Shown: one piece after another, positions 1-64,000 of the stretch
Layout: each line of letters starts with the position of its first letter
Numbering within the stretch: position 1 is the stretch's first letter
NCBI GenBank assembly: GCA_032622095.1
Contig: CP136064.1
Location: forward strand, 194,773,948-194,837,947
Direction: 5' to 3'
Origin: Siphonodentalium dalli
Taxonomy: Eukaryota; Mollusca; Scaphopoda; Gadilida; Siphonodentaliidae
DNA: 64,000 bases
Position numbers and translations under genes: made by a program
Notes under the pieces: model-generated
Told to the model about the DNA's origin: nothing
Database searches by the model: none
Seen by the model: the letters and a program-made list of their open reading frames with translations, nothing else

Positions 1-1811
1 TGGGAATGTTCGATACTATAAGTTTCCAATCAATATATACTATATAGTGTAAAATATTTGGTTTGGGACTAAAAATCTAATATTTTCCTGCTCTCAGTCA
101 AACATTTAGACTGAAATCGCCGTCAGTTGGAGATTTTCCACCCCTCATGGGGGTGTTGCTTAAAGTTCATAATTTATAACCAGTTCTGTCAATTGGAATT
201 TGGTGGGGTGTAGCGCAGCAGATGGAAATTATAATTTGAACACGCCCAACAAAAACTCTTAGTCACGCCCCTGTGTCTCTCGTGTCGCCACTCCTCTGTT
301 CGTGGCAATTGAGAGTGTACGGTAACGGCTGAAATGGTCAAATCCATCTCAATTTCGCAGTATCCACTGTTAAACTGTTAAATCATGTTGTAAACGCGGT
401 GTTTTAAAGTTTGAACCCGAGTTTCGCCAAAACACTCACCACAAACAGCCAGAGGTCTGGTGTCGCAACCCCAACTTTGGTCAAATTTTTAGCAGTTGGA
501 AATATCATGCATGCCTGACAAATTAAATGTTTTCCTATACCTTCTGTCAAATGTTTGAACTGTAATGGCCATCAGATGGAAAATTTCGAACTATTATTAA
601 GAGATATCAGGTTGTGAGTTTTCAGAAGTTGGAAAGCATGAAGTACCAGTTGTATAATTTAAATCTATTGGGGACGGGTCACGGTGCGGTGTCTGTAATA
701 TGTAATTAGCGGACTTACAACATGAATTTATTGATAAATGACAACCGGAGAATTTGTGACCCTCTTCCACGTTTCTGGTGGTACGGCTGTGTTATCCCAT
801 TCAACTGCACATTTGTCGACATAGACATTTCTCCCACTTGAAATATTGTAGCCAACTATCGCCATGACGTGAAGTTATTGTAATTTATTTTTCACAAATT
901 TAATGGTCACAATAAAAAACAATTCATAATAATTTTTTATCGGACATGTCCTTTTTTGTACCACAATTTTTCGTTTTGTTGCATTTGTCTTAATATAATT
1001 TTGAGTATTTTTTTTTCGGTTATCTTTCTTTTGTTTTTATTTATTTCTGTTTTATTTGTGGGAATTATTAGTCCCACAAGACCTCCGTTCTTATTTCAGA
1101 AACACCGAACCTAAGACAACCGCATCCATTGCGAATTAATTTCCCATTGCAAAAATACTACCATTTCCTATTTATCCTTGTCGAACACACCCATCTATAA
1201 CTAATCGAGCGCAGAAATAATCACACGAAACCTGACTCAGACTTAATCCATGTAACGGTTATACTCTTAAACAGTGTGAGCAGATTAGAAATGATATTTC
1301 GCTGTAAAGCCAACTAAACGCGCGCATGATTTCAAATTAATAATCTGTATCGGAGACATGCGTTACAGGTTCGAGTCGCTGTTCTTCGGAAAATCCTAGG
1401 CCGGGGGGGGGGGGTGCTATTTCTCAGTTGCAGCCTATTACCTCCAACAGACAGAAATGTCAATTATTCAAAGTGTTCTCCAGTTTAAACATCATTGGAA
1501 TCGCCCTCTATATTTCATAGCAATATAAAATTCATAGTGTATTGTTTATACGGAAGTATAAGCTTTAACGAATTACCTGTGTTTCGTGTCCAGAACTAGT
1601 ACATTACCACAGTAAGCTATATCTATATTTGCACATGTCTGTCTGTGTTAAATAGAACATAACTGGGGGCCATATAGGTGGCTCCAATGTGATCTAACAG
1701 TGGTAACTTTTTATGAGAAAGACAATAGCGCATGTTACAATTTTCTAAATTGGCGATGTTGGAGTCAGGGACAGAAAACGTGGGAGTGACAACAAACTCG
1801 ATAAGATTTTT
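1..1811. other. No gene seen; diffuse old repeats
   Basis: I see no convincing coding region or RNA gene here. Two segments near 75-140 and 535-590 look like diverged copies of one another: both read roughly 'gtcaaacatttagactg...gtcagttggagattttcc'. A run of 12 G lies at 1403-1414. A tRNA B-box-like string near 1369 has no matching A box or cloverleaf. Confidence 0.5.
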
Positions 1812-2035
1812 TTGTCGCCAATTTATACATAATCATATCAATGATATGATGATTCTAATGGTGTGATTTAAAGATGTCAAACGTGTTCGAGTCAGGGTTG
1901 TGGAGGTGAGAGGCACCAAAATTCATACAAAAATATTATTATCACCGATTTCCACCAAATTGATACATATTCTTCTCCATGATATGCGAAATCTAATGGA
2001 GTGGTGTTAAAAACGCCAAATTGGTACCGTTTTAG
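1812..2035. repeat. Degenerate tandem repeat, about 150-bp unit
   Basis: Two diverged copies share the order 'ccaatttatacata', 'atgatatg', 'tctaatggtgtg' and 'aaa(c)gccaaa'. The second copy begins near 1955. No coding potential is seen. Confidence 0.4.
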
Positions 2036-2147
2036 GGGAGCAGACAATTGATGAAACTAAAACAATTAGCTATATACAAATTTCACATAAAAGCAACCAA
2101 GTGGAAATGTTTCCGTTAGGAGTCAAGAATATAAATTCAAGAACTGA

Positions 2148-2955
2148 CTAGTGTCTAAACATATAACATAAAACGCACAAACTTAGTACAAGAATACAAG
2201 CGGAATACATAGTCAATAAATAAAGTTGAAATTGCCAAGGTTTCAGGTCGAAATCAAAGCAGTTTCTAACGTCGGATTTTGCAGTGACAAGGTATAATTT
2301 ATTATATTTAATGAATCTGGAGTGAGCGTTTATCAAAGCGTCAATTTGACGGTCAGGTGGGTGACACGGAAGGTTATCTTTCACACAACCAGCAGACTCA
2401 AACCAAAAATGCTGTATATTGTCTTTCCAAGTTATTCGTTGTGCTTCAAGCATCGTGTCAGACGTTACAAACTCAAATATCAACAGCTCGTTCTGAGAGT
2501 CAAATCTTTTGAGAGATTTTGGCGATTTTATTAGTTGAGCAACAATATATAGATTGTGTTGTAGCAACTGGCTCTGTTGTAGCAACTGGCTCTGTTGTAG
2601 CAACTGTCTCAAATTCAGTCGATGTGTCCATGGCTGGGACATGAAAGATCCATTGCAGCACCTTGACAGTTTAAAAAAAATCGTTTTGTACAATGTGTAT
2701 GACATGACCAGCAATAGAACACCGTGCACATATGATTTCTGTATTTTTGCCATTTCCTGGCATGGCCATATCCCTGATATTTAAAAGATCGTAATGGATT
2801 TGGAACATATGTATATTCATATATCCAACCTTCATTGTCTGTGGATGTTCGCGCTGATTGACGGTTAAACGATAGCTGTACAAAGAAACGTTTTGTCCAT
2901 CAATTGTCTTTGAAATTATACGGACTGGTATTCCCCGTAGTGCTAACTCCGTCAA
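2148..2955 (-). pseudogene. Gag-like ORF1 remnant (copy A), frameshifted
   Basis: Two overlapping frames carry one decayed ORF1. The upstream frame (2955-2671) has the pre-knuckle region: 'RIISKTIDGQ', then 'HPQTMKVGYMNIHMF', aligning with copy C 'MKVGYINIYLS'. It continues into one recognisable knuckle half, 'ICARCSIAGH', before the frame is lost near 2690. The downstream frame (2753-2148) carries the hydrophilic C-terminal part, including a glutamine-rich 6-residue repeat. Proteins of this type (RRM-like region plus CCHC knuckles) are the nucleic-acid-binding ORF1 of jockey/CR1-like LINEs and coat the retroelement RNA. The break and missing cysteines mean this copy cannot make a working protein. 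I infer ORF1 identity from the knuckle pattern in copy C. Confidence 0.55.
2557..2610 (-). repeat. 18-bp triplication inside ORF1
   Basis: Three copies of 'tgttgtagcaactggctc' (the last with one mismatch) give a Gln/Leu/Ser hexapeptide repeat in the C-terminal ORF1 of copy A. Copies B, C and D do not show it, so it is probably a local expansion. Confidence 0.8.
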
Positions 2956-3881
2956 TATTTACGATTCAGAAGTATCAGCAATATCGTTATTTCTCAACAC
3001 AGCTATGCTACTATTCATTGCCATGTGATGAGTAACCAACATTGGTGCTTGTGCAATAGATGTTAACTGCCGACTATCGAAGAGCGTCAGGTTGAACTTT
3101 CGTTGAACATTCACTCAGGAGAGATCCACTTATAGGCCCAGTCCTGATTGGAAAGATTTAAATTGTGTGCAGAAACGCATGTAGCGTTTTATCAACGACA
3201 CATGCGTAGGGTCTCTTCATCCGAATCAAAGCCATGAATTCTAGTACTGATTACATACCTCAGCACAATCTGAACTTAGCGAGTCTTTAGTCCAGAGATA
3301 ACTGCGCTTTTTTGTTTGTTTAAGTTGCCATATGAAAAGCAAATAATCGGAAACCAGCCTATCAGCGGCCTCAGACTACTTTCAGATTATGGTCCGGTCA
3401 AATACGGATATATAGCTGAAACGGTGGCCCGTTTAACCGCTGCATATAGCAAACTCCCGGTACTTCTCCACAGTAATACATACGTGATCAGTACTATAGT
3501 TAAACATTTAACAATCATCAATACGACTTCAAAGAGACATGACCCAACACAAACAAAAATATACGAAAAACAGAAAACACAACTGCAGACATAAGAAAAA
3601 ATAAAACAAATAACATAAATTTAATCTTAAACATTGGAGAGGCGTGACTAGCCGATTGAGAATAATTAACCAAAGCCATCGAAATCCTAAACCGAAATCG
3701 TAACAACGAATATGGAAAAACAACAACGGATAGAAAGAACACAAATTCTAGTGACGTAGTACCCTTTTCGTAATAATTATCTGTCGTTCATTATGCGAAA
3801 GATGTCTACTGTCATAATAAGACGAAACCATTACATAAATAGGCCCGAAGAAAGGATTTCTGATTACATAAGTTACTTTAA

Positions 3882-4125
3882 CTCTTTCTTTACTAAATAG
3901 CAATTGGCGAATAGTTCCTTTAGAAAATGTTCAGATATTAAGTTCAACAAAACTTATTAACTGAACATTTTCCATCAAAGAATATGAATCCCTTTTCACT
4001 TGTATTATCTTTTCGTTTGTCTGTCATCTGCTCATTTTTCCTGAACATCACTCCAAATGCATGGTATACCATTCTAATATATATTTTTATGACTGGGTGG
4101 AAGAATCCAATTAATAAATAAAGGG
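3882..4125. mobile_element. TTAA-flanked miniature element, family 2
   Basis: TTAA lies at 3878-3881 and 4126-4129. Inner ends begin CTCTTTCTTTACTAAA on the left and, read inward, CCCTTTATTTATTAA on the right, so they are imperfect inverted repeats. TTAA targets with CCCTTT-like ends are typical of piggyBac-group elements. There is no coding capacity. Related pieces lie at 42809-43045 and 44975-45194, sharing 'gttcagata(a)taa(g/c)ttcaacaaa'. Confidence 0.5.
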
Positions 4126-4149
4126 TTAATTCGAGGTCAGAATTCATAA

Positions 4150-4401
4150 ATACATGTACACAAATGGTAGGTCTGAACGTCCTAAATTCATGTACACAAA
4201 TGGTAGGTATGCACGTCCTAAATATACATGTACACAAATGGTAGGTCTGAAACGTCCTAAATTCATGTCCACAACTGGTAGGTCTGAACGTCCTAAATTC
4301 ATGTACACAAATGGTAGGTCTGAACGTCCAAAATTCATGTGCACAAATGGTAGGTCTGAACGTCCTAAATTCATGTACACAAATGGTAGGTCTGAACGTC
4401 C
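4150..4401. repeat. 36-bp minisatellite, 7 copies
   Basis: There are seven near-identical units of the form 'catgtacacaaatggtaggt' plus 'ctgaacgtcctaaatt'. The unit is a multiple of three, so long stop-free frames appear on both strands. One unit has an extra A, which shifts the frame. I regard the apparent proteins as by-products of the repeat. Confidence 0.9.
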
Positions 4402-5085
4402 AAACAGGAATAGTAAGACGAACGCGAATCAGTGAATCGTAATAGGCTTTTCGCTGAAATCAATGCCTCAGATTCAAGAGCTGTATTCGGTGTTCCAGAC
4501 CTCCAGTTACAACAACAACATTCATAATACAATTTTCTGTTTGCTGATTTATTCTGATGAAAACTTTGATTAATAAAATGTGACATAAATTGTATATAGA
4601 TCCATACATACCTCCTAATGCCATCTTGTTACTGGATAATTATCAACAATAATTATGCCGCCTCTCTAGAACACCAAAAATATATATTAAATAAATGGAT
4701 AGAAAATGGAATATTTTAGAATTCTCGTTCCAAACGTGTTATGTTATACATTAGAATCTAACTAATTAAAATATGTTTCATAAAAAGTGTCCCGGAGCAC
4801 TAAATATATCAATAAATGTCTTCGTTTATAAGGAAATGTGATTCAGGTGGTTTTGTGGCAACAGGTGTAATTGATGAAACTATTTACTTTGAATTCTTGA
4901 ACAATTTCCACCAGACAGCAAATTGAAAAACTCATCCACAGGCTCAATGTTAAAACATGGTAGATACATGTGTTCTATTTATTGTCGTTACGAAAAAGTT
5001 CGCCTTTATATTATTAGAGTTCGGCAACTGACCAATCTGCGAAATTAATTTTGTGTAGTACAAGCACCAGCATGTAAATTAAAAC
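4402..5085. other. Nothing recognised
   Basis: This is AT-rich sequence with no coding region, RNA gene or clear repeat that I can support. Confidence 0.5.
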
Positions 5086-5400
5086 TTCCTGGGTGCTATT
5101 CACCAAGCGAGACTTTTTTATAAACCAGGTAGTTTATATGGTAGCGGCTGAACGCAAAGGTATCTTTGCTTTAGCTCAAACGACACACGCTGTCGATGGT
5201 GTGATTGATCCAATCTATCAGATTTGTCACCTATCAATTGACGCCGTCTTACGACTAATTCATGAACACTCACCGGCCACAATCGGCATGTATAACGGTA
5301 TAATTTTTGGGTATAATTGTGTGGAGACTCATGCTTGCGTTTATATATCTGCAGAATGAGTTTCAATGATATTAATGAGTTTTTTTTTAATTAGCACAAT
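5086..5400 (+). repeat. Interspersed repeat (partner near 7.5-7.7 kb)
   Basis: It starts 'cctgggtgctattcacc' and continues 'ccaggtagtttata', then 'gctgtcgatgg' and 'ccaatc'. The same order of strings occurs on the opposite strand at about 7735-7500. The frames through it have no recognisable product. Confidence 0.4.
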
Positions 5401-5430
5401 GTGAAAATGAAGAGCCAAGAAGATAACGTC

Positions 5431-5712
5431 TCAGAAGAATATTGTTTGTGTTTTGGTTCTGTTTGGATATTTCCCGGCTATTTCCAAAGAAATTTCTTTC
5501 CATGCATCATTTTTCCGGCGCTGGTGAATGGTGCCGGTTTCTTTGTTCTTTAATATTTTGATTCTTCTCTCCACAATGCCCAAAAAAGTGTTACGCTCGT
5601 CGGCAGTGGGGGGGGGGGGGGGTCTGGAAAACAATTGCACATATAGGGCCCAAAAAGTTTTTTCCGACCCCGATGGACCCACCACCCCATTTGTGCAAAT
5701 TCGTTCCTCCAA
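5431..5712 (-). pseudogene. Myb/SANT-like DNA-binding domain fragment
   Basis: The minus-strand frame reads 'TADERNTFLGIVERRIKIL', then 'RKNDAWKEISLEIAGKYPN'. This fits the first two helices of the Myb/SANT-like domains found in zeste/NAIF1-type proteins and in the helper protein of Harbinger transposons: an acidic start, a Lys-rich linker, then Ala-Trp-x-x-Ile and a following Asn/Arg turn. The third helix is missing. The upstream part runs through a 15-bp G run (5608-5622, read as prolines) with no similarity I recognise. It could be the relic of a transposon-encoded helper or a retrocopy. Identity rests on about 45 residues only. Confidence 0.35.
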
Positions 5713-6174
5713 ATGTTAGGGACCCACCCACTTTCTCATGTTTTTTAGCCGTTCTTCAATAACTGTGTTAACTGCCTTTCAATCCCATTCACTATCCTCT
5801 TTTGGTGCAAAGTGTGTAAAATTAAGACTCAAGCAATAACATCCTTAATCGGTAAAGCAAAGGTCAGAAAAACGAAAAATAAACTGTATTTCCAGGTGTT
5901 TCCTGGTGTTTCCAGTATCTAACAACAATAATAAAGCATTGTGTAGGTACACTGTATGTCACAAATTGCCCTATAGACCGCATTATAGACTTAATATATC
6001 GAGCGTGTTTAGTCTGACAGAGAACACTGGCCAGTGTAAATAGTGATAAACAGGTCAGGGGTTCTACAATTATTTGTGCATGATCAAAGAACTCTTTAGT
6101 CTTATTCACCAGGGTGGGTGAGGAGGGGAATTGTTTTGGTTAGGTATAATACACATAGATATATGGTTATCATA
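5713..6174. other. Nothing recognised
   Basis: No supported gene or repeat. Short frames here have no recognisable domain. Confidence 0.5.
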
Positions 6175-6620
6175 CCCCCGATATTAGTCAGCGGGTATAT
6201 AGTTGACGTCTCGAGCCGTCCGTGTGTCCGTCCGTACAAACATTTTGCATCATAACTCAAGAGTCGGTTGTCATATTTTGATGCTCTATGACATGTGACG
6301 GACCAGAAATGGGGAACGAATATGCATAATATCACGGATTGTGAGTACCAATGCCTACCAGAGTTATCCATGGGCCCTGTTTAAGAAATTAAATCCGTAA
6401 ACAGTTTTTGCCATATAAGTTGAAGTGTCGGTTGTCGAATTTTGAAGTGGGTTGGTATGGTGATAGACCTGAATGATACGGGAAGGATGTGTGCAGATAT
6501 TACTGCATATCACAGGTTTTGCCTGTCGATGCATACCAGAGCTACGAACTTGGTTCCATCCGTAAACACATTTTGCATTATTATAACTCAACCATTTGTA
6601 TGTATATTTGTGCACTAGAG
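6175..6620 (-). repeat. Degenerate tandem repeat, about 165-190 bp
   Basis: Successive diverged units share 'tccgta(aa)ca', 'ttttgc(at)', 'ataactcaa', 'tcggttgtc' and 'attttga', starting near 6228, 6390 and 6555. The spacing and string order indicate an old tandem array. Open frames on the minus strand are incidental. Confidence 0.5.
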
Positions 6621-7499
6621 TCTGCAGTATAGTCTCAGTCAGATTTTATTCTTGATTTTAGTTTGAACTTTGAAGACATTGAAGAATGTCATTTCTCAAA
6701 GCATCTGAATGCAGAACATTATTTCAGTTCATCTATTTGTAAGCGATAACAGTATACAATTAGTATTGTAGTTTAGTCTTGTTGAGCAGTATTTAAGCTT
6801 CAAGATGAAGTTCGTAAATTCAAGGAGAATAGCGTCACCTTCAGTTGGGATTGTCTGAACAATAAACAGTAACGGCCATTCATCATAACCAATTCAGTTT
6901 TATTTGGATAAGTTCTGCAAATTAACATTACTTGCAATCATTAAAAAGATGAGAAATAACCAAAAGGAATGAATTTGATTGCATGCCAGAACAAGACAGT
7001 ATTTCAGACATTAGAAATTTAAGAGACACCCTTTTCAATTTCATGTTATGCAACAATCGGGCCAATGATATCTAGTCATCATTGAGTATTCACCATGTAG
7101 TATTTGTGATACAGTTTTGTTATGTTATTACTTTTATTCGGGTAATACAACTGGGTAATACATTAATTTTTTTCACTAAATTACTGTTTTCCACTGATAA
7201 GTGGGACGGGATCCTGTGAAATCCAGAATGTTGCTAAATCTGAGGCTAAATAGTCACTATAGCTGTCTATATAGCCATATGCCAACAAACATGATACTAA
7301 CATGCTTACAAACAACATTACATGGTCAGTACTTGTAAATTGTTTGAAAAAAACACATTTTTGAAAAAAAATTACAAGCACGATTGTTTCGGCCTCTGGA
7401 CCACCCACCCACCCCGTCCCTATATACGGATTTTTTTTGTAGACCCCCTCATGTCGTCGGTGGTATATTTTGCCCCTCGTCCTTTTCCTCGGTTGCTCA
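6621..7499. other. Nothing recognised
   Basis: No supported gene. Frames over 7181-7702 have no recognisable domain and overlap the repeat that follows. Confidence 0.45.
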
Positions 7500-7735
7500 T
7501 TGTTGAAATGTGTACAAACGTGTACTGTTACACGCAGCATGTTTATGTGACCGGTGGTCAATCTATGATTGACGCCAATCACCTTGATTGGATAATCCTA
7601 TATGGCGCGGCGATGTCTTCCCATCGATATGTCCACCGACAGCTTCGCATTGAGCGTCGCCTCGTAAAACTACCTGGACTATATTATAAACCCAGCCGGT
7701 GAATAGCACCCCAGGTGTAATAAATTCTGGCCCGG
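7500..7735 (-). repeat. Inverted partner of the 5.1-kb repeat
   Basis: Read on the minus strand from 7735 it gives 'cctggggtgctattcacc', then 'ccaggtagttttac' and 'gctgtcggtgg', in the same order as 5086-5400. Divergence is considerable. Confidence 0.4.
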
Positions 7736-7797
7736 AAACGATATGAAGTACTGAATTATTTTTATGCGAAGCTATACGTTGCATTATTGAGTTTACA

Positions 7798-7806
7798 TAT
7801 ATATCG
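7798..7806. repeat. Left 9-bp target duplication of foldback element 1
   Basis: TATATATCG immediately precedes the terminal inverted repeat (GGTGTGACTAAACACC). The same 9 bp follow the right end. The AT content makes chance matching possible, but both copies sit exactly at the element ends. Confidence 0.6.
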
Positions 7807-9746
7807 GGTGTGACTAAACACCGCCCGGACCAGCCCGGACCAGCCCGGACCCCCCCATATGGACTATATGAGTGATTTTAAGGGCAATATAAGTGCAGGG
7901 GTGTCATGGAAACCCACTCAGGGTCACTATTAACCCTCAAAATGCCGGCATCGGCAAAATGTTCGCCGCGAAATGAAGCTAACAGCCCGAACCACCCCTG
8001 CTGCGTCCAGGTGTGATTTTAGTATCCATATCTGTGCGAGTGTGTTAATGAAACCCAAATACGCGCGGAGAGTGGTCAAGGTCAAACGGAAGTGCCGTTT
8101 ATTAACCCCTAAACTTCCCAGATTCAGCCAGAATTACAAAATTGCGCCCCAAAAAACAAACTCACAGCCCGGACCCCCTTAATATCCTCGTACTTCTAAT
8201 AACTCCTTACATATGTGTTGTGGAACTACCCTCGACTACACTCACGAAGATACAAGGGCGAGTCGCCCACAAATGCCTGGCAATTAACCCCCAAAATGCC
8301 GCCATCGACGATTATGTTTACCCATAACGTGCTGACAGCCCGGACCAGCCGGGACCATCCCGGTCCAGCCCGGACCCCCCATATGGACTATATGAGTGAT
8401 TTTAAGGCCAACATAAGTGCAGGGTGTCATGGAAACCCACTCAGGGTCGCTATTAACCCTCAAAATGCCGACATCGGCGAAAATGTTCGCCGCGAAATGA
8501 AGCTAACAGCCCGGACCGCCCCTGCTGCGTCCAGGTGTGATTTTAGTATTCATATCTGTGCGAGGGTGTTAATGAAACCCAAATACGCACGGAGAGTGGT
8601 CAAGGTCAAACGGAAGTGCCGCTTATTAACCCCTAAACTTCCCAGATTCAGCCAGAATTACAAAATTGCGCCCCCAATAAACAAACTCACAGCCCGGACC
8701 CCCTTAATGTCCTCGTACTTCTAATAACCGCTTACATATGTGTTGTGGAACTACCCTCGACTACACTCACGAAGATACAAGGGCGAGTCGCCCACGAATG
8801 CCTGGCAATTAACCCCCAAAATGCCGCCATCACCGATTATGTTTACCGATAACGACGCTGACAACCCGGACCGCACCTGCTGCGTCTAGGGGTGATTTTA
8901 CTATCCATATCTGTTCGATGGTGTTAATGAAATCCATCTACGCACGGAGAGTGCTCAAGGTCAAACAGAAGTGCCGGTATTAACCCCTAAACTTGCCAGC
9001 TTCAGTCATAATTACAAAATTGTGCCCCCAATAAACAAACTCACAGCCCGGACCCCCTTAATGTCATCGTACTTATAATAACTCCTTACATATGTGTTGC
9101 GGAACTACCCTCGACTACACTCACAAAGAACCACGGGTGAGTTTCCCCACGAAAGTTTGGCAATTAACCCCCAAAATGCCGCCATCGCCGAATATGTTTA
9201 CCGATAACGACGCTGACAACCCGGACCGCACCTGCTGCGTCTAGGGGTGATTTTACTATCCATATCTGTTCGATGGTGTTAATGAAATCCATCTACGCAC
9301 GGAGAGTGCTCAAGGTCAAACAGAAGTGCCGGTATTAACCCCTAAACTTGCCAGCTTCAGTCATAATTACAAAATTGTGCCCCCAATAAACAAACTCACA
9401 GCCCGGACCCCCTTAATGTCATCGTACTTATAATAACTCCTTACATATGTGTTGCGGAACTACCCTCGACTACACTCACAAAGAACCACGGGTGAGTTTC
9501 CCCACGAAAGTTTGGCAATTAACCCCCAAAATGCCGCCATCGCCGAATATGTTTACCGATAACGAAGCTAACAGCCCGGACCGCCCCTACTGCGTCTAGG
9601 GTGATTTTAGTGTACTTAACTGTTCACGTGTGTCGTGGGAACTCACATACACACGGACGATGGTCACGGCCAAACAGAAGTGACGATATTAACCCCTAAA
9701 CTTGCCTGATTTATTCAGAATTACAAAATTGTGCCCCCAATAAAAG
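7807..9746 (+). repeat. Left arm of foldback 1
   Basis: The arm has two three-monomer units (diagnostic 'catatggac' at 7856 and 8380), then two-monomer units of 355 bp and a diverged terminal piece (9560-9746). The shorter units lack the monomer that contains 'catatggactatatgag'. Confidence 0.8.
8841..9550 (+). repeat. Two identical 355-bp dimer units
   Basis: 8841-9195 and 9196-9550 read the same base for base as far as I compared them by eye. Neighbouring units differ at many positions. This indicates a very recent duplication or gene conversion inside the arm, or a duplicated stretch in the assembly. Confidence 0.8.
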
Positions 9747-9869
9747 AAACGAGGGCGAGTCTCCGGCCAAAACATCGAAAGATTACCAACATAGAAATGC
9801 GATGTGTTTGTTCGTTATAACATTTATTGATATAATTAACATAATTAATATTTTAACATAGAAATAATA
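9747..9869. other. Central spacer of foldback 1
   Basis: This is AT-rich unique sequence between the two arms and contains no frame of note. It is the loop if the arms pair. Confidence 0.65.
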
Positions 9870-11878
9870 GAATCTTCGTGAGTGTAGTCGAGGGTAGTTC
9901 CACAACACATATGTAAGGAGTTATTAGAAGTACGAGGACATTAAGGGGGTCCGGGCTGTGAGTTTGTTTATTGGGGGCGCAATTTTGTAATTCTGGTTGA
10001 ATCAGGGAAGTTTAGGGGTTAATAAGCGGCACTTCCGTTTGACCTTGACCACTCTCCGTGCGTATTTGGGTTTCATTAACACCCTCGCACAGATATGGAT
10101 ACTAAAATCACACCTGGACGCAGCAGGGGCGGTCCGGGCTGTTAGCTTAATTTCGCGGCGAACATTTTCGGCGATGCCGGCATTTTGAGGGTTAATAGCG
10201 ACCCTGAGTGTGTTTCCATGACACCCCATGCACTTATATTGGCCTTAAAATCACTCATATAGTCCATATGGGGGTCCGGGCTGGACCGGGATGGTCCGGG
10301 CTGTCAGCGTCGTTATGGGTAAACATAATAGTCGATGGCGGCATTTTGGGGGTTAATTGCCAGGCATTTGTGGGCGACTCGCCCTTGTATCTTCGTGAGT
10401 GTAGTCGAGGGTAGTTCCACAACACATATGTAAGGGGTTATTAGAAGTACGAGGACATTAAGGGGGTCCGGGCTGTGAGTTTGTTTATTGGGGGCGCAAT
10501 TTTTTTATTCTGGCTGAATCTGACAAGTTTAGGGTTAATAAGCGGCACTTCCGTTTGACCTTGACCACTCTCCGTGCGTATTTGGGTTTCATTAACACCC
10601 TCGCACAGATATGAATACTAAAATCACACATGGACGCAGCAGGGGCGGTCCGGGCTGTTAGCTTCATTTCGCGCCGAACATTTTCGGCGATGCCGGCATT
10701 TTTAGGGTTAATAGCGACCCTGAGTGGGTTTCCATGGCACCCCAGCACTTATATTGGCCTTAAAATCACCCATATAGTCCATATGGGGGGTTCGGGCTGG
10801 ACCGGAATGGTCCGGGCTGGTCCGGGCTGTCAGCGTCGTTATCGGTAAACATAATCGGCGATGGTGGCATTTTAGGGGTTAATTGCCAGGCATTCGTGGG
10901 CGACTCGCCCTTGTATCTTCGTGAGTGTAGTCGAGGGTAGTTCCACAACACATATGTAAGGGGTTATTAGAAGTAAGAGGACATTAAGGGGGTCCGGGCT
11001 GTGAGTTTGTGTATTGGGGGCGCAATTTTGTAATTCTGGTTGAATCAGGGAAGTTTAGGGGTTAATAAGCGGCACTTCCGTTTGACCTTGACCACTCTCC
11101 GTGCGTATTTGGGTTTCATTAACACCCTCGCACAGATATGGATACTAAAATCACACCTGGACGCAGCAGGGGCGGTCCGGGCTGTTAGCTTCATTTCGCG
11201 GCGAACATTTTCGCCGATGCCGGCATTTTGAGGGTTAATAGCGACCCTGAGTGTGTTTCCATGACACCCCTGCACTTATATTGGCCTTAAAATCACTCAT
11301 ATAGTCCATATGGGGGGTCCGGGCTGGACCGGGATGGTCCGGGCTGTCAGCGTCGTTATGGGTAAACATAATAGTCGATGGCGGCATTTTGGGGGTTAAT
11401 TGCCAGGCATTTGTGGGCGACTCGCCCTTGTATCTTCGTGAGTGTAGTCGAGGGTAGTTCCACAACACATATGTAAGGGGTTATTAGAAGTACGAGGACA
11501 TTAAGGGGGTCCGGGCTGTGAGTTTGTTTATTGGGGGCGCAATTTTTTTATTCTGGTTGAATCAGGGAAGTTTAGGGGTTAATAAGCGGCACTTCCGTTT
11601 GACCTTGACCACTCTCCGAGCGTATTTGGGTTTCATTAACACCCTCGCACAGATATGGATACTAAAATCACACCTAGACGCAGCAGGGGCGGTCCGGGCT
11701 GTTAGCTTCATTTCGCGGCGAACATTTTCGCCGATGCCGGCATTTTGAGGGTTAATAGCGACCCTGAGTGGGTTTCCATGACACCCCAGCACTTATATTG
11801 GCCTTAAAATCACTCATATAGTCCATATGGGGGGTCCGGGCTGGTCCGGGCTGGTCCGGGCGGTGTTTAGTCACACCG
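9870..11878 (-). repeat. Right arm of foldback 1
   Basis: Four inverted units: 'tccatatgg' recurs at 10263, 10778, 11305 and 11822, so periods are 515, 527 and 517. All are three-monomer units. They are closely similar to one another and to the first two left-arm units. Confidence 0.85.
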
Positions 11879-11887
11879 TATATATCG
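11879..11887. repeat. Right 9-bp target duplication of foldback element 1
   Basis: TATATATCG follows GTCACACC(G). It is the partner of 7798-7806. Confidence 0.6.
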
Positions 11888-12261
11888 TCAGCGAACATTA
11901 TCGAGTTGTTAATTGACTGTGATACGTTGACGTCCGGACGTATTGGAAGACAATGGTCTCCCGGCGCGACAAGGTTGAACATATATAGGTCCCAAGACAT
12001 CAACATCACATCAAGTTACCGCCAATTAACCACGATAACTTATGTTCTGCCGAGAGTCGTGGTAATCAGCGCCCGTTGACATTTGATTCTGTCACAGTAT
12101 CCAATATGTGTCCCCTCATAAAGCTGCACAGCGTAATACTCGATGGAAGACGATAAGCTAGCAGATTGCATGTCTTGCTCTTCCTTATGTTACGTTTCGT
12201 TGTGTGAACCTGTGAATTACACGATGTTTCTGATCTGAAAGCAGAAACCTTATTTCTTGAA
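11888..12261. other. Nothing recognised
   Basis: Unique-looking sequence with no supported gene. Confidence 0.5.
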
Positions 12262-12693
12262 GGTACTCAATCCGACCAGACGGTCCCCATACCATCATGA
12301 TACAAAAACATTTCTTCAAAATACGTTTTAGTTATCAGCATCGATTTATTGCAACAAAATAATGCTAACCACTATGGTATCAAATTTCCCAAACAATCTT
12401 ATTTATCAACATTTTGTTCAACAAAATATGGCCGTATTATCTATCACTAAAGTATCACGATATTTGCCACTTGATTTGAGAGTCTTCATCCGCAATTTTG
12501 TCTGAGACCCTCCTTTTGACCACGTGTTTCTGTGCCACATATTATTACACATCTCGAGAAATAACTAACTTCAAAAATCGATATCTGATCACTCTGAGCT
12601 TTGATGGGTGGGTTCCTCGACTAGAATCAAATATCTTTTACCCCAGAAGCTAAGGAAATAGTAATTTAGGAGTGTCTGATCGGATTGAGTACC
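12262..12693. mobile_element. Short inverted-repeat element, 432 bp
   Basis: The left end GGTACTCAATCCGACCAGAC matches the reverse complement of the right end with one mismatch. There is no coding capacity and no clear target duplication. The right part ('ttttaccccagaagctaagg' to 'ggattgagtacc') resembles 60700-60760, so the family is dispersed. Confidence 0.55.
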
Positions 12694-13325
12694 TTTAAAT
12701 ATGTCCGGAAAGTAATAAGTAATACAAAAAACTATTGCCAAGGGAAATTAGAATATCCCCGATCCTATTTCGTTTGTTTTAAAAACTGTCATATACGTAC
12801 AGAACGATATAATCAAGTGTCTTATTCTTATACGCACTGTATCAACCCTTGGAATTTATTGACTTTATGCATATCAAATTCCCCTTATGTTTACTAATAG
12901 TATTCGTAACACGATGTTCGCAAGATGAGTATCATTTTCTGTTACATACTGGCTTTTACTTAGGAGACAACTGAAATTCAAAGAGTGAGCTTTCAATTTT
13001 TCTTCTGTTGAACCTTCTACTTGAAAGTTCGGCGGAGGACGGATTTCGTCTGCAATGTTACTGTAAAATTGTTTTATGATTGTCATCGACAGGCAGCTTA
13101 AATATGATAGACTGAAAGCTATGTCAGTATCACAGAATGTGTAAAGATAAAACTTTAAAATAAATTAATATTGATTTTCTCAATTTAAAATTAGGATTTG
13201 ACATGATACGCAGTGCGGAACCCCGCCCCTCTCTGAAATGTCGCGGAAAAATTTATCTGGTGGAATAAAAAAAACACTTGACTTCTTATGCATGTATAAT
13301 ATCTGAAATACAAACTCACCATCTT
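12694..13325. other. Nothing recognised
   Basis: No supported gene; short frames only. Confidence 0.5.
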
Positions 13326-13532
13326 GATAATCAGCAGATAGTCAGTTTAAAAGATTTCGGCCTTCCTCGGTGTTTACTATGCGAGAGACAGCTACATCTT
13401 CGAAGTAAACAATATTACATAATCATTATGTAATATTGTTTACTTCGAAGATGTAGCTGTCTCCCTTATATTAAATGCTGAAGAAGGCAATAGAGATCGA
13501 AAGCATCTAAATGGAACTATCTGCTGATTATC
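13326..13532. mobile_element. Hairpin element with a perfect 38-bp stem
   Basis: The outer ends GATAATCAGCAGATAGT (13326-13342) and its complement (13516-13532) bracket a core. In the core 13385-13422 pairs perfectly with 13426-13463 across a 3-base loop. The intervening arms pair imperfectly. The layout is that of a miniature foldback element; no duplication is evident. Confidence 0.65.
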
Positions 13533-14595
13533 TATTTATACGACGTCCCTGAAATCCCATGACATATAGGATGGACCTTTAACCCTGATCATCCTGTTGT
13601 GACTCTTGTGTAAGAGTGCATCTGCTACGTCGTTTCTTACTCGATTTACTTTCCAGGGGTCGGTGGTTTTTACATGTATTGGCGTGCTTTCCCCACTGTT
13701 CTTTCCTCCGCATAAACTGACGTCATAAGGCTTAGAAGCTGAAACGACGATACACCACATGTATAATAAAACAAACAATCGATTTCCTGATTAAATCTGG
13801 CACCCTCCGTCTAGGACAAAGTCCGTATGGCAGCATTATGCCAGCATATACCATTCACATTCTTGTGCCCGTAGAAGAATTGCATGCAGACGCAAGATAA
13901 ATTTGTCAGCTCTGATGTGCTCATGTGTCACTGATACCTACGCCTTTTGACACCAACTGTGTCCCGTGTTAAATAATCACTAACAAGACGCATATCATTA
14001 CGATACCATTAGTACGATCTGGTGACTTATAATTACATTTCTTTCGATATCTAAATGTAAATGAGGGTAAGTTGTCATGGTAATATTTGTCAATGGACAC
14101 CAGATAGGCGATTTCGTTCCGTTTTATGTTACGGGAGGCTAGGGCAACGTCAGACCAATTTCAACTGGCCGGGTCGTTGCCATAGCTATATGCTACAGTA
14201 TACTTCGGACAGGCATTTTTATTCTGTGAATTTCCAAGTAGTATTGATGCAATGTATTCCGACATTTTGTGGAACGCTTCTTCTTGTGTGCGATGGCGAT
14301 ATACACGCCTTTTTCTGTAGGGAGTCGCATAATTTCCGCGTGTGTTCGAATCCATCTTCAGTTGCAAAAATCAATGCGTTGGGTCTAGACAGATCACCCA
14401 ACGTGGGAATGCCTCCCTCTAGTTCCATGTGGTGGTCGGTGCTAAGGTGTCCGCCGTCGGGTCGGGTACCGACGTTAATGGCTGACCCGGGTACCGACTT
14501 AAATGGCTGCCCCATGTACTACACGTGCCCGGGGTATAATGCACACGTTAAAGAATCCTACTGTGGACAAGAGATCTAAGGCACCGCAAGTTTGT
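13533..14595. other. No gene supported
   Basis: Overlapping frames on both strands at 14061-14579 (172 and 98 residues) show no domain I recognise. The stretch 14400-14560 is locally GC-richer with repeated 'gtaccgac(g/t)ta' strings and looks like repeat rather than exon. Confidence 0.4.
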
Positions 14596-14650
14596 AACAA
14601 GAAAACCATAGTCAGAAATGGTAACGCGCTCAATATCATATATTATATAC
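14596..14650 (+). repeat. Short repeat shared with 62.7 kb
   Basis: 'aacaagaaaaccatagtcag' plus 'aaatggtaac' matches the minus strand at about 62712-62660, where it reads 'caagaaaaccataatcagaa'. Confidence 0.5.
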
Positions 14651-15924
14651 CCATGATTGTAATTATAGAATCGTTTTCATTTCTGTTATTTGTAATTGGC
14701 ATAGCTTATCACAAACCAAAAATCAACATTATTGACATAATGTAAACATAATGTAAACGAAATGGAAATTCTCAACTACACATTTTACCGGGCTCGGCCT
14801 CGGGGTCGCTCTACAGCTCGTAATCGGGGTCGCACTACAACTTTTAATGTGTCCCAATAATTAACATTCTATAAATAGAACCCGCAACTCTATGGCAGCG
14901 CCCAGGCGAAACAGGAATTTGTACATTAGTATACACGCGGCGCGCGTAATAAAAATACGCATGCACAGTGGAAATACGACATAGCCTTTACTGTGTTATC
15001 ATGGGTCTCGAGGCCGAATAATCTCAATTAATCTATTTAATTAAATTGCATCCAGGCGTATATATGGTAGTCATAGTGTATAGGACAAACACGCATTTCA
15101 TATGTTCAGATACCAGCGGTCAATTCTATGGGTTTATTTTATTTAAACATTTCTACCCGCAATCCTCAATATTTATTTGTCCATATGTAAGAGCAAACTA
15201 ATAACATGAGTAAATAAAATAGATGTGTTCTAGGTTCGCGCTTTTAAAAAAAACTTTCAACAACTCACAACAGTAGTAATGAAACTAAGTTAAAAGTGAC
15301 CATTTTTATTTGAAGTCCAATATATTAAGAATCATTAACTAGGAGTTATTATTATAGTGAAAACACCATCCAAGAAAGTAAAACAAAAGCCGGAAATAGG
15401 AAGAGGTAAAATCCAGTGCAATGTTCAAAGTCCGTAACCCTTGAATACTCACAATTTAAGGGCACAAATACATGGACACATAATTTTATAGACATATATT
15501 TAAACATAGATGCCAGAACAAAACGTATGAATATAACACAACCCCAAAAATGTAACAAATCTTCTCAACGATAGCTGACCTCCATGCCAAATCTCGATTG
15601 TCACACAAAACAGTGATCGCCATATACACTTGTTCCCCATTGTATATAATGGGCGGCAGGAAGAAAGCCTGTATTGGCCATGCCGCTCCTGTGCACATTT
15701 ACAGGACAGATTATTATGTTTTTCTATTTTGTATTGTAATTTGTGCAATCCAATCCAAAGTCTCATATAATGTATATTGTGGCATATATTTGGTCAGGTT
15801 AACCAATATTCTGTGCCTTTTGAAGGAATGAAAAATCCACAGGCACCGAATAGCCTTCCAATGTCATTCAAAAATCCCATCCCTTGTAGAGAAAAGATAG
15901 GGAAAATGAAAGCATGACCTGCTA
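14651..15924. other. Nothing recognised
   Basis: AT-rich sequence with no supported gene. A small 'ggggtcgc(t/a)ctac' direct repeat lies near 14800-14840. Confidence 0.45.
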
Positions 15925-16235
15925 CCATCTTCGTTTTCCGTACCACACAAGGCCTCTACTAGTACCAGGACTGTGTCGAGAACCAGCAATATAGCTGATT
16001 CTTCTGAATATCGGCTGAGCAGGATCCAAACGCAGTGACAGATGTGCATGTAATTTCCAAAACAATTGGAAAAGGTGAACAGATGCTACTGCACGCGATG
16101 TTATGGCCTGCATCCGACCGCAACAGCCAACGACGTGGAAGTTTGGATACATCAATGTACATTTTTCACTGGCCACATTTGTGCCACCCACTATGTGGGA
16201 TGGACATGGCCAGGAGAACTGCGCGAATAAATAAG
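15925..16235 (+). pseudogene. ORF1 fragment (copy F) of the ORF1-only family
   Basis: One plus frame gives 'VPHKASTSTRTVSRTSN' then 'IADSSE', aligning with 'VTPHKTLSISRVVLRTTD' and 'LADSSE' in copy E and with copy D. Further on, 'VHVISKTIGKG' matches 'VRIISKTIDGQ' of copy A. After a frameshift 'KFGYINVHF' and 'GHGQENC' match the start of the zinc-knuckle region of copy C. The fragment therefore spans the pre-knuckle and first-knuckle parts of ORF1 and is interrupted at least once. Both ends are lost. Identification rests on alignment to the other copies in the window, not on a complete domain. Confidence 0.55.
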
Positions 16236-16669
16236 TTATATAGCTGTAGTTGTTCTGTCCCAGCTCATGGATCAGATAAATTATTCATGACCAACGTTGT
16301 GCTCTGTCTCGGTGCAGTCTGCAATGGGCCGTTTATGTACCATTTGGGAACGAATTAAAAATATAATCAAAGTAGATATGGTATCAAGATAATCTCAATT
16401 GTGAAGACAACCTTGAAAAAATGCTATCAAACAAAGAATTATCTATAAAACTACAAACTTATCGTTACACGGACTTTCTCAGAAATGCCGTGCATTTGAT
16501 CATCTTAATCAATTTCTTGATGAATAATGGCCAACGAAAAATGTAAGGTCTGACAAGAATAAACATTTGAGGAATCCCAAGCCCATTTTGAAATTATACG
16601 GCGAACGTGCTTTCACCTTTACCATATCTGCTCTGTGAAACTCTCTTCCGTTTGAACTCCGTTTCGACT
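16236..16669. other. Nothing recognised
   Basis: No supported gene or repeat. Confidence 0.5.
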
Positions 16670-17105
16670 TCGATGTATTTAAAGGGGAGGACAAATGACC
16701 AATTTTGCATGGGGATTTTCATGCAAATCTCCAGAGCAGTAGTTACAGAGTTGCACATACCTCTGAGTGTGACTTGATGTGGTATTGGAAACAATAGGTA
16801 TTTATCTGGCGGGTCCGCTTGGCACTTGTTCCATTATATTGTTGATGTATTTATTTTTGAATTTTATATTGATTTTTCAAATGTAGGTCATGTCATGTAC
16901 TTCCAGAAACAAATTCTCACAAATATCTTTATTGCAAAGTTTTATAATTGACCTAGAGCACCTGCCACTCCAATGATATGCCTACTTTGGAAAATTGCTT
17001 CAACCAAAACTTTCGCTCCAGAGATTTGCATGCAAATCCCCATCCAAATTTTTTCACTTGACCTCCCTATAGATACAGCTGTTCTTATTTCATACCCTGA
17101 GCCGA
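16670..17105. repeat. Imperfect inverted repeat, arms about 110 bp
   Basis: 'gcatggggattttcatgcaa' then 'atctccagagcagtagtt' (16708-16745) is inverted at 16996-17052 ('aactttcgctccagagattt', 'gcatgcaaatccccatcc'). This is a probable miniature element. The arms contain octamer-like ATGCAAAT, but I attach no regulatory meaning to that. Confidence 0.45.
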
Positions 17106-17895
17106 ATGACAACGCTAATATAAAGACCGAAAACAATAACTTTACGTGCCTTGCGCATAACACTTTAATACGTGGTTGTTTATATATATATATTTGTGTT
17201 GTGTTTAAGTCTAGCGTTTTTAGCCTTGGATATGCGCTTTATACATGTACATATCGTATTATAATAGCTAGATATTGGCCGTCAACTCAACGCGTTCTCT
17301 AGTTTTGTCTGTAAAGAATTGTACCAGCATTCAGATGAACGTAGAGTGCATCACTCGAAACGCAAGTCACGAAAAGAGACATTGCTAGTTGCAAAAAAAT
17401 GTTCCACAAGAGACGGAAATATCATACATATCCAGTGAAGCCAACTCTCCAAAACAGCAGTCAAAGTTTCTTATAAATTGGAATATATTAGAAACACCGG
17501 GATCTTGTGATATGGACATGTCATGGAAACCAGTTGGAAAAGCAGAAATCAGTAGAAACCAAATGTACGTGTTTTGTAATCGATAGAAGCTCGAAAAACA
17601 GTGAAATGGATCAACACGATGATTTCATGAAGGAGAATCCCAAAATTGATATACGACGACCGGCACGATAGCTGGCGTAACGCTTTCACATATTTTTCAA
17701 ACAGAATGTGATTATCCTGCTCATCGAGAGATTTCTCAGAAAGAAAAGCTTGATTACTGAATTAAACCACAAACAAAGATAATAATTATAGTTATGGAAA
17801 TATCCGCAAAATTCCGCGTACATTAGAAAATAACTGAGGACTTCGGTCTAAGAACATATTCATATGGAAGTGATTCTGAATTGTGATCAGATGTA
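17106..17895. other. Nothing recognised
   Basis: No supported gene. A short (TA)n run lies near 17183. Confidence 0.5.
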
Positions 17896-18079
17896 CAGTA
17901 ATGCCCTAATTAATCCGACTACATAACCACAGCAGAATTATGGGTAATTTTTCATTCATCGGAAAGCTCTCGGGGAGAGCTTTCCTATGAATGGCAACAA
18001 GCCATATTTCCGACTAAATCCTGAAAAATAACCCATAATTCTTCTGTGGTTATGGAGTCGATTAATTAGGGCATTACTG
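17896..18079. mobile_element. Tc1/mariner-type hairpin MITE, copy 1
   Basis: Ends CAGTAATGCCCTAATTAAT and the reverse complement are flanked by TA on both sides (17894-17895, 18080-18081). Most of the element folds back on itself around 'ctctcggggagag'. The second copy is at 40594-40767. CAGT ends with TA duplication are typical of Tc1/mariner elements. Confidence 0.75.
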
Positions 18080-18084
18080 TATTT

Positions 18085-18192
18085 CTAATCCAGTCAGTTC
18101 GCTTCCCATCGTGGTATCTCGTCATTCAAATTCTTTCTGTCGTACTATGGCCTAAGTGCTGAAACGACATAAACCATACTCAATCAATCACC
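18085..18192 (+). repeat. Retroelement 3' tail-like segment
   Basis: It ends 'gtgctgaaacgacataaacc' followed by 'atactcaatcaatca', resembling the 3' tail of copy D, which reads 'ctgctgaaacgacattaaac' then 'ccaataaatcagtcaa' on the minus strand near 37000-36960. It probably comes from a SINE or LINE sharing that tail. Confidence 0.4.
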
Positions 18193-18589
18193 AGTAGACT
18201 TGCTGTTGTCTTCAAATTCTGGATAACTGAAATTTTGACTATTGTAACTCCATTAAAAAACCCTGCTTATGGAAACTCATCTCAATCTGGTACGCGGGAA
18301 TATATTTAACTGGTACGCAAGATTCATGCTCCCTGCTAACTGGTTCTATAGGGATTCAATATATGCTACACCGCAAATGAAAAGTTTGATCAAATTCAGT
18401 CTCATCGAACTGGATATTTGGAAGTTATGAACATTCTTCAGCAAAAGCTATCATATTACGTATAGTGTGAAAACAATGTCATATAGTCAATATCTTCTTA
18501 ATCGATATGCAGGATTCACACTTCCATGTTCAACACCGATACTCGCGAAAATAGGTTCATAATCGATGTATAATATTCATGTATGTTCA
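18193..18589. other. Nothing clear
   Basis: No supported gene. The phrase 'taactggt' recurs (near 18308 and 18339), which may be repeat debris. Confidence 0.4.
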
Positions 18590-19760
18590 TTTTAGATTAT
18601 TTGATTCTGAAATAAGCCGATAGTGGAATTATATCCGTTATTCCGTTTTATGGCGCTGGCAATAGTGAAAATACATTTTAAAGAATGTACATCTGGTAAG
18701 TCGTGAGGTGGTTTATTCGTTTTATATTTCCGTTCAATGATAACGAACTTATACTAAGTTGTTATGTGTCGATAATGGCACTTACAAGTTACAACACTAT
18801 CAATTTCAGTTCGTTGTGGACTCAAAATAATGCGAATCTACGCCGATTATGAATTTAAACCAAATCCTATTATACATGTATAAGCCGATAACTTGCTTAT
18901 TTTCGAGCTGCCCTGTTAACTGGTATTCAGGGTTATCCATAACAATTACAGCTCATTTAATTTGGGGCCAGAATATCTGTTATCGGAAATATGTATGCGG
19001 CGTGGCACATGAGAGTTGGGCTATTTGTAGAATTAGAGCTTAAGGATTTATGGCAAATTGAATTTTCTAAATACATACGCGATCTAAATTTAGAGACAAA
19101 TTATAAAAATGTCGATAATTTGATATGCAATAATGTTCGCGATCGCCCGTTAATTCTATTGAAGAGTTGTGAAATGCCAAAGAATTGACATAACCCGAAA
19201 ATTTTGTTATTGCACCATCAATATCACTCAGAAGCAGCGAATTATCGGTTATTTCCAGGCTACAAGCATTGCCGGCGTTGTTGCAAGAAGATTTGACGTA
19301 TTTCAAGCCAAAGTACCCAATTATATGTCAGCGTGTCTAGAAATCGAATGTTATAATATGAGTAATAGGCACTTAGAGCCCAGGGACTTACGATTTCTTA
19401 GCAATACACAAACTATCATTGGCCATTGATTGGCTTGAGTTCCCGACAATATATGTGATGTTATAGGTATTCAAAATTTGTCCTGGAACAAATTTGGCAT
19501 ACAATTAGCTTCACAATTATGCAGGTCGGCTTCAGTGATAGTTCCAGTATCAACACGGTATATAATATATTTACCCATGGTTCACACTGTCAGTGGCCAA
19601 TTGGCGATTGGCCAAAGGAAATTAATTTGGTCGAACTTTTTTACCAAAAAGTTTCAAGGCCATATAATTAGTTCGTTATGGACTCAAAATGAGGCGATTC
19701 TAAGCCGGTTATGAACCTAAAATAAATCGTTATAAGCAGATAACGTGCTGATTTTCTGGA
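18590..19760. repeat. Repeat cluster with TTATCTGCTTAT-type ends
   Basis: Segments near 18590-18625, 18810-18900 and 19670-19752 share 'gttatggactcaaaat', 'gcgattctaagccggtta' and 'ttataagcagataac'. The same strings occur at 53580-53960 in a palindromic arrangement. This is a dispersed, partly inverted family with no recognisable coding region. Confidence 0.45.
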
Positions 19761-21136
19761 GAACAGGCTGATAGAACATGCATGTAGCCGTATTGGATGA
19801 TGACCAATTACACACAACGGTGTCAATAGCTCCAATTCCAAACAATAATATAAACACCCGTTTCCCCGAGTAGGATATTAGATCGCATCGAGAGTATGTA
19901 ACACTGTTTCAAAAAAGGTTTAACCTACATGTCCAATGACAAAAAAGATAGTTTGAAAAAAATATCTCAAAATATCCGTTTGTATATGATATATGACACC
20001 GAGATGTCTATAAATCCACGCCAATAAAAAAGAAGTTGAAATACCATTGCCAGCAATACTTGAGTATAAGAATTAGGTAAAATATAATAAAACTGCGATA
20101 AATAATTGAATACAAATATAATATCCACCACATGGTTGTGAACTGAATGAAATAGTGAAAACGCCCATGCGACATGAGATGATGTATGTAAACAAGTGAC
20201 GGAATAGACAAAATGAGGAGAAATGAAAGTGGAAATAAATGAAAGTGAAAACAATGCTAATGAACCATGATTCAGATTAATATGCAAATATGAAAGCGAA
20301 ATTAACAAAGGATATATATAAAAACGTTCTGGACTGAGCACACTCATCATTAAATATAGACTGAACATTCTATGTGTGAAACTATAAATATCAATTGAAA
20401 TTACCACAAATTGAACTTACTCATTGGCGATTATAAATAACACTGGTTTCGACACGTGACACGTAGTGGAGCAACCACACATGCTGCGATTCGTTATTAC
20501 AATAATCATATGGTGATAATCAGGTGTAGTGCAACTTCTAATGACAGCCTACTATTATACCACTCGAATTATATATATATATTGTGCTATCATCACATTA
20601 AAATACCAAATTTGATAGGGGCTAAACTAATATAGTTATCACTAACAAGTTACCCGGCCAATCGGCAAACCTCGTCATTCCCCGTGACCGTTCCTAATAG
20701 GTCAAATGTCGAGTAGTCCAGAATGGTTACCCGGCGTTTTCCAGATTGAGAAGTAGTCAATCCATTACAAACCTTTGATGTGGTTTTCTATCAGTTAAAG
20801 CTACAAGGTTCTCCAACTTGTAAATTCGAACTACACACCCTTGACCCAGATCAAAATTCCCAACTTTGCGAAATCCCATTGCGTTTTATGTTTGCAGTGT
20901 TGTTTTTGTCGTCTCATGTTTCTTTGAATATGGTCTTGATGATTCTTGATTGTTCGATTCTAGTATTGTTCACGCCGGTCTCACTGTCGTGAGCTACATA
21001 TAGGCTGCCATTATGCATGCTGTTGTGAAACGGGTCACCGCTTCAGCTATCAACTAGTCTGATTCGACCATAATTATGAGAGTAGTCCGAACCGGCTGCT
21101 GGGCTAGTTGCCGATCATTTGCTGTTCATATGCTAA
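19761..21136. other. No gene supported
   Basis: A hydrophobic minus-strand frame at 19967-20407 (146 residues) has strong AT-codon bias and no recognisable domain; I treat it as chance. A short (TA)n run lies at 20570-20582. Confidence 0.4.
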
Positions 21137-21530
21137 AGCAACATGGCAGTTTGCGCTCCAAAGAAAAACTTAATATTCGCTTTTGATTTTCCCGGTATTG
21201 AAATAGGTCGACAAATTCTTGAACTACCTTTTTGTGGGCATTATACGCATTGAAGTCATAAAAAATACAACTTTGAACACTGTGTTCTGGGTCCCAAACG
21301 AATAACAGCCATGTACACGACATGGAACTGAAAATATCGTTACGTGCTAGTCTATTCCTGATATGGTAGTAATAAACAGTGTTGTAATCAGTTGGAAAAT
21401 GGCTGTGATTATGGAAAGTATTTTTCAGAGCACACGAAGCCGGTCTATAAATACTTCGTGTATTTATCAACATCATACACCTTCCAAATTACGTTAACAT
21501 AAATTGGAAGCTCGAGTGAGCCATGTCCGT
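21137..21530. mobile_element. TTAA-type element 'R', copy 1
   Basis: It is homologous along its length to 42121-42555 and, inverted, to 60445-60642. The left end reads 'CTAAAGCAACATGGC' (TTAA decayed to CTAA); the right end reads 'GCCATGTCCGT' followed by TTAA. Shared interior strings include 'tgaactaccttt', 'gggtcccaaac' and 'gtctattcctg'. Non-coding. Confidence 0.6.
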
Positions 21531-21534
21531 TTAA

Positions 21535-21809
21535 CCCTTTACCCAACAGAAGGGCCCTGTTAAAAATTATAAAATTGTTAAAGAATGTAGGCCAATGCAT
21601 TCTCATATATATGCTAGGCGACCTATGGTCGACTCGCATATATAAGAGAATGCATTGGCACAGGGCATAACTGTAACTATCACAATGTGGTCAAGGAGCC
21701 GGTTCCAATGATATCCATATTTGTATGGTTTTATTGAGACAGACCGAAGATATTTTAGGCTGTTGAAGCTTTATTTGGCCGGTTTTGGCCGGTTTTGTTG
21801 GGTAAAGGG
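21535..21809. mobile_element. piggyBac-like MITE, copy 1
   Basis: It is flanked by TTAA (21531-21534, 21810-21813). Ends CCCTTTACCCAACA and TGTTGGGTAAAGGG are exact inverted repeats. The interior holds a 67-bp near-palindrome (21592-21658) around 'gacctatggtcga'. TTAA plus CCCTTT ends identify the piggyBac group. Its left TTAA is also the right-end TTAA of the adjacent R element. Confidence 0.8.
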
Positions 21810-21994
21810 TTAACTCAAAGTACTTGGTTCCTAGCTTTGAGCCCAGTGTCAAGAGACCTTCTGTGATTTGTTATTGGCAAAAAGCTCCAAAGAATAACTG
21901 GACAATTGAAATCTAGCAAGACAATCAGAACTGGGTAAGTAAATGGTTCTCTCCTAATTGAATTTTCAAAGAAATGTCAATGTGACGGTCTTCT

Positions 21995-22183
21995 TCAGTT
22001 AACGTCTAGCAAACACACGTATTGGTTACTCCTCACAAGACCTTGAGTATCAGCAGGGTTGTGTTGAGAACTACCGATCTAGCTGATTCTTCTGAGTCTG
22101 AAATACTGGCTGAACTGATTCCAGACAGTCACAAAATGTTCGTAGAATGCCAAATACAATTGATGGTAAAAACATACTTTTAA
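21995..22183 (+). pseudogene. ORF1 fragment (copy E), cut by a MITE
   Basis: The plus frame reads 'VLVTPHKTLSISRVVLRTTD', 'LADSSESEILAELIPD' and, after a one-base shift, 'NTIDGKNILLT'. This matches the pre-knuckle region of copies A and D ('EILAELVPRG', 'KTIDGQN'). Just after that point the sequence runs into TTAA (22180-22183) and the second piggyBac-like MITE, so the MITE landed inside this ORF1 copy. What follows the MITE (22525 on) does not clearly continue ORF1. The fragment has no knuckles and is not functional. Confidence 0.55.
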
Positions 22184-22520
22184 CCCTTTACCCAACAAAA
22201 CGCCCAAAACCGGCCAAATAAAGCTTCAACAGCCTAAAATATCTTCGGTCTGTCTCAATAGAACCATACAAATATGGATATCATTGGAACCGGCTCCTTT
22301 ACCACATTGTGATAGTTACAGTTATGCCCTGTGCCAATGCATTCTCTTATATATGCGAGTCGACCATAGGTCGCCTCGCATATATAAGAGAATGCATTGG
22401 CCTAAAAATAATTTTAATGTGTTAAGCCAATGCATTCTCTTATATATGCGAGGCGACCTATGGTCGACTCGCATATATAAGAGAATGCATTGGCACAGGG
22501 CCCTTCTGTTGGGTAAAGGG
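22184..22520. mobile_element. piggyBac-like MITE, copy 2 (opposite orientation)
   Basis: TTAA lies at 22180-22183 and 22521-22524, with ends CCCTTTACCCAACA. Interior blocks are in reverse order relative to copy 1. The 67-bp near-palindrome is present twice (22334-22400 and 22427-22493), separated by 26 bp, explaining the extra length. Confidence 0.8.
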
Positions 22521-22524
22521 TTAA

Positions 22525-22854
22525 ACGGCTATGGCCCCACATTCAATCGGTCATATATCACTCATTGCAGCTGTGTTTATGAGTTACAAGTACGAGAATT
22601 GTAACAACAAATAAAATATACAGACCATGAACACAAGAATCGCTCACAACCAAAGAGATGATCTAACGTCTCGACACTCAACATGTCCTCTTTGGGACTA
22701 TTACTTTAACGTACATACCTAAAAGAGGGACTAAATCCGTCTCCTTTTATACTCAACATATGTGCAACAAATCAATGAATTTGAACCATGGATTAGTGCA
22801 AAATACACACATGTGCTATATGAACGACGCAAACAACATGGTAATAATCATAAT
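22525..22854. other. Nothing recognised
   Basis: No supported gene. Confidence 0.45.
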
Positions 22855-23095
22855 GAAAATGAGTTTATGACTCGAGTCAAAAACTAATTTTCATTATTTC
22901 GGCCAATTTGGCCGTTTACTTCATGGCTATTTTTCATCTGACGTGTGTGTCGGGATAAATGATGTGGAGGATTTATGTAAATGTTAGCCCAAACTACATT
23001 TCCAAGTAACGATGGTTTTGTTGTTTATTTTGAGGAATAATACCGCGTCAGATGAATTCAGCCCAAATATGTTAACAGTTGTCGTGTCGAACATT
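22855..23095 (+). repeat. Interspersed repeat (inverted partner 50.5-50.7 kb)
   Basis: Strings 'ggaggatttatgtaaatgtt', 'ttgaggaataataccgcgtc' and 'gaattcagcccaaatat' recur inverted at 50737-50525. Non-coding. Confidence 0.6.
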
Positions 23096-23595
23096 CGCAG
23101 TAGGTTAGCGTTATTTAGTATTTGTGGATGTCCTTTAACATGGGGAAAATAGACTACTGCGCTTGAACGAGCATGTGAATTTGTCGTTTTTAATGTATAG
23201 CAACTTTATAATCAATAACAGAGGCATTCTCTGTCAAATAAGGTCGCTCTATTTACGATACCAATTGGAGAACTTTGTAAATTAAATTACGCGTAAACCA
23301 GCGTAAACGTATACCTGCTGCAAATAGAGAAGGTGCCGGAATCGGCGTACTCGCCCCAATCGACGTGTGCCAACTCGGAATAAAAGGCCAGCTCGGAATA
23401 AAAGATGTATACGGGGTGTTATATGGCGTTTGGTCCGTTGTTTCTCAATGAATATTATTGAAATTTGGTGTATATGTCCGGGCTGTGACATGGAATACAA
23501 CAACGTTTGACTTGTTTTTAAATTTACAAATTTGTTGATTTTATTCATTTTTTTTTTAGTTCTGAAACACACTATAAAGTGTATATAATATAATA
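23096..23595. other. Nothing recognised
   Basis: A short direct duplication of 'ggaataaaag' occurs near 23378-23404. The minus frame at 23282-23614 has no recognisable domain. Confidence 0.45.
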
Positions 23596-23893
23596 ACGAA
23601 CACGAGACATACATAATTTATAAACTGTTAACAAAAGATATAAAATTCAATACATGACAAAGATGACTCAGTGGAGTTTATAAAGTGAACATAAAAACAT
23701 TGAGGTAAGAATCTTTTTAAGGAATGCAACTTTATTTAATGATAATAAACACATAAATTAAAATAACAAACATGAGACATGCATGATTTATAAACTGTTA
23801 ACAAAAGATATCAAACTCAATACATGACAAAGATGACTCAGTGAGGTTAATAAAGTGAACATAAAAATATTAAGGTAAGAATCTTTTTAAGCA
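23596..23893. repeat. Tandem duplication, about 172-bp period
   Basis: 'gagacatacataatttataa', 'actgttaacaaaagatat' and 'ggtaagaatctttttaa' occur twice, starting near 23602 and 23774. Identity is high, about nine in ten by eye. Confidence 0.75.
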
Positions 23894-23924
23894 TTACTAA
23901 ACCGTTTAGCACAGTCCACTTCAC

Positions 23925-25210
23925 TCATCCGATCATCACCAAACTTCATATTTATCTTGATATTGAGCTATCAGATGAGAGCTATCAAATATTTTTTTAA
24001 TTTTATAGGAAAAAATGGTCGCTATTGCATTTACGTTATATGTTATCGCGTCATGTCGATATCTAGTATTACTTAGAAATTTCACCTTTCCAGATTCATA
24101 ATTGCTCCATTGACTGTAACAGATGGCATTATTCCCCTCTTCGGATAGAGTGTCACTGAAACTTTATTTTGTCAGACTGTCTGTATAGTCACTGATTATA
24201 TATGGCAATAATCTGTAATAAGATGTAGCACTATTTTATTTTATATTTACACGCAGTGCTGTTTTTATACAACAATTCTAATCCCCCTAGATCATCATGT
24301 GATCGACCATACATCGCGCGAGGACCTGGTTGAATTAAGGGGGGTTTTATGGATAACTTCTGTCCTCAAGCTAGATTATACTTATGACATTTAATGGCAT
24401 GTTTCTACCACTCTTCAATTCACACCAAGTTCTCAGCTGTCATATTCGGATATTAGAACCCATAGCCATGATATATGGTTTATTTTGTGTATACTAGTAA
24501 TATTGTTATTTTCAGTGCCTTTATATACCAGTACTGTGTATAACAATGCATATAAATTAATCCATGTATACATGTATATTGATTCAACGGATTCAGTGGT
24601 TTTGTCCATCAGTCTATCAAATTTGCGGGGAAAACATGGCCACAAGCAGTACACCCTGCTAAATTTCGAATTTGAATCAATTGGCCAGCTTTTATTGGAG
24701 AACTTTTTCTCATGTGGATATTTTGGGTCACCGCTAGATGTGAGCCATATTTTGTTCTCAAACTGTCCTTGTGAAGACATCACTGCCAGCGGTGATCTTG
24801 AATTTTACTATTTTTATGGCTAAATAATTTGGATGATCCTACAGACGACACCCCTTGTCCGATCGTCACCAGATTCCACAATGATCTTCTGGATAACCAG
24901 GGTCAGAGTAATCTAATTTTCCCGAATTTCGTTAAAAAACATTACCACAGGCAGCAATTTGGTATCTTACTGTTTGATCCTCTTTTGCATGACTGAATTG
25001 TTTAGCAACTGTACAGACATATCCCTCATCTGATAGTCACCAATCTTCATATTGATCTTCGGGCTGACAACTAGATGGGAGCTATCGAATGCTTTGAATT
25101 TTTTTGGAAAACATTGTCGCCAGCAGTCATCTTCTATTTTGGTTTTTATATACATGTATATCTCTTCATTCGGATAGCCAGTACTACGCAGGTACTTCAA
25201 CTTTCCGCAT
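23925..25210. repeat. Degenerate tandem family
   Basis: Units near 23940-24160, 24575-24700 and 24990-25210 share 'ccgatcatcaccaaacttca', 'gatgagagctatc', 'ttt(g)gaaaacat' and 'ggccacaagcag'. Plus and minus frames at 24433-24823 run through one unit and show no domain. This type of array is common in invertebrate intergenic DNA. Confidence 0.4.
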
Positions 25211-25381
25211 TCCTGTCATCATTTGAAATATAAAAATTTACCTGATACATGCACCCTTCAAAATTGGTTTCGTCGTTTCTATTTTAATGACCCGTATGGT
25301 AATATTGATACAGATATATTTGTCAAACATTTCTTTGTACAATATACAGGTATTTAGTTTGTAACTAAATCTAGAAATATA

Positions 25382-25493
25382 TAATAGTAGCTGGTGAACC
25401 CGACTTCGTCCGGGATGTTCCCCTTTGATTTTCGGAGAATTGCGCGATTTAACCTTGAATTGACCATTTTAAAGGTGAACGTCATGTCGGGTC
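25382..25493. repeat. Left part of an old tandem repeat split by the LINE
   Basis: 'ccttgaattgaccatttt' and what follows matches 29354-29400 and 29486-29530. The unit resumes at 29277 after the LINE. The last 13 bp (25481-25493, GTCATGTCGGGTC) are one copy of the LINE target duplication. Confidence 0.75.
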
Positions 25494-25514
25494 TTTTTTT
25501 GACTTGAAACATAT

Positions 25515-25520
25515 TTTATT
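25515..25520 (-). promoter_or_regulatory. Polyadenylation signal of the LINE
   Basis: AATAAA on the minus strand lies about 15 bases before the A7 tail at the insertion boundary. Confidence 0.75.
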
Positions 25521-25982
25521 TGCAAAATATACAAAAGGGATTGGGGCACAAGTTTTTGCAACTTATGAAGCCCCTCTCCTAATACAATATTGTAACACAC
25601 ATGTGATCGAGATGACGGTACAAACTTATTTACATGGTGAGAAGTTATGGGAGATATAGTGTGTAGTGCCTTCCAGAGATGATCCAACATGAGATTGCTT
25701 CTTATCTGTGAGAAAATTTGTATTTGAAGAATGTCACTATTTTATTAATGTTGGAATGATTGACAAGTGCCAATATATTATCTATTCTAAGCACTTTTAT
25801 GTTGGTTGTAAAATATAATGGTACACTTGATTCGTTCTCTATTTTGTTATTGTTGTGCTCTGGAAGGCAATACAGATGATAAATCAGAATGAGATGTTTG
25901 AATGGGAGGTTTGTCCACTTGTGAGGTAAAAGTTGAAATTCCGGAAGCAAGTATAGATTCGCAAATAAGATAAATATAATCA

Positions 25983-28017
25983 TTAGGGGTCAAAACGCTT
26001 AGTCGCTGCAATATATTGCTGTGTGATGGAAAATAGTTTCATATTTTGTTGGGACGAGAGATAAGGTAATCCACACATGAGTTCTGAAATATGGCTTACT
26101 TTGATATTTACGCGGTCTAGTTTCTCAAAGAGAACTGAGCGCTCACGTTGGTACAATGGGCACATGAAGAAATAGTGATATCTATTTCCACATGAGCATG
26201 CGGGGCTGTCAGCGATATAATTATTGAACATATCACATCGGAGTTCACTGCAAAAATTACGTATGCGACAATGAAAAATGTTGTATTTCCTGCGTCCAGC
26301 ATAGAAATGTAGAGGGGGGCTGATTGTGGGATCTATATGATACAAGTTGGTTTTGAAGGTAGAAGATTGATCAGCATCGGTGATTACGTTGGGAAGCTTA
26401 TTCCATTCTAACACCATCGCTGGAAAAAAGGACTGTTTGAAGTGTTCAGTATTGCAATAGTATGAGTAAAATTTACCGGGGCGTCTCCAATTATAATCTG
26501 CAACCTCGTGTGATCTGGGGGGAAGTGTATTGGCTCGATAAGAGGGGGCTAGATTATTGATTATTTTATAGAGTGCCTGCAGTTTATGTAGTTGACGTCG
26601 TTTATTGAGTGATGGCCATCCGACCTCCTGTAATACCGTGTTGTCCGAAGCAGAACGGGTGATACCACTGACTATCCGTCCAGCGTCGACATGAAGCCAG
26701 TCAAGCTTCTCTAACATATAATTTGAGGCATTGTCCCAGACGGCGTCTGAATAATCAAATAAGGGTAAAATATATGTTTCGTAAATAATTTCAATGGTTT
26801 TCCGGTTGAGTTGATATTTAATCCGTCGGAGTTGAGACAGACGTGAGACAATTCTTTTGACAGACCCTTCAATGTGTGCGTTCCATTTGAGATTTGATTG
26901 GAGTTCCAGACCTAAGTGTATATGCTTGTCCACGAAGTTGATTGAATTTACCACGAAATTGAGGTTTGGTTTCACTGTTGAGGGCGCAACTAATGAAAAG
27001 GACATGCCAACTGTTTTAGTTGGGTTGAAACTGACCAACCAGTTTTGGGACCACGCTGTAATTTTGTCTAAATCGCTGTTCATAGTATGTTCAAGTATAT
27101 TAAGATCAAAGTGACTGTTCGTGAGGCAAGTATCGTCGGCATACATTCTCGTTATTGATTCAATACCGTCGGCTAAATCATTTATATAGACTAAGAACAA
27201 AAATTGCCCCAGGATTTACCCTTGTGGAACTCCCGCTGGGATGACCTCGTATTTTGAAAATGTGTCATTGATTAGGACCCTCTGCGTCCGATTTTCTAGG
27301 TAGTTTTCTATCCAATTTAAAATATTTCCTTCTAATCCATAAGCATTTAATTTGTGTATCAGTCCCCTGTGCCAAACCCTCTCAAAGGCTTTGGAAATAT
27401 CACAGAATATAGAACATGTAAGTAGTCCTTTGTCAAGGGATTGGCACAGGTTGTGATATAGGTCTAATAGTTGGTATGTTGTACTATGACCTGTGATGGA
27501 AGTATAAAAGTTCATTTTCAATGAAAAATTTACTAATCTGTTTCAAAACCACTTTCTCAAAAACTTTAGCCACACATGGTAGAAGGGAAATTGGTCGGTA
27601 ATTTTTGGCTTCCGCTGGATCATCTTTTTTGAAAATCGGGATCACGTTTGCTGCTTTCCAGGACTCTGGGAATTTCTCAGAGTTGATAGATTTCCTGAAT
27701 AGAAGGACGAGTGGTTGAGCTATTGATTTTGCTGTTTCCCTGAGCATTCTAACACTAATTCCATCATGGGCTTTGTTAAGTTTAAAAGATTTGATGGCTG
27801 ATTCAACCTCTGATTCTGTGAAAACCAAATCTGGCAAGTTATGATTGGCATCATTAATGGTAGAATTTGCAATAAAGCTTTCGTTTAGAATTTTTGCTTT
27901 GTCGACATCGTCAATTGCATATGTCTTATTGTTGGCAGTTATAGTGCCGGAAGAACTGTATAGTGGGGGATGTTTTTTGCTCGTTTCTTGTTTAGTAGGT
28001 AATGTATTATTCTCCAA
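25983..28017 (-). pseudogene. LINE reverse transcriptase, broken
   Basis: This enzyme copies the element RNA at a nicked chromosomal target. The N-terminal finger region (28017-27484) has 'NYRPISLLPCVAKVFEKVV'; the palm (27521-27216) has 'CDISKAFERVWHRGL' and 'IPAGVPQG'. At that Gly an in-frame TAA (27216-27218) replaces the expected Ser codon. The next frame (27200-25983) holds the catalytic Tyr-Ala-Asp-Asp at 27132-27143. The thumb is followed by a C-terminal motif, 'CSCGNRYHYFFMC', typical of jockey/CR1-type enzymes. A frameshift lies near 27500-27520 and another near 28017, joining it to the endonuclease. The length matches the family; only small lesions disable it. Confidence 0.9.
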
Positions 28018-29062
28018 AAGTCTCGTGGGTTAGATGCTTCTCTTATTCGTTCTTCGATATTTTCTTCAAATTTGATTTTCGCGTGCTTCTTCATGTTATT
28101 GACTTTGTTCCTTATGTTTTTATATTTTCTCCAGACTTCAGGGTTATTTGCCTTCATGGCCCTTCTCCTTACTCTGTCGCGTTTTCGTATCTCAAACCGG
28201 ATGTCCGAATTGAACCAAATTTTGTCGGATGTTCTTACTGTAATGCATGATTGTGGAATTGTTTTCGCCATTATGGACAGGAATTCTAGTTGAAAGTTAT
28301 TGGCAGCTGTGTTCTCATCAGGTGCACTTTTTATGAGGTCATCCCAGTCGACATGGGCAAGTAGATTGTTTGCACGAGAAAAATTACATTTTCTGTAGTT
28401 CCATACTTGTCTAGGAAATGACGCTGCGGTAGTATTTTGAAATGATATTGTGGCATATACACCTAGGTGGTCCGAAACTCCGAGATTTAGGACATCGGAG
28501 TCTATTAAACGGAGTGAGCTTGAGGTCAAAATTGGGTCAAGCAATGTACTTGAGGTGCTGGTCACTCTAGTTGGGACTTTTATAGAATTTTTCATACTGA
28601 AACCATCCGTTATCTGTTTTAGCTTCGATGAATTATCCATGAAATTCGAGTTAAAATCCCCTGTGATGACTACATATTCGGAAATATCAAGAGCGTCAGA
28701 AATTGAGGATTCCAGGAGTCCCCAATAATTTTGGGTACAGAATTGATCAGATCTGTACGATAATCCAAGAACAATGCGAGTTTTCTTTGAGTGGATTTCG
28801 AACCAGAGACAAGAAGAATCGAATTCCAATTCAGGTTTACGATTAAATATTAAGTGGTCGGCGAACATTACGCATATTCCGCCACCCTTTGAATCACGGT
28901 CTTTGCGAATGGGGGAACAATAACCATCGATTTCTAGTTGGCTAGAAGGGTAAGATGGGTCAAGATGTGTTTCGGTGAAACATAGAATGTCAAATTCGTT
29001 TATAAGATCTGCAATTTTTTCAAGTTTATTTCGGATAATCCTTACGTTATATATAGTGAAAA
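27939..29062 (-). pseudogene. LINE endonuclease domain
   Basis: This apurinic-type endonuclease would nick target DNA. From about 29062, minus-strand codons read 'NVRIIRNKLEKIADLINEFD', then 'CFTETHLDPSYP' (the catalytic Glu motif) and 'GGGICVMFADHL'. Next come 'VVITGDFNSNFMDN' (metal-binding Asp/Asn) and 'GVSDHLGVYATI' (catalytic Asp-His). A linker rich in Arg/Lys follows and runs to 'NPRDFWR', where the frame shifts into the reverse transcriptase near 28017. All core residues are present. The upstream frame from the 2A-like leader is lost at 'tatatata' near 29050, where a 4-base TA expansion appears to have shifted it. Confidence 0.88.
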
Positions 29063-29268
29063 ATCGAGATCGAATTCTCAGCGTTAGTCTGTGACAGAGG
29101 GCCCGGGTTTATATGGATATCGCCTGATAATTGTAATAGAAAGAATGTAATGAGAAAAATCGACCTTACGTTTGGTGGAGTAAAGCATTTTCCGAGGCGA
29201 AGGCTGCTGTTTTTTACAGTTTTGGTTGCTAACGGTCGTTTTGCTGAGTCGAAGATACCTATTGTCAT
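29047..29268 (-). pseudogene. LINE leader peptide with 2A-like motif
   Basis: The 5' frame has a basic stretch and a hydrophobic stretch ('FLITFFLLQLS') immediately before Gly-Asp-Ile-His-Ile-Asn-Pro-Gly-Pro (29124-29098). It then continues into the endonuclease start before hitting a stop at 29047. The 2A consensus is Asp-Val/Ile-Glu-x-Asn-Pro-Gly-Pro; here Glu is His. 2A-like leaders are known at the N terminus of some echinoderm and other invertebrate LINEs, where they can make the ribosome skip a peptide bond or act as a signal sequence. The only ATG in frame (29266-29268) lies in the target duplication, not in the element. Confidence 0.75.
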
Positions 29269-29276
29269 GTCGGGTC

Positions 29277-29660
29277 ACGATTTGACCCGTCCAAAACACT
29301 CCCCGGACAAAAGTCACGACAAAAGTACCCGTCGAAATCCGCCCGGCTTTACCCGATTTGACCTTGAATTGACAATTTTGAATGTCAAGATCAGGTCAGG
29401 GTCATGATTTGACCCACCCGAAACACTCCTGGGACAAAAGTAACAGTAGGTATTAAATTTCGTTGAAATACTTCCGTTTTACCAGATTTGACCTTGAATT
29501 GATCTTTTTGAATGTCAAAGTCAGGTTGGGATCAAGATTTGACCCGTCCAAAATACTCCCTGGAAATAATTTCCCCTAGGTATCAAATTTCGTCAAATCT
29601 CTCCGGCAGTTTTCCCGGCCATAGCTAACAGACAAACAGACAGACAAATGTCCAACATAT
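29277..29660. repeat. Right part of the old tandem repeat, about 130-bp unit
   Basis: Units beginning 'ttgaccttgaattga' at about 29350 and 29482 continue the unit split at 25493. Each includes 'gatttgacccgtcc', 'aa(a)actcc(c/t)gga' and 'aaatttcgt(c)aaat'. The block ends in a 'cagacaaacagacagacaaa' run. Plus and minus frames here are shadows. Confidence 0.7.
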
Positions 29661-29668
29661 GTATTAAA

Positions 29669-30034
29669 CTAGCTGATGTACTCGACTTCGTTCGGGCTAT
29701 TTATGGATTTTTTTGTGATCGCCTCCATCTGGACAGTACCCAGTATATACAGCGTCTGGCCAAACTATTGTTCAATTGGTCCAGAAACATGCCTATATCA
29801 GCACGTTCGAGAACATGGTCCCACGTGAAATTGGACCCGTCCATATTTCTCCCGGGATCGAAGTAGTCCTACACACAAATTTTTAGTCGGATCGGTCAAG
29901 GTCCAGAAACATGCCTATGAGCGAGGTCAGGTTGACACGTTAAATACCAAATCCTAGTCGGATTCAGTCGAGCAGTGTTAGAGTATATAACACATACACA
30001 CACGCATTCATGCATACACACATACATACAGACA
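29669..30034 (+). repeat. Related dispersed repeat with a CA-rich tail
   Basis: It starts 'tagctgatgtactcgacttc', matching 'tagctggtgaacccgacttc' at 25390, contains 'ggtccagaaacatgcctat' twice (29779 and 29900), and ends in a 'cacatacacacac...cagacag' microsatellite. Confidence 0.6.
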
Positions 30035-30199
30035 GGTGTTCCAAAAATGTATAATCGATAGCTACAACAATTCTATGGTAGATAGTTCACGGTCGACCTT
30101 ATGCATGCATCTTAGTTTTCTTGTAATTACTATGGTGTTTGCATCGTTCATAGAGCACATGGGTGTATTTTGCAGATTCGTTCATTTGCTGCATATATT

Positions 30200-30830
30200 A
30201 TGCTGAGTATAATAGGAGATGGTCTTATAGTTGGTCGGATTTAGCGTGCAGACCCCCATTAAGGCTGAACAACTTCTATATCCCGATGGTACGGAAATTG
30301 CTGGACATCGACCGTCAGCTGGACATGGCTTTGTGATCTCATGGAAATGTGTTGATGCCACGTGGAGTCAGAATAATGCAGTCAGTTTATCATGTGCAAC
30401 GCAAGTGAAAGATACAGATGTTCCTTCCGTTCCAGAACATGATTCCCTGACAATGGACACTTCTACTCAAGTTGAGACAGTTGCTCCAAAACAATCAAAA
30501 CAGTAATTGATGGTTGAAGCTTCAGGTTGGTGAGAGACAACATTCGTTGACATTGCCACCCACCGATTGTCAACTTTATTGCATTGATAAAGGCTCAGGC
30601 AAGATTCATAAATATATTTCCTATTGATTATTTATTCCATCTGTATTTTTATGCTAATTTTATGTGTTTTAGATTGTTTATATGAAGACTAGTCAGCTCT
30701 TGAATACATAGTCCCGACTCCAAGTGGAAATTTCCTCTTGTGTGCTTTTATTGGTACATAGCTCATTGTTTTAATCACGTCCACTGTCTGCTTTCGGAAT
30801 ATTCAAAAATATATGAATGATTCTTATTTA
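30200..30830 (+). mobile_element. ORF1-only retroelement, copy B (5'-truncated)
   Basis: This plus-strand copy contains the C-terminal part of ORF1 (30231-30506) and then, without any enzyme domain, a 3' region. The 3' region carries 'gactagtcagctcttgaat' and 'ccaagtggaaatttcc' and ends near 'actgtctgctttcgg'. The same order is present in copy A (minus) and partly in D. The knuckle region and everything 5' are missing, as expected for a 5'-truncated retro-insertion. Confidence 0.6.
30231..30509 (+). pseudogene. ORF1 C-terminal part (copy B)
   Basis: The frame reads 'IKAEQLLYPDGTEIAGHRPS', 'KCVDATWSQ', 'CATQVKDTDVPSVPE' and 'TQVETVAPKQSKQ' to a stop. Copy C has the same order: 'RRKAEEHLSHIDAKKLVGHR', 'KCVDAIPQTQSQ', 'RQVETTDIIPVPE', 'VIETFPPKQSMQ'. 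The segment is hydrophilic, Ser/Thr/Gln-rich and without cysteine knuckles, typical of the tail of gag-like ORF1. The first Met is probably not the original start because homology begins downstream of it. Confidence 0.6.
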
Positions 30831-32929
30831 TACTATTTGTTTTTACGTTTCTCAAATTTCTGACTTGGGGAATGCTATAATATCGTCAACTAATGCATAT
30901 ATAGGAATGCACCTCCTCACACCTCATCCACGATAGTCCAGTCGCTCCACAAATTAGACAGTTTGTTGGTTCGAGTCCGCATGTACGGTCACACGAAACC
31001 TTCACTTGGTCTCAATAGGGTCAAACAAAAGTGGTGTATGGTGATTAACATGGCGGAGTATTCCTTCTCTTTTCCACGCCGAACAATAGGTCAAGGCAAA
31101 ATGTATTGGCTGTTTGAAGGAGCGTTGAGACGATCGACTCCGGTGTGTGTGATATAAAGTATATGACACATGCAATACTATAAACGAATCCATCTTTTTA
31201 TAGTTAAATTTAGCGAATTTGCCAAATTATAATCGCTGAATTTGAAAGTAAAGAATGTTATATGTAAAAATAATATAAGTGTAGTCACTATATTGAGAAG
31301 ATAATTTCATCTGCGTCACAGTCGGTTCTGCCATCATTTTTGACATTCAGAGCACTGGGAAGATATCACATTGCGTCAGCACCGGGTGACGGACATCGCA
31401 ATGCTTTGTTTTCAAAATCTGATGATCAAGAACCGATGCGAAAATGAAATATTTAAGATTTGCGAACTCACTTCTATGACATACACTTATAAGGCCTGCT
31501 TTGGATTAATACAAATTCGAAGCCATGTGTTAGGTCCCATTATATCAGTACACCGGTCGGGCTCATTATACGTACCACACTCTATCATATAATGTACCCA
31601 ATTCCAGTTCCCAGCGTATACCGTACGTAATTGACTTGTCTGAAAATTGCTCTAACTCGTTCCTTTGCCGGTTTACATCAATAAGTATATAAACACATCG
31701 TTGTTCTGGCAGAGGAAGTGGAAACTGAGGAAGATCTTAAGTTGTTGTTAAAAATTGTTTGAAAATGGGGCAGAGGCGTGGCCATCGATTAAACATATAT
31801 GCGCGGGCTGTTGACATGTTGGAAGTCATCTTGAGAAATTGATGATCCGCTGTATTGCTCATTGAATGCACGCCGTTGTCGTAACCGCGGAATTGATGAT
31901 CCACTGTATGGCTCACTGGATGCACGGTGTTCCCCTACCTCGGAATAACAATTACGTTGCGATCAATAATCCCCAGAGATCAACGTCAAAGACATCGAAT
32001 GAGTTCTGAAAGCTTTTAGCCTCGCGTCGCACGTCGCTGAGACAATGATTTAAGATGTCGTGACATTAAGTTTCATCCCCAATTAAATCATTCGCAACGC
32101 TAATGCATGTACGCTGGAGTTAATGCTTCAACGGTGTGCGCATACGCTAAGAAGCAAGTCTTTTGGTTGAGGTTCACCGCTTTAACTACTGTATATATTA
32201 AACGATAGAGACAATATTGAGATGAGCGATACACATAAATTGATAGGGCAGGGGGGGGGCATAATGTTGAGTCAAATGATACCTTCTTGAATCAAATGAC
32301 ACATTCCTATTCAAAATAAAGTATTTAATGTTTTATTTTGTCAAATGGAACTGTCCTCTTGCACAGACGTGAACTAATTCATTCTCTTTCTCTGGGTATG
32401 CCAATAGCAATTTGCTATTTACTGTGGTCAAATATGCACTTGCTGTTTGGTGTTAATATCATTTGGCTCGAATGACATGTGACTCGAGTGTCTTTTGACA
32501 TCGATATTATTTTACCACACACTTGAACATAAGAGGATGAAGATGTGCAACGAAAAATGGAAAATTTAACATATGTGGAAGATGAAGCTACGTACGACTA
32601 ATAGTGGAAAGTCCTTACCATTAATAACATGTACTTACCATTTAAAATAAATTATTTCAAAGATTTGTAACAAATATTATTTAAATCATATCTTTAAATT
32701 AAGGTTACTGAGTTCTTCCCACAAAACAGTTCAAATAATAATGAAATATACTAGGTCAATAATTATTTTCTAACAACATGTTTGATAGTTTAGTCAAGAT
32801 GAACTTGACTAGTAACCAGTCAATACACAAATTATTTCAAAATACTAACAACATCGTTGTTATGGCCTCGCGAATGCTACGCTCATGCTACACTCGTGAA
32901 CACTGTGTTGACCTTTGGATTTATTGATT
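30831..32929. other. No gene supported
   Basis: A stretch at about 31490-31610 ('tttggattaatacaaattcg', 'aagcc') resembles 39905-39990 and is probably repeat debris. A 9-base G run lies at 32251-32259. The short frames at 30963-31157 and 31371-31592 have no domain. A B-box-like 'ggttcgagtcc' near 30970 lacks a tRNA fold. Confidence 0.4.
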
Positions 32930-33223
32930 GGTGGAGGGTTTAGCTTCGTGTTAGCCGCTAGGCCATATCACGACCAGTTACGTAATCAGGTATCAAAAAG
33001 AAAGAACTGACTAGTGTGCTATCATAATATACAACTTATAATCGTAGTACAAGAATATATAATAAATAGCAAATAAATAACACGAAATTACCTGAACATC
33101 GAAATATGTAAAGTAGCTTTCAAAATCATATTACTTTATCAATGCGTCAGGTTGGTTAGTAATGTCATCCTTCACCCAACCGACAGCTCCAATCCACAAG
33201 TACTGTTTTTTGGTCTTTGAGAG

Positions 33224-33553
33224 TTAATCTTTTCTCATCAAGCATGTGGTCAAACTTGAAAGCTCAAAGAACCTCTGGAGCGAATTTGGCGAGTGTTGAT
33301 TCGAAGCAACATGCGATTTTTTTTTTGGAACAATAGTATCACCTTGCATAGATTGTTTTGGAGGAAATGTTTCAATCACAGGAGCTGTAGCCATTACCTG
33401 CGCTACAGGTTCTGGAACAGGAATAATATCAGTCGTCTCAACTTGTCTTGCTAGTGATACACTGGCGAGTTTGGTTTGACTCTGTGTCTGAGGGATGGCA
33501 TCAACACACTTTTTTGTAGAAACGATTGCTGAGTATGTATCCTGAGGCGTCAT
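33224..33553 (-). pseudogene. ORF1 C-terminal half (copy C)
   Basis: It contains 'TYSAIVSTKKCVDAIPQTQS', 'VSLARQVETTDIIPVPE' and 'VIETFPPKQSMQGD', aligning with copies B and D. The start Met is created next to the insertion; the true upstream sequence continues at 35414 and above. The C terminus is Ser/Lys-rich and ends at a stop close to where copies A and D end. Confidence 0.6.
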
Positions 33554-34348
33554 TTCGCTAAAATCCTATTCAGATTCTGGATTCAGATTACAGATTGGTC
33601 CCCGTACGACTTGGTTCGGCAAAAGAAAAGACCAGAAATTGGCAGAATCAGTAAACGAACAGACCGTAATCTCAATTTCGTGGTAATCCGATTGGGATTC
33701 GGATTCCGATTACGGACTCAAATGTTCGTAATGTAAACAAACCGAGATTTCGCCACCTCAGAGTTTAAAAACACAATAAAACAAAAGAATCCGTCTCTTG
33801 TGTACAAATTATTGCCGACTATAAACGATCTATATCAACGAATTTTAAATGCGGAGACAAATTTGTTTTATTGAAAGTAAACTGGGAGAATATTACTGAA
33901 ATTAGCCAAATAATAACGCTATTGATAGTAACGCTGGGGGAGCACTTCGGTTGATGGCGAAGCAATTGCAAATCATTGTTGATTGTCACTTTCATATGTC
34001 CATTTCATAATTCCATCCTTAAAATACCACCCGAACGCATGTCGATTTCGAATTCGGCGGATACGTCACCATTGACCGAATTCATATGAAACTGCATGGA
34101 TATGTCTTCTGCTGTGTTCGTTATTATAATGTTTCTTCTTATTCAAGAAATAGTAGGATTATATGGTATCGATGGATTATCAGATACACGTATGTACTAT
34201 CATCTAGTCTTAAAGTTATAGCAATTTCATGTTTAACATGTTTTGTTTCGTTAAATGCAGTCGTTTTGCACAATAGTCTCTTTATATACAACAGACACAT
34301 GTTCTAGGGACGTGGCTAGAAGTTTCCTCAAATTTCCGGCCAACTGCA

Positions 34349-34368
34349 CCCCCCCCCCCCCCCCCCCC
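34349..34368. repeat. 20-base C homopolymer
   Basis: An uninterrupted run of cytosines; length is likely to vary between reads. Confidence 0.95.
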
Positions 34369-34579
34369 ATTGAACCAAACATCAATCTCACAGGTGCGCA
34401 GAATTCAATTTGCTCCCCTTGGAAATTTCCAATCTGACAAACAACTAGATTGGAAAATTACCAACTTTTACTGGTTGAAAAAAATCAAACAATGAGAACA
34501 AAGCCAACCTATATATGGTGTCAAATTAATGTCCAACTAATGTTGTGTCATGCATGAAATTTCCGACTGCTGGAATGTA

Positions 34580-34900
34580 CCAAAGTTTAGTTTAGATATA
34601 TTTATTTCAAATATATTTCAAATTTAGATAACACATGATATATAACACATACATTTGTTTATACATACAATGGAATTGGGGGACAAGTACTGACTCACTT
34701 AAGGGTACCCCCTCTCCCATACGTTATTACACTGAAAAAATAAATAATTAGTAATGGCAAAGCAACATGACTACCAAAACAAGTTGAACATATATACAGA
34801 TCACTGGACACCCCCTCTCCCGAGTTAGTCATAAGTTTGTATATGTATTTATTTAAAATCGGGTTTGTTTGTTGCGTTTGTTGGCTTGTACGTATCATTA
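34580..34900 (-). mobile_element. Solo 3' tail of a LINE related to the 25.5-29.3 kb element
   Basis: On the minus strand 'tgggagaggggg', 'acttgtcccccaattcc', 'ttgtatgtat' and 'gaaataaatata' follow in the same order as in the LINE 3' end ('aggagagggg', 'acttgtgccccaatccc', 'ttgtatatttt', 'caaataaaatat'). A second 'gggagagggggtgtcc' block lies at 34807-34822. No coding part is attached, as in a severely 5'-truncated insertion. Confidence 0.5.
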
Positions 34901-35289
34901 TTTGAAACAGTTAGTCAAAATAATCCTGATTTTCCTCACGTATGAATGACTGCACAGCTTAGCAAATTGTACCAAAGTTCGGGGTGGGGGTCGAGATCCA
35001 ATCAACCCCTGTCGTCACGTCCCTGTTCAACTGACAAGTTTCGTGTGTTCTTCACAACATCTTCGGAATTTGATTCAGGAGGCCTAGAGCTGTCACGTTT
35101 AGATATGCTTGCCATCATCAATAAACACACTTTAACTTGAAAAAAAAGAAGATGCGATTAAGTCGGATTGGCAGCAAATTATGTGCCGTGTATATACACA
35201 TAGAAGAAAAGCATGAGTTTCACAACAAACATGAACTTTATAAATATAAGATACAAATGATACTTGTGTCAAATACATGAGCCATGTTT

Positions 35290-35760
35290 GACGCTGGGAG
35301 AACATTAAACATAATTTCGGAGACCACGTGGATTTCACAATCTGACCTAGAATCGGGAATTAGCCCCGCCCCCGTAATCGGCTTCGGATTCTCAATCCGG
35401 ATTTTAGCGAAATTACGACTCTGTGGAATGAATGGTCGATGACCAACTAATTTCTTAGCATCTATATGTGACAAATGCTCCTCAGCTTTACGTCGTTGAA
35501 GCTTGAATTCATTGTCCCAAATTGGACATGAACGATCCATTGCATCATTTGAACCTTGACAGTTTGAACATTTTTTAAGATTCGTACAATCCCTATGATC
35601 ATGACCAGAAAAAACACATCGTGCACATATTGTTTCTTTACTTTTACAACTTTCCTGGCCATGGCCATACCCCTGACATTTAAAACATCGTAATGTGTTT
35701 TGAACATATGTGCTTAAATATATATTTATATACCCAACCTTCAATGTCGGTGGATGATCG
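35290..35760 (-). pseudogene. ORF1 zinc-knuckle region (copy C)
   Basis: This is the best-preserved ORF1 segment. After 'MKVGYINIYLSTYV' come knuckle 1 Cys20-x2-Cys23-x4-His28-x4-Cys33 and knuckle 2 Cys40-x2-Cys43-x4-His48-x4-Cys53. A third knuckle, Cys59-x2-Cys62...Cys73, has Asn where His is expected. It is followed by 'RSCPIWDNEF', a Lys/Arg/Glu helix and 'KLVGHRPFIPQ'. Three consecutive CCHC knuckles are the hallmark of the nucleic-acid-binding ORF1 of jockey/I/CR1-like LINEs. After 'IPQ' the reading enters the inserted element. Upstream, to about 36080, the pre-knuckle region is present but decayed. Confidence 0.75.
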
Positions 35761-36959
35761 CACCGATTGAAATTCAGAAGATAACTTCTAAGTTACATAC
35801 GTTCAGTTGGAGCAAACTTATAGAATTCACACTAAGCGTGTTAGAAGGCACTGTCCCAAAGACAGGTCATGCTATTCAAGGAAGCATAAAATATACAAAT
35901 ATAAAACTAATTCCGCATCTAGAATGCACGAAACATATGCTCAATTTAAATCCGAGCGATGTAGGAACATGGAACAGGGACCACTAGTCTATTGCTTGAT
36001 TGTTGGGTATATTTCCACAACCCAAAATTTCAAACATTCGATCAGCAGGGAGCCACTTAATGGCCCAGCCTGATCGGTTTGACATATTTTATGCTTTCTA
36101 GCGTTTTAGCAATCACAAATATAGAAGGTATCTTGACATTCAGATTAGTACCAAGTACTGAGGATATACCTCAGTATCAGTGGAACTTAGTGGCCATTCT
36201 TACGTTTTTTGTTTGTTTTGAGTTGCCAAACTCGACAACTCTCCCAGCAGCCGCATCGGACTACACTTCGAGTTATGGTCGGTTCGAAGGCTGGCAAACA
36301 GCTGAAGCGGTGACCCGTTTAGCCTCTGCATATAGCAGCCTCTCGGTACCTCCCCAGATTGAGACAGACTTGAACATTACTAGATTGAAACATTTAAGTC
36401 ATGAAGAGGAAATGCACAGAGACAAGAGACGAAAGAAACAACATACATGAAAAAAATAATACACAACTAAACACCATAATTCAAAATAAAACAGACGGCA
36501 GAATTGTAATCTGAAACAACGTGGTGAGGCATGACTAGCCGATTGATTGAGCCAGGTCAACTTAAACACCCGTCTTGAAGAGATGTAGTACCATGCCAAA
36601 GAGAACCATGAGCTAAGCGGTATCCGTAGGTCTATGCCCCATGTGATGCGGCCGCCCCAATACCGCCAGGACTCATACACCACACCTCACGGGGGCGAAG
36701 ATGGTGCCACATTAGGGAATTCTTACCCCTCGCTGTTGGGCGGTATGCCTATTCTACTCCGGGCGCATGTAGGTTGACATTTGGATTATCAGTAAGAGTG
36801 CGCTAATTTTCGTTGTCTGGGATTGAAATCCAATTGGTATGGCTTAGAGAGCAGTTTCTAATTTTGGGATCACACTATAATATCATGTAATTGATAAAAA
36901 CAATACTGAGGAACAAGATAATCGTTTGTGGGTGAGGCTAGCACGTTCACAGAATGCTT

Positions 36960-38700
36960 CAGTGTCTTGACTGATTTATTGGGTTTAATGTCGTTTCAGC
37001 AGGAAATTAAGCCGCTCTTCCATATCATGACTAAGAGCGTAATCAGGTAGTCAAAACTATCGTAGCGATGCCGCTGTTTATATACAAAGCAGACAGTGTA
37101 TGAGACTAAAAGAATGATCAAAGCCATATCCACACCAAAGCACCAAAGAGGAAATGTTTCCACTTTGGGTTAGGAATATGTATGTAAACACTGACTAGTG
37201 TGTGAACATAGTACAAAGCGCGTAAACTTAATACAACAATACAGACGGAATACATAATCAATAGCGAATAAATCAAGTTAAATTTACAAAGGCTTCACAT
37301 CGAGATATGTAAAGAAGTTTCTAACGTCGGGTTTTCAGTGACAATATATTATGATACTTGATGAATCTGGCGTGAGCATTTATCAATTTGACCGTCGGTG
37401 GGTGACAGAAGATCATATTCACCAAACCGGCAGCTTCAACACACAAATACTGTTTGTTGACTTTCACAGTAATCTTCAAGTCTTGTGTCAATCTTTGCAA
37501 ACTCTAATATCAACATCAATATCAAAACGTTTGAGATATTTTGGTGAGTTTTGTTTGTTGCATCATGATCATCTTGAGTATATTGTGTTCTTAGCCAACT
37601 TGAGTGGATTGTTTTGGAGCAACTGTCTGAACTTCAGTAATGTCCTCACTACCTGTGATACAGGTTCTGGAACAGAAGCAATAGCGGTATCGTCAACTTG
37701 AGTTGCTAATGATACACTGATGACGTTGGTTTGACTGTCATTGTGCTGGTATCAAGACAGTTTATTTCGTAGAAACGGCAGCTGAGTATGTTACCTGAGG
37801 AATTGATAGTCTAGCACCAACTATTTTCTTAGTATCTTGATACTAGTTTCTTGATAAATGTCTCTCAGCCTTAGATTCATAGTCACATACGGGATCCATT
37901 GCAGCATTTGAGCCTTGAAAGTTTGAAAATATGTTTGATTTCGTACAATTCTTATGATCATGACCAGAAATATAACACCGTGCACACCCTGGTCATGCTC
38001 ATGCCCCTGACATTTAAAACTTAATGGATTTGGAAACATATATTGTTAAATCGTTCTTCAACATATCCGAAAGACATAACTTTTCAAAGGAAAGTATTGT
38101 CCACCAACTGTCTTAGACAAGCTGCTGACTTATGTAACTCCACGAGGTACCAACTCAGCCAATATTTCCAATTTAGAAGAATCAGCTATATCACGGGTTC
38201 TCAATACAACTATGCTACTATTCAAGGTCTTGTGGGGAGTAACCAACACTGGTGTTTGTGCAATTCTTATGCATTCTTGAGAGAGCCACTTATTGGCCCA
38301 GTCCTGATAGGATTGACATAGTTCAATTGCCCAGCAACCCTTTGTAGCGTTTCATAAATGACACCGTAACTACAGACATCGGGAGAACAGTACAACAAAT
38401 GACAGAAGTTTAATTTGAATCACTGTAGAGAGGTGTTAGCCAAATATTTGAGCCGGGTCAACTCAACCACCCATAATAAAGCAATGCAGGACCAAAGTGG
38501 ACCATGCGCTAAAGCCTTACCGCAGGTCCATGCCTCACGTGATATGACCGCACAAGTAACACCAAGTACCATCCATATAGCACCTGTTGCTGCGTGCACC
38601 CCACGGCAAAGAGAGGATTGTTACCACACACAGTGGGCGGTATGCCGGCCTATTCTACCCCGAATACGGGGTTCGGTGGCTTGAATCTGGCACATGACTA
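36960..38700 (-). mobile_element. ORF1-only retroelement, copy D
   Basis: This is a minus-strand copy immediately upstream of copy C in the same orientation. Leader 38700-38350 ('agaataggccggcatacc', 'tgagccgggtcaactc' on plus), ORF1 38330-37340, then the 3' region with 'cactagtcagt' and 'cactgtctgcttt'. The tail reads 'acctgattacgctctt', 'ctgctgaaacgacatt', 'aaacccaataaatc'. It is continuous where copy C is interrupted, so it serves as the empty-site reference. No enzyme domain is present. Confidence 0.65.
37340..38330 (-). pseudogene. ORF1 remnant (copy D)
   Basis: Read on the minus strand: 'LVTPHKTLNSSIVVLR', 'RDIADSSKLEILAELV', then knuckle debris ('FKCQGHEHDQG' with the first cysteines). 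Next come 'KKIVGARLSIPQ' running directly into 'VTYSAAVSTK', and 'SVSLATQVDDTAIASVPE'. This gives the expected continuous order across the point where copy C is split. Several stops and frameshifts separate these blocks, including a TAA after 'STK'. Non-functional. Confidence 0.6.
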
Positions 38701-39654
38701 CAAATAACAAATCAATGACACTGATGTGCATGGGACATGGCACTGAATCATCGATTTCACGGGAATCAGTATTGAAATTACTTCCATGCTGTGCACATCG
38801 TAGATGGATGATGCATTTCATCAATAATATCTGATGCTTTCTACAAAAAGTGTCATACGTTTATAATCAACATTTTGATTTATAAACTGGAAAAAATATC
38901 AGTAGCACTTTTGATTTACAAAGTAATACCCTAATGTCCAAGTGATAACCAGTAAGGCAGGGTCATTTGATACAGATCTTTTCTGTGATCAAATGTATCT
39001 AAATAAAACGTTTTATAAATGGTACATTTTTACACCAAATGGTATATGTCACATGACTCAGCCACCTTGTGTATCATTTGACCATTAGGATCTCACATTT
39101 TACGGTATCAAATGACTCGGGTATCGTTTGACTGGAAGCCAGGAGAAATTAAGGAGTTTATCACCGTAAACTATGCAAAGATAAATCGGCTACGCATATA
39201 GGGACGTCACATGCTGTGAAATATATTAAGGAATAGGTTTAATAAATAAATAGAGATATTATCATCGGAAGCCATACAAGGCGAAATACGCTAACAAATG
39301 TAACATGCTGTAATCAGATAATCTCGAGTTAGGACTTCACTTACTGTGGAATACATTGAGGAAAATGTTTAACTAAAAATATATTGCCTGTGTAATTTGT
39401 TTCGATGTTATAAAGTTCCCAGTCAGAACTGGTGGAATATGATCAATATACAGGTTAAGCCAGAGTAAAGATTCATGGCACGTTCTGCGTGGCACAACAT
39501 GATCGTGGTACGTAAGCTAATCTTAACTGTACATAAAGGTGAGTCACCAAGAATGCATCATGTTTGCTGTCCCGAATAGTTGTCAAATAAAACGATAAAA
39601 CATATTTTATCAAACACGATCAGGTGCATAAGTATGTTCGCAATTTATATTCAG
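38701..39654. other. No gene; possible repeat debris
   Basis: The phrases 'atcatttga', 'atcaaatg' and 'gactcggg' recur here and at 32265-32510, so both may be parts of one old repeat. No coding region is supported. Confidence 0.35.
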
Positions 39655-39990
39655 ACTGCTAAACCGATGAAATGAGTTTTCCATATGCTTACAATTTCCA
39701 ATCAAAATTACACACTGGAATAACATACCAGATATACTGTGAAGATGTTGATATAGTCTGGTCTTGTTTGACGAAGTTTGCAGGCATGCTCAGCTGATAA
39801 CAAATTATATTCAGACGCCACGTAGCGATAACATCCAATCGCAAGAACCAATACGGTAACAAACGTTTCAGATTCACAAACGCGCTTTTGACATATCCCC
39901 ATAAGACTTGCTTTGTATTAATAAATATAGAAGCCCTGGACTGGCTCCGTTATATTAACACTTCGGGGTACCATATGAGTATCACACATA
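39655..39990 (+). repeat. Interspersed repeat, direct partner at 41.4-41.6 kb
   Basis: 'catatgcttacaatttccaa', 'ggaataacataccagatata', 'ctgtgaagatgttgatatag' and 'cagctgataacaaatt' align with 41490-41620. The last 90 bp resemble 31490-31600. Confidence 0.5.
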
Positions 39991-40003
39991 CTATATAGAG
40001 GAT

Positions 40004-40112
40004 CTACAACAAGTCCCCTGTTTATAGCGGAATTTACAAAACGAGTGCAGTAAATTATGTCTAGGCCGAGCCTTTGGCGAGGTCCAGACATAGTTTACTG
40101 GACGAGTTGTAG
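40004..40112. repeat. Hairpin-forming repeat
   Basis: 'ctacaac(aa)' at the left pairs with 'gttgtag' at the right. Inside, 'agtaaattatgtctaggcc' pairs with 'gtccagacatagtttact' around 'gagcctttggcgag'. It could be a small foldback element. Confidence 0.5.
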
Positions 40113-40593
40113 ATTCTATTTGTTACATGATTCAAAACCTCGACAAAACATACTTAAATCAACAAATGGGACACGAAACTAACATCGGCTTCTATAAGGC
40201 ACGCGATGACGTTTCACGTAACTATGCGTTTGTTGACCGCGTAAAGCAATAGTCCCAGATAAATAAACACTCTTTGGCGTATTTAATGGCGTATATTTAA
40301 TGACATAACTTTTCGAACTCTTCAATCATTATAGTTTGTTGGCAAAATATTGGAAGCCATAGTATTTTGAGACGTAGCGTACGGAATGTAAACAGACGAC
40401 AAACCGGAAGTCAAAGGTCACCTGGCACTATTTCCTGTTATTAAGCGAACGTTTAATATCACAATTTATAGAATGGGTTTAGTGAATGGAATAAGGGTAG
40501 GATCATGTAATAAATTACAATTACAAACGCAATGGGCCTCTCTTGTCATCACTCAAACTATAGTTTCCGCTGCCTATTTTGCATTTACCTGTA

Positions 40594-40767
40594 CAGTAAT
40601 GCTCTAAATAATCGACTCCTTAACCACAGCAGAATTATGGGTAACTTTTCAGGATTTAGTCTGAGAGCTTTCCGATGAATGGCAACAAGCCATATTTCTG
40701 ACTAAATCCTGAAAAATTACCCATAATTCTGCTGTGGTTAAGGAGTCGATCATTTCGAGCATTACTA
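40594..40767. mobile_element. Tc1/mariner-type hairpin MITE, copy 2
   Basis: It is homologous to 17896-18079, with TA on each side (40592-40593, 40768-40769) and CAGTAATGC ends (last base changed on the right). The central stem includes 'ggatttagtc' paired with 'gactaaatcc'. The frames on either strand are incidental. Confidence 0.75.
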
Positions 40768-40906
40768 TATGTCCTCTATATAACCACAATGTCTTTCGAT
40801 CTGGAGAAGAAAGAGAAGCTAGGTCCGAGCTTATTAATGTGTTTGTTAATAGGCTACTTGAAAAGTTTGTCGACGCAGTCAGAAGTTCAGAACAGTTGTC
40901 CATTAA

Positions 40907-41379
40907 AGATACGGGCGGCGTTGGCGGTGGGTATGCTGTTAAAATATTCACCTCCTTCAAAAACCATGCACAATGAACAGAAAGAATAGTAAAATACAGA
41001 CAGAAATGTTTTTGCTTTGTTATGTAAACAAAAGCAAAAAACGTTACAGAACCTGGCTTTTGTTTAGATCCGGATATGGTCAACATAAAGAGCGTTATTT
41101 GTTACTATTTTCCTGATATGGAAATAATAAAGAGCGTTTATATCATTTGTGTGTGATTAACCAATATAATTGCGCTGTGTTATGTAAACAGAAGCAAAAC
41201 TTATGTAACACGAGCAGGCTCTTGTTTACGTACACCATCGTAAGTCTTGACGACAATATACTATTTACGCGCTGATTATGTTTGGCATATGAACAAAACT
41301 ATATATATTTTAATATTCCTTCTGTTGGTGGCGATTTGAACAAATATGAATATTTCCGCAACAAACGCCGCCCGTGCCT
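40907..41379. mobile_element. TTAA-type MITE, family 3, copy 1
   Basis: TTAA lies at 40903-40906 and 41380-41383. Ends AGATACGGGCGGCGTT and AGGCACGGGCGGCGTT are inverted repeats. The interior contains 'cctgatatggaaataataaa' plus 'gagcgttt', also found in R elements. Non-coding, 473 bp. Confidence 0.75.
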
Positions 41380-41439
41380 TTAAAATAATACATGTATAAC
41401 AATTTAGAAAACACGAACATGTATATGAATATGCTCGTA

Positions 41440-41640
41440 AGTTTGCACTTACATTCAGACCGATGACAATGAATTAAGCTGACCATAATTATGCTTATAA
41501 GTATCGATCAAAATCTCACCTTGGAGCAACATACCTAATATACACTGAAGATATCGATATAGTCTCAGATTAGTCTAGTTCTGGTTGACGATGTTCGCAT
41601 GATCAGCCAATGACAAATGTTATTCAGCCCCATGCATCGA
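41440..41640 (+). repeat. Interspersed repeat, partner of 39.7-39.8 kb
   Basis: 'caacatacctaatatacact', 'gaagatatcgatatagtctc' and 'gatcagccaatgacaaat' follow the same order as 39716-39810. Confidence 0.5.
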
Positions 41641-42116
41641 CATTGTTTGGGGGGGGGATATAAATGGGTTCCGTCAGTCGTTTCGAACTTTGCAGCTCTA
41701 TATCTCAGTCATTGGTGATCCGATTTGATTTATCTTTGGCATGCAGATGAACCACCTCGGGGGACATGATATTTATGTAAAACGAGTTTCGTCCATTCAT
41801 TGTTGTTGAGTTATGGGAGTTAGTGTGAAAAGTGAAAAATCATCTATGACAACTTTAAATCTCTGTATTAGCCACCGTAGATCACGTTTGAATGGTCTGC
41901 AGTATGCTCGCGGGGCAGCATGAAGGGAACAATAGCCACATGTAACATTGTCCATTGGTTTTGTCCCAGAACCCTTAGATTGTTAAATACGCTCATGCCT
42001 GTAATTCCGTAATCTGAAATGGGATGTGAATTCTTTTGTATATTATCAGTGAAATGAAAGGTATATGCTACATTTGTTGATAAGTCATCACACGCCAGGT
42101 TATGACATCTTTCGAC
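41641..42116. other. No gene seen
   Basis: A G9 run lies at 41649-41657, followed by old repeat-like sequence ('tatatctcagtcattggtga' style). No coding region is supported. Confidence 0.4.
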
Positions 42117-42120
42117 TTAA

Positions 42121-42555
42121 AGCCACATGGCGGTTTGCGCTCCAAAATACACATATTATTCGTTTTTGAATTTTTCCCAATATCTAACTAGGTCAATAAA
42201 TATCTGAACTACCTTTCTACGAGCATTGTGTAAGCCAAAAAGACGCATTGAAGTAATGAAAAATAAAACTGTGAATACGGTGTTTGGGTCCCAAACAAAA
42301 ATCAACCATGTGCACGACATGGGACAGAACAAAGGTTTCTGTGGTAGTCTATTCCTGCTATGGAAGCAATAAAGAGCGTTCATCTGACTTCTGGCGAAAA
42401 GTTGAAAACGGCTGGAAAATGTCTGTGACTTTGATAAGTGTTTCTCAGAGCATATGAAACCGGTATATCAATAGTTCGTGTATTTATTGACCTATCGTAT
42501 TCGTCTCTCCGAATTACGTAGGAAAAAATTGGAGGTTCGAATGAGCCATGTCCGT
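42121..42555. mobile_element. TTAA-type element 'R', copy 2
   Basis: TTAA lies at 42117-42120 and 42556-42559. Inner ends share ACATGGC in inverted orientation. It is homologous throughout to 21137-21530. At the right TTAA there is no MITE, so this copy is the empty-site counterpart of the junction at 21531. Confidence 0.65.
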
Positions 42556-42808
42556 TTAAGTCACATCAGAAAACACAACATAAAGTCACCTTTGTGTGTG
42601 GTGCTCTGTATGGAGCACTTATGGAAATGCAAATAATGGTAAAAGTACACCAGGAGTAACACTTAATAGTAGCCATAACTGTAGGAAACAGAAGCACGTA
42701 CGATCTCTCTCCACGAGAATTGGGCTGACATGACTGAAATACAAGCAACTCAGTGATACTGGATTTTCGATATTTAACAAGGTAGACCTTTCACGAACGG
42801 GGTTTTAA

Positions 42809-43045
42809 CCCCTTTGATACTAAACGGATTGTCCTACTAGTCATAAAAGTATTCATCGGAATGGACTATTATTCATCGGGAGTGATGTTCTGGAAATATA
42901 AGCAGATAACAGATGATACACGTGCAGAAGGCATCCTATTTATTTGTTGGAACTCTTCAGATAATAAGTTCAACAAATGTTTGTTGAACTTATTATCTGA
43001 CCTACTCAGCAATGAGTATTTAGATTTAATATTTAAATACAAAAT
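42809..43045. mobile_element. TTAA-type miniature element, family 2, decayed copy
   Basis: TTAA at 42805-42808 is followed by CCCCTTTGATACTAAACGG. The interior 'ataaaagtattcatcggaat' matches 44990-45010. The right end is diverged and abuts the TTAA of the next element at 43046. Confidence 0.45.
42958..42999. repeat. Perfect 20-bp inverted repeat
   Basis: CAGATAATAAGTTCAACAAA and its exact complement are separated by TG. The other family-2 copies have only imperfect versions (3931-3965, 45113-45148). Confidence 0.9.
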
Positions 43046-43049
43046 TTAA

Positions 43050-43903
43050 AGATACGGGCGGGGTTGGCGGTGGGTATGCTGTTAAAATATTCACCTCCGT
43101 TAAAACCCGCCATAAACATAAATAATAGTAAAATATAGACAGACGTTGTTCTTATACCAGGAAATACTAGTAATAAAGAGCGTTTGTATCATTTGTGTGT
43201 GATTAACCAATATAATTGAGCTGTGTTATATAAACAGAAGCAAAACTTCTGTAACACGAGCAGGTTCTTGTTTACGTACACCATCGGTACGTCTTGACGA
43301 CAAAACACCATTTACGCGCTGATTATGTTTGGCATATGAACAAAACTATATATATTTTATTATTATCCATCCCTTAACTAACACCATTTCCGATTGGGTA
43401 AAAGCCGCCACGTGATAGTCCTGGAAAAAGTCATGTTGGACTCCCGAAAGTCATATTGGGCTCCCGACTGTACAATATGACTTTTCATATTGGACTCCGT
43501 GACGTCACGAATTAACTCTATTGCGAAATGAATCGGTGAAATTGTGATGCGCGCGCAACATTGATGGATTTTAGCAGACGTTTCACCTCCGCGTTGAGTT
43601 TTTTTCTCACTTCCGTGTTTACTTTTCCAAATCATGCTTTCTGATGATCAATATACGGTACAGGCTTTTATAGAGAATTAAGTGCCGACAAATACCAAAA
43701 ATAACCACAAAAGTTTTATTTCCAAAATTTGGATAAACATACAGATGGATAACAAAAATGTCATTATACAATGTTGTGTACAGTATGAGTTTTTCTTGTA
43801 CTCGTCCAGGTTGTGGTGAAAAGTCATAACTTTATAATATTCCTTCTGTTGATGGCGATTTGAACAAATATGAATATTTCTGCAACGAACGCCGCCCGTG
43901 CCT
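43050..43903. mobile_element. TTAA-type MITE, family 3, copy 2 with nested insert
   Basis: TTAA lies at 43046-43049 and 43904-43907, with ends AGATACGGGCGG and AGGCACGGGCGG. Relative to copy 1 it is interrupted between about 43361 and 43833, after 'ctatatatatttta' and before 'ataatattccttctgtt'. Confidence 0.7.
43361..43833. mobile_element. About 470-bp insert inside family-3 MITE
   Basis: It is absent from copy 1 at 40907-41379. It contains 'aaagtcatgttggactcccg' and related 'agtcatattgg' strings in both orientations and a TGACGTCA at 43500-43507. There is no clear terminal repeat or coding frame; an AT-rich junction hides any duplication. Confidence 0.5.
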
Positions 43904-43907
43904 TTAA

Positions 43908-44974
43908 GTGTGAACCTTTATTCGCACATGGGACTAGAAGCACAAATTGTTCATATATGGACATTCGATATTGCGTATTCATGGATATAGTCGACCTATT
44001 CCTTAAGACGGGAACATCGCTTTGTTACTTTGTGACAAATTAGCTCATGGCGTGCTCGCATTGTATTTTCGATCGGCGTGTTAATAGCCCACCGCGACTT
44101 GGGCTAACTAGATATAATCATACTACTATATCGCATGTTCTCTCCAAATCGATTTGATCTATTCATTGGTGCGATGGTCTTTGTATATGCATAATATTGC
44201 AAATTATATCGGCACATTCGTAAATTTTACATTGATAATACCCATATGGAATTTATAGATTTATCAAAGCAATTGGCCCATATGATATCGGGAACGTGAT
44301 AAAAACGAGAAATTAGTAGCTTTAATTTGAGTCTTCATGATTGGGCGCCGCTTTAAAAAACATGAAAAATTAGCGGTCACATTACCTAATCTGTATGAAT
44401 GCAAATTCCGATAAGTTAATCGTAAAATCGTAAAAGTTCGTTCTTCTACGCCCAACGGCAGAGGCGACATATGATATCGTAAATCGCATTTGTGTCAGCA
44501 CACAACATATTATGCATAAGGGGTGTTCATTGATCACGATGCGAGAGCTCTTATAGAAACACGAGTGGTATCGAAGAAATATATTTGCCTCGAGCAAATG
44601 CTCGTTTGCTGCGCGATGATGGAATTAATTTCTGCGCAATGAAGAACATCGTCTATTTATATACATAGAACGGATTTCTCGAAATAGTCAGTTCGTGCCA
44701 TACGGCATCCAATTGACACCACTAATCAAAGATGTGAACAATGATAAGTGATATGTGCACGGTATACTCGATGACGTGGGTGGGGTTGTCTGGGTCAATG
44801 TTCTTGTTAATCACGTGGTGACTGTCTGGAACGTAAGTGAACGTTGCTGCTATTTTTGTAGAGCCTGGAGGACCCTTTTCCCCTTCGCGTGGGGCATGGC
44901 GGAAAATGCGAATAGTAAAATAAACGAATATCGGATCGGAGTGCGACATGATTAACACCTTCTTTGCTAATGTA
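43908..44974. other. Nothing recognised
   Basis: No supported gene or repeat; short frames on both strands lack domains. Confidence 0.45.
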
Positions 44975-45194
44975 TTCCCCCACTCAGTAATAAAAGTATT
45001 CATTGGAATGGTATAGTATTCATATGGAGGGGTTTTCGGGAAAAAATGGGCACACGACATATACTAAAAGTTCAGAAGAAGTCCTATTTATTGAAGGGAA
45101 AATTAATGTTCAGATAATAACTTCAACAAAAAACTATGTTGAACATTTCCTATGGGAACTACTTGTCAATGAGTGTTTAGTATAGAAAGGGTTA
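44975..45194. mobile_element. TTAA-type miniature element, family 2, partial
   Basis: The right end 'tttagtatagaaaggg' is followed by TTAA (45191-45195 region). The interior 'ataaaagtattcattggaat' and 'cagataataacttcaaca' matches the copy at 42809-43045. The left end is lost. Confidence 0.45.
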
Positions 45195-45195
45195 A

Positions 45196-46200
45196 CCTTC
45201 GTGTATTTTCATCTATGTGTAAAGGGTAAACTCACTAAACTGTTTACTTAGAAGCAACATAAAAACCTTGAAACATTCTTTATTGAAAATGTCTTGCATT
45301 CAAATGCTTACTGGATTTATGAAAAACATATGTCTTGGCATTAATATCGCCAAGACCTCACTCCAATATAGCGAGAAGTAATTATAGTTATGGCTTCATC
45401 CGATAGAATGATATTTTCTCACACATATTACTACAAGAAAACTAAGATGCATGCATCAGGTCAGCCATGAACTATTTAGCATAGAATAATTCAGTTCGGT
45501 TGCAGTTTCACAACGTTACAACTGACATACGATTACACAAGACGAACCTTGAATGTGGAACTATGTAAGAGTGAATATTAATGTTCTAAATCCCATGTTT
45601 CACCTTTAGTTGCAATGGGGTCGTACTTTATTAACACGCAAGTAGTGTAATTAAGTACGGGTAATTAGAAGTAACAAATCGTTTAGTTTCTATCGTATCG
45701 GCTGAAAGGGGTGAGCAGATTGCTGATGATGAATGTTCTCGTTAGCTGCCAATATAATGTGCATATTTGTCCCGTTACGTTTATACACTGTAGCATTGGC
45801 GGGCCAGAGTGTGTTGACATGTTAATTGTTTGGTTCATTAATAACAGATCAGCAGGGATTTGTCGTGATAACGTATACGTGGAAATATGCTACCTAAACG
45901 GTTAAATTAACGGTTGATCTATTACACCACCGTGTATACTCGGTTTAAATAGGTATATTATATAGGGACGTGTGCTCAATTTTGGTGCGGACCGATGATC
46001 AAAAAAAAATCAGAGGTAAATTTCGGCGGGTGGGAGGGCCATTTTTTCAATATTTTTTAAAGAAATTGAGCAGTTGCAGCAGCAGCAAAAAAAAGGGTGT
46101 ACAATTGGCAAATGATGAGGGGCGGCGTGACGTGTAACTAGGATTGAAATTGGATATGCAATTTGAAGATTATTGGATGAGGGATGTTATATTAATTATA
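45196..46200. other. Nothing recognised
   Basis: No supported gene. A short CAG-rich stretch 'gcagttgcagcagcagca' lies near 46072. Confidence 0.45.
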
Positions 46201-46204
46201 TTAA

Positions 46205-46694
46205 AGGGACGAGGGGGCTTAGTTGTCGAAAATATTCATATTTGTTCCAAACACCGTAAACAGAAAAATATTAAAACGCATACATTTTGGTTCAAATATA
46301 CGATCACTATCGCGTAAACATCATGCTTACATAAAGACCTACTAAATTTTACCTAAACAAGAGTCTGATTGTGTTATAGAAGGCAGCACAATGCTACTGG
46401 CTAACCACACACAAATGGTATAAACGCTCTTTATTATTTCCAAATAAGGAATTGAGCAACAAAGAACGCTCTTTATGTTTACCATCATAATATAAAGAAA
46501 CACCAAGAAAGTAACTTGTTATGCTTTGTTTACATAACAATCGTCAAATTTACGACAATAACATACTGTTTATGAGATATTTCTCATTTGTATATTAACA
46601 AAGTATGTCTATATTTGAATATTATTTTCGTTTGTAGCGGTTTTTGACAGGTGGAAATATGTTCACAGGATACCCACCAAGGCCTTCCGTACCT
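46205..46694. mobile_element. TTAA-type MITE, family 3, copy 3 (inverted)
   Basis: TTAA lies at 46201-46204 and 46695-46698, with ends AGGGACGAGGGGGCTT and AGGTACGGAAGGCCTT. Interior 'aaacgctctttattatttcc' is the reverse complement of the shared module. It is more diverged than copies 1 and 2. Confidence 0.65.
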
Positions 46695-46959
46695 TTAATG
46701 TATACTGCAACTTTTTTCTTTTCAATAGCAGAATACATAACGCTATTAAGAAGTGACACAAAACACAGATTTTTTTTTTTAATTATAAGTATTGAGCAGT
46801 GAGAAATATTTGAGTCGAGGAAACCAGTAACGAAAGGCGATATTAACATGATTTCTGTCAGCGAATAATTGTTTACGTTCCAATGAATATTAAAATGTAC
46901 TGAAAACAAACTGCTAATGGGTGCCAGACTTTCATAAACACAAATTATGTATTAATGGT

Positions 46960-47250
46960 ATAACGACATATTTCATTCTTTATTGTCTAAAAAAATAGGG
47001 GATGGGGATGTTTGGATCTCTAGTTTAACGACATTTTTCGGTCTTTGTAGTTTAACGACATGTTTCGGTCTTTAATAGTTTAATGATATTTTTCGGTCTT
47101 TATAATATCTCAAGATATAGGGGGTATTTGGATCTCTAGTTTAACGACATTTTTCGGTCTTTATAGTTTAACGACATTTTCGGTCTTTAATATTTCAAGA
47201 TATAGGGGCCCTTAGTGGGTATTTGGATCTCTACAGTTTAACGACATTTT
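46960..47250. repeat. 28-bp satellite in a longer period
   Basis: 'agtttaacgacatttttcgg' plus 'tcttta' recurs about seven times. It is interspersed with 'atctcaagatatagggg' and 'tatttggatctct', which recur at about 115-125 bp, giving a nested two-level period. Confidence 0.8.
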
Positions 47251-47294
47251 TTGGAAAGATGTGGTGGCCCTAAAAAGGAAAGTTGTTTGGTGAT

Positions 47295-48253
47295 CTTGAA
47301 ATGCAGTTTTTCTGAACAGTCTTCCTTGATTAAAGTGATGTGAAACACTGCGGCAGACACCGGGCAGAGTGATCAAATAGAAATTAAGAATAATCTTTCT
47401 CAAAGTAGTTATTTGTTACGAATATTAATCCAAATGAATGATACACAACGTCATTTTTATATATTAGTTAAATGCAATGACTCTCGATGGCGAAATCATT
47501 TTTGTTTAATTATAGCCGATAGTTGCGCCCCGAATCGAGATGTAAATATTTACAATTTGGAGTAGTTCAGACGATGTTCTCTATGAAGTGGTGTGGTAGA
47601 TCTTTTTGGAAATTTTCAGTGATGTTAGTATAATGATAACATTCCCCAGGTTGGCAAAGTGCCTGAGCACTAACTTATCAATTTCTCGCACCCGAAAAAG
47701 TCCATAACATGTCTTTAAGCATATATACAAATCTCCGAAAACATAAATTCTAAAGCATTAAACGATTTCTTGAAATGCAGTTTTTCTGAACAGTCTTCCT
47801 TGATTAAAGTGATGTGAAACACTCCGGCAGACACCGGGCAGAGTGATCAAATAGAAATTAAGAATAATCTTTCTCAAAGTAGTTATTTGTTACGAATATT
47901 AATCCAAATGGATGATACACAACGTCATTCTTATATATTAGTTAAATGCAATGACTCTCGATGGCGAAATCATTTTTGTTTAATTATAGCCGATAGTTGC
48001 GCCCCGAATCGAGATGTAAATATTTACAATTTGGAGTAGTTCAGGCGATGTTCTCTATGAAGTGGTGTGGTAGATTTTTTAGGAAATTTTCAGTGATGTT
48101 AGTAGAATGATAACATTCCCCAGGTTGGCAAAGTGCCTGAGCACTAACTTATCAATTTCTCGCACACGAAAAAGTCCATAACAAGTCCATAATATGTCTT
48201 TAAGCATATATATAAATCTCCGAAAACAATAATTCTAAAGCATTAAACGATTT
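47295..48253. repeat. Tandem duplication, 474-bp unit
   Basis: 47295-47768 and 47769-48253 are near-identical, from 'cttgaaatgcagtttttctg' to 'cattaaacgattt'. The second copy has a small internal duplication of 'aagtccata' (near 48180) and a few substitutions. The start of copy 1 adjoins the 28-bp satellite. Non-coding. Confidence 0.9.
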
Positions 48254-49049
48254 GCTATATTTCCAGGGCATATATTTCATCTGATTTTGCGAGAATCCAT
48301 ATATACATTTTCACGAGAATCCAGGGTAATACGGTAGCCAAATACCTTAAGGTAATTGACAGTCTTTCGGCTGCTATTATCCGATTAATATTGATAATCT
48401 CATGTTGGTATCCTGCTTCTCTATTAGCCACCATGGAAAGAAGCAGAGCAAACATATCAGGTTTTAAAGTACACTGAGTTGCAGAACTGCCAGAACTTGG
48501 CAGAACTTCCAGAAGTCAAAAAACTAAACAGAGACAATGCAGGCAACAATAATGGCGATATCTGCTTGATTTAGCCACCCATAAACACTTTTATATATTG
48601 CATATCCTCGCGGTGAGGTTTACATTGCATTCGCAAAATAAATTATATTTTTCCTCCAATAAAATTGCCATTTTAGTTATGTTTTGTATCGCAAACGATG
48701 AATCTTCTAATTTTCATGGTAGCTGCCATTTGTATTGGGTCACGTGATCACCTAACGAGATCAGGGGAGATAATCAAAAAGTTACGGATAACCAGTAGAT
48801 CCGCCCAACGCGTAATAGTGTTATTATTAGTACAAGAACAAAGGATCATGAAATCTGCGATTATACAAATCAACTTCGCAGTTGCGGTGGATATTTGCAG
48901 AACTGATCTTACCATCGTGTTATCAACACAAAATTGACTATTATTGATCAAATAACATCGCCATCATAAATTAAATAAATGAAACAAAAATTTCTCTGCC
49001 TGGACTAATAAAAAAAATGGCGACGTCTTCATGGAATTCTATCATTTCT
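48254..49049. other. Nothing recognised
   Basis: No supported gene; overlapping frames at 48698-48951 on both strands lack domains. Confidence 0.45.
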
Positions 49050-50520
49050 GCGCATGCGCAAGAAACTTTCAAATAAGGAGTTGCCATATAAGGAAACTGC
49101 AATCTCAATAATTACCAAGCAATAAAAGTCTAAAAGTGAGCTAAAATTTAACATTTTCTTAAAAAGATTTACATTTTTATCTCTCGCGACATAATTGTCA
49201 CCAATAAAAACAAATTTGATTCATTGTGGAAGTTAGTCGGTGATATAAATAATGTCACCATTCAACTGAATGTTGTTGAGCATATTTAAACCAATTTTGG
49301 AAGTTTAAATGAATATTTTCTTCACACGCAAAGTAACATTGACAAATTTCAGGATTTTAGCCTGCTTCGTTGGGACCAAAATTTGTTGTGCACACTCAAG
49401 GAACGTCTACCGTCACTCGCTAGGCCAAATTATGCCATGACCATGCTATAAACTAGCTTGAAATTGGCAAAACAATGAATTTTTTTTGGTTGAAAAAATT
49501 TACATGGGGATCTCCATAGAGAACGATTATTTTTCGATAAAAACGAAAATAATGCGAAATGAAAGTCGGCACTCGTCAGAATGGTGCAGAATAATATACG
49601 AGTCTTGTTATATGCGAAAATTTGACCTCATTCGATAAATTAGTCTCGTAGTTAAGGAATCAATGGCGCTCGGACATGTGGAATTCCGTCGCAGACTGTA
49701 CATGGCAGACGCAATTGTGAAATGTAAACACGCATCAAACACGCATCAAATTTACCTTTTGTGAGAATAACAAAAGCGCAACCTTGACCAAAGTAATACA
49801 ATACACATAGAATAAAACTGATATAAACACGGTATAAGTGAGAATAAGACGCGTATTTAGACGTGGAATTTGACAACATTTCTTCGCTTCGTTCGCAGAA
49901 CCGACGCTATAAATATATCTGCTCAAGGCGATCAAGATTACCGAGATGCAGCTATCTGATTTGAAACAAATACCAAGCAATAATCTTAACATAAAGTCAG
50001 AAATATTGTTTCATGATCGAACTGCGGACCTGATAATTATCGAAATATGTAGGCGAAATAATTTTTAATTAGTTAATCACATGATATAGACATCAACACA
50101 CTCTTAAAGACGCAATACACCGCCATCTAATGTCGTTATTTAACTGGGTCGGTGTTTTTTGTTATCAATCGTTTATTGCTTCGTTTTAGTAAGACCATTG
50201 TATCTGTTTTGCGCATGCGCAAGTCACTTTCCATATTTGGAATTTCCATATATGGGATTTGTGTTAACCTCAATACCGATCAAGCTATAACAAATAACCA
50301 CGCAATTATCTTAGCATAAGAATAAGATATATTGTAATTTATGCAACTACGACCCTGGTAACTCTGATAACTAATAAAATATACCGGCCAATTCATTTTA
50401 AGATCGTTATTTCACTTTGCTTTAGGCATAAATACACTCTTAAACGCACAGAAACGACCCATTGGCGTTAAATTAAATATACTCGGTATTTATTATATTA
50501 CTTTTTTATTGCTCAGTATA
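49050..50520. repeat. Degenerate direct repeats
   Basis: 'gcgcatgcgcaag' followed by 'actttc', 'gg(a)(g/a)tt(g)ccatat' occurs at 49053 and 50211. 'accaagcaataat(c)ttaac' and 'cacactcttaaa(g)acgca' at 49970-50110 recur as 'accacgcaattatcttagc' and 'acactcttaaacgca' at 50298-50450. These are old tandem units of several hundred bases. Confidence 0.45.
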
Positions 50521-50524
50521 GAGT

Positions 50525-50740
50525 TAGACCCTCGACACATGTCAATATATTTGGGCTGAATTCATCTGATGCGGTATTATTCCTCGAAATAAACAACAGA
50601 GCCCTCGTTACTTCGAAATGTAGTTTGTGCTAACATTTACACAAATCCTCCATGTGTTCTCAGTCGACACACAGATCATCCCAGAAACAACTGTGAAATA
50701 AACAGCCAAGTTTGGCTGAAATTAAGTTAACGATCCATAT
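50525..50740 (-). repeat. Inverted partner of the 22.9-23.1 kb repeat
   Basis: 'tatttgggctgaattcatct', 'gcggtattattcctcgaaat' and 'aacatttacacaaatcctcc' are the reverse complement of 22970-23075. Confidence 0.6.
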
Positions 50741-51039
50741 TGGGTTACTGCCACTGAAGGGGTCACGTCATTTCTAGTATCTGACATCAGTAGATACCAG
50801 TGTGCCCAGTGGTGATAGTATCTTTAGATATGGGCATGTAATCATCTCCTTGAAATATTACTTAATATCTTCCCTTACGTCTGGTAAAGAATTTTGTAAT
50901 AATTTCAGTCATATGCGCGTTCTTTCCTACTTCTGTGCACATACTACCTTTTCTGGTGAGAGCGACCCATTCAGTGTTTGTGCCCTATCAACATTAAAAT
51001 ACATATGTGATTGTTTTTGGGTTGCTCTCAACCAATGAA

Positions 51040-52260
51040 GTACTGAAGACATCAAGAATGGTGTAGGGACAAAGGAATGATTTATAAAAGCTGGAGTTAA
51101 ATTGAAGGACAAGCAAGAGAAAGCCAAGTTTGCGAATGACCTATGCAAACAAGATGGAGAATACAGAAAAATGCAAAGAAAATGAACGCAGACTCCACTG
51201 ATTGATTCTGACGCCAATAAAGTAAACAAAAGACAGAATATTGAATAACAAATGAGTTCAAACTGTATTATGTTGAACAATTGCACTAAACACAGCGCGC
51301 AGACGGTGGAGGGACTACATATGTTAATTTTGAATGCAGACAGCCTTCTCAACAAGATGACTGAACTTCCACATTTGACAGATAAAGGGAAACACGACGT
51401 AGTTACCATCAAGGAAGCCAAACCCAAAAACATGAAACATTTTATATCCATTTATTGAGTATAGTGATGGAATGTTGTTGTTGGAAAAGGAAATCATTGG
51501 GGTTGGTTGGCGATTATCGCAATATGCCAGGGGAACACCGCGTGCGTAACGTAACTATCACAAGTATAACGTACTCTGGGGAAAACTTATCGCCAATTTG
51601 ATGCATAAGATATTTTAAGCATAACATCTCTGACTTCTTTTATAAAAGATGAAATATGAAGAATTCACATATACTTATCATGGACGACCTAGTCTACACT
51701 ACCGTAGGCTGGAAATACAAAACGGCCAATGATAAAATACACAAAAACTGCTGAGGAGCAACGGATGGAGCATACTATGATAAACAACTTGCGGATAAAA
51801 GCCCATTAGTAAAGAGTTATAACCGTGCCCTCGAATTTAACTTCGAAAACAAAACAACAGCAAAGAAAAGGAAGTATGCATTAGGAAATAACAATAAATG
51901 AGGCTGGGTGTAAACTTGGACTGGACAAATATAATGACCGACTGTAAAGATGACATAAATGTACAATGGAAGATGTTCTGTATTGCAGTATATGGGGAAC
52001 CGCAATGCCAGATACCTGTAATAGAACCCAAACCAATCCAATTTGGAATAGAGGACATTGAACTAAAAACTGAACAAATCAAACCTGAACACGAACAAAT
52101 CAAAGGGATCAGATAAGGTTCAGCCACGGATTCTAAAAGACCTCTCAGAAGAACCCAGCAAGCCGTTAGCAATCATCAACAAAACCAGTCTGTGACTGGG
52201 AAAACTTCAAACCCACTTTGAATGAGAGAAATAATGTAATTCTAACTGTAAACTGACTGC
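51040..52260 (+). pseudogene. Decayed LINE: endonuclease and early reverse transcriptase
   Basis: The plus frame at 51318-51440 reads 'LHMLILNADSLLNKMTELPH', 'DVVTIKEAKPKN', the usual opening of a LINE endonuclease (Leu-Asn-x-x-Ser-Leu-x-Asn-Lys, then an Asp-Ile-x-x-x-x-Glu type motif). Further on, 'QWKMFCIAVYG' and 'IEPKPIQFG' at 51970-52040 fit the linker between endonuclease and polymerase. 'DKVQPRILKDLSEEPSKPLA' near 52110-52170 fits the start of the reverse transcriptase. Stops and frameshifts separate all blocks and the catalytic palm is absent. The 174-residue minus frame at 50927-51451 is an antisense shadow. Confidence 0.5.
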
Positions 52261-53579
52261 AGACAGTTATCGTGCTGTATTTTGTTGCAAATTTTTAAAT
52301 CCAAGATGGCCGCTGGCAGCCATGTTTTTTTGGCCGAATGACCTCAAAATGACTCATTCCTATTTACATGTCCATGTTAACATCCATGATAAATAGTATG
52401 CACAGAAATTCATATTCAGCTGTTTACAGTGAATTTCCCCCCGCAAATCTCTGTTTTAGTGTTAAAAGGGGGTGGGTGTCAAAAAATGGTCGGAAAAAAC
52501 CGCCGAAAACGGAAAAAAATTTGGCGGTGGGGGTGGGTACAAAAAATGATCAAAAGGGAAAAAATGCCATACGTGCCTGAATTTTTTTTCCGAACCCCCC
52601 CCCCCCCCCCCCCCCTGACATAACTCTAAACTATGTTATGGAGGGATCAAACAACAATACAAGTATATACTCATTCAGCCAGAGGGTAGTGAAATTTAAT
52701 ACAATATACAAGAGAAATTATTATATGCCGAAACAAATAACCAGTTCAAAAACAGCGTGGACAATGGCAGTCATTGGGCAGATTCAAATCTGAATTATAG
52801 ACCAAACTGACAAATCCTCAAAGAGACAACAATTAGCAAACAGATATAAATCACTTTAGATATATCGGGAACAACTGAGTTTGAGATAGTGACAACCCAA
52901 ATTTTTTTCCAGCTAGCATCTACTAAAAGCATAAATAACCATATTTACATAATCATAAGTAAGACCACAAAACGCATGGCCAGTTGTAGAGGCGGTGTTA
53001 TTCATCAATGTCAACTTCGATGAAAAATCTATGGAATATCAAGCAAAAATTAAATTTCTCTCCATTTTCAAAATAAGATTGCCCCGACCACGGAACAACT
53101 TTCTTTTGAAAGCATATAACCTACTAAATTATTGATATGCATATATATTTCCAAATGAGCATTTTACGGGTTGTAATGACATGGCAGTCGTTTATAAATC
53201 TCACTACGGCCCGACGATGCTTCTGATATCGACATCGTAATTCACCCCACTCACTGATTCTCTCTCTCGGTGTTCCCGCGCTGTGTGATATCTATTTACC
53301 ATTACGATATGTCTGCAAATGACATGCTCCCGGTTTTAATCGGGCATTATTCACATTTTCATCCATGATTATGGACCAGGTTTTTGCCACATGACAATGA
53401 CAGATATCAGTTATGTCATTACTTTGAACTATTAGCGTGAATTTGGGTCTTATCTTATTCTGGTCGCCGATTATATATAAAGCCTATTCCAGGTGATTAA
53501 TGCCCTTTTTGTACTCAAGCAAAAAAGCAAAACAACAGCATAGACGATCTTCCATGTCATTTGCAGCCTGTTCTCCCAA
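52261..53579. other. No gene seen
   Basis: Homopolymer-rich stretch 52430-52620, then AT-rich sequence with no recognisable product. Confidence 0.45.
52595..52615. repeat. 21-base C homopolymer
   Basis: An uninterrupted run of cytosines, preceded by an unusual G/A-rich stretch with 'gggggtgggtacaaaaaatg'. Confidence 0.95.
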
Positions 53580-53960
53580 AAAACAGTACATTATCTGCTT
53601 ATAATAGAACTTGATTTAGGTATATTATATGCTTAGAATTGACTCACACATTTTGAGTCGATAATATGCTGAAAACCGGAACATTTTAGTACATTATCGA
53701 CTCATAATGAGTTAATTATAAGCAGATTATGTGCGGACAATGATACAAATAAGGCAACGGACGACTATTCAGGTGTATGCTCTTTAACAGGAGTTTTCAC
53801 TGTGGCCCACGCCATAGAACGAAATAATGAGTAAGAGTCCGTTATCTGCTTATTTCAGAATCAACTAATCACAATATGTACCTATTTCACATTATAGGTC
53901 GAGCATGTGCGTATGTTGCTAATTTGACTCGAAATAAATTAACATTATATACGCAAATTA
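53580..53960. repeat. Palindromic repeat with TTATCTGCTTAT ends
   Basis: 'ttatctgcttataatagaac' (53591) is inverted at 53709-53728 ('ttaattataagcagattat'), with 'actcataatgagt'-like cores. A further copy 'gttatctgcttatttcagaa' lies at 53841. Related to 18590-19760. Confidence 0.5.
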
Positions 53961-54611
53961 CGGCTAACCATACAACTAAAAATGTTAAATTATTCTTTAG
54001 CAGACGTGGACCTTGTAACACGCCCCACTTTTGCCCTTGCCTTGCACTAAATTTGAACGCCAAAATTACGCCTACGCAATCGGGAAGGAGAGAAATGATA
54101 GGTTAATAAACACATGGAATATCATTGTACATGTTTTATATATTTGACCAAAGTCATAGCAATTTTCTTTCTGGCTGTATTAAATTTTTCGCCCAGAACT
54201 GAAATAAACGCTCTTCATTTTTACAATATTAGGAATAGACCAACAAGACAGGCTCTGTATATCAAAATAGGTTTATTCACGGAATAATAATAGAGATATA
54301 AGTTATATATAACACATGCTTGTGGAGTGTAGAAGTGGGACCAACGCTCTCTATTTCTACCGTATTGTGACGAAACTAGCAAATCGGTACGCTTTTTTAT
54401 GTTTCGAGTGTTGTAAACATGTACGTGTATATGGGATAGGTCTATGTGGTTACATTCAAATTAAACTGACACCGCTCTCTTGCGCCCGTATTCACACGGA
54501 GGAACCGACCCCCGGAAAACAAGGATATCCCGGGAAAACAAGGATGGCCAACGCGACAACAAGTAAAATTTGTGTTTTCCGTGGCGGTGAAATTGAGTTT
54601 TCGCCGCCAAA
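53961..54611. other. No gene seen
   Basis: 'aaataaacgctcttcatttt' and 'aggaatagacca' at 54202-54244 resemble the reverse complement of the R/family-3 module, so a decayed TTAA element may lie here. No frame is supported. Confidence 0.35.
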
Positions 54612-55460
54612 GGGATTGACTATTTCGAGTAACAGGAACGGAACGAGGAACAGGAACGAGTTCCGAGTAACAGAATGACTATTTCGAGTAACAGGAACGA
54701 GGAACAGAGATATAAGCTCACATTTCTCGCGTTTTGCTCTATGTAACGATACATATTATACATCATTCGAAAGGTTAGCATGGCCCCTTCATTAATAGTG
54801 CAACATTTAGACACTAATATTGCGAACAAAGCGTACACTTGGCCAGGAACGGAGAGCGTTGAATAAGAAATTAGCTAAAAACGAAACAATCCGACTAACA
54901 GGAATCAGGAACAGAGATATAAGCTCACATTTCTCGCGTTTTGCGCTATGTAACGATACATATTATACATCATTCGAAAGGTTAGCATATCCCCTTCATT
55001 AATATTGCAACATTTAGACACTAATATTGCGAACAAAGCGTATATTTGGCCAGGAACGGCGAGCGTTGAATAAGAAATTAGCTAAAAACTGGAAAAAATC
55101 CGACTAACAGGAATCAGGAACAGAGATATAAGCTCACATTTCTCGCGTTGTACGCTATGTAAAAATACATATTATACATCATTCGAAAGGTTAGCATCTT
55201 CCCTTCATTAATATTGCACCATTTAGACACCAATGTTGCGAACAAAGCGTACAATTGGCCAGGAACGGCGAGCGTTGAATAAGAAATTAGCTAAAAACTG
55301 GAAAAAATCCGACTAACAGGAATCAAGAACAGAGATATAAGCTCACATTTCTCGGGTTTTACGCTATGTAAAAATACATATTATACATCATTCGAAAGGT
55401 TAGTATATCCCCTTCATTAATATTGCAACATTTAGACACTAATATTGCGAACAAAGCGTA
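54612..55460 (+). repeat. Left arm of foldback array 2
   Basis: Four units of about 208 bp, followed at about 55460-55475 by the turn into inverted copies. Repeats of 'aggaacga' and 'gagtaacag' fill the outer 90 bp. Confidence 0.75.
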
Positions 55461-57177
55461 CGGATGTTTTCGTTTTTTAGCTAATTTCTTATTCAACGCT
55501 CGCCGTTCCTGGCCAAGTGTACGCTTTGTTCGCAATATTAGTGTCTAAATGTTCCAATATTAATGAAGGGGATATGCTATCCTTTCGAATAATGTATAAT
55601 ATGTATCGTTATATAGCGCAAAACGTGAGAAATGTGAGCTTATATCTCTGTTCCTCGTTCCTGTTACTCGAAATAGTCATTCTGTTACTCGGAACTCGTT
55701 CTTGTTCCTCGTTCCGTTTTGGATAATTTATGATTCACCGCTCGACGTTCCTAGCCCAATTATTCGCATAGTTCTCATAAGTATCGTTTCACTGTTGCAA
55801 TATTCATGAAGTGGAGAGGCCATGTTTTCGACTGGTGTATAAAGAGTATTTTTTTATTGCGTAAAACGCGAGAACATTAAGTTTATATCTCTGTTACTCG
55901 GAAAAAAGTTTACGTTTTGCTAATTTCCGATTCACAGCTCGATGTTCGTGGCCAGATATACGCATAGTTCTCAATAGTAGTGTTTAAATGTTGTAATATT
56001 AAAGAAGGAAGGTTGCATTGCTTTCGAATGATGTATAATATGTATTGTTTCATAGCTTAAAGCGTGAGACATTTGAGCTTTGTTCCTCATTCCTGTTACT
56101 CCAAATAGTCGCTGCTTCACCATAAGTTGTTCATGTTCTTTAAATAATTGTTAAGTGTGTGATTGTGAGGGGGGGGGTTGTAACCCCGGGATGGTCGAAA
56201 GGGCCAATAGGCCCTTTCCTTCACACCTCATATTTTTGCCTTTATTGCGTACATAAGAAGAAAAAAGGAGCAATTTTTTGGGACTTTTTTTGTGTTCACT
56301 TGCTGTTATCTTGTGGTGGATGCTTTGAACAGGAAACTGAGAGCTGAGCCTGTGTCTTGACATATACCGTTCCAGATGTTCTTTCGAATTGGTCTTGTCC
56401 TCGTTCCTGTTACTTCAAATTCGTCAATTCGTACCATAATCTGTTCCTATGCCTGGTTTGAGATAACCCCGCCTACTGAATTTTCTGATTGGCTGCGCCA
56501 TATATCCTATATATAGATATTTGTCCGGGGAATCTAAGATTTCGCCTAAAAGATATCAATCATTTTCACACTTTGTCTGAACTTTATTGCACAAAAAGCA
56601 TTTTATGCGACAGAAATGAATATAGTGAATGATACTCTTTCCATTTCTGTAATACTTGGCAGTGACGTTGCGTAATTCGTGAGAAATCTGCGACTTTCTA
56701 CGAAGAATAAGTTACGTACGTTCTTCGGGGTGCTAATTTCTTATTCAACGCTCACCGTTCCTGGCCAATTGTACGCTTTGTTCGCGAAAGTAATATCTAA
56801 ATGTTGCAATATTAATGAAGGGGAGATGCTAACCTTTCGAATGATGTATAATATGTATTTTTACATAGCGTAAAACGCGAGTAATATGCGCTTATATCTC
56901 TGTTCCTGATTCCTGTTAGTCGGATTTTTTCCAGTTTTTAGCTAATTTCTTATTCAACGCTCGCCGTTCCTGGCCAAATGTACGCTTTGTTCGCAATATT
57001 AGTGTCTAAATGTTGCAATATTAATGAAGGGGATATGCTAACCTTTCGAATGATGTATAATATGTATTTTTACATAGCGTAAAACGCGAGAAATGTGAGC
57101 TTATATCTCTGTTCCTGATTCCTGTTAGTCGGATTTTTTCGTTTTTAGCTAATTTCTTATTCAACGCTCGCCGTTCC
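55461..57177 (-). repeat. Right arm of foldback array 2, inner part
   Basis: Inverted units at 55470-55735, diverged ones at 55740-56110, a unique stretch (56110-56690, with a G9 run at 56169) and two good units at 56740-57177. The frames 55517-55726 and 57021-57290 are the same repeat read in opposite orientations. Confidence 0.65.
57169..57177. repeat. Left 9-bp target duplication of the Mutator-like element
   Basis: CGCCGTTCC belongs to the host repeat unit ('gctcgccgttcctggcc') and is repeated at 59510-59518, where that unit resumes with 'tggccaag'. Confidence 0.85.
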
Positions 57178-57587
57178 CGGTACGTATAAAAGCCGAACAC
57201 AACCGAACACAACCGAACATAACCGAACACAAGTCCAAATAATGGGAAATGTAACGAATAAAGTTGATAGGCATGTGTATTCATGTTCACACTATTACTA
57301 TACGAAGTTTGGTGGAGTTCGGGCCAATAATAAGTGTTTTATTCGATATTTTGTAAAACGCGTTCTGTGTTCGGCATAGAAAAGCCGAACACAAATTTAA
57401 CTTCTGTCGTGGATTAGTCTAACGGTTGTCTAGCTAGGTGATAATTAATATCTGACATATGGCCACTAAGCCGAAAGGCTTTAATTTTTGTTGGTGGCGG
57501 TCTTTCACCTATTGTAGTTCAGTGTTTTGACAGTTAGTTGCAATCAGTGTTTGGTGGCGCCTACTATTATAGAAACAACATGCTTTT

Positions 57588-58238
57588 GATAGGCATACCT
57601 TATGCACTCGTCACATGAAGGAAAACTTGACGAGAAACATGAGTAAGACTGAGAGTCAAGAAAAGGTGAGCAAATTAGTTGGTAAAATTTTTAACAGTGA
57701 GAAAGGTCTCCTCACAATAGACAAACGCTTAATTTACGAAGAGGTCGCAACAGACATAACCAACAATTACAAAAATAAATATTTATTTAACTTCATGGAA
57801 AGGTTAAAACTTAAAGTTTTTAATGCTTGTCAGAAAAATTCTTCCATTCCTAAATTGTGGACAAATAATAATTGTGAAAGTCTAAATAATATTATAAAAC
57901 TAGAAAACAACTGGAAAGTTCTTCGACTGACAGACTTGACGGACAATCTTTCTGAAATAGTTGACGATCAGATGCGAGATATTCGAGGAGCATTGCATGG
58001 CTGTGGAAACTATGACCTAGCAAAACATTCAACTGCTCTAAGAGTGAAAAATCAGACATGGACGAACCAACGCGACAGAAGATTTAACCGACTAATATCA
58101 TATCTTCCAGAATCTTCGGCAAAATTACAAATTTCGACTGACTGTCGTTTGACGATACCGAAAACCGCGGCTATTGCCAAGAAGCCATGTCAGACTATAT
58201 ATAGTATAATATATAGTATATTGTATATTGTACATTGA
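57588..58238 (+). pseudogene. MULE-type transposase, C-terminal fragment
   Basis: The frame is open from about 57588, before the first Met (57615), with 'FDRHTLCTRHMKENL' resembling the Cys-x-x-His-hydrophobic-Lys-Glu/Asn stretch that follows the second catalytic Asp in MULE transposases. Residues 82-93 read 'WTNNNCESLNNIIK', the Thr-Asn-Asn-x-x-Glu-Ser block that carries the third acidic residue. Then comes 'LTDNLSEIVDDQMRDIRGAL' and 'GCGNYDL', the usual helical tail. The first two catalytic Asp regions and the zinc/WRKY-like N terminus are missing, with a stop just upstream. The last 12 residues run into a TA-rich repeat. Its place inside 9-bp-flanked long TIRs supports the family call. Confidence 0.6.
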
Positions 58239-59048
58239 ACATACTATGATTGGCATCAATTCCACCAGAATTCCTTGCACCATCACCAAGAGATGTTATG
58301 TCGCCAACTATAACACGACGTAGAATCGCAAGATCTATAACAAACATATGAAGATATCGCCTGATTGGATGTTGGCCAGACACATACATGTCCTGGTGTT
58401 ACGACGAAGAACGACGAAGAACCTAATAACGGTCTGTCGGTGTATAAACATGCGTGACGAAAACCAATATCAGTGTCGTCATACAGCTATCAGAAATTGC
58501 TGCAGCATGTTAATCATTATAGCTATGAACCAGGACATGTCGACACGATGTCACGAATAACAACTGTAAATCCAAATAACAGGCATGGTGATCCAAAAAA
58601 AAAAAACAGATGGTGATCGGTGAAAACAAAAGAGCTAGTCGGTGGTCATGAATAGAGAAGAGTACAGTAACAAAGATCTATGTTTTGCATATATATAATT
58701 TTACAATGTTTACTTATGATTGCAATAAACTATTTGAAAATTATTTGATTTGTGGTTTGTATTATACTCTCCGAACCATTTCCACATGAGTATCTTAACT
58801 CAGCAACCGATTTACTACTTCTTAGAAGTCCGGGCGTGCTGATATGTTCCCATTTGTCCACTATGATCCATCTAAACTTCCATATTGTACGAATGGACTT
58901 GTAATAATAACGGGGGGGGGGGGTAACATTTTAGTGAGAATGCAGACGAAAATGGACAACAACACGTTTTTCTCGCGAATAAAGCATGCCAAATCCCATC
59001 TGGCAGATATTAATTATCACATATCAGCGGATAAACTAATCCATTAGA
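58239..59048. other. MULE interior without a recognised gene
   Basis: A (TATAG)-like repeat at 58196-58230, an A11 run near 58597 and a G12 run at 58912-58923. A frame at 58348-58560 has no domain I recognise. Confidence 0.45.
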
Positions 59049-59509
59049 CAGAAGTTTGTGTTCGGCTTTTCTATGCCGAACACAAACGCGTTATACAAAA
59101 CATCTAACAAAACACTCATTATTGAACCAAACTCCACCAAACTTCGTATAGTAATAGTTTGAACGTGAATACATATGCCTATCAACTTTAAAAGGTGATC
59201 GTATATTTAGTAGACTGTATATAGAGTTATATATCTCAAACGCCAGCTAACGCCACATCTATGTGTTAATTAATTAACGGTGACTGAGTGTCGAACTATA
59301 AGCTTGTGTTCGGCTTTTCTATGCCGAACACTAAACGCGTTTTACAAAATATCGAATAAAACACTTATTATTGGCCCGAACTCCACCAAACTTCGTATAG
59401 TAATAGTGTGAACATGAATACATATGCCTATGAACTTTATTTGTGAAATTTCCCATTATTTGGACTTGTGTTCGGTTGTGTTCGGTTGTGTTCGGCTTTT
59501 ATGAGCTCC

Positions 59510-59752
59510 CGCCGTTCCTGGCCAAGTTTACGCTTTGTTCGCAATATTAGTGTCTAAATGTTGCACTATTAATGAAGGGGCTATGCTAACCTTTCGAATG
59601 ATGTATAATATGTATCGTTACATAGAGCAAAACGCGAGAAATGTGAGCTTATATCTCTGTTCCTCGTTCCTGTTACTCGAAATAGTCATTCTGTTACACG
59701 GAACTCGTTCCTGTTCCTCGTTCCGTTCCTGTTACTCGAAATAGTCAATCCC
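59510..59752 (-). repeat. Right arm of foldback array 2, outer part
   Basis: It resumes the host unit after the MULE with the second CGCCGTTCC and ends with 'gttactcgaaatagtcaatc', the complement of the left end at 54612. Confidence 0.8.
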
Positions 59753-60444
59753 TAATGGTATTCGAATGTATTGATGTTTTCTCCTGAGGATGGCTTCGGT
59801 GGAATATGATATTGCTCGTGCCATTTCAGCAACACAGACCTATCTACATTTTGGATAATCTATATATATCATTTAAGGATTCCAGCTGTCTTATCACACA
59901 AGGTTAAAGTGACACACAGTGTTAGGGACTTCAAACTTTAAGGATAAATTCCGGGCTCCGCGCTATTCATTTTCTGATTGTTAATATTGGCCTGAGCTGT
60001 TGGTATATTACTAAGTTGCCACCTTGCATGGTGAGAATATGTTGTAAGATATAACATTTAAACTGATTTGGCTCGATCTCTCTCCACAATAATGCATACA
60101 TAACTAGGTAAGAGGTATGCATCTCAAAACATACATACGCGGAAGATTTCTGAAGATTGCTGAAATTACGTGTTTTGTTTCTCATATTTTTTATAAATTT
60201 GAGATCGTTTCGTTTTTGAGTCGTTTATTTAATTTATTTTGTTTGTTTGTAAAAACTGAAAATGTAAACCATGGGAAGTAAATCTAGACCTGCCGTCGCT
60301 CTGAAACATTTAAAAGGTACTACATAAGTTTTATGATTAAAAAAGGAGAAAACAGCGTGTGAAGTTTTTTAATATTTTCATGTTAAGTTAACGCAATATC
60401 CATTTTCCAGACATTCCGTTTCCGATTCCGGAATTCCGACAAAC
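59753..60444. other. Nothing recognised
   Basis: No supported gene or repeat. Confidence 0.45.
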
Positions 60445-60642
60445 ACAAATTGCTGTTTTTGATTTTGACTCAATCATCGGGTTCAAAGTTGTAATTTTTA
60501 TGACTGCAATGCGTCTTTATGGGACATATAATTCTCGTAGAAAGGTAGTTCAGATATTTATCGATCTATATATTCCAAATTTCCGAAAATTCAAAAGCGA
60601 ATATTATTAGGTGAGTTTTAGAACGCAAATTGCCAAGAGGCT
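60445..60642. mobile_element. TTAA-type element 'R', copy 3 (inverted, partial)
   Basis: The reverse complement matches the left half of 42121-42555: 'gaactacctttctacgag', 'attcgcttttgaatttt'. The end 'gccaagaggc' is followed by TTTAA (60642-60646). The other end is missing. Confidence 0.55.
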
Positions 60643-60646
60643 TTAA

Positions 60647-60760
60647 TGTCATTTGAATGGGGACTTCATGCATTGACTCATAACAAACAGTTTTACTCCC
60701 AAAGCCGAAGAAATAGTAATTGAGGGGTGTCGAACCGTTTGCAGATCTTTAAACGCTCGC
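60647..60760 (+). repeat. Fragment related to the 12.3-12.7 kb element
   Basis: 'ttttactcccaaagccgaag' then 'aaatagtaattgaggggtgt' parallels 12637-12680. The diagnostic end 'ggattgagtacc' is not conserved. Confidence 0.4.
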
Positions 60761-61204
60761 ATGTGGTTAATGCTTGAGGATTCCTCTCAACTAAATGGTG
60801 CATGCCATGCAGAGATAGTCAATTTAATAAGCGTGCGTAGCATGCAAGTCATTCCCTTGTGGCGAAATTTACGGCGGTTTAATTTCCGCCTTCAAGACTG
60901 TGAGTGTCTTCTGGGAAATTACTAATCCGATGTGTAATGCACCCTGTTAACTCCTCTTTAGGTGTAACCACACCATGTATGGTACAGATAATGCCGCGTC
61001 CGGGTGAACCACCGTCGTTCCTCTGTCCGTGTCTCTGTCCGTCCGTAGACACATGATATCCGATAAGATAACTTGATTATTACGCCCCCGGGTGTATACT
61101 AACGTAGAAATTATTGTATCGCATGGGCGCTGTAATAGCGCTGGGCGTTTTATTTATAGAACTGGGAATTTTTGTACACACTAAACGTTGTAGTGCGACG
61201 CCGA
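60761..61204. other. Nothing recognised
   Basis: No supported gene. 'ctgtccgt' repeats near 61022-61048 are of the type seen in old invertebrate arrays. Confidence 0.4.
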
Positions 61205-61520
61205 GGTCGACAAATTGCAGTAGGTCCCCTATTTGCGGATGTCCATTTGCGGAAATCTCGAATATGTTGATTTTAATGAGGGAACGGGTGCGTATATCTC
61301 AATTGATACGTATTTTTAAGAGGTTAGTCGGATACAACCGAGAGAGCCACCGGTTCGTTAGTTAGGTGCTGATCGGTGTGACAATTTGCAGTAGGTCTCT
61401 ATTTGCGGAGATCCATTTGCGGAGGTCCCCGAATTCGCGGAGTTCCCCTAAAATTGTCGAAATATGTTTATTTTAATGAGTGAACGGGTGCGTATATGTC
61501 AATTCATACGTATTTTAAAC
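61205..61520. repeat. Direct duplication, about 175-bp spacing
   Basis: 'acaaattgcagtaggtc', 'tatttgcgga', 'tccatttgcgga' and 'gaacgggtgcgtatat' occur at 61210-61295 and 61382-61500. The plus frame 61114-61365 crosses the first copy and is not supported as a gene. Confidence 0.65.
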
Positions 61521-61566
61521 AAATAACAACACGATCATCATAATAGTGGTGTTTTCTATCAATTAT

Positions 61567-61598
<32 letters not shown>
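61567..61598. repeat. (ATC)n microsatellite at the LINE 3' end
   Basis: About ten perfect trinucleotides. On the minus strand (ATG)n follows the LINE 3' UTR, as is usual for CR1/L2-type elements that end in short repeats. Confidence 0.85.
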
Positions 61599-62290
61599 AA
61601 TACGGAACAAGTCTTGCGACTTTTCGTCTCAATAACATTATTTGCAATATTTTTTTTACAAATTTATGTATCGTCATCATGATGATTCGATATTTTCTTG
61701 TGAGTCACTTGAACATATTACTTGTCGTCGAACTCTATTTTATACAATAGAAGAATGAGTCTATGTATATTTTGAAATGATCGAGTGTTGGAGCCTCAAC
61801 AGCGAAGTCTGGCAAAGAGGTCCAGCTATTTACCACCCTCTGCGTGAAGAAATATGTTCCTATGTCATTGTTAACAGTGCGCATCTGTAGCTTTTTATTA
61901 TGTTCGCTTGTTCTTCCTGATGAATTTCTTTCTAATATGTCACATGCGTTGGTATTGTAATGACCATTCAACAGTTTATATACCTTGATTAGATCTCCTC
62001 TAAATCTTCGATATTTTAAAGACATCAGATTGAGTCTTATCATTCGATCTCGGTAGCATAGAGTTTTTATTTGACGAACTAGTTTCGTTGCTTTTCTTTG
62101 TATTTTCTCTGACACAATGCTTTGACATTTGTGATGTGCATGGGCTCCATGCAGAGTTACAGTATTCGATGATGGGTCTGACCACGCTTATGTAGAGCGA
62201 TCGGAAAGTGTCGATGTCCAAGTTCGTGAAAGTTCTGTTGACTATGCCGAACATTTGAGAAGCTATATTTTTTAGGATATTGTAGGAAGG
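61599..62290 (-). pseudogene. 5'-truncated CR1/L2-like LINE, RT C-terminal part
   Basis: On the minus strand 'MFGIVNRTFTNLDIDTFRSL', 'YISVVRPIIEYCNSAWSP' (62254 on) is followed after a frameshift near 62120-62150 by 'IQRKATKLVRQIK', 'LNLMSLKYRRFRGDLIKVYK' and 'YFFTQRVVNSWTSLPDFAVE', to a stop at 61735. This is the conserved end of a LINE reverse transcriptase, from the thumb to the C terminus. Upstream homology fades near 62290, so the insertion is 5'-truncated. It is a different family from the 25.5-29.3 kb element, lacking its Cys-rich end. Confidence 0.8.
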
Positions 62291-62639
62291 CTAATCTGGC
62301 CGTGTCAAATTGAGCTATAGCGATGGGATATCTCACAGGACAACACATTTCGGGTTTTCGCGGGGTGTGTATTCGCTGGATTGATAGTTGCAATATGTAA
62401 CTATTATGACCGCGTTAATTGATTTCGATGTTTAGATATGAACAATGGCTGGGCCACTCTTGAAGATTTTATGGCGGGAACACAATGCCTCCGATTTTTG
62501 ATTCGCATTTAGAGGCTTTCTGGTGTGGTGAATGAGAAACCTGCACTAATAAGCCGTAGTTGTTTTTAATAATTTGAAGAATTAGTTGTTTTAACGGAAT
62601 TCTGATACGGTGCATTCATGTAACCAATATATTTTATAT
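62291..62639. other. Nothing recognised
   Basis: No supported gene. Confidence 0.45.
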
Positions 62640-63240
62640 ATTTTTTTATAATTTATATTTAATAATATGATCTTGAGGGCAGTACCATTTCTGATTATGG
62701 TTTTCTTGTTTGATATCCGACCGTGTTCATATTGTATGTGTAGGTTTATGGTGACAAACCCATCACCTGTATATGTTTTGTATTGATCGGTTAAGACAAT
62801 ATTAACACTTTCCATCCATCCCATAGACATGTGCTATTAAATGCGCCATATATAACTCGATTATTTTTTATCCGATCGTGTTCATATTTTATGTTCAGAT
62901 TTATTATGACACACCTCTCTCCCGTACAGTTGTTGGTATCAATTGGTTGATCGGTTTAGAAAACATTAACACTTTCCATCCACCCCATAGACACTTGCTA
63001 TCCGATGTAATAATTCAACTATTTCTCATCAGATCATCATCATTTCATAATTAGGTTTATCATGGTAAACTCTTCGTCTGTAACGATTTTCGTATTGTTT
63101 GATTGGATCTCAAAATTATAACCATTTACAACCATCCTATCGAGACTTGACTTCAATAACTGAAGTAATTTATGGTTATGATTAAAGAATGGAATATGGA
63201 ACCACACACATATTTCACGCCTTTGCACTTACATGCTAGT
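62640..63240 (-). repeat. Degenerate tandem array, about 190-bp unit
   Basis: Three diverged units share 'atccgaccgtgttcatatt', 'aggtttat(g/c)gtgac', 'attgatcggttaaga' and 'aacactttccatccatccca', starting near 62715, 62870 and 63030. The first 50 bp on the minus strand match 14596-14650. Confidence 0.55.
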
Positions 63241-64000
63241 GACATGGCTTCTAATTAATACCACACACCCATTATATGTAAAGTCGCAATGAAAGCTGGT
63301 TGTGAAGCTGGCAATGGACCTAGCCATAGGTACCGCCCACCTATATGCTACATGGTTACTGTTACTAAGCATCACAAGTCATCTTAATCTCACTACATAT
63401 TCATTACTAAAATGGCTTCCGATGAGATGAGAACGGACCGTGTCTTTAAACGCCATGTAACACGATAACATAGATTCTTTCCGAGATTCACGATTTTCAA
63501 AATGCCTAGGTGTGTGTGTGCATCTTATAAAAGTGACTCGTTAGATATAAACAAAAATAGAACCAGATTTGAAGAAAAAAAAACCAAGAGTGATTTTTGG
63601 CCATTTCCCGAACCAACAAAGATCGATGTCTGCGTTGAATCAAACTGTGTAACAACAGCCATTATAACTTCATTGAATAGAATATCTAATATCGAATCAA
63701 TGCTAATAGTTCATACCTTGATGGAATAAGCCAACCGGAGGTGTACGTGTGGTAATTAATATATAGTCCCTCTTTTGTCAGGCATCAAAAGCTGGCAGAA
63801 ATAGATATAACGTCAACCGGACATGTTCCCCATGTACATTTCAAGATTTGTAGCGATATGACAGATATTTTGCTCTCGAGTCTGTACACCCCTACTACTT
63901 ATAATGGTTGTTATGGAGTCACTTGTGGTGCCTACCATATCACTAGACAGACACATGACGCATCGGCGATTAAGATATCGGATCATTTGATATAATTGAA
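63241..64000. other. No firm gene; one short plus frame of interest
   Basis: The plus frame 63502-63729 (75 residues) begins 'MPRCVCASYKSDS' and later has 'FWPFPEP', faintly recalling the start of a THAP domain (Met-Pro, spaced Cys, then Phe-x-x-Phe-Pro). The Cys spacing is wrong and no Trp/AVPTIF block follows, so I do not call it. Nothing else is recognised to the window end. Confidence 0.3.

Follow-up and report, generated by a model that had tools for sequence, protein, structure and literature searches.

LINE derivatives that encode ORF1 only have so far come chiefly from mammals, in the form of HAL1 of the L1 clade, and from the telomeres of flies, in the form of HeT-A. HAL1 is a non-autonomous, ORF1-only derivative of mammalian L1 with several origins (PMC5753468). 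HeT-A of Drosophila, a non-LTR element, encodes gag but none of the enzymes required for its copying, and likely uses the reverse transcriptase (RT) of TART or TAHRE (PMC5537684). For LINEs of the stringent type it is established that the RT recognises 3' stem-loops and that non-autonomous elements may have the same 3' end, as in the LINE/SINE pair UnaL2 and UnaSINE1 (PMC5135761). Nimbus of Biomphalaria is a LINE of the I superfamily (PMC11203168). A search of the open-licence literature for ORF1-only non-LTR elements beyond HAL1 and HeT-A found none.

The stretch of DNA analysed here, called the window, comprises 64 kb (G000:C4:194773948-194837947) of an assembly of 2.23 Gb in nine contigs. 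We consider it highly probable that the window holds decayed copies of an ORF1-only non-LTR family in which ORF1 was kept by selection and ORF2 was lost once, and which would be copied by the endonuclease (EN) and RT of partner LINEs by way of a shared tail that was switched over time. The copies were delimited by blastn and tblastn, copies found elsewhere in the genome serving as probes, which yielded the following features (TSD, target-site duplication).

2041-3659, minus strand: copy A, 5'-truncated, with ~230 bp missing from the start of the leader; ORF1 frameshifted; last tail bases missing
15943-16393, plus strand: ORF1 fragment
18081-18190, plus strand: isolated 3' tail fragment
20879-21141, plus strand: leader fragment, resuming at 21816-22182 beyond an inverted-repeat insertion
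21816-22182, plus strand: ORF1 N-terminal fragment (tblastn E 1e-24)
30260-30794, plus strand: copy B, 5'-truncated, retaining the ORF1 C-terminus and the 3' UTR
32907-32921, minus strand: 3' TSD of copy C, AATCCAAAGGTCAAC, 15 bp, imperfect
32916-33547, minus strand: copy C, 3' part, comprising the ORF1 C-terminus and the 3' UTR, tail of type III
33548-35416, no strand assigned: unrelated 1.87-kb insertion splitting ORF1 of copy C, seen as a gap in the collinear match
35417-36767, minus strand: copy C, 5' part, with the leader and ORF1 to beyond the zinc knuckles (tblastn E 2e-67)
36773-36787, minus strand: 5' TSD of copy C, AATCCAAATGTCAAC, 15 bp, imperfect
36958-36970, minus strand: 3' TSD of copy D, 13 bp, imperfect
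36967-38662, minus strand: copy D, end to end, with type III tail and decayed ORF1 (blastn against genome copies, collinear)
37143-37169, minus strand: hairpin CCAAAG.GGAAACATTTCC.CTTTGG in the 3' UTR of copy D (RNA fold z -3.2)
37256-38363, minus strand: frameshifted ORF1 remnant of copy D (blastn 64%; tblastn E 1.5e-32)
38356-38662, minus strand: leader (5' UTR) of copy D, 71% identical to positions 10-323 of the reference copy L043
38672-38684, minus strand: 5' TSD of copy D, 13 bp, 2 mismatches

All four copies are decayed, and they follow the order leader, zinc-knuckle ORF1, short 3' UTR. An initial annotation of the window had described this order for copies A to D, and mapping with copies from elsewhere in the genome bore it out with good coordinates; that the copies lie on both strands (A, C and D on the minus, B on the plus strand) and that A, B and C are damaged had not been stated. 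The ORF1 matches in the window are far above chance, with tblastn E values down to 2e-67 in copy C, the knuckles of which are carried by a 168-aa ORF at 35238-35744. Copy C has both its ends, flanked by AATCCAAAtGTCAAC / AATCCAAAgGTCAAC, yet its ORF1 is split by the unrelated insertion; the flanks of copy D read TCAAGcCACcGAA / TCAAGaCACtGAA. The annotation was likewise right that no EN or RT lies inside copies A, B, C or D. The RT at 25983-28868 on the minus strand belongs to another LINE, which is ruled out as a partner by its unrelated 3' end. Because their TSDs differ (15 bp and 13 bp), C and D are separate insertions. The earlier claim that the joining of ORF1 to the 3' region "is not one deletion" therefore holds in the sense that it is not a private deletion of one locus; it does not hold for the family, in which the amplification of a single ORF2-less founder accounts for the shared junction better than several independent losses would.

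In the genome the family is built on a unit of ~2.2 kb with a fixed 5' start, ORF1, a 3' UTR that contains a hairpin and a terminal stem, and a short microsatellite tail. First-look searches returned 3139 candidates with copy D as query, 3487 with the zinc-knuckle protein and 7444 with full-length ORF1, rough figures that are not copy numbers, and only the best-ranking candidates were scored. Well over 100 scored copies belong to the family; they are scattered over all nine contigs and both strands and have TSDs. The reference copy or ruler, L043 (C3:26526667-26529942), measures 2212 bp, with a leader of ~550 bp, an ORF1 of ~445 codons and a 3' UTR of ~310 bp. It is bordered on each side by TTTAGTGCTGAAAC and terminates at its 3' end in CGACGTTAAACCCC(AATC)n. 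L043 and L041, the two youngest copies, are 98% identical, and in both, indels in a run of CAAA have put the usual ATG out of frame with ORF1, a point against the explanation preferred here. The layout recurs at 60 other loci of the genome, about 20 of which are collinear with L043 from position 1 to 2190 or further, and RT between ORF1 and the tail is absent from every copy among these 60. TSDs of at least 8 bp, each equalled in at most ~1 in 200 shuffles, border 13 of 22 near-complete units; two of the 13 (L018 and L020) represent one insertion that was duplicated along with its flanks. Apart from copies C and D of the window, TSDs of 8-14 bp occur at about a dozen distinct genomic sites. 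The family is large, old and still recently active. Its age follows from the identity of only 43% between its ORF1 and that of any partner found. The recurrence of the ORF1-only layout throughout the genome, with its ~20 end-to-end loci, supports the initial proposal of an independently evolved, non-autonomous family analogous to HAL1.

The product of ORF1 is a gag-like, presumably RNA-binding protein that combines an RRM-like part with three zinc knuckles. No Pfam domain reaches the cut-off in ORF1, and a comparison by sequence with the PDB revealed weak matches of the knuckles to retroviral nucleocapsid and nothing else. Selection was estimated on a tree of the younger copies, to the branches of which substitutions were assigned by parsimony; the UTR substitution spectrum served as the neutral standard. 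In codons 60-268, which span the RRM-like part and the knuckles, the internal branches carry 44 nonsynonymous changes against 79 synonymous ones (omega 0.19, p 5e-19) and the tips 310 against 183 (omega 0.59), a difference in omega with p 8e-8; frame-shifted controls gave 1.1-1.8. Stop gains reach 0.12 of the expectation on internal branches and 0.43 at the tips. Over the whole ORF the comparison of internal with terminal branches is not significant (p 0.15), and the signal emerges on regional division. Since the regional boundaries were chosen after an initial inspection, the regional p values are somewhat optimistic, but 5e-19 leaves ample room. Constraint is absent from the C-terminal module (codons 350-445; omega 1.03), where nonsynonymous and synonymous changes are both much more numerous; the module either is free to vary or has been swapped between lineages. 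It has no counterpart in ORF1 of the candidate partner L065, in which the match stops at codon 291. The purifying selection that had been proposed as a check on the family is thus found in codons 60-268, where it is strong on internal branches, and not in the C-terminal part, and the pattern is that of a protein maintained by selection in source copies and decaying after insertion.

Candidate partners are LINEs with the same 3' tails. L065 (C3:62295800-62302300) and L066 (on C7), both 6.2 kb long and bordered by TSDs, share 99.6% identity over 6222 bp; their type is here called LINE-1 and is not mammalian L1. They encode a zinc-knuckle ORF1 and an ORF2 of 1270 codons with endonuclease, RT and RNase H, and in L065 the Pfam domains PF03372/PF14529, PF00078 and PF00075 are all above cut-off. 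LINE-1 is an I-superfamily LINE as judged from its ORF1 and its layout of APE endonuclease, RT and RNase H. It starts at the same point as the ORF1-only family, with 68% identity over the first 243 bp, and the last 272 bp of the 3' UTRs are 85% identical, whereas the two ORF1 proteins are 43% identical over 285 aa. LINE-1 is low-copy, with at least four near-identical RT copies and further pieces at 88-99%. LINE-2 (L071 and others) is a second, decayed family, the C-terminal ORF2 part of which is ~40-44% identical to that of LINE-1; its terminus, GACGTAAAAATCTAACTAAACAAACAAAC, is the tail of a further set of ORF1-only copies. Through these matching tails LINE-1 and LINE-2 become candidate partners of distinct ORF1-only subfamilies, which agrees with the dependence on a partner LINE suggested at the outset. 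The top RT matches in the genome (L001-L004) and the RT families L069 and L070 were rejected as partners owing to unrelated 3' ends, and L092 and L093, examined for LINE-2 5' ends, contain none.

Three types of 3' UTR occur among the ORF1-only copies. Type I, found in L043 and others, matches LINE-1. Type II (L012, L025, L027, L029, L032, L033, L064) is similar to LINE-2 over its final ~60 bases and in its (CAAA)n repeat. Type III (L007, L024, L026, L030, L031 and window copies A, C and D) has a different hairpin in the same place; no LINE with this tail was found among the scored candidates. For the 3'-UTR hairpins of types I and III, folding is better than in shuffled sequences (z -2.4 to -4.8). 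In an alignment of 22 sequences, 94.9% of the cells of the 3'-terminal stem pair, with no compensatory change, the stem being conserved in sequence. On the ORF1 tree the tail type switches at least four times (shuffled mean 10, minimum 6) and type II occupies three separate places; ORF1-only lineages have switched tail type at least twice. Between tails of types I and II, DNA identity is ~82%, but over half of the residues in the C-terminal part of ORF2 differ between LINE-1 and LINE-2; the tails have therefore not simply co-diverged with the partners. Exchange of tails by template switching or recombination would be the likelier course. The wider scenario, in which a long-lived gag-only lineage outlasted its donors, retained its own ORF1 well beyond the lifetime of any single partner and at least twice swapped its 3' tail for that of an active LINE, with lineages proceeding in parallel, is put forward tentatively, as we rate its chances slightly below even.

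These observations suggest the following sequence of events. A founder would have lost ORF2 once and then amplified, while selection would have retained ORF1 in the ORF1-only lineage. The ORF1 protein of the element probably coats the element's RNA, the shared 3' tail of which would be recognised by the EN and RT of a separate, rare I-superfamily LINE, and the RNA would be inserted at the nick by target-primed reverse transcription. By altering its 3' tail to fit different LINE families, the family may have outlived single partners. The ORF1-only elements appear to borrow the copying enzyme of rare, separate LINEs by mimicking their RNA tail.

An autonomous LINE with the same ORF1, extant or recent, could instead bear the selection, and the ORF1-only copies could be internally deleted by-products thrown off repeatedly, as might be expected from the several origins of mammalian HAL1 (PMC5753468). 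No EN-RT LINE with the family ORF1 was found among the best-scored candidates, save for one unit discussed below; scoring covered only part of the first-look candidates, and a rare LINE of this kind may be missed. However, the EN-bearing copies carry other ORF1s (43% identical in LINE-1, 30-42% in LINE-2), the junction of ORF1 to the tail is common to young and old subfamilies, and in eight of eight sampled type III tails the family ORF1 lies directly upstream. We therefore regard repeated deletion from an autonomous source as improbable. The same evidence speaks against the case that the initial annotation had itself set against its reading, namely that most copies would carry ORF2 between ORF1 and this 3' region: the type III tails sampled are all ORF1-only, and the six EN-bearing LINEs examined have a different ORF1.

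The exceptional unit, C4:235449032-235452730, joins the family 5' UTR and ORF1 codons 1-267 (88.5% identical) to the ORF2 of LINE-2 from residue 228 on, followed by a type II tail. It lends some support to continued throwing-off, and it could be taken for the true parent, in which case LINE-2 originally had the family ORF1 and the family arose from LINE-2 by removal of ORF2. Yet upstream of all six LINE-2-like endonucleases examined lies a different ORF1, 30-42% identical to that of the family. One of these copies, at C6:192109200-192113092, has its own ORF1 at 42% and contains an ORF1-only element nested in its ORF2 with an 11-bp TSD (ACAGAATTTTC); the five others range from 30 to 41%. Since no clear TSD surrounds the C4 unit and no second example of such a join occurs among the LINEs examined, the unit is best read as a chimera formed by template switch or recombination, and descent of the family from LINE-2, which the chimera had suggested, is rejected as very unlikely. 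An origin as processed pseudogenes of a host gene that encodes a zinc-knuckle protein of gag type would also fit an ORF1 conserved by selection, but the 5' end and the 3' tail are of LINE type, the copies share a fixed starting point, the ORF1 of LINEs is a homologue of the family ORF1, and the copies scored are well over 100 in number; the chances of this origin are negligible. A single founder without ORF2, maintained through its selected ORF1 and the tails of partner LINEs, remains the preferred explanation.

Among the known systems, the I superfamily, to which Nimbus belongs, is resembled by the candidate partner L065 with its zinc-knuckle ORF1 and EN-RT-RNase H ORF2; the ORF1-only family differs in having no ORF2. 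As in UnaL2/UnaSINE1, the non-autonomous partner bears the 3' tail of the LINE, with a stem-loop and a short repeat. SINEs, however, have no ORF, whereas the family carries an ORF1 under purifying selection, its head matches the 5' end of a LINE and not a small RNA, and its tail has apparently been exchanged. With HeT-A the family shares a gag-only coding capacity with zinc knuckles, and the tail in common with LINEs suggests that its RT, too, may come from another element. The family would thus work like HeT-A without being a member of it, since HeT-A occurs only at chromosome ends in head-to-tail arrays, in contrast to the dispersed copies with TSDs described here.

An independent, abundant and dispersed case in the I superfamily, the candidate partner of which is young, apparently intact and present in the same genome, would offer a natural test of why a parasite retains its own ORF1 when ORF2 comes in trans and of how strict the RT of a LINE is in its choice of 3' tail. 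A ready-made swap series is provided by the subfamilies, whose distinct tails are matched by distinct LINEs. HAL1 has an ORF1p of the L1-clade type and a poly-A tail. It resembles the family in containing ORF1 only, with neither EN nor RT, and is thought to be mobilised in trans by a related autonomous LINE. The family differs in its ORF1 of the zinc-knuckle type, which aligns with ORF1 of an EN-RT-RNase H LINE (43%, 285 aa) and is not of L1-clade origin, in a specific 3' UTR followed by (AATC)n or (CAAA)n in place of poly-A, and in the RNase H of its candidate partner. In substance, then, the family works like HAL1 and is not HAL1: it is a HAL1-like parasite that evolved in another clade of LINEs.

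Sequences of the ORF1-only family and of LINE-2, the decayed endonuclease-RT LINE family that ends in the type II tail, are combined at two places in the genome:
C4:235449032-235452730: chimera of the 5' half of an ORF1-only element, LINE-2 ORF2 and a type II tail (loci L074, L094 and L095)
C6:192109200-192113092 (locus L096): full-length ORF1-only element inside LINE-2 RT, with ACAGAATTTTC at its flanks
The chimera was probably generated by template switching.

A run of A/CAAA has changed its length in the youngest ORF1-only copies (L043, positions 937-1000, as well as L041 and L038), which puts the usual start ATGGCAACTC in a different reading frame from ORF1; older copies, L054 and L016 among them, have this start in the frame of ORF1. 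On the internal branches, the C-terminal module of ORF1 (codons 350-445 in the coordinates of L043, the copy that serves as ruler) carries approximately 3 nonsynonymous changes per codon, compared with 0.2 in the RRM/knuckle part. Synonymous changes in this module are likewise raised, and the module may have been exchanged among lineages.

The surroundings of the window copies include a further ORF1 copy and a different LINE:
G000:C4:194840409-194840681, plus strand: additional ORF1 copy, ~2.5 kb past the window end
Window 25983-28868, minus strand: different LINE with endonuclease and RT, a broken ORF2 and an unrelated 3' end
The window also contains a repeat array (7956-11863) with units of 355 bp and 517-527 bp, the halves of which are mutual inverted copies with 97% complementarity. 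Two blocks of 209-bp tandem repeats (54685-55461 and 56732-57177), apparently opposite in orientation, are separated by ~1.3 kb. Inverted repeats of 226 bp with CCAATGCATTCTCTTATATATGCGAG (21588-21813 and 22179-22404) form a MITE-like element, the sequence of which also breaks the LINE-2 tail in L071; the end of L069, from another RT family, shows a start similar to it.

Related ORF1-only copies are clustered at one site:
C3:73.04-73.46 Mb: loci L022, L036, L048, L055 and L056
Several of them have the identical flank ACTGCCGATGCAG, which indicates that local segmental duplication multiplied a single insertion. The pair L018/L020 on C2 is similar to this duplicated cluster. At C3:28784432-28795046, four type I tails lie on one strand with a spacing of ~3-4.3 kb; this arrangement is a local tandem duplication.
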